A DNA stretch of 64,000 nt from Owenia fusiformis (taxonomy: Eukaryota > Annelida > Polychaeta > Sabellida > Oweniidae): assembly GCA_903813345.2 (NCBI GenBank), contig CAIIXF020000004.1:29885985-29949984 (forward strand), read 5' to 3'. Within the stretch, counting starts at the first letter, position 1. Every line of letters begins with the position of its first letter. A program made the translations under genes and the position numbers. Of this stretch, positions 1 through 64,000 are shown one piece after another. The notes below the pieces were generated by a model. The model made no database searches. It was not told the DNA's origin and worked only from the letters and a program-made list of their open reading frames with translations.

Positions 1-552
1 CTGTGGCATTGGTTGTAAGGCCTGTCATGACCGTGGTAAAGCCTTATATGGCTGTGGCAATGGTTGTAAGGCCTGTCATGACCGTGGTAAAGCCTTATAT
101 GGCTGTGGCATTGGTTGTAAGGCCTGTCATGACCGTGGTAAAGCCTTATATGGCTGTGGCATTGGTTGTAAGGCCTGTCATGACCGTGGTAAAGCCTTAT
201 ATGGCTGTGGCATTGGTTGTAAGGCCTGTCATGACCGTGGTAAAGCCTTATATGGCTGTGGCATTGGTTGTAAGGCCTGTCATGACCGTGGTAAAGCCTT
301 ATATGGCTGTGGCAATGGTTGTAAGGCCTGTCATGACCGTGGTAAAGCCTTATATGGCTGTGGCATTGGTTGTAAGGCCTGTCATGACCGTGGTAAAGCC
401 TTATATGGCTGTGGCATTGGTTGTAAGGCCTGTCATGACCGTGGTAAAGCCTTATATGGCTGTGGCATTGGTTGTAAGGCCTGTCATGACCGTGGTAAAG
501 CCTTATATGGCTGTGGCATTGGTTGTAAGGCCTGTCATGACCGTGGTAACGT
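1..552. repeat. 51-bp minisatellite, about 11 copies
   Basis: Near-identical 51-bp units (start ctgtggcattggttgtaagg) run from the window edge to about 552; copies differ mainly at an a/t in ggca(a/t)tgg. Because 51 is divisible by three, an open frame runs through the array on the + strand, but it encodes only a 17-residue periodic peptide and is not taken as a gene. The array continues beyond the left edge. Confidence 0.95.
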
Positions 553-684
553 TCACGTTCTTGAATGAGATTAGAATTATAGTTTGTGGAAATGAATTAT
601 GAATTAAAGTAGTAGTAGTAGTCTAGATTTACATATTTAAGGTACACAAAGGATGAAATTGTTCATTTCAGTATTCTCATGCTA

Positions 685-1000
685 CTAAATGTCACTTAAT
701 ATAACCATTATCACGGTCATATTGTGTTTTAACATTACCACAGTCATGACAGGCCTTGCAACCATTGTCACAGTCATATCAGGCTTTAACATTACCATGG
801 TCATGACAGGCCTTGCAACCATTGTCACGGTCATATCAGGCTGTAACATTACCACGGTCATGATAGGGCATGCAATATAATATAGCATTGTCACGGTTAT
901 ACCAGGCTATCACGATAACAGTATCACGGTCATGGCAGGATCCTTGCGAAACTTAAAAACACTTAATAACATGGTGACGGTTGTGCCAGGCATAAGTCTT
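685..1000. repeat. Degenerate, inverted relative of the 51-bp minisatellite
   Basis: About six diverged units carry ttaccacggtcatgac and caggccttgcaaccattgtc, the reverse complements of gtcatgaccgtggtaa and the ggttgtaaggcctg core of the array at 1-552. The left array is homogeneous and this one is eroded, so they form an inverted young/old pair around about 130 bp of unique sequence. Confidence 0.8.
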
Positions 1001-2493
1001 GCACACGGTTATGGGAAGTCCTCCATATATATTACTTATATTATATGTCAGGTTACGCAGCTTCCATCCAAAATAAAAAATATGTATTTTTAAAATAAAT
1101 TATTTGTCTAGTTTTCGTTAAACAAATACCCTGAGACACATAGGGCCTGTAGAAAACACTAAACAGAAAAATAAAAAAAATATTCATACCTCCAAATCTG
1201 CTTTATTGGTCAGATAATGCACCAAATCATAATGGTTGTTCAAAATAAAAATTTAAGGGGACGGAGCGCCTTATCTCGCGAGAATAAAGCAAATCACCCA
1301 AAGGCGCGTGATTTTTTCGACCAATCAAATAGCTTGAAATTTACCAAACCATTTCGTCAAGTGTTTCAAAACGTCATGACACATGCGCAGTAAAAATTGT
1401 CAATTTCTAAGTGGACCTTTCAATGGCCTGGAGAAATTTTACCCACGAGAATTGATGATTACTGAACACATATAGGCATAAGAGGTGAGCGACCCAGTTA
1501 TTTTTGCGTATAAATGTTTCAAGAATAGCATGATATCAAATAATCTGTACATTATGCTACGATTCATTCAAAAATTGAATCTAGAGGACAGGTGACCATG
1601 TTTTTTCATATTCTTTTAATTTTTAGTAGCATAACCTGGTGTATATACCTCCTAGATGGAGGACTTCCCACTATCCGTGGTCTTGCAACAGATACTGTAG
1701 GGTCTCGGACTTCATTATTAGATAGATGGTGCTGGCTGTGATAAAGCTTGACAGATCGAAATATTTCAGAAGCTTTCAAGCTTTCAGAAAATATATTGTT
1801 AATGGGGTTGCAGGGTTAATTTAAAAAATTGGTTGTCCATTTTGCTTATTAGGCTTGCTCTAGACTAAAGTCCATTTCACTGCTTCATTTCGTCAGTAGA
1901 ACGGCAAAAATAAGAAATTGGGAGACCATTGTGCAATAATATATTGAAAAGTATATTCATAATGTACATGAATGACATTTGTATATCTTGGATTGCTTCT
2001 AGTTTTGGTTATAAAGTGTGTGGCCTCTTATATTTGGATGTTTCTCTGTCATGTTATTTTCAATAAGATTAACATGGCTGAAATTCTTCAAATTACAAGA
2101 CGGCACAGGCTTATTGCACAAAAAACTTAAAAATCTTACAATGTCATTGGCGTAGCCAGGAGGGGGTGCGATCGCACCCCCCCCCTTCATTACCAATGGA
2201 AATATGACCATGATGATAGAGGAAGAAAAGAGCCTTAAAATGCTTTTTATTTGAAGCTTCTAGCTCAATTTTGAAGGAAGTAACATACATTTTTATAATT
2301 CAAAACAAATCTTACACGTTTTCTAATGATCTAATTATGTTGTATATTCGTATATTTCGTTTTTTGGGTACCCGTTTTTTTCGACCGGGTATCAAGTTTG
2401 AACCCAGCATGGAGGATTTACTACCCAGTACCCGGTTTTTTTCTACAAACCCTATCTAGAAAAGTAACCTCATTTCCTATAATTTGATGTAGA
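1001..2493. other. Non-coding stretch with a small GC-rich island
   Basis: No coding exon recognised. Positions 1258-1400 are richer in G+C and CpG (tctcgcgagaa, acatgcgcagt), unlike the AT-rich surroundings, and could be a promoter; a donor-like AAGAG|GTGAGC lies near 1485. At 2140-2200 a 'tggcgtagccaggaggggg' segment with a C-run looks like a dispersed-repeat fragment. Promoter activity is inference only. Confidence 0.3.
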
Positions 2494-2905
2494 TTAAGGT
2501 ACAGCTGGAAAGTAACATTTTGGTAAAAAATTGCTATACCAGCACATGTTATTTTCTTGTACAAAATAAAGTATAAAGACATTTGTCAATTGCCTTGCTT
2601 TTTTCAGGAAAGTATCATTACACTGTCTTCTTTAAGAATATCTAGTAGGAGTTCAATGGGAACTCCAGGAAATTCTGATATTTCACAATTTCTTTTTTTC
2701 CAAATTTTCTTTCAAAGTTTCCAGACAACACAGGAGCTACCATTGACCTGTTTCCAGGTTTACTAAAAGTAGACAGTATAATGATACTTTCCTGAAAAAA
2801 GCAAGGAAATACACACATGCCTTCGTACTTAGTTTTGTACCAGAAAATAACATGTGCAGGTATAGCAATTTTTTACCAAAATGTTACTTTCCTGCTGAAC
2901 CTTAA
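2494..2905. mobile_element. MITE with long terminal inverted repeats, TTAA ends
   Basis: The left end (TTAAGGTACAGCTGGAAAGT) and right end (reverse complement of TTAAGGTTCAGCAGGAAAGT) form inverted repeats that stay alignable for roughly 80-130 bp; the centre contains ttcaatgggaactccaggaa. Both termini abut TTAA, as expected for TTAA-targeting (piggyBac-like) DNA transposons, though assignment to that superfamily is inference. No transposase. A second copy is at 12051-12392. Confidence 0.8.
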
Positions 2906-3249
2906 TCGAACCCCTATATCATGGGCTCTCAATTGAAAGCCCATGCCTACAGTATATGAATAGGTACATTTTAATATATAACATTATGGGGGTAAGCGTT
3001 TCATAGTTGGTCACGACGCCAGAAGTGCAAAGTATTGTTCCGAATTTTTGAATTTCGTGTTAGATTACGGTACTCACACCTGAAGCATGGTTTTTGTTTT
3101 TGATAAATTACAATGAAGTATAATAATATTCCTATGCGTATTTTGTGAAATTGTGTTGACGTTTATTTAAGTTACAATGTAACGGTGCATTATATTTGAT
3201 TTATCAGTATCTGAAAGTTTGATTTAAGTACTTTTACACGCTTTTACAT

Positions 3250-3575
3250 TAGTCCCAATCACGCAAATCCCGTGAATGTCCCGGGACATCCTGCAAATTT
3301 AGGTGGAAGTCCCGCCAAATCCCGCAAATTTAGGGCACTTTGTCTAAAAAATCTGTCCCTCTATGAAGTTTTTGGTGGTACCCCTGTTAACTGTCCCGCA
3401 ATTAGGGTGTTTGTCCCTCGAATGGTCCCGCGAATTTGATAAAAAATTGGCCTATTAGCACAATCACGCAAATCCCTTAAATGTCCCGCGAAATCCCGCG
3501 AATTTAGTAGATGTCCCGCAAAATCCCGCAAATTTTGGGCACTTGGTCTAAAAAATCTGTCCCGCGAGAAAATCT
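3250..3575. repeat. Imperfect direct repeat rich in 'tcccgcaaat'
   Basis: A block beginning cacgcaaatccc occurs near 3257 and again near 3463, each followed by several short tcccgc(a/g)aat motifs and then gtctaaaaaatctgtccc. It is a roughly 205-bp tandem duplication with internal short-period structure. No coding potential seen. The flanks 2906-3249 and 3576-4092 show no recognisable features. Confidence 0.7.
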
Positions 3576-4092
3576 TTAGGGGTTGACAGTACTGGTGACA
3601 GTCTAAGTAGTTTTAAATCATCATACTATGCCTACATGTATGTCAATAACTGCAATTAAATAGGTGTGTTTTTAATATAGATCTATGTTTTAATGTAAAG
3701 GGTCCCCAGTGCACAGCAACAAGCCTGCACTACTGGTAAAGAGGGGTGATGTCAATGCGGTAGCCTGACAGTCTCCCCAGGTAAAATGAGTTGTAAACCA
3801 TAGATCTATTTTTAAATGTTAAGGTTTTAAATTATATTCTATTCAAATTCTATCACTGTTAAATTATATATCTGCTTTATATGGGCTTATTAGCCTTTTG
3901 CAGATTATTGACATAGACATAGAATGAAGCAGTGAAATGGATTCTAACTTAGTCTAGGTCTATTGAGTTCTTTTTCCTACGAATTCCTGTGATAAGAGGT
4001 GACTTGTACAGGCGATAGGGCTCACCGTTAGATTACTTCTGAGATATATTATTCAATGATACGCTTAGAATATTTAGGTAGCTCATACTTAC

Positions 4093-4151
4093 AGTTTCAT
4101 CGACGAATAAAAGAAATCATCAGAATCTTGACTTTCCATGGGCGCAGCCAT
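4093..4151 (-). CDS. Candidate first coding exon of an unidentified minus-strand gene
   Basis: Reading the minus strand, an ATG in good context (aaagATGG) at 4151 opens a 19-codon frame, MAAPMESQDSDDFFYSSMK, and then a near-consensus donor (ct|gtaagtatg) at 4092. Acidic, small-residue N-termini of this kind are typical of first exons. The gene would run leftwards out of the window; no further exons were recognised at 1-4090, and I do not recognise the protein. A chance ORF next to a chance donor is possible. Confidence 0.4.
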
Positions 4152-4199
4152 CTTTGTCCTTGACCCTAAGTCCCTGAACTCATATTCATACGCAAACAA

Positions 4200-4970
4200 C
4201 TCCACATTGCGTTAATTGCCTCACTTTGTATTTCTCGATTCTAATTTGTTGTTTTAATCTAAGGCACACTTTTATAATACTTAGATTCTTATGTTTTTAG
4301 TTTGTCATAAAAGAATCTGTCATTCCAAATTACGAATTATATTTCGCGTAGGAACACTCAACTCACGGTGATTTGGTAATTCATTCAAATAGCTGTCTGA
4401 ATATTCTGCATGCATCGATTGTAATACATCAAGACATCACATACAACGTTCATGTAAGTGTTCTGAATTTTTTTCGTGGATTCTTGTGCTTTGTTTGACT
4501 ACTTATACGGACAAGGTCATGTACATCACTTTTCATGTCACGTCACCTGAACAAATTGCTGTCAATCAACATCACATTGATATTTTCATACATTGTATCA
4601 ATCACTTTATCATTAGACTATCCAGTCGAGGCTTGCTTTATTGACTGATTTTCCTGTGATATCAATTTAACATTACTAGGCCACATACGTACATTGCTTT
4701 TCATATCAATAATGATCACGCATGACTGACTTCTTACACTATGCTCGTTAGTTCCCCTGGGGCGCCCTCGGGCCATTACATGTATATTGGTGTAAGATGT
4801 GGGATCAAAGCATTGGTTGTATCCTTTGTGTCCGTGTGTGTGTGGTAGTCACTGCTAGGAAAGCAGGGCTGACCACGAGGGCGTGGTCCTTTCAAAGGGG
4901 GAGATAGTGTAACGACCCTTGATAGCAAGTTGCTACTACGGCCCAGCTGTAGTGGCATAAGCCTTTATAG
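4200..4970. other. Non-coding stretch with SINE-related fragments
   Basis: No exon recognised. Positions 4740-4775 (cactatgctcgttagttccc and a ggggcgccctc block) and 4903-4975 (gtaacgacccttgatagcaa to gcctttatagctcag) match parts of the tRNA-derived SINE also seen at 11842-12048 and inside the inverted repeat to the right. A donor-like CAT|GTAAGTG near 4452 could end an untranslated exon, but this is speculative. Confidence 0.4.
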
Positions 4971-4974
4971 CTCA

Positions 4975-7900
4975 GAAGTTTTAAGTCAAAATATTAGTAT
5001 TTTTCATGAAGTTCTTTTGTCTATTATAACATAATGTTAAATTGACATGAAATGTGATGTGCATGTGTGGTGACATTTAATTGACCTGCAAGGCAATGTC
5101 GATACAGTGATATGAAATTGAAATGAAAGGCAACGTACATGCGTAGTGATGTATAACTGACATGAAAGGCAATATCCATGCAGAGTGATACTAAATTGAC
5201 ATAAAATGCAATGTACATAACCCTACTATCACACCAAACTGGTTCTCACTCACGTTCTCGAAAATGGGCTTAAACTGTGCACGAACGGATCTGACCTACT
5301 AAGAACCCACTAAGAACCGTTTGGGATCTGTTTACAAACTTCATGAAACTACTAGAACGAGTAGGTCCTCCAGAACTTAGAAGATGCTCAATACGTTGCC
5401 GAATTGGTTTTATACTGTGTGCGAACTGAATGAACGTAGCTACAACGTTCTACTGTTTGTTTACGAACTTTATGGACTTTCCCAGACAGGGAATGTGATT
5501 TAGAATTTTGAATTGATTCAAAATTTGATGGCGACCATACCGTTCTGTAATCAGGTCATGATGACCTTCTAGACTAAGGACGAGTTATATGACGTTGCAC
5601 GTCCGACGTGGTGCGATCTGAACAAACTGCGAATGAGATGGACGTATTGAAGACTGTTTATGAACGAAGTAGCTAATTATTTTAGACATATTTCATGACC
5701 ACAGCCAGATTGAGCCCATCTTACAACGTTTTCATAAGACTGGCAAGAACGGGTAAGAACTTAGTTTGGTGTGATAGGGGGGTTAGGAGTGATGCTAGAT
5801 TTACATGAAAGGCAATGTACTGTACATGCATAATGATGTTAAATTGACATGAAAAGCAATGTACATGCGTAGTGATGTATAACTGACATGAAAGGCAATA
5901 TCCATGCGGAGTGATATTTAATTGACATGAGGGCGCCCCAGGGGAATGACTAACTAACGAGCATAGTGTAACAAGCCAGATAAAGAAATTGAAAGAAAGT
6001 CTGCTAAATTCAATGCCCCATGTGGGAATCGAACCTAGGACCCTTGGACTCAAAGTCTGATGCTCTACTACTTTTTGCAAGGCCTGACTTCCTCGCTAAC
6101 ATGCTAAATATAAGAGTTAGCTGACGTTTGGGAGTCTGACTTACCTTCTAAAGGTTAGAACCCGAATCTTAATGAAACCATATCACTTTTGTTGCGTCGA
6201 TGATGATGCATAAACATAGCATTTGATAAAAATTAGTGTAAATGCTTTTCCGACTTTTTCATTTTTCATCAATGTTGACTTTCGGGAAGGCGTTGTAGTT
6301 ATCACGAAATAACGCATTGACCCTTGAACTTTACTTTGTTGACGTGTCAACCAAGCATGTCTGGTGTGAAAATTAAAAGAATATTAAGCAATATTCTACA
6401 TCCGCCAAGCTAAGTGAAGTAGCCAATATAAAATTACCAATTTCGAGTGAAGTACGCAACGAACAAAACTGCGTGATCTACAGTCCCACTATTTGTCTGA
6501 ACGAAATGCTACGTAGAAATATGAGCCGTCTGCTGTATTAGTCGATTAATAGAGTAAGACCTGTTGGTGATGCTTTATAATTTAGACCAAAACATTGAAG
6601 AACATACGAACCTGTAAATCGTGAAAACAACGAACAAATATTCGGTTTTCATATATGTTCGGTAATTTTTCGTATTGAAACTTCCGCAACTTACAAGGAA
6701 ATCATTCATTTTCTCGGTCAATGATTTACCTCTTGGATGTTGTGGCAAATGCTCCATGGTTGACGGAACAAAGGTGATATGGTTTCATTAAGATTCGGGT
6801 TCTAACCTTTAGAAGGTAAGTCAGACTCCCAAACGTCAGCTAACTCTTATATTTAGCATGTTAGCGAGGAAGTCAGGCCTTGCAAAAAGTAGTAGAGCAT
6901 CAGACTTTGAGTCCAAGGGTCCTAGGTTCGATTCCCACATGGGGCATTGAATTTAGCAGACTTTCTTTCAATTTCTTTATCTGGCTTGTTACACTATGCT
7001 CGTTAGTTAGTCATTCCCCTGGGGCGCCCTCATGTCAATTAAATATCACTCTGCATGGATATTGCCTTTCATGTCAGTTATACATCACTACGCATGTACA
7101 TTGCTTTTCATGTCAATTTAACATCATTATGCATGTACAGTACATTGCCTTTCATGTAAATCTAGCATCACTCCTAACCCCCCTATCACACCAAACTACA
7201 TGTAAGTTCTTACCCGTTCTTGCCAGTCTTACGAAAACGTTGTAAAACGGGCTCAATCTGGCTGTGGTCATGAAATATGTCTAAAATAATTAGCTACTTC
7301 GTTCATAAACAGTCTTCAATACGTCCATCTCATTCGCAGTTTGTTCAGATCGCACCACATCGGACGTGCAACGTCATATAACTCGTCCTTAGTCTAGAAG
7401 GTCATCATGACCTGATTACAGAACGGTATGGTCGCCATCAAATTTTGAATCAATTCAAAATTCTAAATCACATTCCCTGTCTTGGAAAGTCCATAAAGTT
7501 CGTAAACAGACAGTAGAACGTTGTAGCTACGTTCATTCAGTTCGCACACAGTATAAAACCAATTCGGCAACGTTTTGAGCATCTTCTAAGTTCTGGAGGA
7601 CCTACTCGTTCTAGTAGTTTCATGAAGTTTGTAAACAGATCCCAAACGGTTCTTAGTGGGTTCTTAGTAGGTCAGATCCGTTCGTGCACAGTTTAAGCCC
7701 ATTTTCGAGAACGTGAGTGAGAACCAGTTTGGTGTGATAGTAGGGTTATGTACATTGCATTTTATGTCAATTTAGTATCACTCTGCATGGATATTGCCTT
7801 TCATGTCAGTTATACATCACTACGCATGTACGTTGCCTTTCATTTCAATTTCATATCACTGTATCGACATTGCCTTGCAGGTCAATTAGATGTCACCACA

Positions 7901-7991
7901 CATGCACATCACATTTCATGTCAATTTAACATTATGTTATAAGAGACAAAAGAACTTCATGAAAAATACTAATATTTTGACTTAAAACTTC
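4975..7991. mobile_element. Giant inverted repeat, 1.2 kb arms around a 0.56 kb spacer
   Basis: The left arm (4975-6198) and right arm (6762-7991) are near-perfect reverse complements; the spacer is 6199-6761. Each arm contains a tRNA-like SINE head (ggtcctaggttcgattccc near 6920, its complement near 6030), a SINE body through ctatgctcgttagttagtc, and four to five tandem 46-bp units built on tttcatgtcaatttaacatc. No transposase-like frame was found. It could be a foldback transposon or a palindromic duplication of a SINE-bearing segment. The two 119-121 aa frames in the arms are shadows of the SINE. Confidence 0.9.
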
Positions 7992-8274
7992 AGATGAGTT
8001 CATTTTTGCAATATGCACTGAGGGTAGAAAGTGAAAATACAATATTTTTCAGGTCATCTTTATTTCTATAAACTTCTCCTTGTGATGTCTCCTGATGTAT
8101 CTGAAGACATGATTCAAAAGAGTTCAAAAATGCAACTAGGGTTAATATAATTCATATCTTGTTCTCTTTACTAACATGTAATCCATAGTTCAAATAAATG
8201 AAGGAATGCAAAGTCCTTGTATCATTCCATAGATTCATGTCATAAAGTACAGTGAAATGTTTAAAAAAGAATAC

Positions 8275-10303
8275 CAATAAAGGATGAACACCATCATGTC
8301 AATTGAATACCTGTCTATGTTGAATACCAATATAGGATGAATACCAACATGTCAGTTGAATACCCAACTGTGTTGAATACCAATGCAGGATGAACACCAT
8401 CATGTCAGTTGAAAACCTAACTATGTTGAATACCAATAAAGGATGAACACCAACATGTCAATTGAATACCCAACTATGTTGAATACCAATAAAGGATAAA
8501 CACCATTATGTCAGTTGAATACCTGTCTATGTTGAATACTAATAAAGGATGAACACCATTATGTCAGTTGAATACCCAACTATGTTGAATACCAATAAAG
8601 GATGAACACCAACATGTCAGTTGAATACCCAACTATGTTGAACACCAATAAAGGATGAACACCAACATGTCAGTTGAATACCCAACTATGTTGAATACCA
8701 ATAAAGGATGAACACCATTATGTCAGTTGAATACCCAACTATGTTGAATACCAATAAAGGATGAACACCAACATGTCAGTTGAATACCCAACTATGTTGA
8801 ATACCAATAAAGGATGAACACCAACATGTCAGTTGAATACCCAACTATGTTGAATACCAATAAAGGATGAACACCATCATGTCAATTGAATACCCAACTA
8901 TGTTGAATACCAATAAAGGATGAACACCATCATGTCAGCTGAATACCCAACTATGTTGAATACCAATAAAGGATGAACACCAACATGTCAGTTGAATACC
9001 CAACTATGTTGAATACCAATAAAGGATGAACAACATCATGTCAGTTGAATACCCAACTATGTTGAATAACAATACAGGATGAACACCATCATGTCAGTTG
9101 AATACCCAACTATGTTGAATACCAATATAGGATGAACACCAACTTGTCAGTTGAATACCTGTCTATGTTGAATACCAATAAAGGATGAACACCATCATGT
9201 CAGTTGAATACCCAACTATGTTGAATACCAATAAAGGATGAACACCATCATGTCAGCTGAATACCCAACTATGTTGAATACCAATATAGGATGAACACCA
9301 TCATGTCAGTTGAATACCCAACTATGTTGAATACCAATATAGGATGAACACCATCATGTCAGCTGAATACCTGTCTATGTTGAATACCAATAAAGGATGA
9401 ACACCATCATGTCAGTTGAATACCCAACTATGTTGAATACCAATAAAGGATGAACACCATCATGTCAGTTGAATACCCAACTATGTTGAATACCAATAAA
9501 GGATGAACACCATCATGTTAATTGAATACCCAACTATGTTGAATACCAATAAAGGATGAACACCATCATGTCAGTTGAATACCTGTCTATGTTGAATACC
9601 AATAAAGGATAAACACCATCATGTCAATTGAATACCCAACTATGTTGAATACCAATAAAGGATGAACACCAACATGTCAGTTGAATACCCAACTATGTTG
9701 AATACCAATAAAGGATGAACACCATCATGTCAGTTGAATACCTGTCTATGTTGAATACCAATAAAGGATGAACACCAACATGTCAGTTGAATACCCAACT
9801 ATGTTGAATACCAATAAAGGATGAACACCATCATGTCAATTGAATACCTGTCTATGTTGAATACCAATAAAGGATGAACACCAACATGTCAGTTGAATAC
9901 CCAACTATGTTGAATACCAATAAAGGATGAACACCATCATGTCAATTGAATACCTGTCTATGTTGAATACCAATAAAGGATAAACACCATCATGTCAATT
10001 GAATACCCAACTATGTTGAATACCAATAAAGGATGAACACCAACATGTCAGTTGAATACCCAACTATGTTGAATAACAATAAAGGATAAACACCATCATG
10101 TCAGTTGAATACCCAACTATGTTGAATACCAATAAAGGATGAACACCATCATGTCAATTGAATACCTGTCTATGTTGAATACCAATAAAGGATAAACACC
10201 ATCATGTCAATTGAATACCCAACTATGTTGAATACTAATAAAGGATAAACACCATCATGTCAGTTGAATGCCCAACTATGTTGAATACTAATAAAGGATG
10301 AAC
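8275..10303. repeat. 53-bp minisatellite, about 38 copies
   Basis: Units of 53 bp contain ttgaatacccaactatgttg, then aataccaataaaggatgaac and accatcatgtcag; an alternative segment (acctgtctatg for acccaactatg) is scattered among copies. Nearly every unit carries AATAAA on the + strand. No coding capacity. It lies upstream of the first recognisable ACSL exon. Confidence 0.95.
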
Positions 10304-11218
10304 CACGCCCGGTGATCGTGAATATGGGACGGAGGGGGGGGGAGCAGGCAGTCTCAGTCTCATCTGAATACTCACTAAGAACAACCATCTAAATCTGATA
10401 TGAATAACTGTCAATTGTTCAATAGCTTTCCAAATTGAGAATTGTCTCGTGTCTTAAAGTTCTGTAAGTTAAACATTGTTTAAAGTTAGATAATGTCCAA
10501 TATGAATAACTCTCTTATGTCATATGGCTGTCTTAACTAAAAAACTGTCTTAATTGAAATCCTTGAACCTGTCTAAGTTTAAATCATGTCTTAAGTAGAA
10601 ACTTGTCTAAGTTGAAATCCTGTCTATAAATGCACGTTTATTGTCTGTCATTGCATCGTTTCTTATTTAATTCACTGTTTTCCCGTCAGTGTGAAAATCC
10701 AAGTTAAAATCAACTTATAACAGGTTTTACTGTATATCAATGTGCACTTTAAGACATTTAGAGTTTATTTGAGTATATATGATAGCATGTCAATAAAGAA
10801 CTTCACTTCTAGTGTTTATCTGAACACTGCAAGGTAAGTGAAGATTTCAGTTATACTTAGAGTAAGGGCAGATTACTTAAAGATTCAATCAGTACATCTT
10901 TATTCTGAAAATATGGAAGTTAAAGGCGGAATCAGATCTATAGGGGTGAAAACATTACAAGCAATGTGTACAATTGACCTACCAATCTATTCTTTACAAT
11001 CTCATATACAATATCTCCCAAAAGATTCACATCGTCGATTCCCACGCTCAATCACTACGTTCTATCCCGTGGGTTCATATGACAAACTTGAGACCCAGGT
11101 AATATGTGGCGTCTCATTAGTAGAAATGCTTCGCGGAGTGCGCGGGATAGTCCGTGCGCCAATCACAGTTGAGGGAATTATTTAAATTAGGCCCCTAAAT
11201 CAGCATTCAGAAAATAAA
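10304..11218. other. Non-coding stretch with dispersed-repeat sequence
   Basis: No convincing exon. Position 10831 has a strong donor-like ctgcaag|gtaagtg that might end an untranslated exon of ACSL. From about 10920 the sequence (ggcggaatcagatctatagg) matches, diverged, 27410-27540 and the reverse complement of 37680-37805, so it belongs to a dispersed repeat family; 11575-11660 matches the reverse complement of 37600-37675. The 115-codon frame at 10838-11185 lies mostly in this repeat and is not credited. Confidence 0.4.
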
Positions 11219-11496
11219 ATGGAGGAACTGTTTGAAAAGATTTGCGGCAAATTTCGTCTGAATTCTTTACAACCCTATCAAAAAGAAGCGATATAGGCGA
11301 TAACGGAAGGCAGGGATGTATTCGTGTCCCAGAAAACTGAACAGGGAAAGAGTTTGATGTATCAAAGTTTGATAGAAGTCAGTTATTACAAGGGCAAAAT
11401 TTTAAACCAGATTATTATCATTGTGGAGCCCTTCCTATGGATAATGATATTCAAGATAGCGCATCAGCTGGGGTTTGTTTATTTAGTGTATATCTA
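11219..11496 (+). pseudogene. RecQ-like helicase fragment, broken
   Basis: One frame starting at ATG 11219 reads FRLNSLQPYQKEAI, a stop (TAG, 11294-11296), then AITEGRDVFVSQKTEQGKSL. This follows the RecQ N-terminal helicase pattern: an LRPxQxEAI motif, GxDVFV, and a Walker A variant (TEQGKS in place of TGxGKS), then a hydrophobic strand IIIIVEPF. The in-frame stop, altered P-loop and stop after about 90 codons show that it is inactive. Multi-copy RecQ-like fragments occur in several invertebrate genomes; whether this one came with a transposon is inference. Confidence 0.55.
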
Positions 11497-11841
11497 ATAA
11501 TTTGCGGTGAATCAAGGTGAGGATAGGTCCGAAGCTTGATGAAGCAAGATGAAAGATTCAAGCTATGTTATAAATTGGTGAAGTTATAATGGATTCAAAG
11601 TGCAAAAATGAGTGAGCAAAAAATTCTCCCAAATAATAAGAATGGTAACCATTCTTATAGAAAAATAATAAGTTATTGTAAATATCTTTAGTTTTCCTGA
11701 AATAAAGTATGAACTTTGGTGATTTTAAGAAAATAGACATGAAAAGGAATGACATGAGCCAGAAATATTCTAAAATTGAAACATTTTTTTGTTGGGCTGC
11801 TCGCTAGATCTGATTCTCTCTGGTACAGCTTGAAAATAACT

Positions 11842-12048
11842 GTAACGACCCTTGGGCACGCTTGTCGGGGAGCTGTAGTGTACCGAGCCAGATACTAGAC
11901 TCGAAAGAGAATGTGCTAAATTCAACGCCCCGTACAGGAATCGAACCCAGGACCTTCCACTCTCAGAGTCAGACGCTCTACCCCTGAGCCATAAAGGCTA
12001 GCCACTACAGCTGAGACTATAGTAGCGACTTGCTATCGAAGGTCATTA
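11842..12048 (-). mobile_element. tRNA-derived SINE
   Basis: On the minus strand the element runs from cttcgatagcaagtcgctac through a tRNA-like head with an A-box (tggctcaggggtagagcg) and B-box (gggttcgattcc), followed by a tRNA-unrelated body (tttagcacattctctttcga) and an end at aagggtcgttaca near 11842. The anticodon arm does not fold cleanly, so it is not scored as a tRNA gene. Related copies are in the inverted repeat at 4975-7991. It directly abuts the MITE at 12051. Confidence 0.8.
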
Positions 12049-12050
12049 CA

Positions 12051-12392
12051 TAACATTTTGGTAAGAAATTGCTATACCTGCACATGTTATTTTCAGGTAC
12101 ACTATAAAGTATGAAGGCTTTTAGAATATCTGGTAAGAGTTCAATGGGAACTCCAGGAAATTTAGATATTTCACACTTTCTATTTTCCAAATTTTCTTGC
12201 AAATTTTCCAGACAACACAGGAGCTACAATTGACCTGTTTCCAGGTTTACTAAAAGTAGACAATGTAATGATACTTTCCTGAAAAAAGCAAGGAGATATA
12301 CACATGCCTTCATACTTAATTTTGTACCAGAAAATAGCAGGTGCAGGTATTGCAATTTTTTACCAAAATGTTACTTTCCAGCTGAACCTTAA
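12051..12392. mobile_element. Second copy of the TTAA MITE, left end truncated
   Basis: The sequence from aacattttggtaagaaattg to the right terminus gctgaaccTTAA matches 2515-2905, including the central ttcaatgggaactccagg segment. The outermost 20 bp or so of the left terminus are missing, replaced by the SINE junction, so the SINE insertion or a rearrangement post-dates the MITE. Confidence 0.75.
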
Positions 12393-12763
12393 ATTCTTTA
12401 TGACCAAAGCCAAAAGGGCAATATGGTTTTTAAACAAAGAGGGCAGTTCAATCAATCTGATTTTATTTATTACTTGGTGGTACTTTTAAAATCCACATTT
12501 TGCCCTTCAAAGTCTTTTCTAAAACAGTAATACTGACAGATAACAAAACTACATTTTCTTAGCCACCATTTTTTTCACTTTTAAGAACTTTCAGAAAGAG
12601 AATTTTTTCATGTTAACCAAATATATAGTTTTTCCTTTGATTTTGTAGCCGTCACTATCTGTGTATATCTGAACACCTTCTAATCTGAACACCTTTCAAT
12701 GTGAACACATTTCATTGACTCACACATTAATAAGCCTTGAAATGAATATTGAACAAATATTTC

Positions 12764-13180
12764 ACTCTATTGAGGTGAATACCTGTACATCTTTCACAAG
12801 TGATATTCCACGAAGCCCGAAGGGCAAGTGGAATATCACCTTGTGAAAGTGCTAAAGGTATTCACCGAAAATAGAGTGAAATATTTGTTTTATTATATCA
12901 CTGTCTAGCTAAACATCCCTAATATTATTAAGTCATAGGTTAACAACATTGAAATACATATTTCTACTCGGTTCGTCTGTCATTTTGACTTACACTGAAC
13001 TAAATTATTTACACTGAACAAAAAAAAAATCTTTGAAAATTCCCGGGAGCGTGGGATATCGCTAGATATCTCACGGTTGTCTTATCTGATTAGCATTGCC
13101 ATTGAATATCGCCAGATATCCCACGACATGTGACCCGGTTTTGACCAATCATACTGTCGCTAGCTAGATAGTGATATAAT
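12764..13180. repeat. Hairpin-containing dispersed element
   Basis: A strong stem (gtgatattccac ... gtggaatatcac, 12801-12840) sits within a wider inverted repeat (atatttcactctatt ... aatagagtgaaatat, flanking aggtgaatacc and ggtattcacc). It is followed by gttttattatatcactgtct and later atagtgatataataatgg, which may be the outer termini. A related, shorter copy is at 36890-37190. Non-coding. Confidence 0.65.
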
Positions 13181-13440
13181 AATGGTTAATATTAGGATTA
13201 GAATCTATATTATTAGTTACAGACTGAGTCCCATTAAAAATGAGAATGAATTTAAATGTTTACTTGACATGCTCATGTGGCATGTGCATGTGACATGCAT
13301 GTTTATTTACTTTAAATGAAAGTCTTTCTTAAAATGTCACACTGACCAGGTTACCTTCACCTAGCATTTGCAAACTCTTTCTTCACTTGCTTCAATGCGT
13401 TCAAAATAATTAATCGTCTCATTATTTTTTTATGTTGCAG

Positions 13441-13607
13441 AAAGCTTCTCCCAAGCTGATTAGCTAGTCTTAACTGGCAAGATGGAAGATGTAGGCGTTA
13501 CAATCGTGATTGGTTTCATCAACATTGTTGCGACAATTGTGGATTTTGTGTTGTATTTACCAGAATTGCTCACTGGGGGATCTGAGAAAAAGAGCTCTTC
13601 ACCATAT
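13441..13607 (+). CDS. ACSL4: ACSL3/4-type long-chain acyl-CoA synthetase, first coding exon (CDS from 13482)
   Basis: Gene: activates long-chain (in ACSL4, often polyunsaturated) fatty acids to acyl-CoA with ATP, on ER, lipid-droplet or peroxisomal membranes (family knowledge). This exon follows an acceptor (atgttgcag, ending 13440), has 41 bp of 5' untranslated sequence and an ATG at 13482 (caagATGG), and encodes 42 residues ending SEKKSSSPY before gtaagt at 13608. Residues 5-29 (VGVTIVIGFINIVATIVDF...) are a hydrophobic segment suited to an N-terminal membrane anchor, as in ACSL3/4. Phase 0. The eight exons in this window join to 326 codons plus one base, roughly half of a 670-720 residue family member. 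The promoter and earlier untranslated exon(s) were not identified. Confidence 0.85.
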
Positions 13608-13854
13608 GTAAGTACAGTTAACCTTGCTACAGGTAGGAGTAGTTCAATTGGGAGAGGATGAATCTGAATAAATTTAGGCCGATTCACGACTTTGGAAAAA
13701 TAGTGGCCAAATGTTTCACTTAAGAATTTGCAAAATCATGTATTCTTATTTTTGACAAAATACCAGCTTTCCTCAGAACAAATTCAATGCTTTTGCTGGC
13801 TTCATATCTGAATGGAAAAGTTCAAATTTACTTTGAAATTAACATGTTTCTGAA

Positions 13855-14690
13855 GTGTTTCTGAAGTGTTTCTGAAGTGTTTCTGAAGTGTTTCTGAAGT
13901 TTCACTGACAACAAAATAAAGATGTTTTTATATTCTTAGGTGATTCTAGTCTCTGCATTTTCTTATATTGTGTTTTAGTGTTGAATTAATGTAAAGATGT
14001 CACCCCTGTGCATTATATATGCCCTAATGACACATCAAATACTGTGCCATAGCCCATTCCATGCCCCTAATGACACACCAAATACAGTGCCATGGTCACT
14101 ATGACACACCAAATACTGTACCATGCTCCTAATGACACACCAACTATTGTTCCATACCCCTAATGACACACCAACTATTGTTCCATGTCCCTAATGACAC
14201 ACCAAATATTGTTCCATGCCCCTAATGACACACCAACTATTGTTCCATGCCCCTAATGACACACCAACTATTGTTCCATGCCCCTAATGACACACCAACT
14301 ATTGTTCCATGCCCCTAATGACACACCAACTATTGTTCTATGTTCCTAATGACACACCAAATATTGTTACATGCCCCTAATGACATCCCAATACTGTTCC
14401 ATGCCCCTAATGACATACCAACTATTGTTCCATGCCCCTAATGACACACCAACTATTGTTCCATGTCCCTAATGACACACCAAATATTGTTCCATGCCCC
14501 TAATGACACACCAAATACAGTGCCATGGTCACTATGACACACCAAATACTGTTCCATGCCCCTAATGACACACCAAATATTGTTCCATGCCCCTAATGAC
14601 ATCCCAATACTGTTCCATGTCCTAATGACACATCAAACACTGATCAATGCCCCTAATGCCATACCAAAAACCGTTACATGGTCAGAATGA
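13855..14690. repeat. About 32-bp minisatellite in ACSL intron 1, with a short 'tgtttctgaag' tract
   Basis: About 20 diverged units of the form cctaatgacacaccaactat + tgttccatgcc occupy 14015-14690. Just upstream (13858-13905) an 11-bp unit, tgtttctgaag, is repeated four to five times. Intronic; no splice junction is included in the unit. Confidence 0.9.
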
Positions 14691-14699
14691 CCATCGTGA

Positions 14700-17329
14700 T
14701 AAACCATGACAACTAATTTCTTATTTAATTTATTTAATTTAATTTCTCAACTAATGCCTAATGACACACAATGACATACTTTTTTACATAAATCTCAGAC
14801 CAAGAATGCCAGTTGATGAATTCAGGAATATATTGGTTTGACAATATTCTATACACAGAGAGAGTATTTGCCTTTGGTTTAAATATTTCATTTAATTTCA
14901 CTCTTATTGTTACTCATTTATTTTATGGACTACATATTGATAGAAAACATTTTATGAATCAACAGATTTTTAATGGCTTTATTGCCTGCTAGTGTCTTAA
15001 CCAGCATGGTGGCATAGCTAAGTTGCATTAAATTGACTTTTAAGTATCCTACTTTAAGTACATGTAATTGCAATCTATTCAGTATATAGGCACAGCACAT
15101 ATTTATAATGTGGAAGAGGTTGAAGCCATTGGAATCCTGTGTTTGATTAAGGCGGTTTGGTCAAATAAAGTTTGCAGTTTTTATTTAACAGAAATCTATA
15201 ACTTGATTTAGTTAACACACTGGAAATGGAGAAAATGGACAAATCAAAAGTTCGGGTATGTATTATGATAATTCAGATTTTGGTTCATATGAAATAATTT
15301 CATTAAAACTTCTCTCAAAACAAATGAAAACATTTGGCTAAATTATTTGAAATTCCAATTTTAACGAGTGAGCAGTTGAAAACTCTCAAAACAAGCCCTT
15401 TTTGAAAAAGAAGTATCTGAAAATAGTATGTTGCCTGCTAATGGAACCTACTGTTGAAATGGTTTTAAAGTTTAATGGAATACATTAGGGTTATCTGTGT
15501 TATGGGAGGTTTTGGATATGGGGTATATCCTGAGACAAGTTATTATATGAAACCCATGTTTGAAATGGCTTCAAAGTTTAATGCACAGAATACATGTGAC
15601 TTATGTTAAGGGAGGATTTGGATATGGGGTATATCCTGAGACAGGTTTTTATATGAAACCCATGGTCGAAATGGCTTTAATGGAATACCATCTTTTTAAT
15701 TTGTAATATTTAAATAATCAGACATTTCCATGAAGCTACTCAAGATTTAGCTATGAACTATGGGAACTTCCTTCTCTTCTCTTGTAATATTGATTATGTC
15801 TGATGTTCCCTCCAATGCAATTTTACAGATTCTGATTGGTTCTTTTCTAGTTGCCATGGTAGTCAGTCTCAGATGTAAACATTGATTAAAAGAATTGAAC
15901 TAATTCTAGTGATGAGGTCACAATGTACATTTGTAGGCAAAACATCGAAGAACTCAATCATTTGAAAACAAAATGAACACAATGAATGATAATTACAGAC
16001 ACTCATAAAAGGGAATAAATCAGTATTGACATTCCACAAATTACAACTGATGTGGATACAAAGGAATTACAACATGCAACTCTGTTAAATGATTCATAGT
16101 TCTTAGCAGCTTTCATGTAAATTGGCCATAATTGCTTGGCTATCAACAATGAGGTTGCCATAAATTTTGGATGTTGATTGTTTCACTGCTGTGGTACCTT
16201 TCATCCAAATTTTAGTACAAAATATTCATTGCCCAGTTTCCATTGTTGAAGATTGAAGCAAATGTGACATGGTATTATGCCTGGGTCACGTTTGCTTCAA
16301 TTGCTTCGGCCGATTGAGTATTCTGGTCATAACTGAATATAACTGTGAACAGGATACTCAATCTGCCGGGTGCCAGCCAATGAATGGGAGCAAATGTGAC
16401 CCAGGCATTAGGTACAGCATAATGTTCTTACCCTTTGGGTATCAGTAATCCTTGTACATATGGTACTGCCTTAATATAGTATACAATACAGGAGTATCAG
16501 TACAATACTGCCTTTAACATTTCAACATTGAAAAGCAATATGGGAAACTAATACTCATTTTATATCCATTTTCCACATATATTGTGAAGATATGTAATTT
16601 TAATTAAATTTCAGATGGATTCAATTCCTTGTCTTTGGCTCATGTCATTATACCACAGTACCACATCGTTGTAAACCAATTGTATTTACATGGACAAACT
16701 AACCAATAATATTGATATTTAACCAACATGAGTCTTCTCAATACAGTTCATTCATAGTATTAGCATATAGCAAAGCATGCTTTCTAGCCGCTATACTTAA
16801 CGTATTACTACTCCTGATTTATAGCTGGATATTTTAGTATTATACACAAGCAAAACAGGAATAAAGTACCTTTGCCAAATGCTACAAAAACATGGGAAAC
16901 ACTGGATATAAAGCGCTGCAGGATGAGAGGGCTTTTGTGAGTACATGAGGATATTTTCACATATTTGGGCAATTTTCACTCATTAGGGGATTTTTGGTGA
17001 TGAGATAAATCAGTCTTAATAGTGTGGCACAACATGGAATTTGAGATTCATATCATCTTTTTTGTTTTGGTTTTCTGTGAACATGTACTGATTTTCCTCC
17101 CGAGTGATGCTGAATATGAATCAATTTGATCAAAATAGTTTGTTCTTGTCATTCATTAAGTTTGTAAACTGATTGTAAATTTAGGCTTATCACATCTCGT
17201 TATACCTTTTTATCCACAATCTAAACAGTGGCAAATCATGCAAGAATCACTTAATTTCTTAGATATTGCATGTAAAAGCTGACTTGATTGACTTGATTTC
17301 CATTTTTCACTCAAATTTCTCATGTCAGT
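14700..17329. other. ACSL intron 1 sequence, mostly unremarkable
   Basis: No coding exon recognised. A two-fold duplication lies at about 15480-15690 (period about 120 bp; shared ggatatggggtatatcctga). A foldback segment at 16278-16411 has arms atgcctgggtcacgtttgct and agcaaatgtgacccaggcat. The rest is AT-rich unique sequence. Confidence 0.6.
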
Positions 17330-18530
17330 GATTTAAGACATACTATTAATATGATTAGTTCACCTTTTTACATGACATCATAGTGCATTTATTGTGTTAA
17401 TGGTGTAAGACATAATATTAACATGATTAGTTCACCATTTTACATGACATCGTAGTGCATTTATTGTGTTAATGGTTTAAGACATAATAATAATATGATT
17501 AGTCCAGTCATTAAGACATATTATAACATACCTATGATGATGTATCGTGTAAACTGTTCACAAGACAGTGGGCCAATATAACTTTTGAAAAGCCCGCGAC
17601 CGCTAACTTTCTGATTGGTCAAGCGCTGGGACTACGTCATACATTAGGCCTAAGTCAAATTGACTCGTACATTCGTAAGATACAAACATGGGAATAAATC
17701 ATCATTTCCGAACCATTGATATTTACTTAGATAAGAAAACGGTACTCTCTAACCAGACTAGATCATCATAGGTATGTTATAAATTGTTCATTTCACTATA
17801 GTTGCACATATGTCCTCGGTTCTCAGTGATCATTGTCCCTCCCAAGGTCGGGCCATATGTAACTGAAACCCTCTGGCATATATGCAATGATAGTGACATA
17901 ACCTCTAAATAGTAATATGATAAGTTCACCTTTTTACATGACATCATAGTGAATTTCTCATGTCAGTGATTTAAGACATAATATTAACATGACTAGTTCA
18001 CCATTTTACATGACATCATAGTGCATTTATTGTGTTAATGGTGTAAGACATAATATTAACATGATTAGTTCACCATTTTACATGACATCATAGTGCATTT
18101 ATTGTGTTAATGGTGTAAGACATAATATTAACATGACTAGTTCACCATTTTACATGACATCATAGTGCATTTATTGTGTTAATGGTGTAAGACATAATAT
18201 TAACATGATTAGTTCACCATTTTACATGACATCATAGTGCATTTCTTGTGTTTATGATTTAAGACATAATATTAACATTATTAGTTTACCGTTTTAAATG
18301 ACATCATATTGCATTTCTTGTGTTAATGATTTAAGACATAATATTAACATTATTAGTTTACCGTTTTAAATGACATCATATTGCATTTCTTGTGTTAATG
18401 ATTTAAGACATACACTGTACTATTAACATGATAAGTTCACCTTTTGTTAATGAAATCTTGTGTTAATGATTTAAGACATAATAATATAAAATGATTAGTC
18501 CAGTCATAGTTTAGGATCTTAGTAATATTA
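17330..18530. repeat. 72-bp minisatellite, about 10 copies, split by a MITE
   Basis: Units of about 72 bp (taagacataatattaacatg, then attagttcaccattttacat and gacatcatagtgcatttatt) occur at 17330-17520 and 17920-18500. Copies near the right end are diverged. The interruption at 17521-17781 is a separate element. In ACSL intron 1; no splice junction recognised in the unit. Confidence 0.9.
17521..17781. mobile_element. Short MITE with 20-bp terminal inverted repeats
   Basis: The left end ttataacatacctatgatga and right end tcatcataggtatgttataa are exact inverses bounding about 260 bp of relatively GC-rich, non-coding sequence (aagcccgcgaccgctaac). It interrupts the 72-bp array, so it inserted after the array formed. 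Confidence 0.75.
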
Positions 18531-21275
18531 AAGAGTTCATGTAGACATTTATTTTTCATATTGTTTCAACATTAGAATACAGCTTTTAACAAATTGTTCC
18601 AATTGTGTAACTATTCACATTAATGATTTGAAATTCTTGCAAAAAATCCACTTTATTAATATATTCTTGTAGCAAGCTGATGCGTAATATGAGCTCATAC
18701 TGAATCAATATCTCCACATGGTGCAATTGCTTTGTTTATATGCTGATTTTGAGTGCAGATGCACCTAGCAATTCCCAATAATCAGTTGATGCATGAGGTG
18801 ATGGTGGTGTGCTACCTTCATTTAGATTGCTACTTTGCTTCAGTTATCTATTTGCCCTTGTGTAATGCTCTCCACACATGGGTAGAATTCTCAAGGATGG
18901 CATGAGGAGGAATACTTTTGGATTGGGGAGGATATGTTTTTTAAATGTATACATATTTAAGTTGGAAATCGGCCAGTTTCTTTATTGATTTTGTTTACTT
19001 CAGATCTCACATGCTCTCTGAAATATTAACTAATAAGAATTCTATGTAAACACAGGTTTTTAGTAAAGGATTATATAGAGTGTTTTTCTGACCTTTTATG
19101 ATATACTCTGCATGCGATATCCAGTAGCCCAATGAAGGACAAATGGTATTAGGTCTTCAAGGTTTATTGTCTGACCTTTTATGATATATTCTGCATGTGA
19201 TATCCAGTAGCCCTATGAAGGACAAGTGGTATTAGGTCTTCAAGGCTAATTGTCTGCTCATCAGGATATTTAATAAATGACCAAGTGATTAAGTTTTATA
19301 CTTTTAAATGACAAAAAAGACAAAGAGTCAAGGGGGATTGAGCAGGGGAGCCTTAGTAGCTTTGATTTGAAATATTCCCTTTGAAAAGCAAGCTAAAGAT
19401 AATGAAGAGGAATATGAGAAGGCATATATCATTATCATTAACCAGATACTTAATTTGCAAAGGATTTTGTATTGATTTCTGTAAAAGCAATTATGGCAGC
19501 ATGCCCTGCTTAAGGTCACTTATTATGAAGTTCAATGTTCATAGCCTGTATAAAGGGCCTGTTGGTATAAGACTAAATGTGCTAATATTATGCAAATAAA
19601 ATCTCAACCCCAAAAAAGAATGATCGCTAACCCAAATTTTTAAAGGGCCGCCATTTTTCATGATAAAACGTAATCTTTGATAACTGAAATTTAAATTGAA
19701 ACTATGGAGCTCTGTTCAAGAAGAAATTTTCAAGTTGGCTGCTATTTATAAAAACATGTTTAGTTCGGCGGGATTTGCTTCTTTGCACAGAGTTGCTGTT
19801 TTTTTGTACAAGATAGGTCCCAAATAATATTGTATGCTTTGCATTGACTCTTGTTAATATCCTTATGTCAACATTACTTTTCAATTTGACCATTCTCTTT
19901 TTATTTGAATTTCCATGTGATTTTGTTAATAAGAAAACACCATACGAAGTTCATGTTTGCTTCAAGGCTCTTCAAAGTGATTTAAATAAACAGTATTGCA
20001 GAGAATGAAGATATTAAAGTATATAAGAAGAATCAATATATTTTGAAGATACATAACATCCTCGCCAGATTATTTTCTCAACAGGGTGCTTGTTTCAAAT
20101 ATGGCTCTGATTTTCAACAGAGCGCAGCATTGTGTTGCTTTGATTTTTTCACATGTTCATTAGGGTGCAACATATAAGAGTTGCTAAGGACAATCAGAGA
20201 CTATTGTGTTTTAATGCAACACCCAATGTTGTATATGTGATGGAAATTAACGTTTTCCATTAATTAATTTGAAGAATGCAATCAATACTGATCTGTTATT
20301 CATTGATCCCAAATTGTTCTAAGTGCATGTACGCATCATGTCCTTTCTTGTTTTGATGTATCAGATACAGGATTTGAAAAATCCTCCTGATTGTAAACAT
20401 CCTGAACAAAATGTAAATTCATTCTGATACAAAAAATCACAAGTAAAAAGAGGAGGAGACGCCAACAGGTATTAAGACCCCAACCAATCACCAAGTTAAG
20501 AAACCGCAATAATCATTGAAAACCAAGCCATATCTCTGAATATTTTGAGAGAACAAAAACATTTGATAAAATTTTACTTAAGTTCATAAATGTATTTTTC
20601 GGTGGTTTATTTTATCTTAAATTGTTCAAACTAAAACTAATCAGTGTGGTCTGGAACTTCTGAAATATGACATCGTTTAACATCCAGGCTTTGTTTTGTC
20701 ATCCGGGCTTTGTTTAGACTAGTAAAATGTGAAACATAGAATCAAGAAAAGAAATCCTGCTTCTTTTGCTAAAATTGTTAAGGTTGCAATGATTTTATCC
20801 TTTCCAACAAATTCAATTTTGCATTTTAAAAGACAGCTTCACTTGGTCTACTGTCACCTAAAAGGAATGTGTGTAGTCTATCTACAGTATGTAGGAGGAA
20901 GGATCTTTTTAAATTTCAATTTAAAATAAATATTGGCAATAGTCCTGTGGAATGTTTACATGATAAATGAAGAAAAAGTTGAATGTTTTCTTTCAGATTA
21001 TCTGCAACTTATGAAGTCATAGTGTGATAGATGTATAAACATGTAATTTTCAAGTCATGACAATATCATTGCAATTCAAGGAGTGCTGTAATATACACAA
21101 ATAGAGGTTATTTACAGGATGAGAGGCAGTGAATATGTGTTTTATACAGGGAACCATGTAATATACATGAATATAGGGTATTTACTTGATGGGAGGCAGT
21201 GAATACGTGTTTTATACAGGGAACCATTGTGATACTCTCTGATGGGGAGAGGGAAACATTGACCAAGATAGATTT
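18531..21275. other. ACSL intron 1 with one local duplication and a degraded repeat
   Basis: No exon recognised. An 80-bp tandem duplication occupies 19091-19252 (both copies carry gacaa(a/g)tggtattaggtctt). At 19640-19810 a diverged copy of the element that forms the 38.5-40.1 kb satellite is present (taatctttgataactgaaat; tcggcgggatttgct). The remainder is AT-rich with no recognisable feature. Confidence 0.55.
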
Positions 21276-21930
21276 TCAAGCTATACAACCCCTTGCAGGC
21301 AAGCTATACAATTGCAGGCAAGCTATACAACCCCTTGCAGGCAAGCTATACAACCCCTTTCAGGCAAGCTGTACAACCCCTTGTAGGCAAGCTATACAAC
21401 AACCCCTTGCAGGCAAGCTTTACAACCCCTCATGGGCAAGCTATACAACCCCTTGCAGACAAGCTATACAACCCCTTGCAGGCAAGCTATACAACCCCTT
21501 GCAGGCAAGCTGTACAACCCCTTTCAGGCAAGCTGTACAACCCCTTTCAGGCAAGCTGTACAACCCCTCATGGGCAAGCTATACAACCCCTTGCAGACAA
21601 GCTATACAACCCCTTGCAGGCAAGCTATACAACAATCCCTTGCAGGCAAGCTTTACAATCCCTTATGGGCAAGCTATACAACCCCTTGCAGACAAGCTAT
21701 AGAACCCCTTGCAGGCAAGCTATATAACAACCCCTTGCAGGCAAGCTTTACAACCCCTTGCAGGCAAGCTATACAACAATCCCTTGCAGGCAAGCTTTAC
21801 AATCCCTTATGGCAAGCTATACAACCCCTTGCAGACAAGCTATAGAACCCCTTGCAGGCAAGCTATATAACAACCCCTTGCAGGCAAGCTTTACAACCCC
21901 TTATGGGCAAGCTATACAACCCCTTGCATG
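21276..21930. repeat. 23-bp minisatellite, about 28 copies
   Basis: Units of about 23 bp (caagctatacaaccccttgc + agg) with a/g and tat/ttt/tgt variants. Each full unit contains a pyrimidine run followed by CAG (ccccttgcag|g), resembling a weak 3' splice site. Overlapping open frames of 137-167 codons on the + strand are a by-product of the periodicity. In ACSL intron 1. Confidence 0.95.
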
Positions 21931-24840
21931 CCTTTTGGACTATGGATTTTAAATGGCAATGAGCTGAGTTCCAGTTCATTGTATCTGCCAAGTGCTTATT
22001 TATTTACGGGTCTCTATTTATTTTCATTCAGTGGCATGATGTTCAAAGTCTGCACATCAGGATGTATTTTGTTTTTGTTTTCTTTATTCTTTTGTTTTGT
22101 GTTATTAGCATGTACTGAGTTGACACTCTATAGAAATCAAAGAAAATTAAATTTTCAGTCATATTTAAAAAAAAGAAATAGACTGGGAAAGAATGGAATC
22201 GTTAGGAAATAAAGTTAATAATAATTAGCACATACTGTAGTCAACTCTCTGTACAGAAAGGCTTGTCGTCAATACTCAGATTTAACAGAAAACCATGAAA
22301 TTCACTTTTTAAAGATTCTTTAAATAGAGGAAATAAGTTTGAAGCACACATATCTTCTGCATGATGGTCCTGGTTATGTTTCCATATTTTGGTTTTACTG
22401 TGTTGATTAATGCTGAAACAATTATTCTCATAAAAAGAAACATTCAATTTGAATGCAATCTTCGCCAGATTTAATTGATTGTAGCTCCATAGAAACAATT
22501 GTACAGCAAATATTGATTGCCAAAATTCAATAATTTGTGAGTACCCTAACTGAGAACATGTTTACAGTGTTCAGCAATGATGATCTTGTATTTTTCAGTA
22601 TAGCACACTGGTCTGATGAATAGGGCCGGGTAATGCCCATGTAAATAACAGTAGCAAAATGTTGTTTTGGAGGAACTATGGCTCTGACTATACGTGTTGG
22701 ATTCATAATTGAGTTATTTAGAAATCAGAGTTTAATTGGAAATAAATGATTCATTGGATTACAACTTAATTTTGGATTAAAATGAATTATCTCAAGAATT
22801 TGTAAAATATGACAATATTATAATAATAACAGCATTACATTATATATAAAGAACAATTGGATTAAAAAATAATGAGATCTCACCTTTAATGAATAATGAG
22901 ATAGAAATGTCATGGGGTCACATTCTAAAATGCAAAACAGAGTGGAAATTAGTGGAATAAAAATGCACATAGTGAAAACTCTAAACTGTAGTTCTTTGCC
23001 AGTTCATCAAATTCTAGAGAGAAATAACATGAAATAGTGTGAAATAGCATGAATAAGGATGACTGAAGTTCAATTATGTAAAGGCAAATACATGTGTTTA
23101 AGGGAAATTAAAAAACGTAACCAATTTAACAATGAATTTGTTCTTGATTTTCAATATTAAAATGTGGAAACAATATTAACATCTGTGACTGCTCAATGAT
23201 ATCATTTTAAAAGGAAACAGTTTTAAGCGAGTTGATCTTCAGGAGAAACAATATTTTAACTACAGAATGACAAAAGTTGAAACAGAGAAATATTATGTAA
23301 GTCAGTATTTTATATTTTTAACTTGGTGTTACCACATTATGTTAGTTATGGCCCAGATAATTCATAATTTGACATTGACATACAATGTCAGTATTAAACA
23401 TTTATCAACATTTGTAGTTTGCAAATGTTCAACCATATGATGTCTCATTTTGTCTTCTTGTAAGAAGGGGGGAAGTAGGGTGCTAGGTGTTGGGGTGGGG
23501 GCAGTAGGGTGCTGTTCAATGAATGATACAATGAATCTCACTTTGTGAATTTTAGAGAATCAATATTGTATATATACCAAAAATTAACTCCAAAAAGCTG
23601 ATACACTGTGAAGTACTATCTTAAGGTCAGTGTTATTTATGTTGATGTTTACTCCCAGATCACCTTCAAGTGAAAGCTTCTAGGATCACTTGATAGTTTT
23701 AGGCAGAAATATTCATCTAAGTTCTTAAGTAAGAAAATGGGTCAAAAACCTAAATCAAGTGAATTATTGTCTGAGCCAACTGTCAGTTTGTGAGGGAACT
23801 ATGTATAGATAAATAAGGGTCTCCGAGCTCTTCTCCCAGTTCAGCTACAGTATTAGATCTAATTTAAGGTAGACTAGATATCACTATAAATAGAACCAGC
23901 TGAGTGCCTGTAAGAAAAAAGCTCAGATGTTGTGTTGAAGTTGATTAATAGAAATATGTAATTTCTATTCCCCAAAGATTGAAATTCGCATTTGTAATCC
24001 AGTAATTCAGAGACAGGTTGACTTTTTGACAATAACTGAAAAATGAAAGCATGGATGGTTTTGATTTGGAAGTGTTAACAATTCTGAAAATTTGGGGAAT
24101 AATATATTACTATATATCAGCTTTTGAATTTAGTGTTGTGAGGGTGCGATTTTGCTATCTTTATCCAACCAAAACACTGGTATATTACCCCAAGTTGCTA
24201 TTATCGCTACCTTGAATGAGTAAATTTGACAATTTTTTATGATGTTATGATCATCAACTTCACAAAACCTGAAGTATTCAATTTCCAAACAGATTTTTAT
24301 TTATTTTTCTTAAATAACCTCCATAACCAGTAACTTTCAGATAAATACCAAACAATAAACATTTTATAGTAGGAAAAATCACTTCCAGTTCTTTGTAAAG
24401 AGAGACATCTATTTAAAACATAAAAGTTATTTTCACAATATGAATGCATTGAATGGCTAAATTCATCACTACCACCTGGAAAAATTTCAAGTAATGAAAA
24501 TCACTACCATGGTCAAATAAATGTTAAAGCCTGTATATAGGTGCCTCTTGTTGAACTTTTCAATGGGGTTTACTTCATCTTAGTTACAAAAATTTATAAA
24601 CTTTTTAAATAAATTTTTTAAATAAGGGTGTATTAATTTGTCTAATGGAAAAAATTTGGTGTACAAAGAATTTTCCTCAACACTGGAAACCTCAACACTT
24701 GAAACCTCAACACTGGGACTGAGACTGCCATCTTTTGCAGTCTTCCTATTTTTTATGTATTAATTGCTCTTTGATAATATGTATTGACAGTACACTAGAT
24801 TTCCCCATATGCCCAACGCAACTGTATGATAGTGACACCT
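21931..24840. other. ACSL intron 1, no recognisable features
   Basis: AT-rich unique sequence. A G-rich tract lies at 23466-23510. No conserved exon, transposon protein or long repeat was recognised. Open frames here (for example 21928-22212 +) show no recognisable domain. Confidence 0.5.
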
Positions 24841-24841
24841 T

Positions 24842-25005
24842 AAGGCCCAACAGACTAGTAATGAACCATCTGAAACACAATATTATGATAATGACACTTT
24901 TACTTGTAGGCCCACCAGACCAGTAATGAACTTTCTTAAACAAAGAATTATGATAATGACACTTATACATGTACTTATAGGCCCAACAGACTAGTAATGA
25001 ACCAT
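24842..25005 (+). repeat. Three-copy duplication of the ACSL exon 2 acceptor
   Basis: The exon 2 start (gcccaacagactagtaatga, true copy at 24981) is preceded by two similar copies at 24845 and 24910, each with the AG in place and separated by 65 and 71 bp. Between copies lies intronic sequence ending tatgataatgacactt. Each unit therefore contains about 25 bp of exon plus about 45 bp of intron. Confidence 0.85.
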
Positions 25006-25190
25006 CAGCACCATGGAGAGCTTTAGAGTCATTAGGGGAACTTGCAACAACAATCTCCCCTGACTGCAAAACGTTAGATGAACTATTCAAAAGAGCTGCT
25101 CAAATACACAGTGAATCTCCATGTTTAGGGACAAGGGAGGTACTAGCTGAAGAAGATGAAACTCAACCCAATGGGAAAGTTTTCAAAAAG
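24981..25190 (+). CDS. ACSL4: ACSL3/4 exon 2
   Basis: The acceptor is acttatag (ends 24980) and the donor aaaaag|gtaagc (25191). It is 210 bp, phase 0 to phase 0, encoding 70 residues: AQQTSNEPSAPWRALESLGE and onward through KTLDELFKRA and GTREVL to ETQPNGKVFKK. The last segment corresponds to the conserved MQPNGKVFKK of vertebrate ACSL4. Exon 1 precedes it after an 11.4 kb intron; exon 3 follows after 26.9 kb that hold the whole minus-strand receptor gene. Confidence 0.93.
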
Positions 25191-25799
25191 GTAAGCCATA
25201 TGTATGATATTTGAATTTAATTATTCTAGAACTATGAGCTCTCATTATACTTCAATGCTGATGTTTAAACATTATAATGTAAGAGAATATCTGAATGATA
25301 TACCACTACTATACCTGTATACTGTCATGTATATCTTCCATGTTTTTATGGCCTGTTAATCAACTATATGATCGTCTCACTAAAGTTTACATATTATATT
25401 ATAATTGAGAATATATTTTCTTTTGAAATTATATATTTAAGTAGAAGTTGGCTCCAAATTGTAGGAAATCCCAGTCTTGAACAAGAAAAACTCTTAGCTT
25501 TATTAGATTCTTTTGTTGGGGATATATGTAGGAAAACCCTCATATACAAACATACTTTTAATAAAAACTTCCAATTAAACTGAATACCTTTACCTTTTCT
25601 TTAATTACTTTGCTCTCTGCAACAGAAGATATGAATTGCAACATGGCAGGATGTGCGCTAAAATGAATATAAAGAATCATTTCCTTTGTCCAAAAGCATC
25701 TTTAACAAAAACGTACATGTGAAATGTAATATATATATATATAAATTATTCTTGTATTATGATCTTCCCAATTTGTACACTAAATTCACCAGAATTCCT
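25191..25799. other. Between ACSL exon 2 and the receptor 3' end
   Basis: AT-rich sequence with no recognisable feature; a short (at)n run lies near 25729-25745. Homology to the paralogous receptor segment at 47887 stops within about ten bases of the stop codon at 25800. Confidence 0.5.
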
Positions 25800-25960
25800 T
25801 TATTCCTTGCAGTTGAAACATTGATATTTACTCCCAGACACGACACATGCATCACATTTTGTGTATCCTTCATTCCTCATCAGTTGACACTCTGAACACT
25901 TTGTGACCAGTTTCTCCTTTCTATGTAACTTACATCTTTTACAGTAGTAGCCACATACAT
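25800..25960 (-). CDS. mGluR-like gene, exon 8 (terminal, cysteine-rich)
   Basis: The acceptor on the minus strand is tgctttag (to 25961). The split codon g|at gives Asp and the exon reads DVCGYYCKRCK, then KCSECQLM, CDACVVS and KYQCFNCKE, followed by TAA. Nine cysteines in about 50 residues resemble the start of the class C receptor cysteine-rich domain that follows PxSxC. The stop overlaps AATAAA (ggAATAAAgg), a candidate polyadenylation signal. No transmembrane sequence follows, so the protein ends without a seven-helix domain. Confidence 0.8.
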
Positions 25961-26082
25961 CTAAAGCACCATGATTAGATTTAATGCAAGTGAAGCGAAA
26001 TGGAACAAAATATGAGTGACTCAAGGCCTTACATACATGTATTCCAATATAAGTAAGCCCCCTGACCTCGCCTTGTACATAC

Positions 26083-26179
26083 CTGGACATTCAGACTGTG
26101 GCAAAAGGTCATAATAACCTTTTGGAAAATTATTATCATCTGCTTCAAAGGATTTACCATTGGAGCCTGAACTACCAAT
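26083..26179 (-). CDS. mGluR-like gene, exon 7
   Basis: Acceptor atttcag (to 26180), donor ccag|gtatgt. It is 97 bp, phase 0 to 1, encoding 32 residues: IGSSGSNGKSFEADDNNFPK then GYYDLLPQSECP. The final PxSxC corresponds to the end of the Venus-flytrap domain and the first cysteine of the linker in metabotropic glutamate receptors. A near-identical exon is at 48170-48266. Confidence 0.85.
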
Positions 26180-26337
26180 CTGAAATACAAATATTTTGTA
26201 AAAAAAAGAGAAAAGATATATTCATCAGCTGTTATATTCTTGATATTCGCTATTTGACATATATGTGTGGATTCATGCAATTTAAAATAATGAACATAGT
26301 ACACACCTGAGATATTCTACTAAACGTCAATGCTTTT

Positions 26338-27200
26338 TGTTATCCCACCGAACGAAGTTCGAGAGGGATATAGGAAAGCCGTCCGTCCGTCCGTCTGTCC
26401 GTCCGTCCGTTCGTCCGTCCGTCCGTCCGTCCATCCGCCTCCGACCCCGGTCAAAATGTGACCTGAGATGAATTTTAATATAATTTCAAAATTTGTAGCT
26501 TATATTTGTTATAAATTCATAACATGTTATAATTATCAATAAGGGTTCTATTCAATACAGAGTTCATTAATTTAGTAGCTAATTAAAAAAAATTGAGGTC
26601 ACATTAACCTTGGCAGTGGGGTAGGCGCGACTTGACACAAAACGACTTTCTAGCAGTCAGTTTTCAATGTAATCTATACCTCAAAACATGATTTTTTGGG
26701 TTATTTTAAAATAGCAATGAAGTTCTCAAAATTTGCCATGAAGATTTTAGGGTAAAACAGATTTTTCAAAAATATTAGTCAATAGTACATAGAATACTAC
26801 AGTATAATTTTGAACAAGTGACAAAAAAAGAAAACATTTTTTAAGTCAATGTTCTCTTGATCAAATCTCTCAAAAGTTGGTGAAAAGCTTTATTTTGGCT
26901 TATTAAATATACACTGTGAAACATGTTGAAATCTTTTTACTCAGATATGAATAAATTGATATTTTGTCCTTTTTCTCTAGGTCACATCTACCCCATGCGT
27001 CCACCATCATAAAAAATATTTGTTCATCAATAATATTTTCTTGTAATAGGTAGATGTGATAAATTCCTACATAAGAAAAGGATAAACACATTTATGTCAA
27101 GTATCTAGAGTACTTAATTTCAATATTTATTTTCAATACTTGTTTAAATATTATGTTTTGCCCCAAGTCGCACATACCCCAGCTCATGTAAAAATATGAA
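26338..27200. mobile_element. Dispersed repeat with (cgtc)n head
   Basis: It begins tatcccaccgaacgaagttc, then a tandem ccgtccgt tract (26381-26436), continuing to segments such as ggtcacatctacccca and caagtcgcacatacccc. The same vocabulary appears in the opposite orientation at 38260-38460. It has the look of a non-autonomous element common in invertebrate genomes; family not determined. Lies in receptor intron 6. Confidence 0.55.
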
Positions 27201-30200
27201 AATTTTCAATAAATCCTCTTCCCTTCAAAAGTTGATGGTAATTTTAATACTTATTTCATTGTTACCTTCTCTGAAATGTTAACAAATAAAAATAGCCCAT
27301 TTAGATCACCCATGGTATCATTTTAAATCATATTTTCATACATTAAGATACTAGATAATATGCATTTAAACATTGATTACCAACATATCATATGAGTATA
27401 GTTTCCTTCAAGGCAGAATCTGATCTAAAGCATTGACAAAATTGCAAGCAACATGTACAAATAACATATTAATGTGGTACTGGTGATCTCAAATACAAAA
27501 TCCCATAAGATCTATGATATCCAATCAATTGGTAAAGACTAAAGATATGAGCCCAAAATGTAATAAGATTGAAATAATTGTTTCTTGTGCTTGTCTTTGT
27601 CTGTTCATTATCTGTTTTCACACCATCGGTAGTATATGGTCGTCGTGATGACTATGTTTTCATTACGGTGATTGTCCCACTTTTTTGTCATCCCAATTTC
27701 GGGATTCAGCTGATTATTATCTTTTAGGTGGCTGAATTGTTTTCTGGCGGCCAATTTGAAGGTTTTTTGTTAAATCTTGTCATTGTCATTTCAGGAAAAC
27801 CCCTTGTTCAGTTTTCTCCAAATCCACACAACTGTTTGTAACAGAACTGCAAAAGATCTCTACAATTATCTCCACTCTGTTATATTGCCTTAGATTTTAG
27901 TTCAATATGTGAGCTATTGATTAATATGACCACAGTCAACATTTTTTCTTCAAAGTTTTTAAAAATAATAGGAGAAAAGTTTTCCTGGTTCATACATTGT
28001 CTGGCTATTTGGTGGTGTGATCTCGTTCACGTAATGTATCTTGTTAAATATAGCTACTGTGCCTAAAAATTGATACCACAGCATTGAATTAATGGGAGTT
28101 GACTTTTAATTAAACAGACTGTTATTTTATATCTAGTTTAAGATATTGTTTGATATAAATTCATTCCAAAAGTTACATAGATGGTACCAACTTGAAGCTA
28201 GGAATTTGTAGTATGTAGAAATAGGATGATATATATATATGGTGGATCTGGGGTGTGTGACATAAGGATATTAATTATGCATTTTATTATACAGGGTGTT
28301 CAGTAAATATCATGAATAGGTCTGGCATTTTGTTTTATTGTATGATATACAATGTATCAGCAAATAAATATGAATAGAATATTGAGGGTATAACACCCTG
28401 TAGTACTCTTGGTTGCTATGGTAACCATATTATCAACCAATCTAATGGTAGAACTGATATCTTTAAATAAATCAATTCAGAAATGCTCATAAATTTTCAT
28501 ATTTGGACCAATACTAACAGTAACAAAATACCAGACCAATGCACCTTTTTTCTTTACAGAGGGTATACTATTTTGTAGCGATTTAGTATGAATAATTAGT
28601 CTCTGCATACAATTTTGCCATTTGACGTCAATTGTATTCTGTATATTGAATATTTTTTGGTGATTTGTTATCACAGGCTATTATCGAAAGATTTGTGCGC
28701 TGTGATGGATCATGCTATTGTTCATAAAAACACTAAGAATACTTCACAATTTATTTTTAAACTCATATGTTTCATTATATCAAAAGTACCATTCGTATTG
28801 GGTAAACATATTCATTTGTGGTAAACATATTCATTTGTGGGGTAAGTCACGTGACTTACCGAATGATTTTATATAAACCAACGTTCACTGTTTTGATGTG
28901 GGGTAAGTCACGTGACTTCGGCCACGTGACTTGCGCCATCTATATATTCAAAGAGCTCTGGTGTGATTCGTGAACACGTATCTTCTATTAAGAAAGGATC
29001 GCTTGAAGCCCCATGCCTGTTGCAATGGTCTAATAACTTCTCAAATTCCCCTCTGAATTGTGAATATGAATTGTGTTCAAATTCTTTTTCCTCGCTTATT
29101 TCATCCATTTTGAAATAATTTCTACGTCACTGGTCACGTGATTTACCGAATGGTTTTATGCTACATGCACATGCATAACTGCATAATGAATGATTGAAAT
29201 GCATTCGTTAGAAGTGATGTTAGACCCTGCAACTGTTTTGTTAAATATCCCGAGGAAATTTGAATTTGCCCCTCTAGTTCATTTCTAATACGTTCCGATC
29301 TCACACAGGGTCTACTTTTGTTCATATCTTTGCAGTATATTTGTTTGAACCATCTTTGGTTTGAGCAAAGGATTTTACAAGTTGAATATAACTTTTTATC
29401 AGTATTAATTCTATTTTTCTATGATTTCTGCACCTATTGCATCTCTTACCCAGTCATTCCTGATCATAAGTTTTGAGTCTCAGAGTCTGTCATCAAATAA
29501 GTCATGTAAACTTCCCATATGACATCATACAATTCACATGATCAATTTCTTTAAAAGTAAAAGCCCTGAACAATATTTAAGTTAACATTATAATGTGTTA
29601 CATTATTTATGAGAGTTTATTATGTATGTTTAACATGGTTAATTAGTCTCATTCTCAAAAATTTTATTTGCCCCAGTTGCCGCCTTGATTTCTGGTAACT
29701 ATGGTAATTGTAATTGTCTAATACTGTATATGTGTGATACTAAACATTTTTTGCTAGCTTAATGAGCATTATATGCTTCACATTCTGTGAAAATTTCATT
29801 AGATTATATTGAAAAATAAGAAATGAGAAAGATATTATTACAACTTTATCTACATTACTATATTTAATGTTATGAGTATTATTGGGGAACAATTTTTGTT
29901 GTAATGACTGAAATGTCCCTCGTTTCAGTCCTTGAATGTGATATTGGGTCTTATTAATTAATTCAGAAGTCAATAAAAGAATTTTAAGATAAGATTAACT
30001 GTAATAATGTCAATTTTAGCATTATTTCCGGCCTCTTGATGAAGGTGTTTCTATAAGTATTTTATCAAGAAGTGAATTTGTCATAAACTTTATCAAAGCC
30101 AAAATAGTTTACCACTTCTTTCAATAACTGACGTCAATATATTTTTCATGTGTATTTTAACTTGCATTAACCTCAATGATATTTTCTTCAAACTCATTCA

Positions 30201-30516
30201 GTGAACAGGACTTTTTCCAATGACTCAAAACTGTTGCTCTTGAGAGGTAAAATAAATGGAATTTTGGGTTGATTCAGTAGCATGTAAACATATTTTTTAT
30301 TCTATTCTAACTCACATAACCATGCTGATGTATGCATTATGCAGAAAAAGGTATATTATTTCAACAATAATTTATGTACATTATAGTTGTCACATTTTTA
30401 ACATATTCTTGCAAGTAAAAAAAACAGGATGTTACATCTCTGAAGAATGAAAAATTGGGGAAAGGACCAATCTCGGTTTGGAGAATGAAGTTCATAGGCA
30501 TATTCTGATGTTATCA
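27201..30516. other. Receptor intron 6: mostly unique AT-rich sequence with minor elements
   Basis: 27410-27540 is a diverged member of the repeat family at 10920-11000. A MITE-like unit lies at 28289-28403 with inverted ends tacagggtgttc / ataacaccctgta. CACGTG-rich motifs (gtaagtcacgtgacttacc) recur at 28840-28925 and 29130. A 67-codon minus-strand frame (29108-28908) starts in good context (caaaATGG) and reads MDEISEEKEFEHNSYSQFRG, but ends inside the CACGTG motifs; it is not recognised and is listed only as possible. Confidence 0.45.
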
Positions 30517-30801
30517 ATGTCACCAACGATTTTGATTTTTTACATAGTGTAGATTGAAATATGATCTTTTGAATATGTAAGATTTAATTATGTTAATGTT
30601 TTTATTTCTTTCACAAAACAAATATTAGCTACCCCCCCCCCAATATTTCACTTGTTAAAGTCCCATTGACGATGTCATCTAGGAAAAATAATATTTTGTT
30701 TTATGAAAGCAATAAAAATATTACCATAATTAAATCTTAAATATTCAAAAGATCACATTTCAATCTACACTATGTAGAAAAATCAAAATTGTTGGCAACA
30801 T
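30517..30801. mobile_element. Palindromic MITE
   Basis: The left arm (acatagtgtagattgaaata, 30542 onward) is the inverse of the right arm ending near 30775 (ttcaatctacactatgtaga); arms of about 110 bp are separated by a C-run and unique sequence. No coding capacity. It is followed by an (at)n run at 30800-30826. Confidence 0.75.
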
Positions 30802-30839
30802 ATATATATATATATATATATATATTTTTTATCATGTAT

Positions 30840-33710
30840 ATATTTCTCATTTTATAACTTTGTATACATCAAGTCATTTTACAATATTTGTGAAAAATGA
30901 TACAATTTCAATTCTTGAACATTATTACAATAGTTTACAAATATAATGTACCATAAGTTGTTTAAACATTCATTAAAATAAGTATAGTTAGTTTCTTGTA
31001 CCTTATAGCCAAAAACAAGAGTTTTATACTTTTTCAAGCTTAATTCAATTTTAAAATGATCTAAAATATAATTTTCTAGTTGGTCTATTACATTAAGTAC
31101 TCTATGACATTGAAAGAACAAATGTTTATAATCTTCTACTTGTCCGCAAATATCACACATGTCATTAACACTTATTTTCCATCTTAGAAGTACATGTAAT
31201 TGTTTGCATGGTAAAATGTAATGTAAAAGTTTGTATTTAAAATTGGCCACTTTTTTTTTATTTTTGGATTGCTTTAAAAGTATCCAAGTCTGTTGAAACA
31301 GCATTTGACTATTTTGAATTTCACAAAGATTAATCCAAAATGATTCCAAATATGTTTTAGTTGCTATATGTTCCAACAAGATTGAATATATGTCTCTAGA
31401 ACTTGCATGTTTATCCAAAAGTCTATAATGCTTCAATTTACTGTCATAAAACCTTAAACTTACATTTGTATTCACATATGTACATCTGCTTGCCTCACTA
31501 AATATTTTAACTCTATATTGAAATGGCAAAGATTGCTTAACAGTTACATATTCTGCCATCTAATTGACCCTAGATTTAAGCTTATCAAGAATTTCATCTT
31601 GGGTACACATTAAATCATTAACATATAATATATTTGAATTTATCCAGTTTTCAAAATACAAATATTTGTTATTGTGCCAAATCACCATTTGTCTAATTTC
31701 TGCAAATGTTATGTTATGAATTTTGGATTCTGAGCCTCCAAGAATACTCCAAGCATGGAGTAAATCTTTGTAAAATTGTTCTGGTTTTCCATAAGTAGAT
31801 TTAAATATCAAAGTATCTGGGAGTCCAGTTTTACTTAATATCTCTCTTGCTAGAATATTCCAACTTGCGTTTTTATTCCCATACTCAATGTCTAATATCC
31901 ATTTAATCTTAAAGGCCCTGAATTTAGATTTTAAGTCAGGCATTGAGAGTCCACCTTTAGACCAAGTATTAATTAAGACAGATCTTTTAATTTTATCTCT
32001 TTTTCCATCCCACAGGAATGAATAAAGTTCTGAAGTAATTTCTTTCAAAAAAGTTTCATTTGGAGTGTCAATACATTTTGCTAAATACATCAGTTTAGAT
32101 AATGCATGTGTTTTAATTATAACTATTTTCCCATAAAGAGTTATCTTGCGTTTTTTCCACAAAGACAATGACTTTCTCATTTTATACTATTCCAATTAAG
32201 ATCATGCAATTTAGTTTGATCTATTCCAAAGTAGACGCCTAATGATTTTACTTCCTTTCCAGGAAATATTACAAAATGTAGTATTATTGTCATTTTTAAA
32301 GTTACCAAGTTTTATACCTTCTGTTTTTTCTAAGTTAAGCTCTAAACAAGAAACAGTTCCGAAACGCTGTATTTCTTTGATAGCTATATTAATAGAGTTT
32401 TTTCCATGAACAAAGAGAGTGGTGTCATCTGCAAGTTGACATATTTTGACTTCTTTGTTTCTTACTTTGATACCTTTGATTCTAGAATTATTTCTTATAT
32501 TGATTGCCATTGTTTCTGCCGCAATGAGATAAATCAAAGCAGAAATGGGACATCCCTGCCGAATGCCCCGAGATACATCAAAATATATTAGCTACACAGC
32601 TTTGTATTCCATTATACAAAGTTTTGATCCACTTAATAAAACTAGTACCAAAATTGAATTTCTTTAATGCTTCTAGAGTGAAGTCAATTTCCAAACAATC
32701 AAAACATTTTGAAAAATCTGCAAAAATAATAGCAGAATCTAATGTTTTTCTATATTTATTAGCATATTTGATTACGTCATTTATTAGCCTTATATTATAT
32801 CCAATAAATCTTGCTTTAATATAGCCCTGTTGATCTTGATTTATAATTAGTGGTAATATTTTATGAAGTCTCTGAGCTAAAATGTGGGCACATAATTTGT
32901 AGTCTACATTAAGCATAGTTAAGGGTCTCCGCAGTTACTTAATATTTGGTTATCATTTTTCTTATGTAACAACTTTATAATGCCTAGCTAATCTCTGAGA
33001 GAAAATTAATTGTCCTTTACTGTAACCATAATTTAAAACATCAGTTACCATTTTACCAATTAATGGCCAAAATGTTTGATAGAATTCAACAGTTAATCCA
33101 TCTTGCCCTGGAGATTAATTAAGCTTCATGCTAAAAATAGAATTTTCATAAGTAAGCCCTCCTTCACAGAGATCTGCTTCCTCTTTAGTTAATGCTCGTT
33201 TAATATTATAAATTATCTAAATAATTTTTGATTTTATCCTTTTGTATATTTTTTGAAGTATAAAGGGTTTTATAGAAATTCTCCTGCATTTGTAATATTT
33301 CGTTCTGATTACTAACTACAGTTCCATCAGGGTGTTTTAAATTATATATTGTTTGACTCTTCTGTTGGTGTTTTTTAAGGCCAAGGAAAAAATTTGTATT
33401 ACGTCCACCTTCCTCTATCCACTGTACACGTGACCGTATTTGGGCAGCTCAAGTAAAGTATTATAACGAAGTTGATATATATCATTTTCATCATAATTAC
33501 TAATCTTACTAAGTAAAAATTGTTTCAGTGTTTCACGTGTTTTTGCTTTATGCTTAGCATACTTGATAGATTCCTCCCTTATTTTTACTTTAAATACCTC
33601 CCATTGATCTCCACAGTCAAGAGAAACATCTGGCTGAGAAAATATATTAGTTGTAATAATATATTTTTGTCTTTAAGTAGACTATTGTTTAGTTTTTTTA
33701 GGAAATAAAG
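30840..33710 (-). mobile_element. 5'-truncated L1/Tx1-type LINE, ORF2 fragments
   Basis: On the minus strand, broken frames follow ORF2 order. 33700-33200 reads WIEEGGRNTNFFLGLKKHQQ (the endonuclease-RT linker). 33120-32950 reads SPGQDGLTVEFYQTFW. 32916-32578 covers RT motifs (DQQGYIKARF, IIFADFSKCFDCL). 32537-32211 holds the catalytic QLADDTTLF. 32180-31560 and 31559-30879 hold the C-terminal part with a CCHC-like CDICGQVEDYKHLFFQCH. The endonuclease and ORF1 are missing, and several frameshifts and stops break the frame, so it is dead. The 3' end merges into AT-repeats. Lies in receptor intron 6, same orientation as the receptor. Confidence 0.92.
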
Positions 33711-35490
33711 TCAAGTAACAGCTCTTATCATATCTCATAGACATATGAATCCCCGTTCAATCCCCCCCCCCTTAGTTCAGTTTTAATTTTTTTAAATTAT
33801 ATTTTATATATTAACTTAAGATATTTTTTATAACTAACTTAAAAAGCCAACAATGACATTAGTTTTGTGATAATAATGTGCCTGCTTATAAGTATTTATT
33901 ACAGGTCGTGATTTATAGCAAAAACATTGAGTTTGACATGTAAGCAACGATGGGCCTCTTTTAATAGATCTCATATCTTAGAAGTGTATTAGTTAAAAAA
34001 ATCCTTTTTTAGAAGACCTCACATATTTTACCATGTACTATGCCCCATTCATTTAGCAATTCAATAATGTAAACTTTCTTTTGAAAAATAAATCTTCCAG
34101 ATTTGTTGAATTTTGCAGAAATGCTGCATTCCCTCTGTTCATATTTTGTCTGATCACCAGGCGTAACTTACGTTATATCATTATTATATAGTTTAGAGGT
34201 GCATTAGCTGCATTTATGGATAATAAACTGCAAAAAATCAAAAAAATTGTTGGTGCCTAGCCTCAAACCTGCCCAAAAGAATGGTTATGATCTCAACCTC
34301 TAATGTTGAAATACCAGTGCTTGAAAAAATCACTTAACTTGAAATTTACGAAAGATAGTTGATTCCATGGTAAGCACTGGTATTTTAACAAAAATAAATT
34401 GGGATCATAGCCACCAAAAATCTACATAATGCACTTTTAAGCATGGCCATGTATACTTTATGACTTAATCTAAATAATATAGTTACATAATCTAAAACTG
34501 ATTTCCCTTTATAATTATCTTTGTCATTTTGTTCCTGGTATCTTTTATAATCATTAAATATACCTAAACAGGTCTTGAACTTATTAAACACTAATCAAGA
34601 ACAGAGTAAATTCTTAAAGGACTTGACTTGGACAACTTAGGAACATTTCAAGAATTGATATCATTCGCATACCTAAAGCCCATATAATCACAATATTAAA
34701 GTAATATATTTGCGGAAACAAGGATATAGGTACAAAATGAACTCAAATTTATTTGAATATGGATATACAATGTGTCACTAACAAATGCTTTTAAGGACTT
34801 TTAAAAGTATTTCAGTTTAAAACATGTACATAAACGTTAAAATGAAACAAAATAGATTAACGAACAAAAAATATGAACAATGAATAATAAATACTCAGGT
34901 TATGAACATTAATGTGCATTTAACAAATACAAATGTTCAATTTACGAATACATATCAGTGATCTCCCCAGCATTAAAGCAAGTAGGTGCAGCATCCACCT
35001 GAGATTTTAAAACAGGCTTGCACCCACCTGAGATTTCATTTGCACCCACTTGAAAATGAGAAAAATCATGTAAAATAGGCATATTTTTTACCAATTCTGG
35101 ACTTAATTGTGAACATAAGAATTTTGCACCCGGCCACTTGAGGAAAAATCCTGGGGAGGACACTGCATATTTTTAAATGGAAATAATGAAGTAGAAAACA
35201 TTCCATAATCCTTGGCTATTTAAAATATTGTTTTCCATTTCATTAACATATAATGAAAATAACAGGGGAGATAAGCAACTGACAAAGATAAAATGAATTT
35301 GAAGATTAAAAATGTTGTTAAATGCTGAAAAATCCGAAAGTACAAGTGTGGGAGAGTTTTACCTAATCTAAGGGGGATGTTCTTAAATGGTACATTTAGA
35401 CTGATGTCTTTTACTACCACTTAGATTTTCTACCACTTAGCTTTTGCTTGCATATTTAACATTTGAACTTTCTTTGTTTTTTTATTTTTT
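33711..35490. other. Receptor intron 6, no clear features
   Basis: AT-rich. Positions 34950-35160 carry a 'cagtgatctccccag ... atcctggggaggacactg' inverted pair around cacccacctgagat repeats, suggesting a small foldback element. Nothing else recognised. Confidence 0.45.
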
Positions 35491-35960
35491 ATTTTCGTCA
35501 CTTGTTTTATCATTGTAATTGTCATCAGTTAATTGATCTGTCCTTCATGGAATGGCTCATTTGTTTTATCATTGTAATCATTGTAATTGTCATGAGTTAA
35601 TTGATTTGTTCTTCATGGAATGGCTCATTTTTATCATTGTAATCATTGTAATTGTCATCAGTTGATTTGATTTGTTCTTCATGGAATGGCTCATTTTTAT
35701 CATTGTAACCATTGTAATTGTCATGAGTTAATTGATTTGTTCTTCATGGAATGGCTCATTTTTATCATTGTAATCATTGTAATTGTCATCAGTTGATTTG
35801 ATTTGTTCTTCATGGAATGGCTCATTTTTATCATTGTAATTGTCATCAGTTGATTTGATTTGTTCTCCATGGGATGGCTCATTTGTTTTATCATTGTAAT
35901 CATTGTAATTGTCATCAGTTGATTTGATTTGTCCTTCATGGATTTGCTCATTTGTTTTAC
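35490..35960. repeat. About 66-bp minisatellite, 6-7 copies
   Basis: Units contain attgtaattgtcatcagttg and gttcttcatggaatggctca, with an internal duplication of atcattgta varying between copies. It lies in receptor intron 6 and no splice junction is recognised in the unit, unlike the arrays at 40.3, 41.3 and 49.7 kb. Confidence 0.9.
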
Positions 35961-38200
35961 TTTTGTGTATACTAAAAATGTTTCAACATGTCTAAAAATG
36001 TTTCTAAACAAAGCAAAGTGAAAGATGTAGTTGTAGATAAATTGATTCCATTGTAATTAATTAAAAGATCATTTGTGGCCAGTTTACATTGGAGTTGAAG
36101 AAGTGCTCTTGCAAGGTTATATTGAACTAACTAGGTCTTGGAATTAATCCCTGGATTATTTACTCTACCAACAGTTTTATGCCAAAAGGTGTTTTTTTTA
36201 AATAGCATGGCATTAATAAAAATGTAATTTTTAACTATTAAAATTAAGTTCCCAATATTCTCAGATAAAAAATTTATTTTAGCCCCAATAATGTTAAATT
36301 CAATGTTTCAGTCTACAGGTTACTTCAGGTGCTAGGGTGCTGAAGTAAATTAGATGAAAAAGTTTTTTTGTGGGCACTTCTCATTATTCTTTTCAACATG
36401 AAATGCTAAACATACAATATATACAAGTATAAACAAAGGAAAATATACTAATTGTGATCTGTTACCTATTACTTGAGTTCAATATTTGGCCAATCTCATT
36501 CTAGCCCCAAATATACAGAAAACAAGGCTTTGTATAAAAAGCCTCGTACCCATGTACATGGGTCATGATACAGTCTTTGAAGTATTCAATTCTAGTTTTC
36601 GCTAACTTAGACATGATGTACTCATAGTATTTATTTATAGATGTGATACATATATTTGTCTAATCAAAGATAGCATTAAAGACAGATAGATGATAATTCC
36701 CCAGATGATTCACTATCTGGTTCAAAATTGAATGATGGGGGAGTAGTACACCCATAAAGACAAGGTTGTAATGCCATCTCAATGTGGCAATATAGTGACT
36801 TTCTTGAAAATAAGAATAAAAAATACATGGTGATCGAGCATTTCAATTTCGCAATTCTGATGAAGGATAAACTTTCATTTATAAGACATGTACATGATGA
36901 TGCCCAGAGGGCTAGTGGAATATCATCTTGTGAAACTGTCACAGGTATTCACCAAAAATAGAATATTTGTTTTATTATATCACTGTCATAATGTCTTCTA
37001 TAATATTAAATTATACTAAGTGTATAATACAAATGGCATTGGACTAATTCAATCCTGGGGATGTATAAAATAAAAATTACACTGGACTAAGTTGTGACTG
37101 GTAGATATCATTTATTGATTATTGCTAGTTATTTTTAGTCAAGTGCTGGACAAAGACCAATCAGAGAGTGAAGTGATATAATATTAGTTATTCAGAATTT
37201 TGCTGATTAAGAAACTTTTTAGTCTTGATTTTAAAATACTCAGAGAAGGGCTATTTCTGATAATTATTAATTTTCAGTAGATTATATTCCAAATACAATT
37301 ATCTGTCCTTGAATTTTGATGACTTTGATCATTTCGATAATAATAGTCACTGAAAGCTGAGGATAACTTGTCAAGTTATTGTACCAATTATATACAAATT
37401 GGCAAACGTTGTATTCACAATTTGCTCACAATTTAAATTGTTTAAATAAAGAAGATGAATGCTATTTTTCACTTTTTCAAAGATAATAATCTTAAAAATG
37501 TTTTTTTGAAGTTTTCAACAGTTGTGGATCCAGAGCAGTGGTATAGTTGCTACCCCAAACTACAATACAGTAAAGATTTTTACAATAACACAATCATTTG
37601 TCTACTATAAGAATTCTTATTATTTGGGAGAATTTAAATATTTTACCCCTTTTTGCACTTTGAATCTTAAATAACTTTTGATTGACACCAATTGATAACA
37701 TATCACAGATCTTTTGGCAGATTTTACATTTGAGCTTCTAAGGAATACATTGGTACATCAATTGTACATATTGTCTGAAATTTTGTCACTCCCTATAGAT
37801 CTGATTCTACCTTTAAGATATTGTAAATGTCATCTTTTTTACATGGTTTCAATATCCATCGTGTCTAACTCTTGACCCAGTGGAAAGCAATGATGGGTTA
37901 GTGAAAGAAAAAATATTTTTCTCTATTTTGTAGAGCAATGATCATCACCTATAATTAATTATCATATTAAATATCATTAACATTACATTCCCAATAAAAC
38001 AAGTTGCCAGTAGGCATTCCATTAGAACTCATTTGGTAGATTAGGATCTTTTATTGCCACATTTTACTAAGGGGTTACTTTGTACCCCCCCCCCTTATAC
38101 CCATTGGCGTAATTAGCTTAATTTATTAACTAAAATTGTGCCAAACTAGCAAAATTATATGCCTATTATGTTAATTTTGAAGAGAATTGATATTACAATG
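35961..38200. other. Receptor intron 6 with dispersed repeat copies
   Basis: 36890-37190 is a relative of the hairpin element at 12764-13180 (agtggaatatcatcttgtga; gttttattatatcactgtca). 37600-37810 is a reverse-complement relative of 10920-11660 (attatttgggagaattt; ccctatagatctgattctac). No exon recognised. Confidence 0.5.
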
Positions 38201-38259
38201 CTTATTTGATAATATTAGCACTTATAATACAGTTAGCAGATATTTTCACCTTAAGTCGC

Positions 38260-40120
38260 ATATACCCCAAAATCATTTTTAAAAGTGCAAGTCACATCTA
38301 CCCCATCAAGTCGCATTTACCCCATGTATATTACTCAGGTTGCGCCTACCCCAGTTTAGGTCACATCTACCCCATCTCAAGTCGCAAATACCCCGGTGGT
38401 GGGGTAGGCGTCCCTTGTCAGGTCACACCTACCCCGCTTGTCGTCCATCTGTTTGTCCGGGCGATAACTCAAATACCGAATCACGGATTTGATTCAAATT
38501 TTATAGGCTTATGCCTTATGGGTGTAGGACCTCTGCTCGAGAAGGAATTTTCAATATGGCCACTGAATTCAAAATGGCCGCCATTTTTCGTAAAAAATGT
38601 AATCTTTAATAACTCAAATACTAGTTTGCGGATTTGGTTCAAATTTTATATGCTGATGCCTAGGGACAAAGGAGTTTCGCACAAAAAGAGATTTTTAAGA
38701 TGGCCGCTTAATTTCAAAATGGCGGCCATTTTTCGTAAAAATATGTAATCTTTGATAACTTAAATACCAGTGAACGGATTTGGTTCAAATTTTATATGAT
38801 GATGCTTAGGGACACAGTAGCTATGTTCGACAAAACATTTTCAAGATGGCCGCTTAATTTCAAAATGGCGGCAATTTTTCGTAAAAAACGTAATCTTTGA
38901 TAACTCAAATACCAGTGAACAGATTTGGTTGAAATTTTATATGATTATGCCTAGGGACACAGTAGCTCTGTTCAAGAAATAATTTTCAAGATGGCGGCTG
39001 AATTTTTAAGATGGCGGCCCAAATTCCTTAAAAAACGTAATCTTTGATAACTCATATACCAGTGAACGGATTTGGTTCAAATTTTATAGGCTGATGCCTA
39101 GGGACAAAGGAGTTTCGCACAAAAAGAGATTTTCAAGATGGCCACTTAATTTCAAAATGGCGGCCATTTTTCGTAAAAATATGTAATCTTTGATAACTCA
39201 AATACCAGTGAACGGATTTGGTTCAAATTTTATATGATGATGCTTAGGGACACAGTAGCTATGTTCGACAAAACATTTTCAAGATGGCCGCTTAATTTCA
39301 AAATGGCGGCAATTTTTCGTAAAAAACGTAATCTTTGATAACTCAAATACCAGTGAACAGATTTGGTAGAAATTTTATATGATTATGCCTAGGGACACAG
39401 TAGCTCTGTTCAATAAATAATTTTCAAGATGGCGGCTGAATTTCAAGATGGCAGCCCAAATTCCTTAAAAAACGTAATCTTTGATAACTCATATACCAGT
39501 GAACGGATTTGGTTCAAATTTTATATGCTGATGCCTAGGGACAAAGGAGTTTCGCACAAAAAGAGATTTTCAAGATGGCCGCTTAATTTCAAAGTAGCGG
39601 CCATTTTTCGTAAAAATATGTAATCTTTGATAACTCAAATACCAGTGAACGGATTTGGTTCAAATTTTATATGATGATTATTAGGGACACAGTAGCTATG
39701 TTCGACAAAACATTTTCAAGATGGCCGCTTAATTTCAAAATGGCGTCAATTTTTCGTAAAAAACATAATCTTTGATAACTCAAATACCAGTGAACAGATT
39801 TGATTGAAATTTTATATTAATATGCCTAGGGACACAGTTTCTCTGTTCAAGAAATAATTTTCAAGATGGCGGCTGAATTTCAAGATGGCGGCCCATATTC
39901 GTAAAAAACATAATCTTTGATAACTCATATACCAGTGAACAGATTTGGTTCAAATTTTATATGATGATGCCGAGTTCACAATGGTATAAACTAACTTTGT
40001 GCCAAATTTCATGCTTCTCTCTCAAAGTGCACAAACATTTCAACATTTACACTAGCTATAATAAGCATAATATGTTTTGTTCGGTGGGATTTGCTACTCC
40101 GTGGAGTTGCTGTTTTTCTA
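38260..40120. repeat. About 146-bp satellite in higher-order units of about 437 bp, within a dispersed element
   Basis: Ten or so subunits share taatctttgataactcaaat, ccagtgaacggatttggttc and caagatggccgcttaatttc. Diagnostic variants (for example agtttcgcacaaaaagag) recur every third subunit, near 38670, 39110 and 39550, giving a period of about 437 bp. The left end (38260-38460) carries repeated 'aagtcgca...tacccc' phrases; the right end (40070-40120) carries ttcggtgggatttgctac. A single degraded unit is at 19640. Lies in receptor intron 6. Confidence 0.9.
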
Positions 40121-40289
40121 GTTGAGGATGGAATGAGAATTTGGTACACTTTCAGTGACAACAAAGAGGAGCAAACGTGTGCTGTTTTCTGCATGAAGTT
40201 TAAGTATCATTTGAATTCAATATTGTACCAGCACTTTGCTGTTCAATTCTCACTGCTACAGTGTTGAAGCAAATGCATTGTAGTATTAC

Positions 40290-40372
40290 CTTCATTGGAG
40301 TTCCATCTTTTTTCCAGTAGAAGAAATTGTATGCATTGCCACTCTCTCTATTGAGTATGGTAACATTATGAC
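40290..40372 (-). CDS. mGluR-like gene, exon 6
   Basis: Acceptor aaattgcag (to 40373), donor atgaag|gtaata. It is 83 bp; the split codon g|gt gives Gly, then HNVTILNRESGNAYNFFYWK and KDGTPMK; phase 1 to 0. The pattern (G-x-[NY]-x-[VI]-x-N...YxYWK) matches the segment of metabotropic glutamate receptors near the end of the ligand-binding domain. The exon start is also the last copy of a 65-bp array extending upstream. Confidence 0.85.
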
Positions 40373-40790
40373 CTGCAATTTATAACATTTAAGGGAAGAT
40401 TTGCCACTCTCTCTATTGAGTATGGTAACATCATGACCTGCAATTTATAACATGTAAGGGAAGATTTGCCACTCTCTCTATTGAGTATGGTAACATCATG
40501 ACATGAATTTATAACATTTAAGGGAAGATTTGCCACTCTCTCTATTGAGTATGGTAACATTATGACCTGCAATTTATAACATTTAAGGGAAGATTTGCCA
40601 TTCTCTCTATTGAGTATGGTAACATCATGACCTGCAATTTATAACATGTAAGGGAAGATTTACCACTCTCTCTATTGAGTATGGTAAATCATGACCTGCA
40701 ATTTATAACATGTTAGGGAAGATTTGCCATTCTCTCTACTGTGTATTATGACCTGCATTTTATAACATGTAAGGGAAGATTTGCCTGACT
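40325..40790 (-). repeat. 65-bp array spanning the exon 6 acceptor, about 7 copies
   Basis: Each unit, on the minus strand, has about 28 bp of intron ending taaattgcag and about 37 bp of exon beginning gtcatgatgttaccatactc. The exon-contiguous copy (acceptor at 40373) is functional; further copies lie at 65-bp steps to 40790, with one acceptor mutated near 40502. The paralogous array at 49680-50168 has the same structure. Confidence 0.92.
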
Positions 40791-40990
40791 GTAACTATCT
40801 GCAGTGCCTAATAGTGACTAACATAATGATGTTAACATGAGCACATACTTCCAGTATGTTTTAAATTTCACTGTGTATGGCATAATTATTTGTTTTAATT
40901 TAGAACTGTATATAAATGTGTATACATTGTCCTGAACTGGGAAAGAATGATCTCTAAATCTTAATATGTGATAGATTCAAAAAATAGTAC

Positions 40991-41283
40991 CGTCAATATC
41001 CTTGAAAGACATATTTCCCAAAATGTCAGTGAAGTTTTTTCCAAATGCTGTGCCAAGTGCTTCACATACAGTTTTGGTTCCTTTCCCACATTTCTTTGTT
41101 AGTCTCTCAGTTGTAGCTATACTAAGAGCATATACTGCATGAATTGTCTGCAGTATGAAAGTGTCTTGGCTATAAGTTGGGAGTTCTGTTACAATCATGT
41201 CAGTTGTACAGTTGGTATTGCAATTGAACATAGCTTTGAAGTACATCTCAGTATGAACACTGCTGGCAGAAGGTTGACCAAAT
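40991..41283 (-). CDS. mGluR-like gene, exon 5
   Basis: Acceptor ctcccgcag (to 41284), donor gacg|gtacta. It is 293 bp, phase 2 to 1, encoding FGQPSASSVHTEMYFKAMFN, CNTNCTTDMI, TFILQTIHAVYALSIATTER and KCGKGTKTVCEALGTAFGKN. The 'A[VI][YH]A[LM]..A' helix followed by paired cysteines (C..G...VC) is characteristic of lobe 2 in class C receptors. Intron 5 (40373-40990) contains the exon 6 array. Confidence 0.88.
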
Positions 41284-41334
41284 CTGCGGGAGAATGAGAA
41301 GTCTATTGAAAGAAACTACATACATGTTTGTCCA

Positions 41335-44030
41335 ACCTAAGTTTTGACATGTTGGTATCAAATGCTTTGGAATTATCACCATATAATGCTATAGTTGTTG
41401 CCTACCTGAGTTTTTACATGTTTATATATCAAATGATTTGGCAGTTCCACCATATAAGGCTATAGTTGTTGCCTACCAAAGTTTTGACATGTGAATATAT
41501 CAAATGCTCTGACAGTATCACCACATAAGGATATAGTTGTTGCTTACCTGAGTTTTTACATGTGTATATATCAAATGATTTGGCAGTTCCACCATATAAG
41601 GCTATAGTTGCTGCCTACCAAAGTTTTGACATGTGAATATATCAAATGCTCTGACAGTATCACCATATAAGGCTATAGTTGTTGCCTACCTGAGTTTTGA
41701 CATATGTGTATCAAATGCTTTTACAGTATCCCCATATAAGGCTATAGTTGTTGCCTACCTGAGTTTTGACATATGTGTATCAAATGCTTTTACAGTATCA
41801 CCATATAAGGCTATAGTTGTTGCCTACCTGAGTTTTGACATAGTGTATCAAATGCTTCGCCAGTATCACCATATAAGGCTATAGTCGTTGCCTACCTAAG
41901 TTTTGACATATTTGTATTAAATGCTTTGACAGTTTCACCATATAAGGCTATAGTTGTTGCCTACCTGAGTTTTGACATATGTGTATCAAATGTCTCGACA
42001 GTATCACCATATAAGGCTATAGTTGTTGCCTACCTGAGTTTTGACATATGTGTATCAAATGCTTTGACAGTATCCCCATATAAGGCTATAGTTGTTGCCT
42101 ACCTGAGTTTTGACATATGTGTATCAAATGCTTTGACAGTATCACCATATAAGGCTTTAGTTGTTGCCTACCTGAGTTTTGACATATGTGTATCAAATGC
42201 TTTGACAGTATCACCATATAAGGCTATAGTTGTTGCCTACCTAAGTTTTGACATATGTGTATCAAATGCTTTTACAGTATCACCATATAAGGCTATAGTT
42301 GTTGCCTACCTAAGTTTTGACATAGTGTATCAAATGCTTTGACAGTATCCCCATATAAGGCTATAGTTGTTGCCTACCTGAGTTTTGACATATGTGTATC
42401 AAATGCTTTGACAGTATCCCCATATAAGGCTATAGTTGTTGCCTACCTGAGTTTTGACATATGTGTATCAAATGCTTTTACAGTATCCCCATATAAGGCT
42501 ATAGTCGTTGCCTACCTGAGTTTTGACATATGTGTATCAAATGCTTTGACAGTATCCCCATATAAGGCTATAGTTGTTGCCTACCTGAGTTTTGACATAT
42601 GTGTATCAAATGTCTCGACAGTATCACCATATAAGGCTATAGTCGTTGCCTACCTAAGTTTTGACATATGTGTATTAAATGCTTTGACAGTATCACCATA
42701 TAAGGCTATAGTTGTTGCCTACCTAAGTTTTGACATATGTGTATCAAATGTCTCGACAGTATCCCCATATAAGGCTATAGTCGTTGCCTACCTAAGTTTT
42801 GACATATGTGTATTAAATGCTTTGACAGTATCCCCATATAAGGCTATAGTTGTTGCCTACCTAAGTTTTGACATATGTGTATCAAATGTCTTGACAGTAT
42901 CACCATATAAGGCTATAGTCGTTGCCTACCTAAGTTTTGACATATGTGTATCAAATGCTTTGACAGTATCACCATATAAGGCTTTAGTTGTTGCCTACCT
43001 GAGTTTTGACATATGTGTATCAAATGCTTTGACAGTATCACCATATAAGGCTATAGTTGTTGCCTACCTAAGTTTTGACATATGTGTATCAAATGCTTTT
43101 ACAGTATCACCATATAAGGCTATAGTTGTTGCCTACCTAAGTTTTGACATAGTGTATCAAATGCTTTGACAGTATCCCCATATAAGGCTATAGTTGTTGC
43201 CTACCTGAGTTTTGACATATGTGTATCAAATGCTTTGACAGTATCCCCATATAAGGCTATAGTTGTTGCCTACCTGAGTTTTGACATATGTGTATCAAAT
43301 GCTTTTACAGTATCCCCATATAAGGCTATAGTCGTTGCCTACCTGAGTTTTGACATATGTGTATCAAATGCTTTGACAGTATCCCCATATAAGGCTATAG
43401 TTGTTGCCTACCTGAGTTTTGACATATGTGTATCAAATGTCTCGACAGTATCACCATATAAGGCTATAGTTGTTGCCTACCTGAGTTTTGACATATGTGC
43501 ATCAAATGCTTTGACAGTATCACCATATAAGGCTATAATTGTTGCCTACCTGAGTTTTGACATAGTGTATCAAATGCTTTGACAGTATCACCATATAAGG
43601 CTATAGTTGTTGCCTACCTGAGTTTTGACATATGTGTATCAAATGCTTTGACAGTATCACCATATAAGGCTATAGTTGTTGCCTACCTGAGTTTTGACAT
43701 ATGTGTATCAAATGCTTTGACAGTATCACCATATAAGGCTATAGTTGTTGCCTACCTGAGTTTTGACATATGTGTATCAAATGCTTTGACAGTATCCCCA
43801 TATAAGGCTATAGTTGTTGCCTACCTGAGTTTTGACATATGTGTATCAAATGCTTTGACAGTATCCCCATATAAGGCTATAGTTGTTGCCTACCTGAGTT
43901 TTGACATATGTGTATCAAATGCTTTGACAGTATCCCCATATAAGGCTATAGTTGTTGCCTACCTGAGTTTTGACATATGTGTATCAAATGCTTTGACAGT
44001 ATCCCCATATAAGGCTATTGTTATTGATCC
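41335..44030 (-). repeat. 69-bp array spanning the exon 4 donor, about 39 copies
   Basis: On the minus strand each unit holds about 55 bp of the exon 4 end (tatagccttatatggggata, then catatgtcaaaactcag) and about 14 bp of intron (gtaggcaacaact). The exon-contiguous donor is at 43962; the array then fills practically all of intron 4. Leftmost units (41335-41640) are most diverged. Unit length 69 leaves long open frames of a 23-residue periodic peptide on the + strand (to 276 codons), which are not genes. In the host frame, reading past the first donor gives CTC AGG TAG, a stop. Confidence 0.95.
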
Positions 44031-44128
44031 AGCTGCTGCTTTTTCAAAGCCATCAACCATGAACTCTGTTTTTCCCCATGTCTCTGTCCCAATGAATACC
44101 AGACCTGTAACGTTGAATTGCCATTTTA
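43963..44128 (-). CDS. mGluR-like gene, exon 4
   Basis: It encodes (phase 1 to 2) KWQFNVTGLVFIGTETWGKT, EFMVDGFEKAAAGSITIALY and GDTVKAFDTHMSKL up to donor ctcag|gtaggc. 'F.W[VI]G...W' and 'AGxITI' match lobe 2 of class C receptors. The start is inferred: the acceptor acaag|ta at 44129 keeps the phase (giving Leu) but has a weak pyrimidine tract; ataatag at 44149 would break the frame with the preceding exon. Confidence 0.8.
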
Positions 44129-44329
44129 CTTGTGCCATTTTGACCAACTATTATGTTAAAACATTAAGACATTAACCATATTGTTTCTCTCTTCAAACCT
44201 TGGAAAACAAACACTTGTTCTTTAAACAACATTAAACATCATAAAAAGACGAACTGTTTTTTAAAGGTAACCCCTTTAAATCTACAATTTCACAGTTGTA
44301 CATTTTGATTATTTCACAATTTTACTCAC

Positions 44330-44474
44330 GTTTGGCACTTATATCTTTCATAAACTTCTGCTTAGCTGCCAGTAATGGTTTAACGATTCCACCTCCCAAA
44401 ACTAAAACTATATCTGACTTCAAAGTACTTTCCATGATTTCTAAAATGATGTCCTCTTCGTTTGACTTAGTTTT
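44330..44474 (-). CDS. mGluR-like gene, exon 3
   Basis: Acceptor cattttag (to 44475), donor aaac|gtgagt. It is 145 bp, phase 0 to 1, encoding KTKSNEEDIILEIMESTLKS, DIVLVLGGGIVKPLLAAK and QKFMKDISAK. 'SDIVLVLGGG' fits the beta-strand that in mGluRs reads ARVVVLFMRS, followed by a helix. Confidence 0.82.
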
Positions 44475-44603
44475 CTAAAATGCAGGAATAATTCTTACTA
44501 AACAGTAATTCCTCAACATTGACTCTATTTTGCTTGAAAATAGTTGTAGGTTTAATGTAATTCATAGAATGGTGAGTAAAATTGAATAAACAAATGCACC
44601 TAC

Positions 44604-44780
44604 ATTAATAGTATGTGTGTCTGATTTCAGAATAAATGTGGATGATACACATCCTCCCTCTTTTTCAAATGTTTCTCTGAACAGCCTTGCCAAGTCTCTG
44701 GGATAAGTTAACTCATCTTCAATGACAATGTGCACATTCATCCAGCCATGACTAATCAACAGGGCTGCAAGAGCAGGGCC
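44604..44780 (-). CDS. mGluR-like gene, exon 2
   Basis: Acceptor atttgtag (to 44781). The donor is taken as aat|gtaggt (44603), because this gives phase 0 and joins exon 3 in frame; a competing aatgtag|gtgcat site four bases downstream does not. It encodes GPALAALLISHGWMNVHIVI, EDELTYPRDLARLFRETFEK and EGGCVSSTFILKSDTHTIN. The 'GW..V.[IV]....Y.......F...' pattern is the start of lobe 2. Confidence 0.82.
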
Positions 44781-45051
44781 CTACAAATGGAAACATTCAA
44801 AGGGTTTATTCTCGAAATGCATTCCTGTATTTGTTCATTTTCAACGCTCTTGTAATTCATGTAATTCACCTTTAATATAGTAATGAGGCGGAGCAATGCC
44901 TCTTGAAAATATGGTTCAAACTCAAAAAATAAAAAGCTCCATTAATTTCATTTTTACTTTTTTACCTCATGAGAATATCCTATTTTATGAAAAATTAAAA
45001 AGATTTCAAAATTTAGTTGTGTTTGAAATATAATGAATAGTGAAAGCTGAC

Positions 45052-45588
45052 CTGCATGTTATCTGATGGTAAAGTCCTCACAAAATATGGGAACCTAGTT
45101 CTGTCACTTAACTGTGGGCTTGTAGCCTGTGGTGCTACTAATACTGTCTTTGTAGTCTTCAAATATTCAGCAACTTTCATAGTTTTGTCACTGTTAGCAG
45201 AACCAACAAATCCAACAACTCGATCAGGGTTGATAAGGGCACCAGTTGAATCATTGACCAACAAAATACCTCCATAAAATTCTTTAGTTAAGTTCAGACC
45301 ACGATCAGCAGATGAACAGTCATCCATAATAATTGCTCCAATTTTGATACCAAGATCTGCAAATTGACCTTTATGCTTGTTAATTTCTGTTAGAGCCAGG
45401 TCAACTGCTTCCATATATTGGTAGCCATATATGTATCTTATGCCTTTACATCCTCCCCATGTAAGGCCCAGCATTACCACAATATACAAATCACCATCTA
45501 TTACAACATAGGTAGGATTAGGTTGGGGTGGGTCAGCAATGGTCATGGACAAAATTGTGACCAGTGAAGTGAGTACGTCTCTCCTCAT
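45052..45588 (-). CDS. mGluR-like Venus-flytrap receptor, exon 1 (predicted secreted, 552 aa overall)
   Basis: Starts at ATG 45588 with a hydrophobic leader (RRDVLTSLVTILSMTIA) suited to a signal peptide, then GDLYIVVMLGLTWGGC, YQYMEAVDLALTEINK, GAIIMDDCSSADRGLNLTKE, PDRVVGFVGSANSDKTMKVA and SPQLSDRTRFPYFVRTLPSD, up to donor atgcag|gtcagc (45051). This follows lobe 1 of metabotropic glutamate receptors: GDL...G..., EA..FA...IN, ILD.CS, V.GVIG, LSD..R..YF.RT.P.D. The eight exons join in a consistent phase to 552 codons plus stop (1659 bp). By family the protein should bind a small amino-acid-like ligand, but with no 7TM it would act outside the cell or as a decoy (inference). The whole gene lies inside ACSL intron 2 on the opposite strand. 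Confidence 0.85.
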
Positions 45589-45600
45589 GATTTCTGACAA

Positions 45601-46400
45601 CTTCCTTTAATAAGAGAAATGAATGATTAATCATATCAGCCTTTTTGCACAGATCATTTATAGTGATTAATGTGGCATGTTTGTATAAATATATACATAG
45701 AAATATTGTGTTTTCAGTTATTATTGCGAACTCACCAATATTTAAGACACTTTCCATTTTTGCAGTGTCATTTTTATGAAATTTATCAAAATATTACATT
45801 TAAGATATGTGAATATCATTTTTATAGAAATTTTTATTTTGAATATACCCAACTTACTGTTCAACAAATGAAATTTTTTTGTTTATTCTCTAAAATATGC
45901 AAATCATTTTGAATCGTACTATCAAAAATCAGATACTGTATCTTACCTATTTATACTATATTTATAGAAAACATCTGGAGATGAAGCAACTTCTCTGATT
46001 TTCTTAACACTCTAGCCAGGATATGACGAGTGAACATACAATAAAATGAACATTTTAATATGTTTGATGTACAACAACTGACACATGTATCTATGCCATA
46101 TATGGAGGTTATGATACTCCCACTTTGAATAAACACAAGGGGCTCACGCTTCACTGGTCATATAGGATGAAAGGAGCACGTAGGTTATCGCAAACAATTT
46201 CAAACGATTCTAACTTGAATTATGAATATTTTCTGATCATGAAGTTCAACATGAGTGTATTTTTAAGATCTATTCATTATCTTCAAGAAAAGAATATATA
46301 ATGATAATTTAGTTAATCAAACCTTAGTGATATTGAAGGGGCATTGGACCAATCAACATACTTTTTCAAAATTGTTGACCTAATTTTCAACAAAAATGCA
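45601..46400. other. 5' flank of the mGluR-like gene
   Basis: AT-rich. The promoter is expected here on the minus strand, but no convincing TATA or initiator could be singled out. No upstream exon recognised; short open frames lack domain similarity. Confidence 0.4.
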
Positions 46401-46404
46401 ACCT

Positions 46405-47650
46405 TTTTATGTCCCCACCACATAGTTTGGGGCCATATTGTCGGCTTAGCTGCGTCTGTATGTCTGTCAGTCTGTCCATCTGTATGTCCGACAGTTTTTC
46501 CTTAACTGCTAGAGATACTATCTTCAAATTTTCAGGGATAACTAATGAGTACATACAGGTGAGGTACAAAAAATTTCGACTCAACACCTACTTCCTCTCA
46601 GCCATTTTGATGTCAAATGCTAAAATCCTTATCTGCAAACATTAAGAAAAACTTGTTCAACTCACTTCATTCTACATCTGATTAGGTTTTGGACCTGTTA
46701 GCTCAGTCATGGCAGCCATTTTTAATGTCTTAAGAAAAGTTGGCACGCGATAATACTTTGTATCATTTTGAATGGTGTTTTTGAGTTTTGATACTTTAGT
46801 AGATACTATTTAGTAGCTTAGTAGTAAATAATTTCAGGTGTACTTTGTTGTCAAAGCCTATGTTAATGTTAACAGTAGTTATATGTGATAATTTTTGTAA
46901 AAAGAAATCTGAATATTTTATTGTCAGCAATTTTGGATTTTTCCATCCTAAAATCTTGTCTGTAAAGTCTTGTATGCGCGTTTTCAGGTGAACTGTTTGG
47001 TAGATCATTCAGGGATGATTTTTAGTATAAAAATCTTGATCTGATTAGTTTTTTGGCATTCCCGGTAAATGTCAAGGCAGCCATCTTGTATTTTCTGTCC
47101 TAAAATCTTGTCTGTAAAGTCTTAGCTACGCTTTTTCAGGTGAACCGTTTGGTTGATCAATTTTAAATTGTGCTGGATAAGCCTCGTCTACTCATTTTCA
47201 GGATAACCATGTGATTGATCAATTTCAAATTTTCAGGGATGATTTTTAGTATGAAAAGCTAGATCTGATTAGTTTTTTGGCATTCTGGATAAATGTTAAG
47301 GCGGCCATTTTGGATTTTCCGTCCTAAAATCGTGTCTGTGAAGGCTTGTCTCAACTGATTGAGGGATCAATTTCAAATTTTTAGGAATGATTCTTAGTAT
47401 GAAAATCTAAAACTAATTACTTTTTCGTCATTCTGCATAAATTTTAAGTTGGCCATTCTGGCTTTTCCGTCCTAAAATCGTCTGTGAAGGCTTGTCTACC
47501 CATTTTCAGGATATCAGTTTGACGGATCAATTTCAAATTTTAAGGGATGATTTATAATATGAAAATCTAGAACTAATTAGTTTTTCGGCATTCTTGGTAT
47601 ATGTTAAGGCAGCCATTTTTTCTTTCATATATGAGCACTCTTTGTAATGG
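46405..47650. mobile_element. Dispersed repeat with tandem 'cggccatttt' modules
   Basis: It begins tgtccccaccacatagtttg, then a (tctgt)-rich head (46445-46495), then five or so diverged modules of about 125-150 bp, each with ttggattttccgtcctaaaa, tgtctgtgaaggcttgtct and atcaatttcaaattttcagg. The layout parallels the 38.5-40 kb element. Non-autonomous; family undetermined. It lies between the receptor gene and its partial duplicate. A short (ta)-rich unique stretch, 47651-47886, follows. Confidence 0.55.
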
Positions 47651-47886
47651 GTTTTAATCTAAATTTCAATTTCAAAAGCACCCTGGGTGCTTTTTACGCC
47701 AAATATGGTAGCTTGTATATATATCCCCATTACCTTAATAATGATTGTTTTAAGATTTTTCATTACTCTGGATAATTGTCATTTATTCAAGAATTATTTG
47801 ACAGCATATTATTATAAATAGGGATGTTTCTCTAAAAGTTTGTTATTGTTGTAGTCTATTTTGTCTCATTGTACAGTAAAACTCCT

Positions 47887-48047
47887 TTATTCCTTGCAGT
47901 TGAAACATTGATATTTGCTCCCAGACACGACACATGCATCACATTTTGTGTATCCTTCATTCCTCATCAGTTGACACTCTGAACACTTTGTGACCAGTTT
48001 CTCCTTTCTACGTAGCTTACATCTTTTACAGTAGTAGCCACATACAT
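47887..48047 (-). CDS. Partial receptor duplicate, exon 8'
   Basis: Near-identical to 25800-25960: the same acceptor (tgctttag), the same cysteine pattern and the same TAA overlapping AATAAA. One visible residue change is H to R (CKRCKLRRKE). The intron to exon 7' is also conserved. Homology between the two copies ends a few bases past the stop. Confidence 0.75.
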
Positions 48048-48169
48048 CTAAAGCACCATGATTAGATTTAATGCAAGTGAAGCGAAATAGAACAAAATAT
48101 GAGTGACTCAAGGCCTTACATACATGTATTGCAATATAAGTAAGCCCCCTGACCTCGCCATGTACATAC

Positions 48170-48266
48170 CTGGACATTCAGACTGTGGCAAAAGGTCGTA
48201 ATAACCCATTGGAAATTTATTATCATCTGCTTCAAAGGATTTACCATCGGAGCCTGAGCTACCAAT
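48170..48266 (-). CDS. Partial receptor duplicate, exon 7'
   Basis: Reads IGSSGSDGKSFEADDNKFPM then GYYDLLPQSECP, differing from exon 7 by about three residues; same length (97 bp), phases and splice sites. Whether it is expressed is unknown, as no exon encoding a ligand-binding domain lies upstream in the window. Confidence 0.75.
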
Positions 48267-48674
48267 CTGAAACAGTGATATTTCCTTAAAAGCAGGTTGT
48301 AAATCTATGATTTACTTGAAATTATGTCACCACCAAAAAGTGGAGACATTGTTATGGTCTCCATTTTTTGTGATGGTGGTTGGTGTCTTGCAGTTGGCAT
48401 CTGTAACAAATTCTGACTTTAAATTTGAGATATGACCTTCAATTACCTCCTCAAGGTAAGAAATCTATAAGCTCTTTTTCAACTTACTTCAAATTGACTA
48501 AATTGTTTCATAAATCATCTACAAGTTCGCAGAAGTTCAAAACGTACTTTGGATTTGACATTTGACCTTTAATATCCTTCTCAAGTTCAAAAAAGGTCAT
48601 TTTTCAACTTGCTTCACATTGCCCATTTTTAATAGTTAATGCCTTGTATACTTATATACTTATTGACACATTCA

Positions 48675-49192
48675 CACTGTTCCACAACTGGATGACTCTA
48701 ACTGCAGTTAGCTTCATTCAAGATGGTTGCCGAGATTCTTTCGTTTTCGATAAACCTCCGATTTCAGCTAAACTAAGTTGAATCTTGATTCCAAAAGTTT
48801 CGCCATGCAAATTAATAAAACTATGATTGTATTCAACCACAAATGAATGCTCTAACACCCATAATATTAGAGAATTTTAAAGAAAACAACTTCACTTAGA
48901 ATGACTCTAACTGAAGTTGATGATCTACGCCATCATGACGTCATCATCAACTTCAGTTAGAGTCATTCTAAGTGAAGCCGTTTTCTTTAAAATTCTCCAA
49001 TATCGCGGTTGTTTGAGCATTTATTTGTGGTTATTTACCATCGTAGCTTTATTAATTTGCATGGCGAAACATTTGGAATCCAGATTCAACTTATTTTAGC
49101 TGAAATCGGAGGTTTATCGAAAACGAAATGATCTCGGCAACCATCTTGAATGAAGCTAACTGCAGTTAGAGTCATCCAGTTGTGGAACAGTG
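48675..49192. mobile_element. Foldback MITE, about 518 bp, 5-bp target duplication
   Basis: The ends cactgttccacaactggatg and catccagttgtggaacagtg are inverses; arms of about 240 bp pair throughout (atcaacttcagttagagtca recurs at the centre). It is flanked by ATTCA on both sides (48670-48674, 49193-49197), a likely target-site duplication. It sits in the intron between exons 6' and 7' of the receptor duplicate. No transposase. Confidence 0.88.
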
Positions 49193-49640
49193 ATTCACTC
49201 TCTAGTTTCTTGAACATGTATTGTAATGACTTCAGTATGAATGAAATGTCCCTTGGTGTTCTGGTCCTGGATTGTGATATTGGTTCTTGATTGGAGGGGG
49301 GGGGGTGTTAGACATTGTTTCTTTTCATGTTAGATCATGGTTTTGGGATATATAGGGTCTACTTTTCTTATGACAGATTTACACTTACAGTTTGCTTTTC
49401 TTGTTGGGTTTCTTTAAAGTTTTTAGTCACCCTTCCCTTTGGTATTTGCGCTTATATATACTAATTGGAGTCATCAACATGCTTTTGCTTTACCAACATA
49501 GTACTTTATTAATATTACTATTTTTACCATTATATTATTTTTGGTGAATTTATAATCAGTGGAAAAAGTACTGCAGCTTTGTTTTGTTTTCTACTTCAAA
49601 TTTTCCGGCATATGTTGTGTCTTAGCATTAACTTTTTTAC

Positions 49641-49723
49641 CTTTATTGGAGTTCCATCTTCTTTCCAGTAGAAGAAATTGTATGCATTGCCACTCTCTCT
49701 ATTTAGTATGGTAACATCATGAC
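49641..49723 (-). CDS. Partial receptor duplicate, exon 6'
   Basis: 83 bp, acceptor aaattgcag (to 49724), donor ataaag|gtaaaa; reads HDVTILNRESGNAYNFFYWK and EDGTPIK, differing from exon 6 at three residues. Upstream of it on this strand (50170-52123) no Venus-flytrap exon exists, so the copy lacks exons 1-5 and is either a pseudogene or alternative 3' sequence of something outside the window. Confidence 0.75.
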
Positions 49724-50168
49724 CTGCAATTTATAACATGTAAGGGAAGATTTGCCACTCTCTCTATTGAGTATGGTAACATCATGACCTGCAATTTATA
49801 ACATGTAAGGGAAGATTTGCCACTCTCTCTATTTAGTATGGTAACATCTTGACCTGCAATTTATAACATGTTAGGGAAGATTTGCCACTCTCTCTATTTA
49901 GTATGGTAACATCATGACCTGCAATTTATAACATTTAAGGGAAGATTTGCCACTCTCTCTATTGAGTATGGTAACATCATGACCTGCAATTTATAACATT
50001 TAAGGGAAGATTTGCCACTCTCTCTATTTAGTATGGTAACATCATGACCTGCAATTTATAACATTTAAGGGAAGATTTGCCACTCTCTCTATTGAGTATG
50101 GTAACATCATGACCTGCAATTTATAACATGTAAGGGAAGATTTGCCACTCTCTCTATTGAGTATGGTA
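49680..50168 (-). repeat. 65-bp array spanning the exon 6' acceptor, 7 copies
   Basis: Same unit as at 40325-40790 (intronic ataaattgcag plus the exon 6 start). Acceptor copies lie at 65-bp steps from 49724 to 50114. Variants tattgagtatgg / tatttagtatgg alternate irregularly. Presence in both paralogues means the array, or the tendency to form it, is as old as the duplication. Confidence 0.92.
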
Positions 50169-50184
50169 TTCATATTACATGCTT

Positions 50185-50335
50185 GCAAGATAGGCGAAAC
50201 TCGCGAGTTGACTCGAGTTATAGCCACCTCGCGAGTTGAAATAGATTGCGAGTTTCTAGAGGACAACTCGAGCCAATGTATAGGCAGCTCTGACGAGCTG
50301 TACTCGAGTTACTGACTCGGGAGTTACACCTCTAA
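50185..50335. repeat. Cluster of palindromic ctcg(c/a)gagtt motifs
   Basis: About seven copies of actcgcgagtt / actcgagtt / ctcgggagtt fall within 130 bp, in both orientations, in an otherwise AT-rich region; each core is self-complementary. Unknown role. 50340-50520 holds three diverged units of ataattgtaaagatgatatt + tagactaa. Confidence 0.6.
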
Positions 50336-50519
50336 TACAGACTAACTTTGCTGTTATACCAAAAATTGTAAAGATGATATTCAGACAATATAGACTAACA
50401 AAGTCTATTTTACCAATAATTGTAAAGATAATATTTAGACTATGGACTAACTTAGTCTATTGTACCAATAATTGTAAATATGATATTTAGACCAAAGCCG
50501 AATTTGGTCTATTATACCA

Positions 50520-51189
50520 ATATGGTACCAATAATATGTTTTATGTTTTTTGAAAAAAAGTTGTGAGCATTTCATTTCTCAAATATTCAAATTTCCCGCC
50601 ATTTTTCAAAAAAAGTTGAAATTTTTTAATCATCAAATATTTCTTAATGCATTTCAAAAAAGATTATCTTTTTAACACCAATGCAAAGATTGAACAAAGG
50701 ACACACTATTTCAATAATAAAATTCCATATTTAATGGGCCACTTCAATGTTTTAGCACATCAAAAATATTTTGAAACATTAGTGATGTCACTAAGGTAGC
50801 AAAAACTTTTGAAAAAAATTGAATTTTTTTTGATGTCATATTTTCTAAATATGCTACACTTCAATAATCAACCAATGTTGATTGTCTAACCAGGTTAAAT
50901 GGAAGAATATATTATGTTTTAGATATCATTGTACCATTGGTTTCTATTAGAACTAAAATTTTGAAATGCATTTTTCTCGGAACCATTTTCATGCACTGAT
51001 AAGTTCATTTCTCGCTTATTTATGAACCGATTTTCTTAATTTTTTCGGCAAAAAACATGTGAGGATGAATGCTATGCATTGGTATGAACTGTGGCTAATT
51101 AAAAGATATGTGAGACCTCTAAAAGTTAGTTCTAAATAAATTCACAAATTTTGGAACAAAAAGTCCATCAAAAACAACTTTTTGAAAAC

Positions 51190-51200
<11 letters not shown>
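50520..51200. mobile_element. Dispersed repeat, inverted partner of 54975-55730
   Basis: About 680 bp (gtgagcatttcatttctcaa ... cacaaattttggaacaaaaa) is the reverse complement, at roughly 90 percent by eye, of 54975-55700. The pair brackets ACSL exons 3 and 4. Non-coding; element class unknown. Confidence 0.8.
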
Positions 51201-52336
<1,136 letters not shown>

Positions 52337-52464
52337 TAAATAGAAAAATATAATAACAAACAGTTTATAAAAAATTCTCAAGTAGGTATGAAAATGATAT
52401 CCCTCAAGTAGGTATGAAAGTGATATCCCTGTTCTTACTTGTTGTCTCATCAAATAATGTTTGA

Positions 52465-52825
52465 ATATTTTGACAGAATTGGCATATTTTGACAAAATTT
52501 GCATATTTTGATAGAATGGCATATTTTGACAGAATTGGTGTATTTTGAGAATGCTGGCATATTTTGACAGAATTGGCATATTTTTGACAGAATTGGCATA
52601 TTTTGAGAATGCTGGAGTATTTGACAGTGTTGTCATATTTTGACAGTGTTGTCATATTTTGACAGAAATGGAATATTTTACATATTCTGACAATGCTGGC
52701 ATATTTTGACAGAATTGGCATAATTTGACAATGCTGGAATATTTGACATTGTTGTCATATTTTGACAGAATTGGAATATTTTGATAGGTTAGCATATTTT
52801 GACAGAATTGGCATGTTTTGAGAGT
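52465..52825. repeat. About 20-bp AT-rich minisatellite
   Basis: About 17 units of attttgacagaattggcat with variants (gaatgctgg, cagtgttgtc) in ACSL intron 3. Minus-strand open frames of about 105 codons are by-products. The following 52826-53480 is unique AT-rich sequence with nothing recognised. Confidence 0.88.
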
Positions 52826-53459
52826 TAATCTTTGTAAAGATCAATAATTGCATTTACTGGTATTTACTATACCCATGACACTATCACATGTCAGTTGTCT
52901 GTTGACTTAAAAAATGGAATGTTCATTCCTTGACTACTTGTTTCCCGATGTAAATTGCAAAATTCAAAAACATGTAAAAGTTCTCGAGTTTTACAGTATA
53001 TCATACAGTCAATAGATAGGATGTGCAGCAGTAAATTTATGCAGTTCATATTTGCATGACTACAACATCCTGTATATGGCAGTATGGATTTGTAGCCCCT
53101 TATGAAATTATAGCTCCTCCCATATTCCTTTGCTTTCTGCAGTTCATGGTCAATTGCCTGCCTAGTATATATATATAGTGCCTCTATAGTCTCATTGATT
53201 TATAATGATGATATTTGAACTATACCAATAGGTTTGAAATGTCTAATTTATTAATTTTATATTGCCCTTTATCTTAAATCATTTTAGCATGCTTCACTGC
53301 ATGTCAAATATTATATATTTGTTATTATTCATTGCTGTCATATATCTAAATTCATGTTATATTTTGATTGGAATGTGCATTTTGAAGCTCATTTGTGCTA
53401 TCTATATGTATATTTGCTACATTGTAATGCATGTTTTCTTGCATTGAAACAAATCTGCT

Positions 53460-54402
53460 GTCTATGTTTAATAACATTGTAGTTGTGACCACGTATGCAA
53501 CTCTCGGAGAAGATGCTGTATTATAACTTATGTTTGCTTACATTGTAGTTGTGGCCCTGTATGGGACTCTCTGAGAAGATGCTGTATTAGAACTTATGTT
53601 TGCTTACATTGTAGTTGTGACTCTCGGAGAAGATGCTGTATTATAACTTATGTTTGCTTACATTGTAGTTGTGGCCCTGTATGTGACTCTCGAAGATGCT
53701 GTATTATAACTTATGTTTGCTTACATTGTAGTTGTGACTCTCGGAAAAGATGCTATATTTTAACTTATGTTTGCTTATATTGTAGTTGTGGCCCTGTATG
53801 GGACTCTCTGAGAAGATGCTGTATTAGAACTTATGTTTGCTTACATTGTAGTTTTGACTCTCGGAAAAGATGCTATATTTTAACTTATGTTTGCTTATAT
53901 TGTAGTTGTGATCCTGTATGTGACTCTCGGAGAAGATGCTATATTATAACTTATGTTTGCTTACATTGTAGTTGTGACCCTGTATGTGACTCTCGGAGAA
54001 GATGTTATATTATAACTTATGTTTGCTTACATTGTAGTTGTGACCCTGTATGCGACACACGCAGAAGATGCTATATTATAACTTATGTTTGCTTACATTG
54101 TAGTTGTGACCCTGTATGCGACACACGCAGAAGATGCTATATTATAACTTATGTTTGCTTACATTGTAGTTGTGACCCTGTATGCGACACACGCAGAAGA
54201 TGCTATATTATAACTTATGTTTGCTTACATTGTAGTTGTGACCCTGTATGCGACACACGCAGAAGATGCTATATTATAACTTATGTTTGCTTACATTGTA
54301 GTTGTGACCCTGTATGCGACACACGCAGAAGATGCTATATTATAACTTATGTTTGCTTACATTGTAGTTGTGACCCTGTATGCTACACTTGGAGAAGATG
54401 CC
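53460..54402 (+). repeat. 66-bp array spanning the ACSL exon 4 acceptor, about 15 copies
   Basis: Units contain the acceptor (tttgcttacattgtag), about 34 bp of exon start (ttgtgaccctgtatgcgaca + cacgcagaagatgc) and about 18 bp of intron. Acceptors occur from 53482 to 54367. The five units before the true exon are homogeneous and share 'gcgacacacgcag' where the exon has 'gctacacttggag', so they spread from one variant; upstream units are more diverged and of unequal length. Confidence 0.93.
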
Positions 54403-54474
54403 ATAATCCATGGGGTCAATGAATCAGAAGTTACACATCTAATAACTAGTAATGAACTCATAGAAAAATTTAAG
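54368..54474 (+). CDS. ACSL4: ACSL3/4 exon 4
   Basis: Acceptor acattgtag (ends 54367), donor tttaag|gttagt. It is 107 bp, phase 1 to 0: V then [20 protein letters not shown] and [15 protein letters not shown]. It matches the [14 protein letters not shown][ST]E segment of ACSL3/4. Its acceptor is the last of about 15 tandem copies. Confidence 0.95.
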
Positions 54475-54649
54475 GTTAGTGGATTAAGATGCAGTTATCA
54501 GTTAGCTGGACAAACTTTTGATATATTTGCATTGGGATTTGTGATTCATGTTCATCTATAGGCCTATGTGCTTGTCTATTTGTATTTTGAACTTGGCTTG
54601 TATGTAAACCCTAAATTACAAATGTCTCCATTTAGAAAAAAATATTCTA

Positions 54650-54805
54650 CAATGAAGACAATTGACATTTCTCCCTTTATCAATTGACCATCCTCCCTTT
54701 AAACAATTGACCATCCTCCCTTTAAATTGACATTTCTCCCTTTATCAATTGTCCATCCTCCCTTTAATCAATTGACCATCCTCCCTTTAATCAATTGTTT
54801 TTAAG
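54650..54805. repeat. About 24-bp minisatellite in ACSL intron 4
   Basis: Six units of tcaattgaccatcctccctt + taaa, some with attgacatttctccctttat. A pyrimidine-rich run; no junction included. Confidence 0.85.
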
Positions 54806-54974
54806 AATGATTAAGAACACAGTCTATTGAAAGCCCATGACTTTATCAAAGCATATTCTGTACCCATACTACCACTAATAGTTGAATGGTAGCAGTTTCC
54901 TTTTTAAAGGCCCCATGTAAAGTTTAAACCACTTTGGCTTATATTGTAGTCTTACCCAATGTTATCAAAGTGTG

Positions 54975-55730
54975 ACATGTGAAACTTTTTTTTTAAATTT
55001 CAAAAAGTGGTTTTTGATAGACTTTTTGTTCCAAAATTTGTGAATTTATTTAAAACCAACTTTTAGAGGCCACATTTATCTTCTAATTAGCCATAATTCA
55101 TACCAATGCATAGCATTCATCCTCCCATGTTTTTTGCCGAAAAAATTAAGAAAATCGGTTGATAAACAAGCGAGAAATGAACTTATCAGTGCATGAAAAT
55201 GGTTCTGAGAAAAATGCATTTCAAAATTTTAGTTCTCATAGAAACCAATGGTACAATGATATCTAAAACATAATTTATTCTTCCTTTTAACCTGGTTAGA
55301 CAATCAACATTGTTTTTTATGAAAGTCTAGCATATTTAGAAAAGATTGACATCGAAAAAAAAATTAAATTTTTTTCAAAAAGTTTTTGTTACCTTAGTGA
55401 CATCACTAATGTTTCAAAATATTTTTGATAAGCTAAAACATTGAAGTGGCCCATTAAATATGACATTTTATTATTGAAATAGTGTGTCTTTTGTTCAATC
55501 TTTGCATTGGTGTTAAAAAGATAATCTTTTTTGAAATGCATTAAGAAATATTTGATGATTAAGAAATTTCAAATTTTTTTGAAAAATGGCGGGAAATTTG
55601 AATATTTGAGAAATGAAATGCTCACAACTTTTTTTTCAAAAAAAAATTTTTGTTCAAAAATCTCTAAAATCACTTTTTAAGTCCTGACAAATAGTAAATG
55701 AATGATAAAAAAATATTTTCAAATTTTAGA
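54975..55730. mobile_element. Dispersed repeat, inverted partner of 50520-51200
   Basis: Contains the reverse complements of the 50.5 kb copy in the same order (atgttttttgccgaaaaaat; ggtacaatgatatctaaaac; atggcgggaaatttgaatat). It ends about 50 bp before ACSL exon 5. Confidence 0.8.
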
Positions 55731-55784
55731 CGGGGACTTTAAGGAAATCAAATTTACTAATCATAAAATCCTTTTCTTTTCTAG

Positions 55785-55929
55785 AAAATTCTCCCACAAA
55801 TGCCGAATGTTGAACATATCATATACTTCGACTATGGTCTCAATAAGCCAGATGTTAGTGGCTTTCCTGAAAATGTCAAATTACATTCCATGTCCAGAGT
55901 AGAAGAACTGGGCTCACGTGCAGAAAATA
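55785..55929 (+). CDS. ACSL4: ACSL3/4 exon 5
   Basis: Acceptor ttttcttttctag (ends 55784), donor aaata|gtaagt. It is 145 bp, phase 0 to 1: KILPQMPNVEHIIYFDYGLN, KPDVSGFPENVKLHSMSRVE and ELGSRAEN. It matches the V.HIIY.D ... F...IHSM..VEELG segment of the family. Neither border is duplicated. Confidence 0.94.
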
Positions 55930-56019
55930 GTAAGTACATTAAAAAGCTTTCAAATTTCATAATAATAGACAAACTCGATAGCAAATGTCACTGCCTTACT
56001 TGATTTCTGTTATTTGCAG

Positions 56020-56100
56020 AGAGTGTAGTACCACAGAAGCCAACCAGGGATGACCTTGCAGTTATAATGTATACGAGTGGTTCCACTGGAATGCCTAAAG
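56020..56100 (+). CDS. ACSL4: ACSL3/4 exon 6 (AMP-binding motif)
   Basis: Acceptor ttatttgcag (ends 56019), donor taaag|gttggt. It is 81 bp: K (split codon), SVVPQKPTRDDLAVIMYTSG, STGMPK. YTSGSTGMPKG is the phosphate-binding signature of the ANL (acyl/aryl-CoA synthetase) superfamily; its last Gly is encoded across the junction with exon 7. Phase 1 to 1. Confidence 0.95.
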
Positions 56101-56199
56101 GTTGGTCTATGTATAGTACTCTGTAATCTTAAGCATTTTACATTTCCCATAATGCAATAGATTTCAGCAGACAGTGTGGTTGCTAGGCAATAGTAATTA

Positions 56200-59100
56200 T
56201 ATAATATGAAATACTTTCAAGTGTTAGGATTGGTCATGGTAACTTGTGTTTTATTGTTGGACAGATTCATGTTTCTGATAATGCAATAGATTTCAGCAGA
56301 CAGCAGTGTGGTTGCTAGGCAATTGTATTTATATTATATGAATTTATTTCTAGGTGTTGTGATTAGCCATGGCAACTTGATGTGTGGCATGGTAGTTGTA
56401 TTTATATTATATGAATTTATTTCCAGGTGTTATGATTAGCCATGGCAACTTGATGTGTGGCATGGCAATTGTATTTATATTATATGAATTTATTTCCAGG
56501 TGTTATGATTAGCCATGGCAACCTGATGTGTGGCATGGTAGTTGTATTTATATTATATGAATTTATTTCCAGGTGTTATGATCAGCCATGGCAACTTGAT
56601 GTGTGGTATGGCAATTGTTTTTATATTATATGAATTTATTTCTAGGTGTTATGATTAGCCATGGCAACTTGATGTGTGGCATGGTAGTTGTATTTATATT
56701 ATATGAATTTATTTCCAGGTGTTATGATTAGCCATGGCAACCTGATGTGTGGCATGGCAATTGTATTTATATTATATGAATTTATTTCCAGGTGTTATGA
56801 TTAGCCATGGCAACCTGATGTGTGGCATGGTAGTTGTATTTATATTATATGAATTTATTTCCAGGTGTTATGATTAGCCATGGCAACCTGATGTGTGGCA
56901 TGGTAATTGTTTTTATATTATATGAATTTATTTCTAGGTGTTATGATTAGCCATGGCAACTTGATGTGTGGCATGGCAATTGTATTTATATTATATGAAT
57001 TTATTTCCAGGTGTAATGATTAGCCATGGCAACCTGATGTGTGGCATGGCAATTGTATTTATATTATATGAATTTATTTCTAGGTGTTATGATTAGCCAT
57101 GGCAACCTGATGTGTGGCATGGTAGTTGTATTTATATTATATGAATTTATTTCCAGGTGTTATGATTAGCCATGGCAACTTGATGTGTGGCATGGTAGTT
57201 GTATTTATATTATATGAATTTATTTCCAGGTGTTATGATTAGCCATGGCAACCTGATGTGTGGCATGGCAATTGTATTTATATTATATGAATTTATTTCC
57301 AGGTGTTATGATTAGCCATGGCAACCTGATGTGTGGCATGGTAGTTGTATTTATATTATATGAATTTATTTCCAGGTGTTATGATTAGCCATGGCAACCT
57401 GATGTGTGGCATGGTAATTGTTTTTATATTATATGAATTTATTTCTAGGTGTTATGATTAGCCATGGCAACTTGATGTGTGGCATGGCAATTGTATTTAT
57501 ATTATATGAATTTATTTCTAGGTGTTGTGATTAGCCATGGCAACTTGATGTGTGGCATGGTAGTTGTATTTATATTATATGAATTTATTTCCAGGTGTTA
57601 TGATTAGCCATGGCAACTTGATGTGTGGCATGGCAATTGTATTTATATTGTATGAATTTATTTCCAGGTGTTATGATTAGCCATGGCAACTTGATGTGTG
57701 GCATGGCAATTGTATTTATATTGTATGAATTTATTTCCAGGTGTTATGATTAGCCATGGCAACCTGATGTGGGGCATGGTAATTGTTTTTATATTATATG
57801 AATTTATTTCTAGGTGTTATGATTAGCCATGGCAACTTGATGTGTGGCATGGTAGTTGTATTTATATTATATGAATTTATTTCTAGGTGTTATGATTAGC
57901 CATGGCAACCTGATGTGGGGCATGGCAATTGTTTTTATATTATATGAATTTATTTCTAGGTGTTATGATTAGCCATGGCAACTTGATGTGTGGCATGGTA
58001 GTTGTATTTATATTATATGAATTTATTTCTAGGTGTTATGATCAGCCATGGCAACTTGATGTGTGGCATGGCAATTGTATTTATATTATATGAATTTATT
58101 TCCAGGTGTTATGATTAGCTATGGCAACCTGATGTGTGGCATGGTAGTTGTATTTATATTATATGAATTTATTTCTAGGTGTTATGATCAGCCATGGCAA
58201 CTTGATGTGTGGCATGGTAGTTGTATTTATATTATATGAATTTATTTCTAGGTGTTATGATTAGCTATGGCAACCTGATGTGTGGCATGGTAGTTGTATT
58301 TATATTATATGAATTTATTTCCAGGTGTTATGATTAGCCATGGCAACTTGATGTGTGGCATGGCAATTGTATTTATATTATATGAATTTATTTCCAGGTG
58401 TTATGATTAGCTATGGCAACCTGATGTGTGGCATGGTAGTTGTATTTATATTATATGAATTTATTTCCAGGTGTTATGATTAGCCATGGCAACTTGATGT
58501 GTGGCATGGCAATTGTATTTATATTATATGAATTTATTTCTAGGTGTTATGATTAGCCATGGCAACCTGATGTGTGGCATGGTAGTTGTATTTATATTAT
58601 ATGAATTTATTTCCAGGTGTTATGATTAGCCATGGCAACTTGATGTGTGGCATGGCAATTGTATTTATATTGAATGAATTTATTTCCAGGTGTTATGATT
58701 AGCCATGGCAACTTGATGTGTGGCATGGCAATTGTATTTATATTGTATGAATTTATTTCCAGGTGTTATGATTAGCCATGGCAACCTGATGTGGGGCATG
58801 GCAATTGTTTTTATATTATATGAATTTATTTCTAGGTGTTATGATTAGCCATGGCAACTTGATGTGTGGTATGGTAGTTGTATTTATATTATATGAATTT
58901 ATTTCTAGGTGTTATGATCAGCCATGGCAACTTGATGTGTGGCATGGTAGTTGTATTTATATTATATGAATTTATTTCTAGGTGTTATGATTAGCCATGG
59001 CAACCTGATGTGTGGCATGGTAGTTGTATTTATATTATATGAATTTATTTCTAGGTGTTATGATTAGCCATGGCAACTTGATGTGTGGCATGGTAGTTGT

Positions 59101-59531
59101 ATTTATATTATATGAATTTATTTCTAGGTGTTATGATTAGCCATGGCAACCTGATGTGTGGCATGGTAGTTGTATTTATATTATATGAATTTATTTCTAG
59201 GTGTTATGATTAGCCATGGCAACCTGATGTGTGGCATGGTAGTTGTATTTATATTATATGAATTTATTTCTAGGTGTTATGATCAGCCATGGCAACTTGA
59301 TGTGTGGCATGGTAGTTGTATTTATATTATATGAATTTATTTCTAGGTGTTATGATTAGCCATGGCAACTTGATGTGTGGCATGGTAGTTGTATTTATAT
59401 TATATGAATTTATTTCTAGGTGTTATGATCAGCCATGGCAACTTGATGTGTGGCATGGTAGTTGTATTTATATTATATGAATTTATTTCTAGGTGTTATG
59501 ATTAGCCATGGCAACCTGATGTGTGGCATGG
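56200..59531 (+). repeat. 73-bp array spanning the ACSL exon 7 acceptor, 44 copies
   Basis: Units hold the acceptor (tgaatttatttctag or tccag), 39 bp of exon start (gtgttatgattagccatggc, aacctgatgtgtggcatgg) and 34 bp of intron (ttgtatttatattatatgaa + tttatttctag). Copies run from 56354 to 59493, exactly 43 intervals of 73 bp, so no length variants survive. Substitutions (c/t in ttt(c/t)(c/t)ag, ggcatggtag/ggcatggcaa, cttg/cctg) occur in patterned blocks. A much older copy is visible at 56220-56260 (gtgttaggattggtcatggt). The array is almost the whole of intron 6. Confidence 0.96.
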
Positions 59532-59562
59532 CTGGACAATGTTCAAGAATTCCAAAACTAGG
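59493..59562 (+). CDS. ACSL4: ACSL3/4 exon 7
   Basis: Acceptor tttatttctag (ends 59492), donor ctagg|gtaagt. It is 70 bp, phase 1 to 2: G (split), VMISHGNLMCGMAGQCSRIP, KL. It corresponds to KGVMM.H.NL..GM.GQC.RIP.LG of ACSL4. The exon is intact only at the last copy of the 73-bp array. Intron 7 (59563-59902) has C-rich runs (ccctccccctacccccta) and nothing else recognised. Confidence 0.95.
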
Positions 59563-59902
59563 GTAAGTCCAAATATTTATTGCAGTATTACAACTACATC
59601 AATTGTTAAGTGGTTTAATAGATATATATTTGCTATAATATTAGCTAATGCAAGAAAAGAGCCACATGGTTTGAACTGATATGATGATTGGTTGAAGATA
59701 ATGAAGATAATTTCATTCTGGTTTAACCCTCCCTCCCCCTACCCCCTAACATTAACCCTCCCTACCCTACCCCCTAACAAAATCTGAAATCTTATTCTCC
59801 ACTAATGGAAGTGTCATTTACAACCTTCCCCTTATGAAATTAACTTTGTTCATCGCTAAAAAATCACAAAATTTGATTAATAATGTTTATTTTATTTTCC
59901 AG

Positions 59903-59964
59903 ACAAATGGCAGACACCTATATTGGATACCTTCCTCTTGCTCATGTCTTAGAATTAAGCGCAG
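59903..59964 (+). CDS. ACSL4: ACSL3/4 exon 8
   Basis: Acceptor ttttattttccag (ends 59902), donor gcgcag|gtatga (59965). It is 62 bp, phase 2 to 1: G (split), QMADTYIGYLPLAHVLELSA. It matches the DTYIGYLPLAHVLEL.A motif that follows RIP.LG in ACSL3/4. Its donor is the first of about 35 tandem copies. Using any later donor would read A-G-M-I-stop, so the first must be used for an intact protein. Confidence 0.95.
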
Positions 59965-62503
59965 GTATGATATAATACATACATTAAATTGGATACCTTC
60001 CTCTTGCTCATGTCTTAGAACTAAGCGCAGGTATGATATAATACATACATTAAATTGGATACCTTCCTCTTGCTCATGTCTTAGAATTAAGCGCAGGTAT
60101 GATATAATACATACATTAAATGGGATACCTTCCTCTTGCTCATGTCTTAGAATTAAGCGCAGGTATGATATAATACATACATTAAATTGGATACCTTCCT
60201 CTTGCTCATGTCTTAGAATTAAGCGCAGGTATGGTATAATACATACATTAAATTGGATACCTTCCTCTTGCTCATGTCTTAGAATTAAGCGCAGGTATGA
60301 TATAATACATACATTAAATTGGATACCTTCCTCTTGCTCATATCTTAGAATTAAGCGCAGGTATGATATAATACATACATTAAATGGGATACCTTCCTCT
60401 TGCTCATGTCTTAGAATTAAGCGCAGGTATGATATAATACATACATTAAATTGGATACCTTCCTCTTGCTCATGTCTTAGAATTAAGTGCAGGTATGATA
60501 TAATACATACATTAAATTGGATACCTTCCTCTTGCTCATGTCTTAGAATTAAGCGCAGGTATGGTATAATACATACATTAAATTGGATAGCTTCCTCTTG
60601 CTCATGTCTTAGAATTAGCGCAGGTATGATATAATACATACATCAAATTGGATACCTTCCTCTTGCTCATGTCTTAGAATTAAGCGCAGGTATGGTATAA
60701 TACATACATTAAATTGGATACCTTCCTCTTGCTCATGTCTTAGAATTAAGCGCAGGTATGATATAATACATACATTAAATTGGATACCTTCCTCTTGCTC
60801 ATGTCTTAGAATTAAGCGCAGGTATGATATAATACATACATTAAATGGGATACCTTCCTCTTGCTCATGTCTTAGAATTAAGCGCAGGTATGATATAATA
60901 CATACATTAAATTGGATACCTTCCTCTTGCTCATGTCTTAGAATTAAGCGCAGGTATGGTATAATACATACATTAAATTGGATACCTTCCTCTTGCTCAT
61001 GTCTTAGAATTAAGCGCAGGTATGATATAATACATACATTAAATTGGATACCTTCCTCTTGCTCATGTCTTAGAATTAAGCGCAGGTATGATATAATACA
61101 TACATTAAATGGGATACCTTCCTCTTGCTCATGTCTTAGAATTAAGCGCAGGTATGATATAATACATACATTAAATTGGATACCTTCCTCTTGCTCATGT
61201 CTTAGAATTAAGCGCAGGTATGATATAATACATACATTAAATTGGATACCTTCCTCTTGCTCATGTCTTAGAATTAAGCGCAGGTATGGTATAATACATA
61301 CATTAAATTGGATACCTTCCTCTTGCTCATGTCTTAGAATTAAGCGCAGGTATGATATAATACATACATCAAATTGGATACCTTCCTCTTGCTCATGTCT
61401 TAGAATTAAGCGCAGGTATGGTATAATACATACATTAAATTGGATACCTTCCTCTTGCTCATATCTTAGAATTAAGCGCAGGTATGGTATAATACATATA
61501 TTAAATTGGATACCTTCCTCTTGCTCATGTCTTAGAATTAAGCGCAGGTATGGTATAATACATACATTAAATTGGATACCTTCCTCTTGCTCATGTCTTA
61601 GAATTAAGCGCAGGTATGATATAATACATACATTAAATTGGATACCTTCCTCTTGCTCATGTCTTAGAATTAAGCGCAGGTATGGTATAATACATACATT
61701 AAATTGGATACCTTCCTCTTGCTCATGTCTTAGAATTAAGCGCCGGTATGATATAATACATACATTAAATTGGATACCTTCCTCTTGCTCATGTCTTAGA
61801 ACTAAGCGCAGGTATGATATAATACATACATTAAATTGGATACTTTCCTCTTGCTCATGTCTTAGAATTAAGCGCAGGTATGATATAATACGTACATTAA
61901 ATTGGATATCTTCCTCTTGCTCATGTCTTAGAATTAAGCGAAGGTATGATATAAAACATACATTAAATTGGATACCTTCCTCTTGCTCATGTCTTAGAAT
62001 TAAGCGCAGGTATGGTATAATACATACATTAAATTGGATACCTTCCTCTTGAAAATAGATGGCGTTCATAGAACAGTGACTTGTACATTTTTGAGCGAGG
62101 AAAGATCCACTATATTGAGAATATAAACATTCGTAGTGCAAATTTTCTGAGCAGTTGTGGATTATAAACGTTCTTAGCACAAAACCAAACCATTGGATTA
62201 CGAGATAATCATGTGTACGGCGCAAAAACCGATCACAAACTTTTTTCATGAAAATTCTTTGAGCACTGAAAAACAACATACATTAAATGGGATACCTTCC
62301 TCTTGCTCATGTCTTAGAATTAAGCGCCGGTATGATATAATACATACATTAAATTGGATACCTTCCTCTTGCTCATGTCTTAGAACTAAGCGCAGGTATG
62401 ATATAAAACATACATTAAATTGGATACCTTCCTCTTGCTCATGTTTTAGAATTAAGCGCAGGTCTGGTATAATACATACATTAAATTGGATACCTTCCTC
62501 TTG
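59922..62503 (+). repeat. 66-bp array spanning the ACSL exon 8 donor, about 35 copies
   Basis: Each unit holds 43 bp of the exon end (attggataccttcctcttgc, tcatgtcttagaattaagcg, cag) and 23 bp of intron (gtatgatataatacatacat, taa). Donors lie at 66-bp steps from 59964 to 62009 (one 1-bp deletion near 60614), and three more at 62330-62465, two with altered sites (gcgccg|gt, gcgcag|gtctgg). The block is interrupted at 62052-62273 by a duplicated LINE 5' end. Because 66 is divisible by three, both strands carry long open frames (to 554 codons on the minus strand) encoding only a 22-residue periodic peptide; these are not genes. Confidence 0.96.
62052..62279 (+). mobile_element. Captured copy of a LINE 5' end inside the exon 8 array
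   Basis: The sequence aaaatagatggcgttcatag through gagcactgaaaaacaa (about 222 bp) is repeated exactly at 62504-62727 at a period of 452 bp. After the first copy the exon 8 array resumes for three units; after the second the LINE continues into ORF1. It is therefore a tandem duplication of [LINE 5' end + array units], made after the LINE inserted. Confidence 0.9.
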
Positions 62504-63760
62504 AAAATAGATGGCGTTCATAGAACAGTGACTTGTACATTTTTGAGCGAGGAAAGATCCACTATATTGAGAATATAAACATTCGTAGTGCAAATTTTCT
62601 GAGCAGTTGTGGATTATAAACGTTCTTAGCACAAAACCAAACCATTGGATTACGAGATAATCATGTGTACGGCGCAAAAACCGATCACAAACTTTTTTCA
62701 TGAAAATTCTTTGAGCACTGAAAAACAAGATGGCGACCGACAACCAGTGAAAAGGAGAGCTAAAGATGATGAACACGGAGACAGAAAATCTTCAGGAAAG
62801 TATAGTGAGTACGAGGGTGACTTAGATGAAGATCACTATGATGATGCCTTCGCTGAGACTACTCTTGAGAAAGAGAAACACGTAGAAACTACTGTTGGTA
62901 AGCCAAGCAGTTCTGAAACCCCAGTAATGTTGAAATCTGATAATACTGCAGCACCGGTAACCCAAGGCTGGATGATGAACTATATGGACCAGTTGATGCG
63001 ATCTATTGATCACAAAATGGAACAAAGTATTGATAAGGCAGTGACTAAAGCTCTGGAAAAGTCGAATGCTAGACTCTCGAATATTGAAAGTGAGAATACT
63101 AAACTGAAGACTGAAGTCCTCAACCTAACAACAAAATTGGATAAATTAGTATTAGACGTTAACCACAATGCCCAATACTCTAGAAAAAACACGGTGAGAT
63201 TCCTCGGAATCCCTGAAAAAGAAACAAAGGCTGATAGAGACAATGAAAACTGTAATGAATCCATTTGTGAAGCCATCTTGCCATACATGCCTGGTGTTAT
63301 CACCTCAGATGACATAGAGGTCAGTCACAGACTAAGGCCTTACAAACAGGATGATAGATATCCGAGACCTGTAATCGCTAAACTTAAATGGAGGGGCGGA
63401 AAGGATAATATCATATCGAACAGGAAAAAGCTTAAGGGGTCGAACATTATCGTGTATGAGGACCTGAGTCCCATGAACAGGAAGTTACTACAAGAGGTCA
63501 AAGAGCACCCAGATATCGAACAACAATGGTCAACAAACGGGAAAATCCTTGGAAGGCTAAGGAGTGGGGACATTGTCCTATTTAACGTTGGCAGCGAGGT
63601 CAGTGATACGATTACACAGCACCGTCGTAGCAGGGCCAGTGCACCTGACGCAAATACCAGCAGACCACAAACTTCTGCCCATCGCGGCGGAGCCAGAGGA
63701 AGACAAAGGACTTAAACTAGCTTGTCAGAATGGTTTATAAATGACTTTGTCGTCAAAAAC
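62504..63760 (+). mobile_element. L1/Tx1-type LINE 5' region in ACSL intron 8
   Basis: It starts where array sequence breaks at ttcctcttg|aaaatagatg, has a 5' untranslated region of about 160 bp and an intact ORF1. No ORF2 begins in the remaining 285 bp, so either ORF2 lies outside the window or the element is 3'-deleted or rearranged. Same orientation as ACSL. Confidence 0.75.
62663..63715 (+). CDS. LINE ORF1 protein, about 350 aa
   Basis: RNA-binding chaperone of an L1/Tx1-type retrotransposon (family role: forms the ribonucleoprotein with ORF2p). ATG at 62663 (MCTAQKPITNFFHENSLSTE). A charged N-terminal region (KRRAKDDEHGDRKSSGKYSE) is followed by a coiled coil around residues 110-170 (NARLSNIESENTKLKTEVLN), then an RRM beginning QYSRKNTVRFLGIPEKE and a C-terminal domain with DDIEVSHRLRP, PVIAKLKWRG and IIVYEDLSP, and a basic tail (HRGGARGRQRT). 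The frame is uninterrupted, suggesting a fairly recent insertion. An upstream in-frame TTG at 62645 is not preferred. Confidence 0.85.
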   Translation: MCTAQKPITNFFHENSLSTEKQDGDRQPVKRRAKDDEHGDRKSSGKYSEYEGDLDEDHYDDAFAETTLEKEKHVETTVGKPSSSETPVMLKSDNTAAPVTQGWMMNYMDQLMRSIDHKMEQSIDKAVTKALEKSNARLSNIESENTKLKTEVLNLTTKLDKLVLDVNHNAQYSRKNTVRFLGIPEKETKADRDNENCNESICEAILPYMPGVITSDDIEVSHRLRPYKQDDRYPRPVIAKLKWRGGKDNIISNRKKLKGSNIIVYEDLSPMNRKLLQEVKEHPDIEQQWSTNGKILGRLRSGDIVLFNVGSEVSDTITQHRRSRASAPDANTSRPQTSAHRGGARGRQRT

Positions 63761-64000
63761 TTTCACGCGAGTGGTAGTATGAATGTTTTCTATTACCATA
63801 TGCATGATACATGTACATACATTCATGCATTTCATTGACTGATTTAATTGAGTCGATCCAATGGTTTCATCTAGTGCCTATTAATTTTTTTACTTTTCTA
63901 GTACTGCATATACTGAACATTCTTGTGGTGTCTAAATATAAGTATTCAAAGTGTGCATCAACAGAGAACATATCTTTTTCATTACAGCTGATCTGGTAGG
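63716..64000. other. End of window; possible ACSL exon 9 acceptor
   Basis: After ORF1 the sequence is AT-rich. At 63975-63987 there is a good acceptor (ctttttcattacag); the following ctgatctggtagg, joined to the phase 1 end of exon 8, reads A-D-L-V-G. This is compatible with, but does not clearly match, the family sequence after VLELSA. Too short to decide. Confidence 0.3.

Follow-up and report, generated by a model that had tools for sequence, protein, structure and literature searches.

Eight exon borders within a 64-kb stretch of the Owenia fusiformis genome (hereafter the window, i.e., the whole 64,000-nucleotide piece of DNA that was analysed) each carry a tandem array in which exon edge, splice site and adjacent intron are repeated together, and such border-crossing arrays are neither rare in this genome nor peculiar to the window locus. 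They are probably mirage-type minisatellites that originate from ordinary repeat turnover and are tolerated at exon borders since exon definition ignores the supernumerary splice sites (referred to as decoys).

The arrays of the window are distributed over two genes and a paralogue. When exons 2–8 of the plus-strand gene were joined at their exon-contiguous sites only, an open frame of 284 aa was obtained that matched the Pfam family AMP-binding (E 1.6e-48), and exons 1–6 of the minus-strand gene, joined in the same way, yielded an open frame of 459 aa matching ANF_receptor (E 6.9e-38). We take the former to be a long-chain acyl-CoA synthetase-like gene (ACSL), a name adopted from the preliminary description; the Pfam match itself gives the AMP-binding family only. 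The ANF_receptor-type gene (exons 1–6 at 40290–45588, minus strand; referred to as the receptor gene) lies inside the ACSL gene, in the interval that separates exon 2 from exon 3. Judged by these two open frames, which run through the exon-contiguous sites, the eight exon borders are genuine. Moreover, in both window genes the native exons can be connected in frame with no additional intron inside the arrays.

The arrays were detected with TRF, the sequence was read directly, and junction copies were located by motif, while the native exons were delimited by the joined frames. On the plus strand, acceptor arrays are present at ACSL exon 2 (native exon 24981–25190; array 24839–25006, approximately three units of ~65–71 bp with 3 junction copies), exon 3 (52124–52301; array 51239–52185, units of 75/93 bp, 11 junction copies), exon 4 (54368–54474; array 53463–54405, units of 54–66 bp, 15 junction copies) and exon 7 (59493–59562; array 56323–59531, 44 units of 73 bp, 44 junction copies). 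ACSL exon 8, the native copy of which (with the true donor) lies at 59903–59964, has a donor array at 59922–62503 (66-bp unit, 35 junction copies) that TRF reports as 59922–62051 plus 62276–62503; the sequence in between (approximately 62052–62275) is unrelated to the repeat. On the minus strand, a donor array is situated at receptor exon 4 (43963–44104; array 41335–44026, 38–39 units of 69 bp, 38 junction copies), and acceptor arrays at receptor exon 6 (40290–40372; array 40336–40785, 65-bp unit) and at its paralogue, exon 6′ (array 49687–50168, 65-bp unit, 7 junction copies). For receptor exon 6, the 5 motif-matched junctions are a lower bound, with TRF counting ~7 units. ACSL exons 5 and 6 (55785–55929 and 56020–56100, plus strand) were free of arrays according to TRF.

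All eight arrays of the preliminary description were thus recovered by TRF, in agreement with direct reading and motif matching, and its account of the unit (exon edge, splice site and adjacent intron, at acceptors as well as donors), of copy numbers running from 3 to 44 and of the array-free exons 5 and 6 was borne out. A correction is needed where the arrays had been said to begin exactly at the exon edges: the units instead straddle the border, and their exon portion measures 26–64 nt across the eight arrays of the window.

Every motif-matched junction copy of the window arrays retains its splice-site dinucleotide (AG or GT); at receptor exon 6, at least one copy that the motif did not match has lost its AG, as seen by eye. 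Within the five window arrays that were aligned, copies are on average 81–97% identical, and the distinct units number 19/44, 12/32, 22/38, 11/15 and 8/11. Invariant columns make up 40–82% of the unit in the five arrays tested, where the core dinucleotides never vary. Column-wise diversity was also considered as a gauge of constraint on the decoys of five window arrays, and since the comparison of intron side and exon side was inconsistent between arrays, no inference was made from it.

Decoys were scored for the motif-matched copies of seven window arrays, i.e., all except that of ACSL exon 2. Replacing the native site by a decoy gave an open in-frame insertion for 0 of the 148 decoys, in line with the earlier claim that only the exon-contiguous site keeps the frame. 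With a splice-site matrix that was set by hand and not trained on the O. fusiformis genome, 131 of the 148 equalled or exceeded the score of the native site, 38 of them exceeding it. Since the decoys match the native sites in strength and none of them keeps the frame, the choice of the native site cannot be explained by site strength, whereas position can account for it. That the native sites are the ones in use is itself suggested by the reading frames.

These properties fit a scenario in which a tandem duplication would happen to take in an exon edge together with its splice site and would subsequently expand through ordinary repeat turnover, while the splicing machinery would continue to use only the exon-contiguous copy, pairing the exon's own two sites. 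Because decoys possess a truncated piece of exon and lie farther from the cross-exon partner site, exon definition would be expected to ignore them, and border arrays would be tolerated because only the exon-contiguous copy is spliced. Selection would then purge arrays lying wholly inside coding exons, with intronic arrays being neutral and border arrays nearly so.

The wider occurrence of border-crossing arrays was assessed in two samples from the same genome (498 Mb), together comprising 255 exon matches. Sample 1 contained 128 exon matches from CCT (PF00118) and myosin (PF00063) genes over 197 kb, taken from 152 rows (60 for PF00118 and 92 for PF00063); the 24 excluded rows fell outside the chosen regions, and 11 of them were repeated myosin exons on C9. 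For sample 2, 127 of the 144 rows for kinesin exons (PF00225) were used, each with flanks of 250 bp in both directions; the other 17 are copies of one array on C2 that was counted once. Rows of DEAD, PF00003 and PF00501 were kept out of the array counts. Arrays were required to have a period of at least 20, a TRF score of at least 100 and an overlap of at least 5 bp; these criteria were fixed before sample 2, the period and score thresholds having been chosen after sample 1 was seen and left unchanged for sample 2.

In sample 1, 11 of the 44 arrays crossed an exon border, all 11 of them genuine by eye, and in sample 2 the rule returned 14 of 23, of which 13 were genuine by eye. The kinesin candidate L074 was removed upon inspection, as it proved to be a simple repeat that overlaps a match extending too far. 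The pooled verified count is therefore 24 crossing arrays out of 67, with donors and acceptors both affected, next to 43 non-crossing ones; crossing arrays are carried by 25 of the 255 exon matches (blocks), i.e., approximately one in ten. Arrays lying wholly within exons (period of at least 20, score of at least 100) numbered 0 in sample 1 and 1 in sample 2, or 2 in sample 2 at the loosest setting. The same border anatomy is hence seen in unrelated genes (11 arrays in CCT/myosin and 13 in kinesin genes, by eye), examples being a CCT donor array with a 53-bp unit repeated ~20 times (L009), another at a CCT acceptor (L006, unit of 83 bp) and, on C2, a kinesin acceptor array with a 159-bp unit and 18 matched copies.

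The native junction could be located inside 32 measured arrays (window and sampled), of which 22 are acceptor and 10 are donor arrays. Their period is 28–159 bp in 31 cases and 260 bp in the remaining one, where it should be considered that one array has both 29 and 124 bp in TRF and that, for ACSL exon 2, a value of 68 bp was used, which is intermediate between its spacings. The exon part of the unit spans 4–139 nt across these 32 arrays (the row KIN_h, given an exon part of 83 by the script, was mis-measured and reads ~127 by eye). Of the 22 acceptor units, 13 have an intron part of 22–46 nt, a clustering with P=0.0025 relative to a uniform distribution and P=0.048 once at least 15 nt is required; it is post hoc and weak, and compatible with a requirement for a complete 3′ splice site. 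The period modulo 3 is distributed as 12/10/10 over the 32 arrays, revealing no frame preference in unit length, and the GT has been lost, by eye, in some decoys of degenerate arrays (positions 946–1200 of L004 and the 28-bp array of L009). Both observations fit neutrality of the decoys.

Tolerated turnover with uniformly placed duplications predicts no surplus of arrays at junctions, and the main challenge to it is the reading in which the duplication mechanism itself favors splice junctions, for example through transcription- or splicing-linked breaks or R-loops, so that arrays would originate at borders more frequently than within introns. We regard this bias as doubtful, and the evidence for it depends on how the expectation is drawn up. 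In a founder null, a single unit stood for each array and was given random positions within the region of that array, wholly exonic placements being excluded. Without edge correction, the 24 crossing arrays out of 67 then compare with 12.5 expected (1.9-fold, P=2e-4), with a gene bootstrap of this uncorrected ratio of 1.46–2.35 and pooled by-rule ratios of 2.0–2.5 over the thresholds. Because short windows hide non-crossing arrays, so that this null favours crossing ones, it was corrected for window edges, which gave 15.0 expected, a ratio of 1.6 and P=0.002 (ratio 1.8 and P=0.0003 with the smallest TRF period); among the founder nulls, the edge-corrected figure is the one to trust. Such a 1.6- to 1.9-fold excess counts against neutral turnover with uniform duplication. 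Moreover, arrays that come as close as 60 bp to an exon but do not cross its border showed no enrichment (10 vs. 10.2 expected), a further point in favor of a bias to the junctions themselves.

Against such a bias, the edge-corrected excess rests mainly on sample 1 (11 of 44 vs. 5.1 expected, P=0.006), with sample 2 alone yielding 13 of 23 vs. 9.9 expected (P=0.10). When exon masks were slid under the 67 full-length arrays, no excess was found (24 vs. 22.9 expected), nor did the 57 arrays shorter than 600 bp deviate under this null (22 vs. 18.6 expected, P=0.18), although we consider it too harsh because the first duplication sets the outer limits of an array. In addition, base composition accounts for part of the junction excess, as arrays favor GC-rich DNA and GC content is higher in border windows (0.367 vs. 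0.334 elsewhere). The crossing effect nevertheless persists after GC adjustment (odds ratio 2.7 vs. 3.2 without). Since this adjustment preceded the edge correction, the residual crossing effect is uncertain.

The preliminary description had held that an excess at junctions needed explaining and had proposed counting border-crossing arrays against a random expectation; on the 255-exon sample, that count surpasses the founder nulls and fails to surpass the sliding-mask null. The excess is consequently modest, null-dependent and tentative. In its full form, the bias reading would make junctions true amplification hotspots in the Owenia lineage, driven by transcription or splicing, with about one in ten coding exons bearing decoys of functional strength and exon definition alone keeping the genes readable; this, too, we consider rather unlikely.

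A second possibility, raised in the preliminary description, is that the decoys serve splicing or its regulation (via competition, splicing delay or alternative isoforms). It can appeal to the intact dinucleotide in all motif-matched copies of seven window arrays and to decoys as strong as the native sites. However, given the invariant columns quoted above, the arrays are homogenised, so intact dinucleotides are expected anyway, the motif search favors intact copies, and one receptor exon 6 copy lacks its AG. As the period additionally follows no frame preference and the GT has decayed in some decoys of degenerate arrays, a splicing function is unsupported and appears very improbable. Assembly artefacts, finally, are hardly credible: long repeat arrays pose difficulties for assembly and exact copy numbers may be off, but units differ within an array (e.g., 19/44, 12/32 and 22/38 distinct), the same kind of array recurs across many genes and the native-site frames are intact.

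The Owenia arrays are of the mirage kind already described from amphioxus. In the portions of the amphioxus accounts that were available, "mirages" denote tandem repeats spanning exon–intron borders in Adh3, troponin C and the globins BflGb6/BflGb9, with similar repeats in PGBD5; their unit is 10–160 bp, 5′ and 3′ exon borders are both hit, length polymorphism and somatic instability are among the reported features, splicing is suggested to be undisturbed, and a route to intron gain is proposed (PMC3087553, PMC3902484). The Owenia arrays resemble these in the border-spanning unit (32 arrays here), in its minisatellite-like size and in the involvement of both border types, and they exceed the amphioxus cases, as far as those available portions go, in scale. 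The latter concern few cephalochordate genes, with up to 6 units in the globin case, in contrast to a spiralian genome in which an array can reach 44 copies, a single gene can be affected at several borders and roughly a tenth of the sampled exons are involved. In line with a spiralian source, a muscle myosin fragment from this genome matches scallop and squid chains in the PDB best (584–598 bits), ahead of the highest-scoring vertebrate chain (553 bits), although a pattern for the spiralian microRNA miR-1992 was not detected. Among the matches listed from the open-licence full-text literature, we recognised no report of border arrays from a spiralian.

Other systems are less close. Intron gain is reportedly possible by tandem genomic duplication, as in the Rogers-type AGGT duplication and a potato RdRp case; there, too, the duplicated segment includes splice signals, whereas the two window genes have no new intron and retain their native exon structure. 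From segmental duplications of the human genome, the available part of one account describes internal tandem repeats, minisatellite expansions that touch exon–intron borders, about half of the variable repeats altering coding sequence and some making new introns (PMC2812944), unlike the examined Owenia decoys, which are unreadable in frame. The nearest spiralian case is that of the earthworm metallothionein exon-4 duplications that are missing from the transcript, with no exon-border array in the part of the account available (PMC12783039).

With up to 43 decoys per border that are as strong as the true site and would each break the frame if used, the Owenia arrays offer a test, on a large scale and provided by nature, of whether splice sites are chosen by exon definition. 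Thousands of exons would carry border arrays if the rate seen in the samples holds genome-wide. For this genome, difficulties from such arrays would be anticipated in predicting genes, in orthology searches based on exons and in assembly from short reads. In keeping with the model proposed from amphioxus, insofar as its account was available, the same arrays may also be raw material for intron gain.

In the donor array of exon 8 of the AMP-binding-family gene ACSL (59922-62503, 66-bp unit), an unrelated stretch breaks up the repeats and cuts one copy short (62051-62728). Running Tandem Repeats Finder on the window returned a 452-bp period in two copies for this array, corresponding to a duplicated array piece plus the insert. 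The interrupted array is followed by an open frame (62630-63715, 361 aa in the window ORF listing), of which the 62720-63712 part yielded no match in a Pfam search.

The 3′ exons of the ANF_receptor-type gene were seen by eye to occur twice on the minus strand (25800-26178 and 47890-48268), and exon 6 and its paralogue exon 6′ are likewise present as two minus-strand occurrences. By this inspection, the doubling of the 3′ exons and of exon 6/6′ is a partial gene duplication that carried the border array along.

Near-identical open frames on opposite strands (5721-6095 vs. 6865-7245; ORF listing) form a long inverted repeat that may represent a fold-back element. Minus-strand open frames at 30879-32934 in the same listing resemble, by eye, fragments of the reverse transcriptase from a non-LTR retrotransposon.

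Elsewhere in the same genome (G000), a 159-bp unit repeats a ~127-nt edge of a kinesin exon at C2:23266359-23269174 (sampled loci L126 and L085), with 18 matched copies that are near-identical to one another. On contig C9 (37986009-37994334), 12 consecutive matches to the myosin head model (PF00063) all cover the same model stretch (about positions 18-84). This series, spaced by hundreds of bases, adjoins a muscle myosin gene and looks like a large alternative-exon set.

Follow-up and report, generated by a model that had tools for sequence, protein, structure and literature searches.

Tandem arrays of splice-site copies at exon–intron borders of an ACSL gene in the annelid Owenia fusiformis, a probable case of mirage-type minisatellites

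The closest described systems, as far as the accessible portions of the respective papers go, are the mirage minisatellites of amphioxus, reported for Adh3 and for the globin genes BflGb6 and BflGb9, with BflGb6 haplotypes carrying 6 and 3 units; the mechanism of mirage origin was called unclear there (PMC3087553), and TnC and PGBD5 were added by another study (PMC3902484). In the human genome, minisatellites at the exon–intron boundaries of duplicated genes carry splice sites; 27 intron modifications were retained after manual check, with units averaging 30 bp and 4 copies, and some of them create new introns (PMC2812944). Arrays of dual-specific splice sites have been described for the polyubiquitin gene UBC (PMC10809524), intronic minisatellites near alternative exons for C. 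elegans (PMC4039745), and large intronic minisatellites for the earthworm metallothionein gene, with silent extra exon copies in one clone (PMC12783039). The Owenia assembly comprises 505.8 Mb, of which 43% are repeats, and RNA-seq was used for its annotation; the sections of its description available to us mention no border-spanning repeats (PMC9977687). Among the matches listed in searches of an open-licence library, several of them capped, no border arrays from annelids appeared.

Here, a stretch of 64,000 nucleotides of the Owenia fusiformis genome (hereafter, the window; contig CAIIXF020000004.1, forward strand) was analysed, for which an earlier reading of the sequence (the original prediction) had reported serial 5′ splice sites behind exon 8 of an ACSL gene. 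A search for AG/GT-bounded exons in the window and in 80 kb of downstream sequence recovered 16 coding exons at 13482-88644 (window coordinates extended downstream), whose translation equals the protein P0121 plus stop; the label exon 8 is correct, this being the eighth of the 16. The joined exons keep an open frame with an AMP-binding domain match (4.3e-48), and in a search allowing full-length proteins the best match was the Owenia fusiformis protein P0121 itself (706 aa, 98% identical), the other 119 matches listed (of 6022) showing at most 61% identity. The name ACSL is taken from annotated homologs. P0121 is an annotation, possibly resting in part on homology, and each repeated exon piece occurs in its 706 residues as a single copy. 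The coding exons up to exon 8 are as follows.

13482..13607, plus strand: ACSL coding exon 1, without array; matches P0121
24981..25190, plus strand: exon 2; joined exons give P0121
52124..52301, plus strand: exon 3; joined exons give P0121
54368..54474, plus strand: exon 4; joined exons give P0121
55785..55929, plus strand: exon 5, without array
56020..56100, plus strand: exon 6, without array
59493..59562, plus strand: exon 7; joined exons give P0121
59903..59964, plus strand: exon 8, 62 nt; joined exons give P0121

ACSL intron lengths range widely, with just 90 nt in intron 5 (55930-56019) versus 26.9 kb in intron 2. Exons 3 and 4 with their arrays are flanked by long inverted repeats at 50546-51187 and 54998-55642 (318 and 286 nt, 94% complementary), by which back-splicing could be favoured. 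Separately, two arrays of 39-bp units at 5039-5930 and 7030-7929 look reverse complementary to one another by eye, like the arms of a large inverted repeat.

The functional donor of exon 8 lies after 59964 (donor 1), and the repeated unit of 66 bp consists of the last 43 nt of exon 8 and the first 23 nt of intron 8. The array and the element that divides it are laid out along the sequence in this way.

59922..62051, plus strand: exon 8 donor array, first block, 32 copies of the 66-bp unit (Tandem Repeats Finder (TRF): 32.3 copies, 97% matches)
62052..62275, plus strand: 224-nt first copy of a LINE-like 5′ piece inside the array, part of a 452-bp duplication
62276..62503, plus strand: second in-window block of the array, 3.5 copies, inside the 452-bp duplication
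62504..64000, continuing to 69044 past the window, plus strand: LINE-like insertion splitting the array, with an A-rich end, an 11-12-bp target-site repeat and an RVT_1 ORF
69045-75925, beyond the window, plus strand: continuation of the array, 104 further copies

The original prediction of about 35 serial donors at 59922..62503 is borne out by the unit listing, in which 35 in-window copies (59964-62461) have a GT donor, but it understated the array, which holds about 139 copies in all, the in-window donors being its first quarter (an ungapped scan allowing up to 14 mismatches counted 138 copies). The context GCGCAG|GTAT had been claimed for all later copies; the exact GCGCAGGTAT is present in 30 of the 35, versus 0.04 expected in shuffles, while the remaining five deviate (GTGCAG once, GCGCCG twice, GCGAAG once and GTCT once). 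The row of copies is not continuous, being interrupted by the 224-nt LINE-like piece. The reading frame reaches TAA 8 nt beyond donor 1, at the place predicted. From position -43 to +23, 8 of the 34 in-window decoys (the copies other than donor 1) are identical to donor 1 and 19 are one base apart, and the differences among copies are structured, units 11 apart being identical in 9 of 20 pairs.

The LINE-like element between the array halves is 6.5 kb long, ends in an A-run and has ACCTTCCTCTTG on each side. Its 1165-aa ORF contains an RVT_1 match (9.3e-31) and an endonuclease domain, while for its 361-aa ORF1-like frame neither a homolog (E 0.001) nor a Pfam match over the cut-off was found. 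Because the element sits between the halves, the copies, about 139 in all, probably formed a single block until it inserted. The 452-bp duplication (61824-62275 and 62276-62727; 443 of 452 positions identical), which carries the last 3.5 in-window copies, is later than the insertion, the LINE 5′ piece having been copied along with array units. Other reverse transcriptase fragments lie on the minus strand at 30879-32934 (RVT_1 1.3e-11, zf-RVT 3.5e-6).

The exon 8 array had been treated alone, and it was missed that it is one of a series in ACSL: 8 of the 30 splice sites of this gene lie within arrays, namely the acceptors of exons 2, 3, 4, 7, 9 and 12 and the donors of exons 8 and 11. The arrays are internally homogeneous, with TRF matches of 97% for exon 8, 95% for exon 7 and 97% for exon 12. 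An mGluR-like gene nested in ACSL intron 2, whose frame matches ANF_receptor (6.9e-38) and the mGluR7 entry of the PDB (2.5e-25), has arrays at 2 of its 11 splice sites, the exon d donor and the exon f acceptor. Besides the exon 8 array, the following features were read in the two genes.

24839..25006, plus strand: array of 3 acceptors at exon 2 (~65-bp unit), the functional one before 24981
51239..52185, plus strand: array of 11 acceptors at exon 3 (75/93-bp units), the functional one before 52124
53463..54405, plus strand: array of 15 acceptors at exon 4 (spaced 54-66 bp), the functional one before 54368
56323..59531, plus strand: array of 44 acceptors at exon 7 (73-bp unit), the functional one before 59493
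Beyond the window: exon 9 acceptor array, 68 bp x 3.1
Beyond the window: exon 11 donor array, 80 bp x 6.4
Beyond the window: exon 12 acceptor array, 80 bp x 65
40290..45606, minus strand: mGluR-like gene in ACSL intron 2, six exons read, 465-aa open frame
45606-45052, 44780-44604, 44474-44330, 44104-43963, 41283-40991 and 40372-40290, minus strand: mGluR-like exons
41335..44026, minus strand: mGluR-like exon d donor array, 69-bp unit, 39 pattern-matched donors; functional donor after 43963
40336..40785, minus strand: acceptor array at mGluR-like exon f, ~7 copies of a 65-bp unit, of which 6 have AG; the functional one before 40372
49687..50168 (about 49594-50168 with the exon), minus strand: second exon f copy with a 65-bp acceptor array

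No other exons of a receptor copy were found around the second exon f among the ORFs read. Further downstream lies an MFS-like gene whose exons were read by eye, no reference protein being used; one of its exon donors, at 120484, is overlain by about 67 units of a 32-bp array. MFS_1 matches were obtained for two of the five pieces of this gene (1.3e-14 and 3.8e-4) and none for the other three. We take the gene to be monocarboxylate-transporter-like. A 58-bp array at 114490-117025 (extended coordinates) also starts at the donor of an MFS-like exon and holds GTGCAG|GTGAGG, perhaps representing another border array. The border-spanning arrays thus number 10 in two genes, on both strands, and 1 in a third, and hit 5′ and 3′ boundaries alike. 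Among the five ACSL arrays in the window, no sequence longer than 7-8 nt is common to the units (plus strand).

At all eight ACSL arrays the copy used in P0121 is the one at the exon side, a position that is given by the annotated protein in ACSL and by the open frame in the other genes. For exon 8, P0121 fits donor 1 joined to exon 9 with one copy of the repeated piece, which agrees with the predicted use of the first donor, the support being indirect through an annotated protein. Every decoy tested in ten arrays (306 of 306) leads to a premature stop, distributed as follows.

ACSL arrays in the window: exon 2, 2/2; exon 3, 10/10; exon 4, 14/14; exon 7, 43/43
Exon 8: 129/129 pattern-matched decoys, of ~138
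Exons 9 and 11: exon 9, 1/1; exon 11, 7/7 (including two from a relic close by)
Exon 12: 57/57 pattern-matched decoys, of ~64
mGluR-like gene: exon d, 38/38; exon f, 5/5

Because the copies within one array share their stop and are not independent, these 306 stops amount to about ten events. The chance of a stop in a random intron stretch is 0.39 for 23 nt and 0.50 for 30 nt, making a stop per array unsurprising, and a stop-free array might have been taken for an exon.

Selection on the decoy splice motifs was rejected, as they drift like the remainder of the unit. The exon 8 donor columns show 13 variants in 1096 (1.2%) versus 113 in 7809 (1.45%) for the rest of the unit (137 of 138 copies, position +6 left out), the exon d donor columns 10 in 240 versus 58 in 1830 (30 of 38 decoys), and the exon 7 acceptor region 25 in 882 versus 49 in 1680 for the exonic part (42 of 43 decoys). 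In all six arrays included in this test (exons 8, 7, 4, 3, d and f, with exons 2, 9, 11 and 12 left out), copies diverge more from the functional one the further away they lie, and in four of the arrays the trend goes beyond 1 in 20 permutations. The values of rho, with the number of 2000 permutations reaching them, were 0.43 (15) for exon 8, 0.04 (793) for exon 7, 0.77 (2) for exon 4, 0.37 (314) for exon 3, 0.56 (0) for exon d and 0.78 (80) for exon f, the gradient being absent at exon 7 and weak at exon 3. When divergence is taken from the consensus instead, the more uniform end is the exon side for exons 8, 7 and d, and the opposite holds for exon 4. No clear polarity is seen in four intron-only arrays (rho against position 0.00, 0.22, -0.05 and -0.17), although one of them, with 7 units, shows a gradient from one end copy (rho 0.90). 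The exon-side copy may be the template of the array.

We therefore consider it very probable that these are mirage-type minisatellites, in which a segment spanning the exon–intron border was tandemly duplicated and expanded to a long array within the intron, and that the decoys are neutral passengers rather than selected U1 traps. A border-spanning duplication would be tolerated because the exon-side copy leaves the exon and its splice site intact, the surplus copies becoming intron, and it could expand by unequal exchange or slippage. Selection would hold the exon-side copy while distal copies decay. On the splicing side, the spliceosome would pair the innermost acceptor and donor of an exon, that is, by exon definition, and occasional use of a decoy would be cleared by nonsense-mediated decay.

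A rather unlikely alternative, which nevertheless deserves some weight, is that arrays are a general product of an array-rich region and meet exons merely by chance. Array content is 30% of 144 kb here versus 7.6% of 60 kb in six other stretches (10 kb each, at arbitrarily chosen positions), and intron-only arrays of similar period lie nearby. Counted by bases, 5 of 15 ACSL sites in the window fall in arrays versus 4.8 expected (not significant), an enrichment being absent at this level because arrays fill a third of the window (32%); the terminal-unit version of the same test gave 5 sites versus 0.87 expected (0.3% of shifts). An array begins as a single copy, and therefore each array (75 TRF rows, merged by hand to arrays with a period of at least 20, 31 of them in the window) was collapsed to one unit and the founders were placed at random, in tests that are all post hoc and set in an unusually array-rich region. 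For the window, 26 sites and 30 arrays were considered, the copied exon f array being excluded, and 7 of these arrays contain a site versus 0.97 expected (35 of 1,000,000 simulations). Over the ACSL and mGluR-like genes (88.7 kb; the two exon 8 halves counted as one, a relic and a copied array excluded), the count was 10 of 36 versus 1.70 expected (3 of 1,000,000 simulations), and for arrays with at least 5 copies and a period of at least 50 it was 8 of 13 versus 0.76 (0 of 1,000,000). The stretch read after the idea had formed (76-88.7 kb) gave 3 of 6 arrays versus 0.89 expected (4%), or 3 of 3 versus 0.50 (0.5%) among arrays of at least 3 copies. All of these founder counts speak against chance encounters.

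It is conceivable, and we put it forward tentatively, that some process preferentially seeds or preserves arrays at exon borders as a regular feature of Owenia genes, for example transcription- or splicing-coupled duplication, or preservation of arrays by their essential edge copy. The six 10-kb stretches elsewhere contain 8 arrays, of which one has an above-chance splice-like motif (acceptor p 0.035); in the same motif test the exon 12 array, known to span a border, went unnoticed (p 0.34), and the top rank for donors fell to an array at 52697 that spans none (p 0.005). The apparent association of arrays with splice sites deserves further study. If borders were indeed favoured in this way, Owenia genes would serve as a natural experiment on how the spliceosome picks the innermost among more than 100 near-identical sites.

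It is very improbable that the exon 8 donor array was selected as a U1 snRNP platform against premature cleavage and polyadenylation in a long intron. GT is retained in 35 of 35 pattern-matched in-window copies and in 103 of 104 copies past the insertion, and the in-window array contains 34 ATTAAA motifs (13.2 per kb, against 0.70 per kb in the remainder of the window). However, the ATTAAA copies are part of the unit itself, AATAAA is absent from the array, and the exon 8 donor columns are no better conserved than others, their 8-column window ranking 31 of 59. Acceptors are not bound by U1. The earlier suggestion that decoys sequester U1 snRNP cannot be the general reason, since in the two genes that were read best it is acceptors that 7 of the 10 arrays multiply, making acceptor arrays more numerous than donor arrays, and selection for a U1 sink is unsupported because decoy donor columns vary as much as the remaining unit. 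In the MFS-like array, moreover, the strict CAG|GTAAGC is kept in only 30 of about 67 units.

The innermost pairing of acceptor and donor across the exon fits all arrays. The original prediction had set the exon 8 array against the expectations of exon definition, a view that is unsupported as stated: in the arrays found, the functional copy lies at the exon side, as expected if the 3′ and 5′ sites closest to each other across the exon are paired. Since so many decoys equal donor 1 over the 66-nt unit or differ from it by one base, the information that distinguishes donor 1 lies further upstream (the true acceptor is 62 nt upstream) or in timing. Exon length alone cannot explain the choice of donor 1 over donor 2, because exons formed with the nearest decoy would be ordinary in size (exon 8, 128 nt; exon 7, 143 nt; exon 4, 173 nt; exon 3, 271 nt; exon 2, 281 nt). 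We attach even less credence to the idea that RNA structure between copies hides the decoys and leaves only the edge copy accessible. At 37 °C, the 9-mer of donor 1 was computed to be 7-9 times more accessible than decoys (11 and 13 of the 34 decoys), and the functional acceptor of exon 4 2.1-fold; however, at 15 °C the ratio for donor 1 was 1.6 (9-mer) or 0.2 (5-mer), the functional acceptors of exons 3 and 7 had ratios of 1.15 and 0.63 at 37 °C (15 of 43 exon 7 decoys), and the exon 8 array folded no better than shuffles (z 0.38). Masking by structure was rejected for this inconsistency between arrays and temperatures. Least probable of all is an assembly or annotation artefact: long arrays are hard to assemble, but the differences between copies are structured, as seen in the units 11 apart, a LINE with a target-site repeat sits inside the array, and the flanking gene, ACSL, stays open over 706 codons.

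The arrays are a real and striking case of a known kind, probably neutral, and new for annelids within the open-licence literature searched, which would extend mirages from chordates to annelids. One gene can carry hundreds of decoy sites, offering raw material for intron growth and gain, and the contrast between donor 1 and its decoys makes a clean natural test of exon definition versus intron-proximal choice. In such genes, split-read aligners may misplace junctions (PMC10632439).

Compared with known systems, as far as the accessible parts of the sources describe them, the Owenia arrays most resemble the amphioxus mirages, in which the unit likewise spans a 5′ or 3′ exon–intron border, the functional copy lies at the exon edge and the copies are homogenised. 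Regular mRNA was reported there (PMC3087553, PMC3902484); in Owenia, the annotated P0121 carries single copies. On the other hand, amphioxus is a cephalochordate and Owenia an annelid, with up to about 139 copies versus the 6 and 3 units of BflGb6, and in Owenia 8 of 30 splice sites of one gene, together with neighbouring genes on both strands, are affected. The human border repeats are often associated with alternative transcripts, whereas the Owenia arrays are far longer and use of a decoy would lead to a stop; because the human repeats often alter splicing (PMC2812944), neutrality is not a given. The UBC array (PMC10809524) is similarly a tandem series of AGGT sites within a gene, but its repeat is coding, with isoforms of variable unit number, whereas the Owenia unit carries intron sequence with a stop, and all 129 exon 8 decoys tested end in a stop rather than in the coding, in-frame inclusion that characterises dual-specific sites. 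The earthworm metallothionein gene, also from an annelid, shares the large intronic minisatellites, and border-spanning units are not described in the available part of that paper. Finally, the model of Rogers (cited in PMC3087553), in which tandem duplication of an AGGT-containing segment gives rise to a new intron, has the border-spanning duplication as raw material in common with Owenia, where, in contrast, the duplicates lengthen an existing intron.
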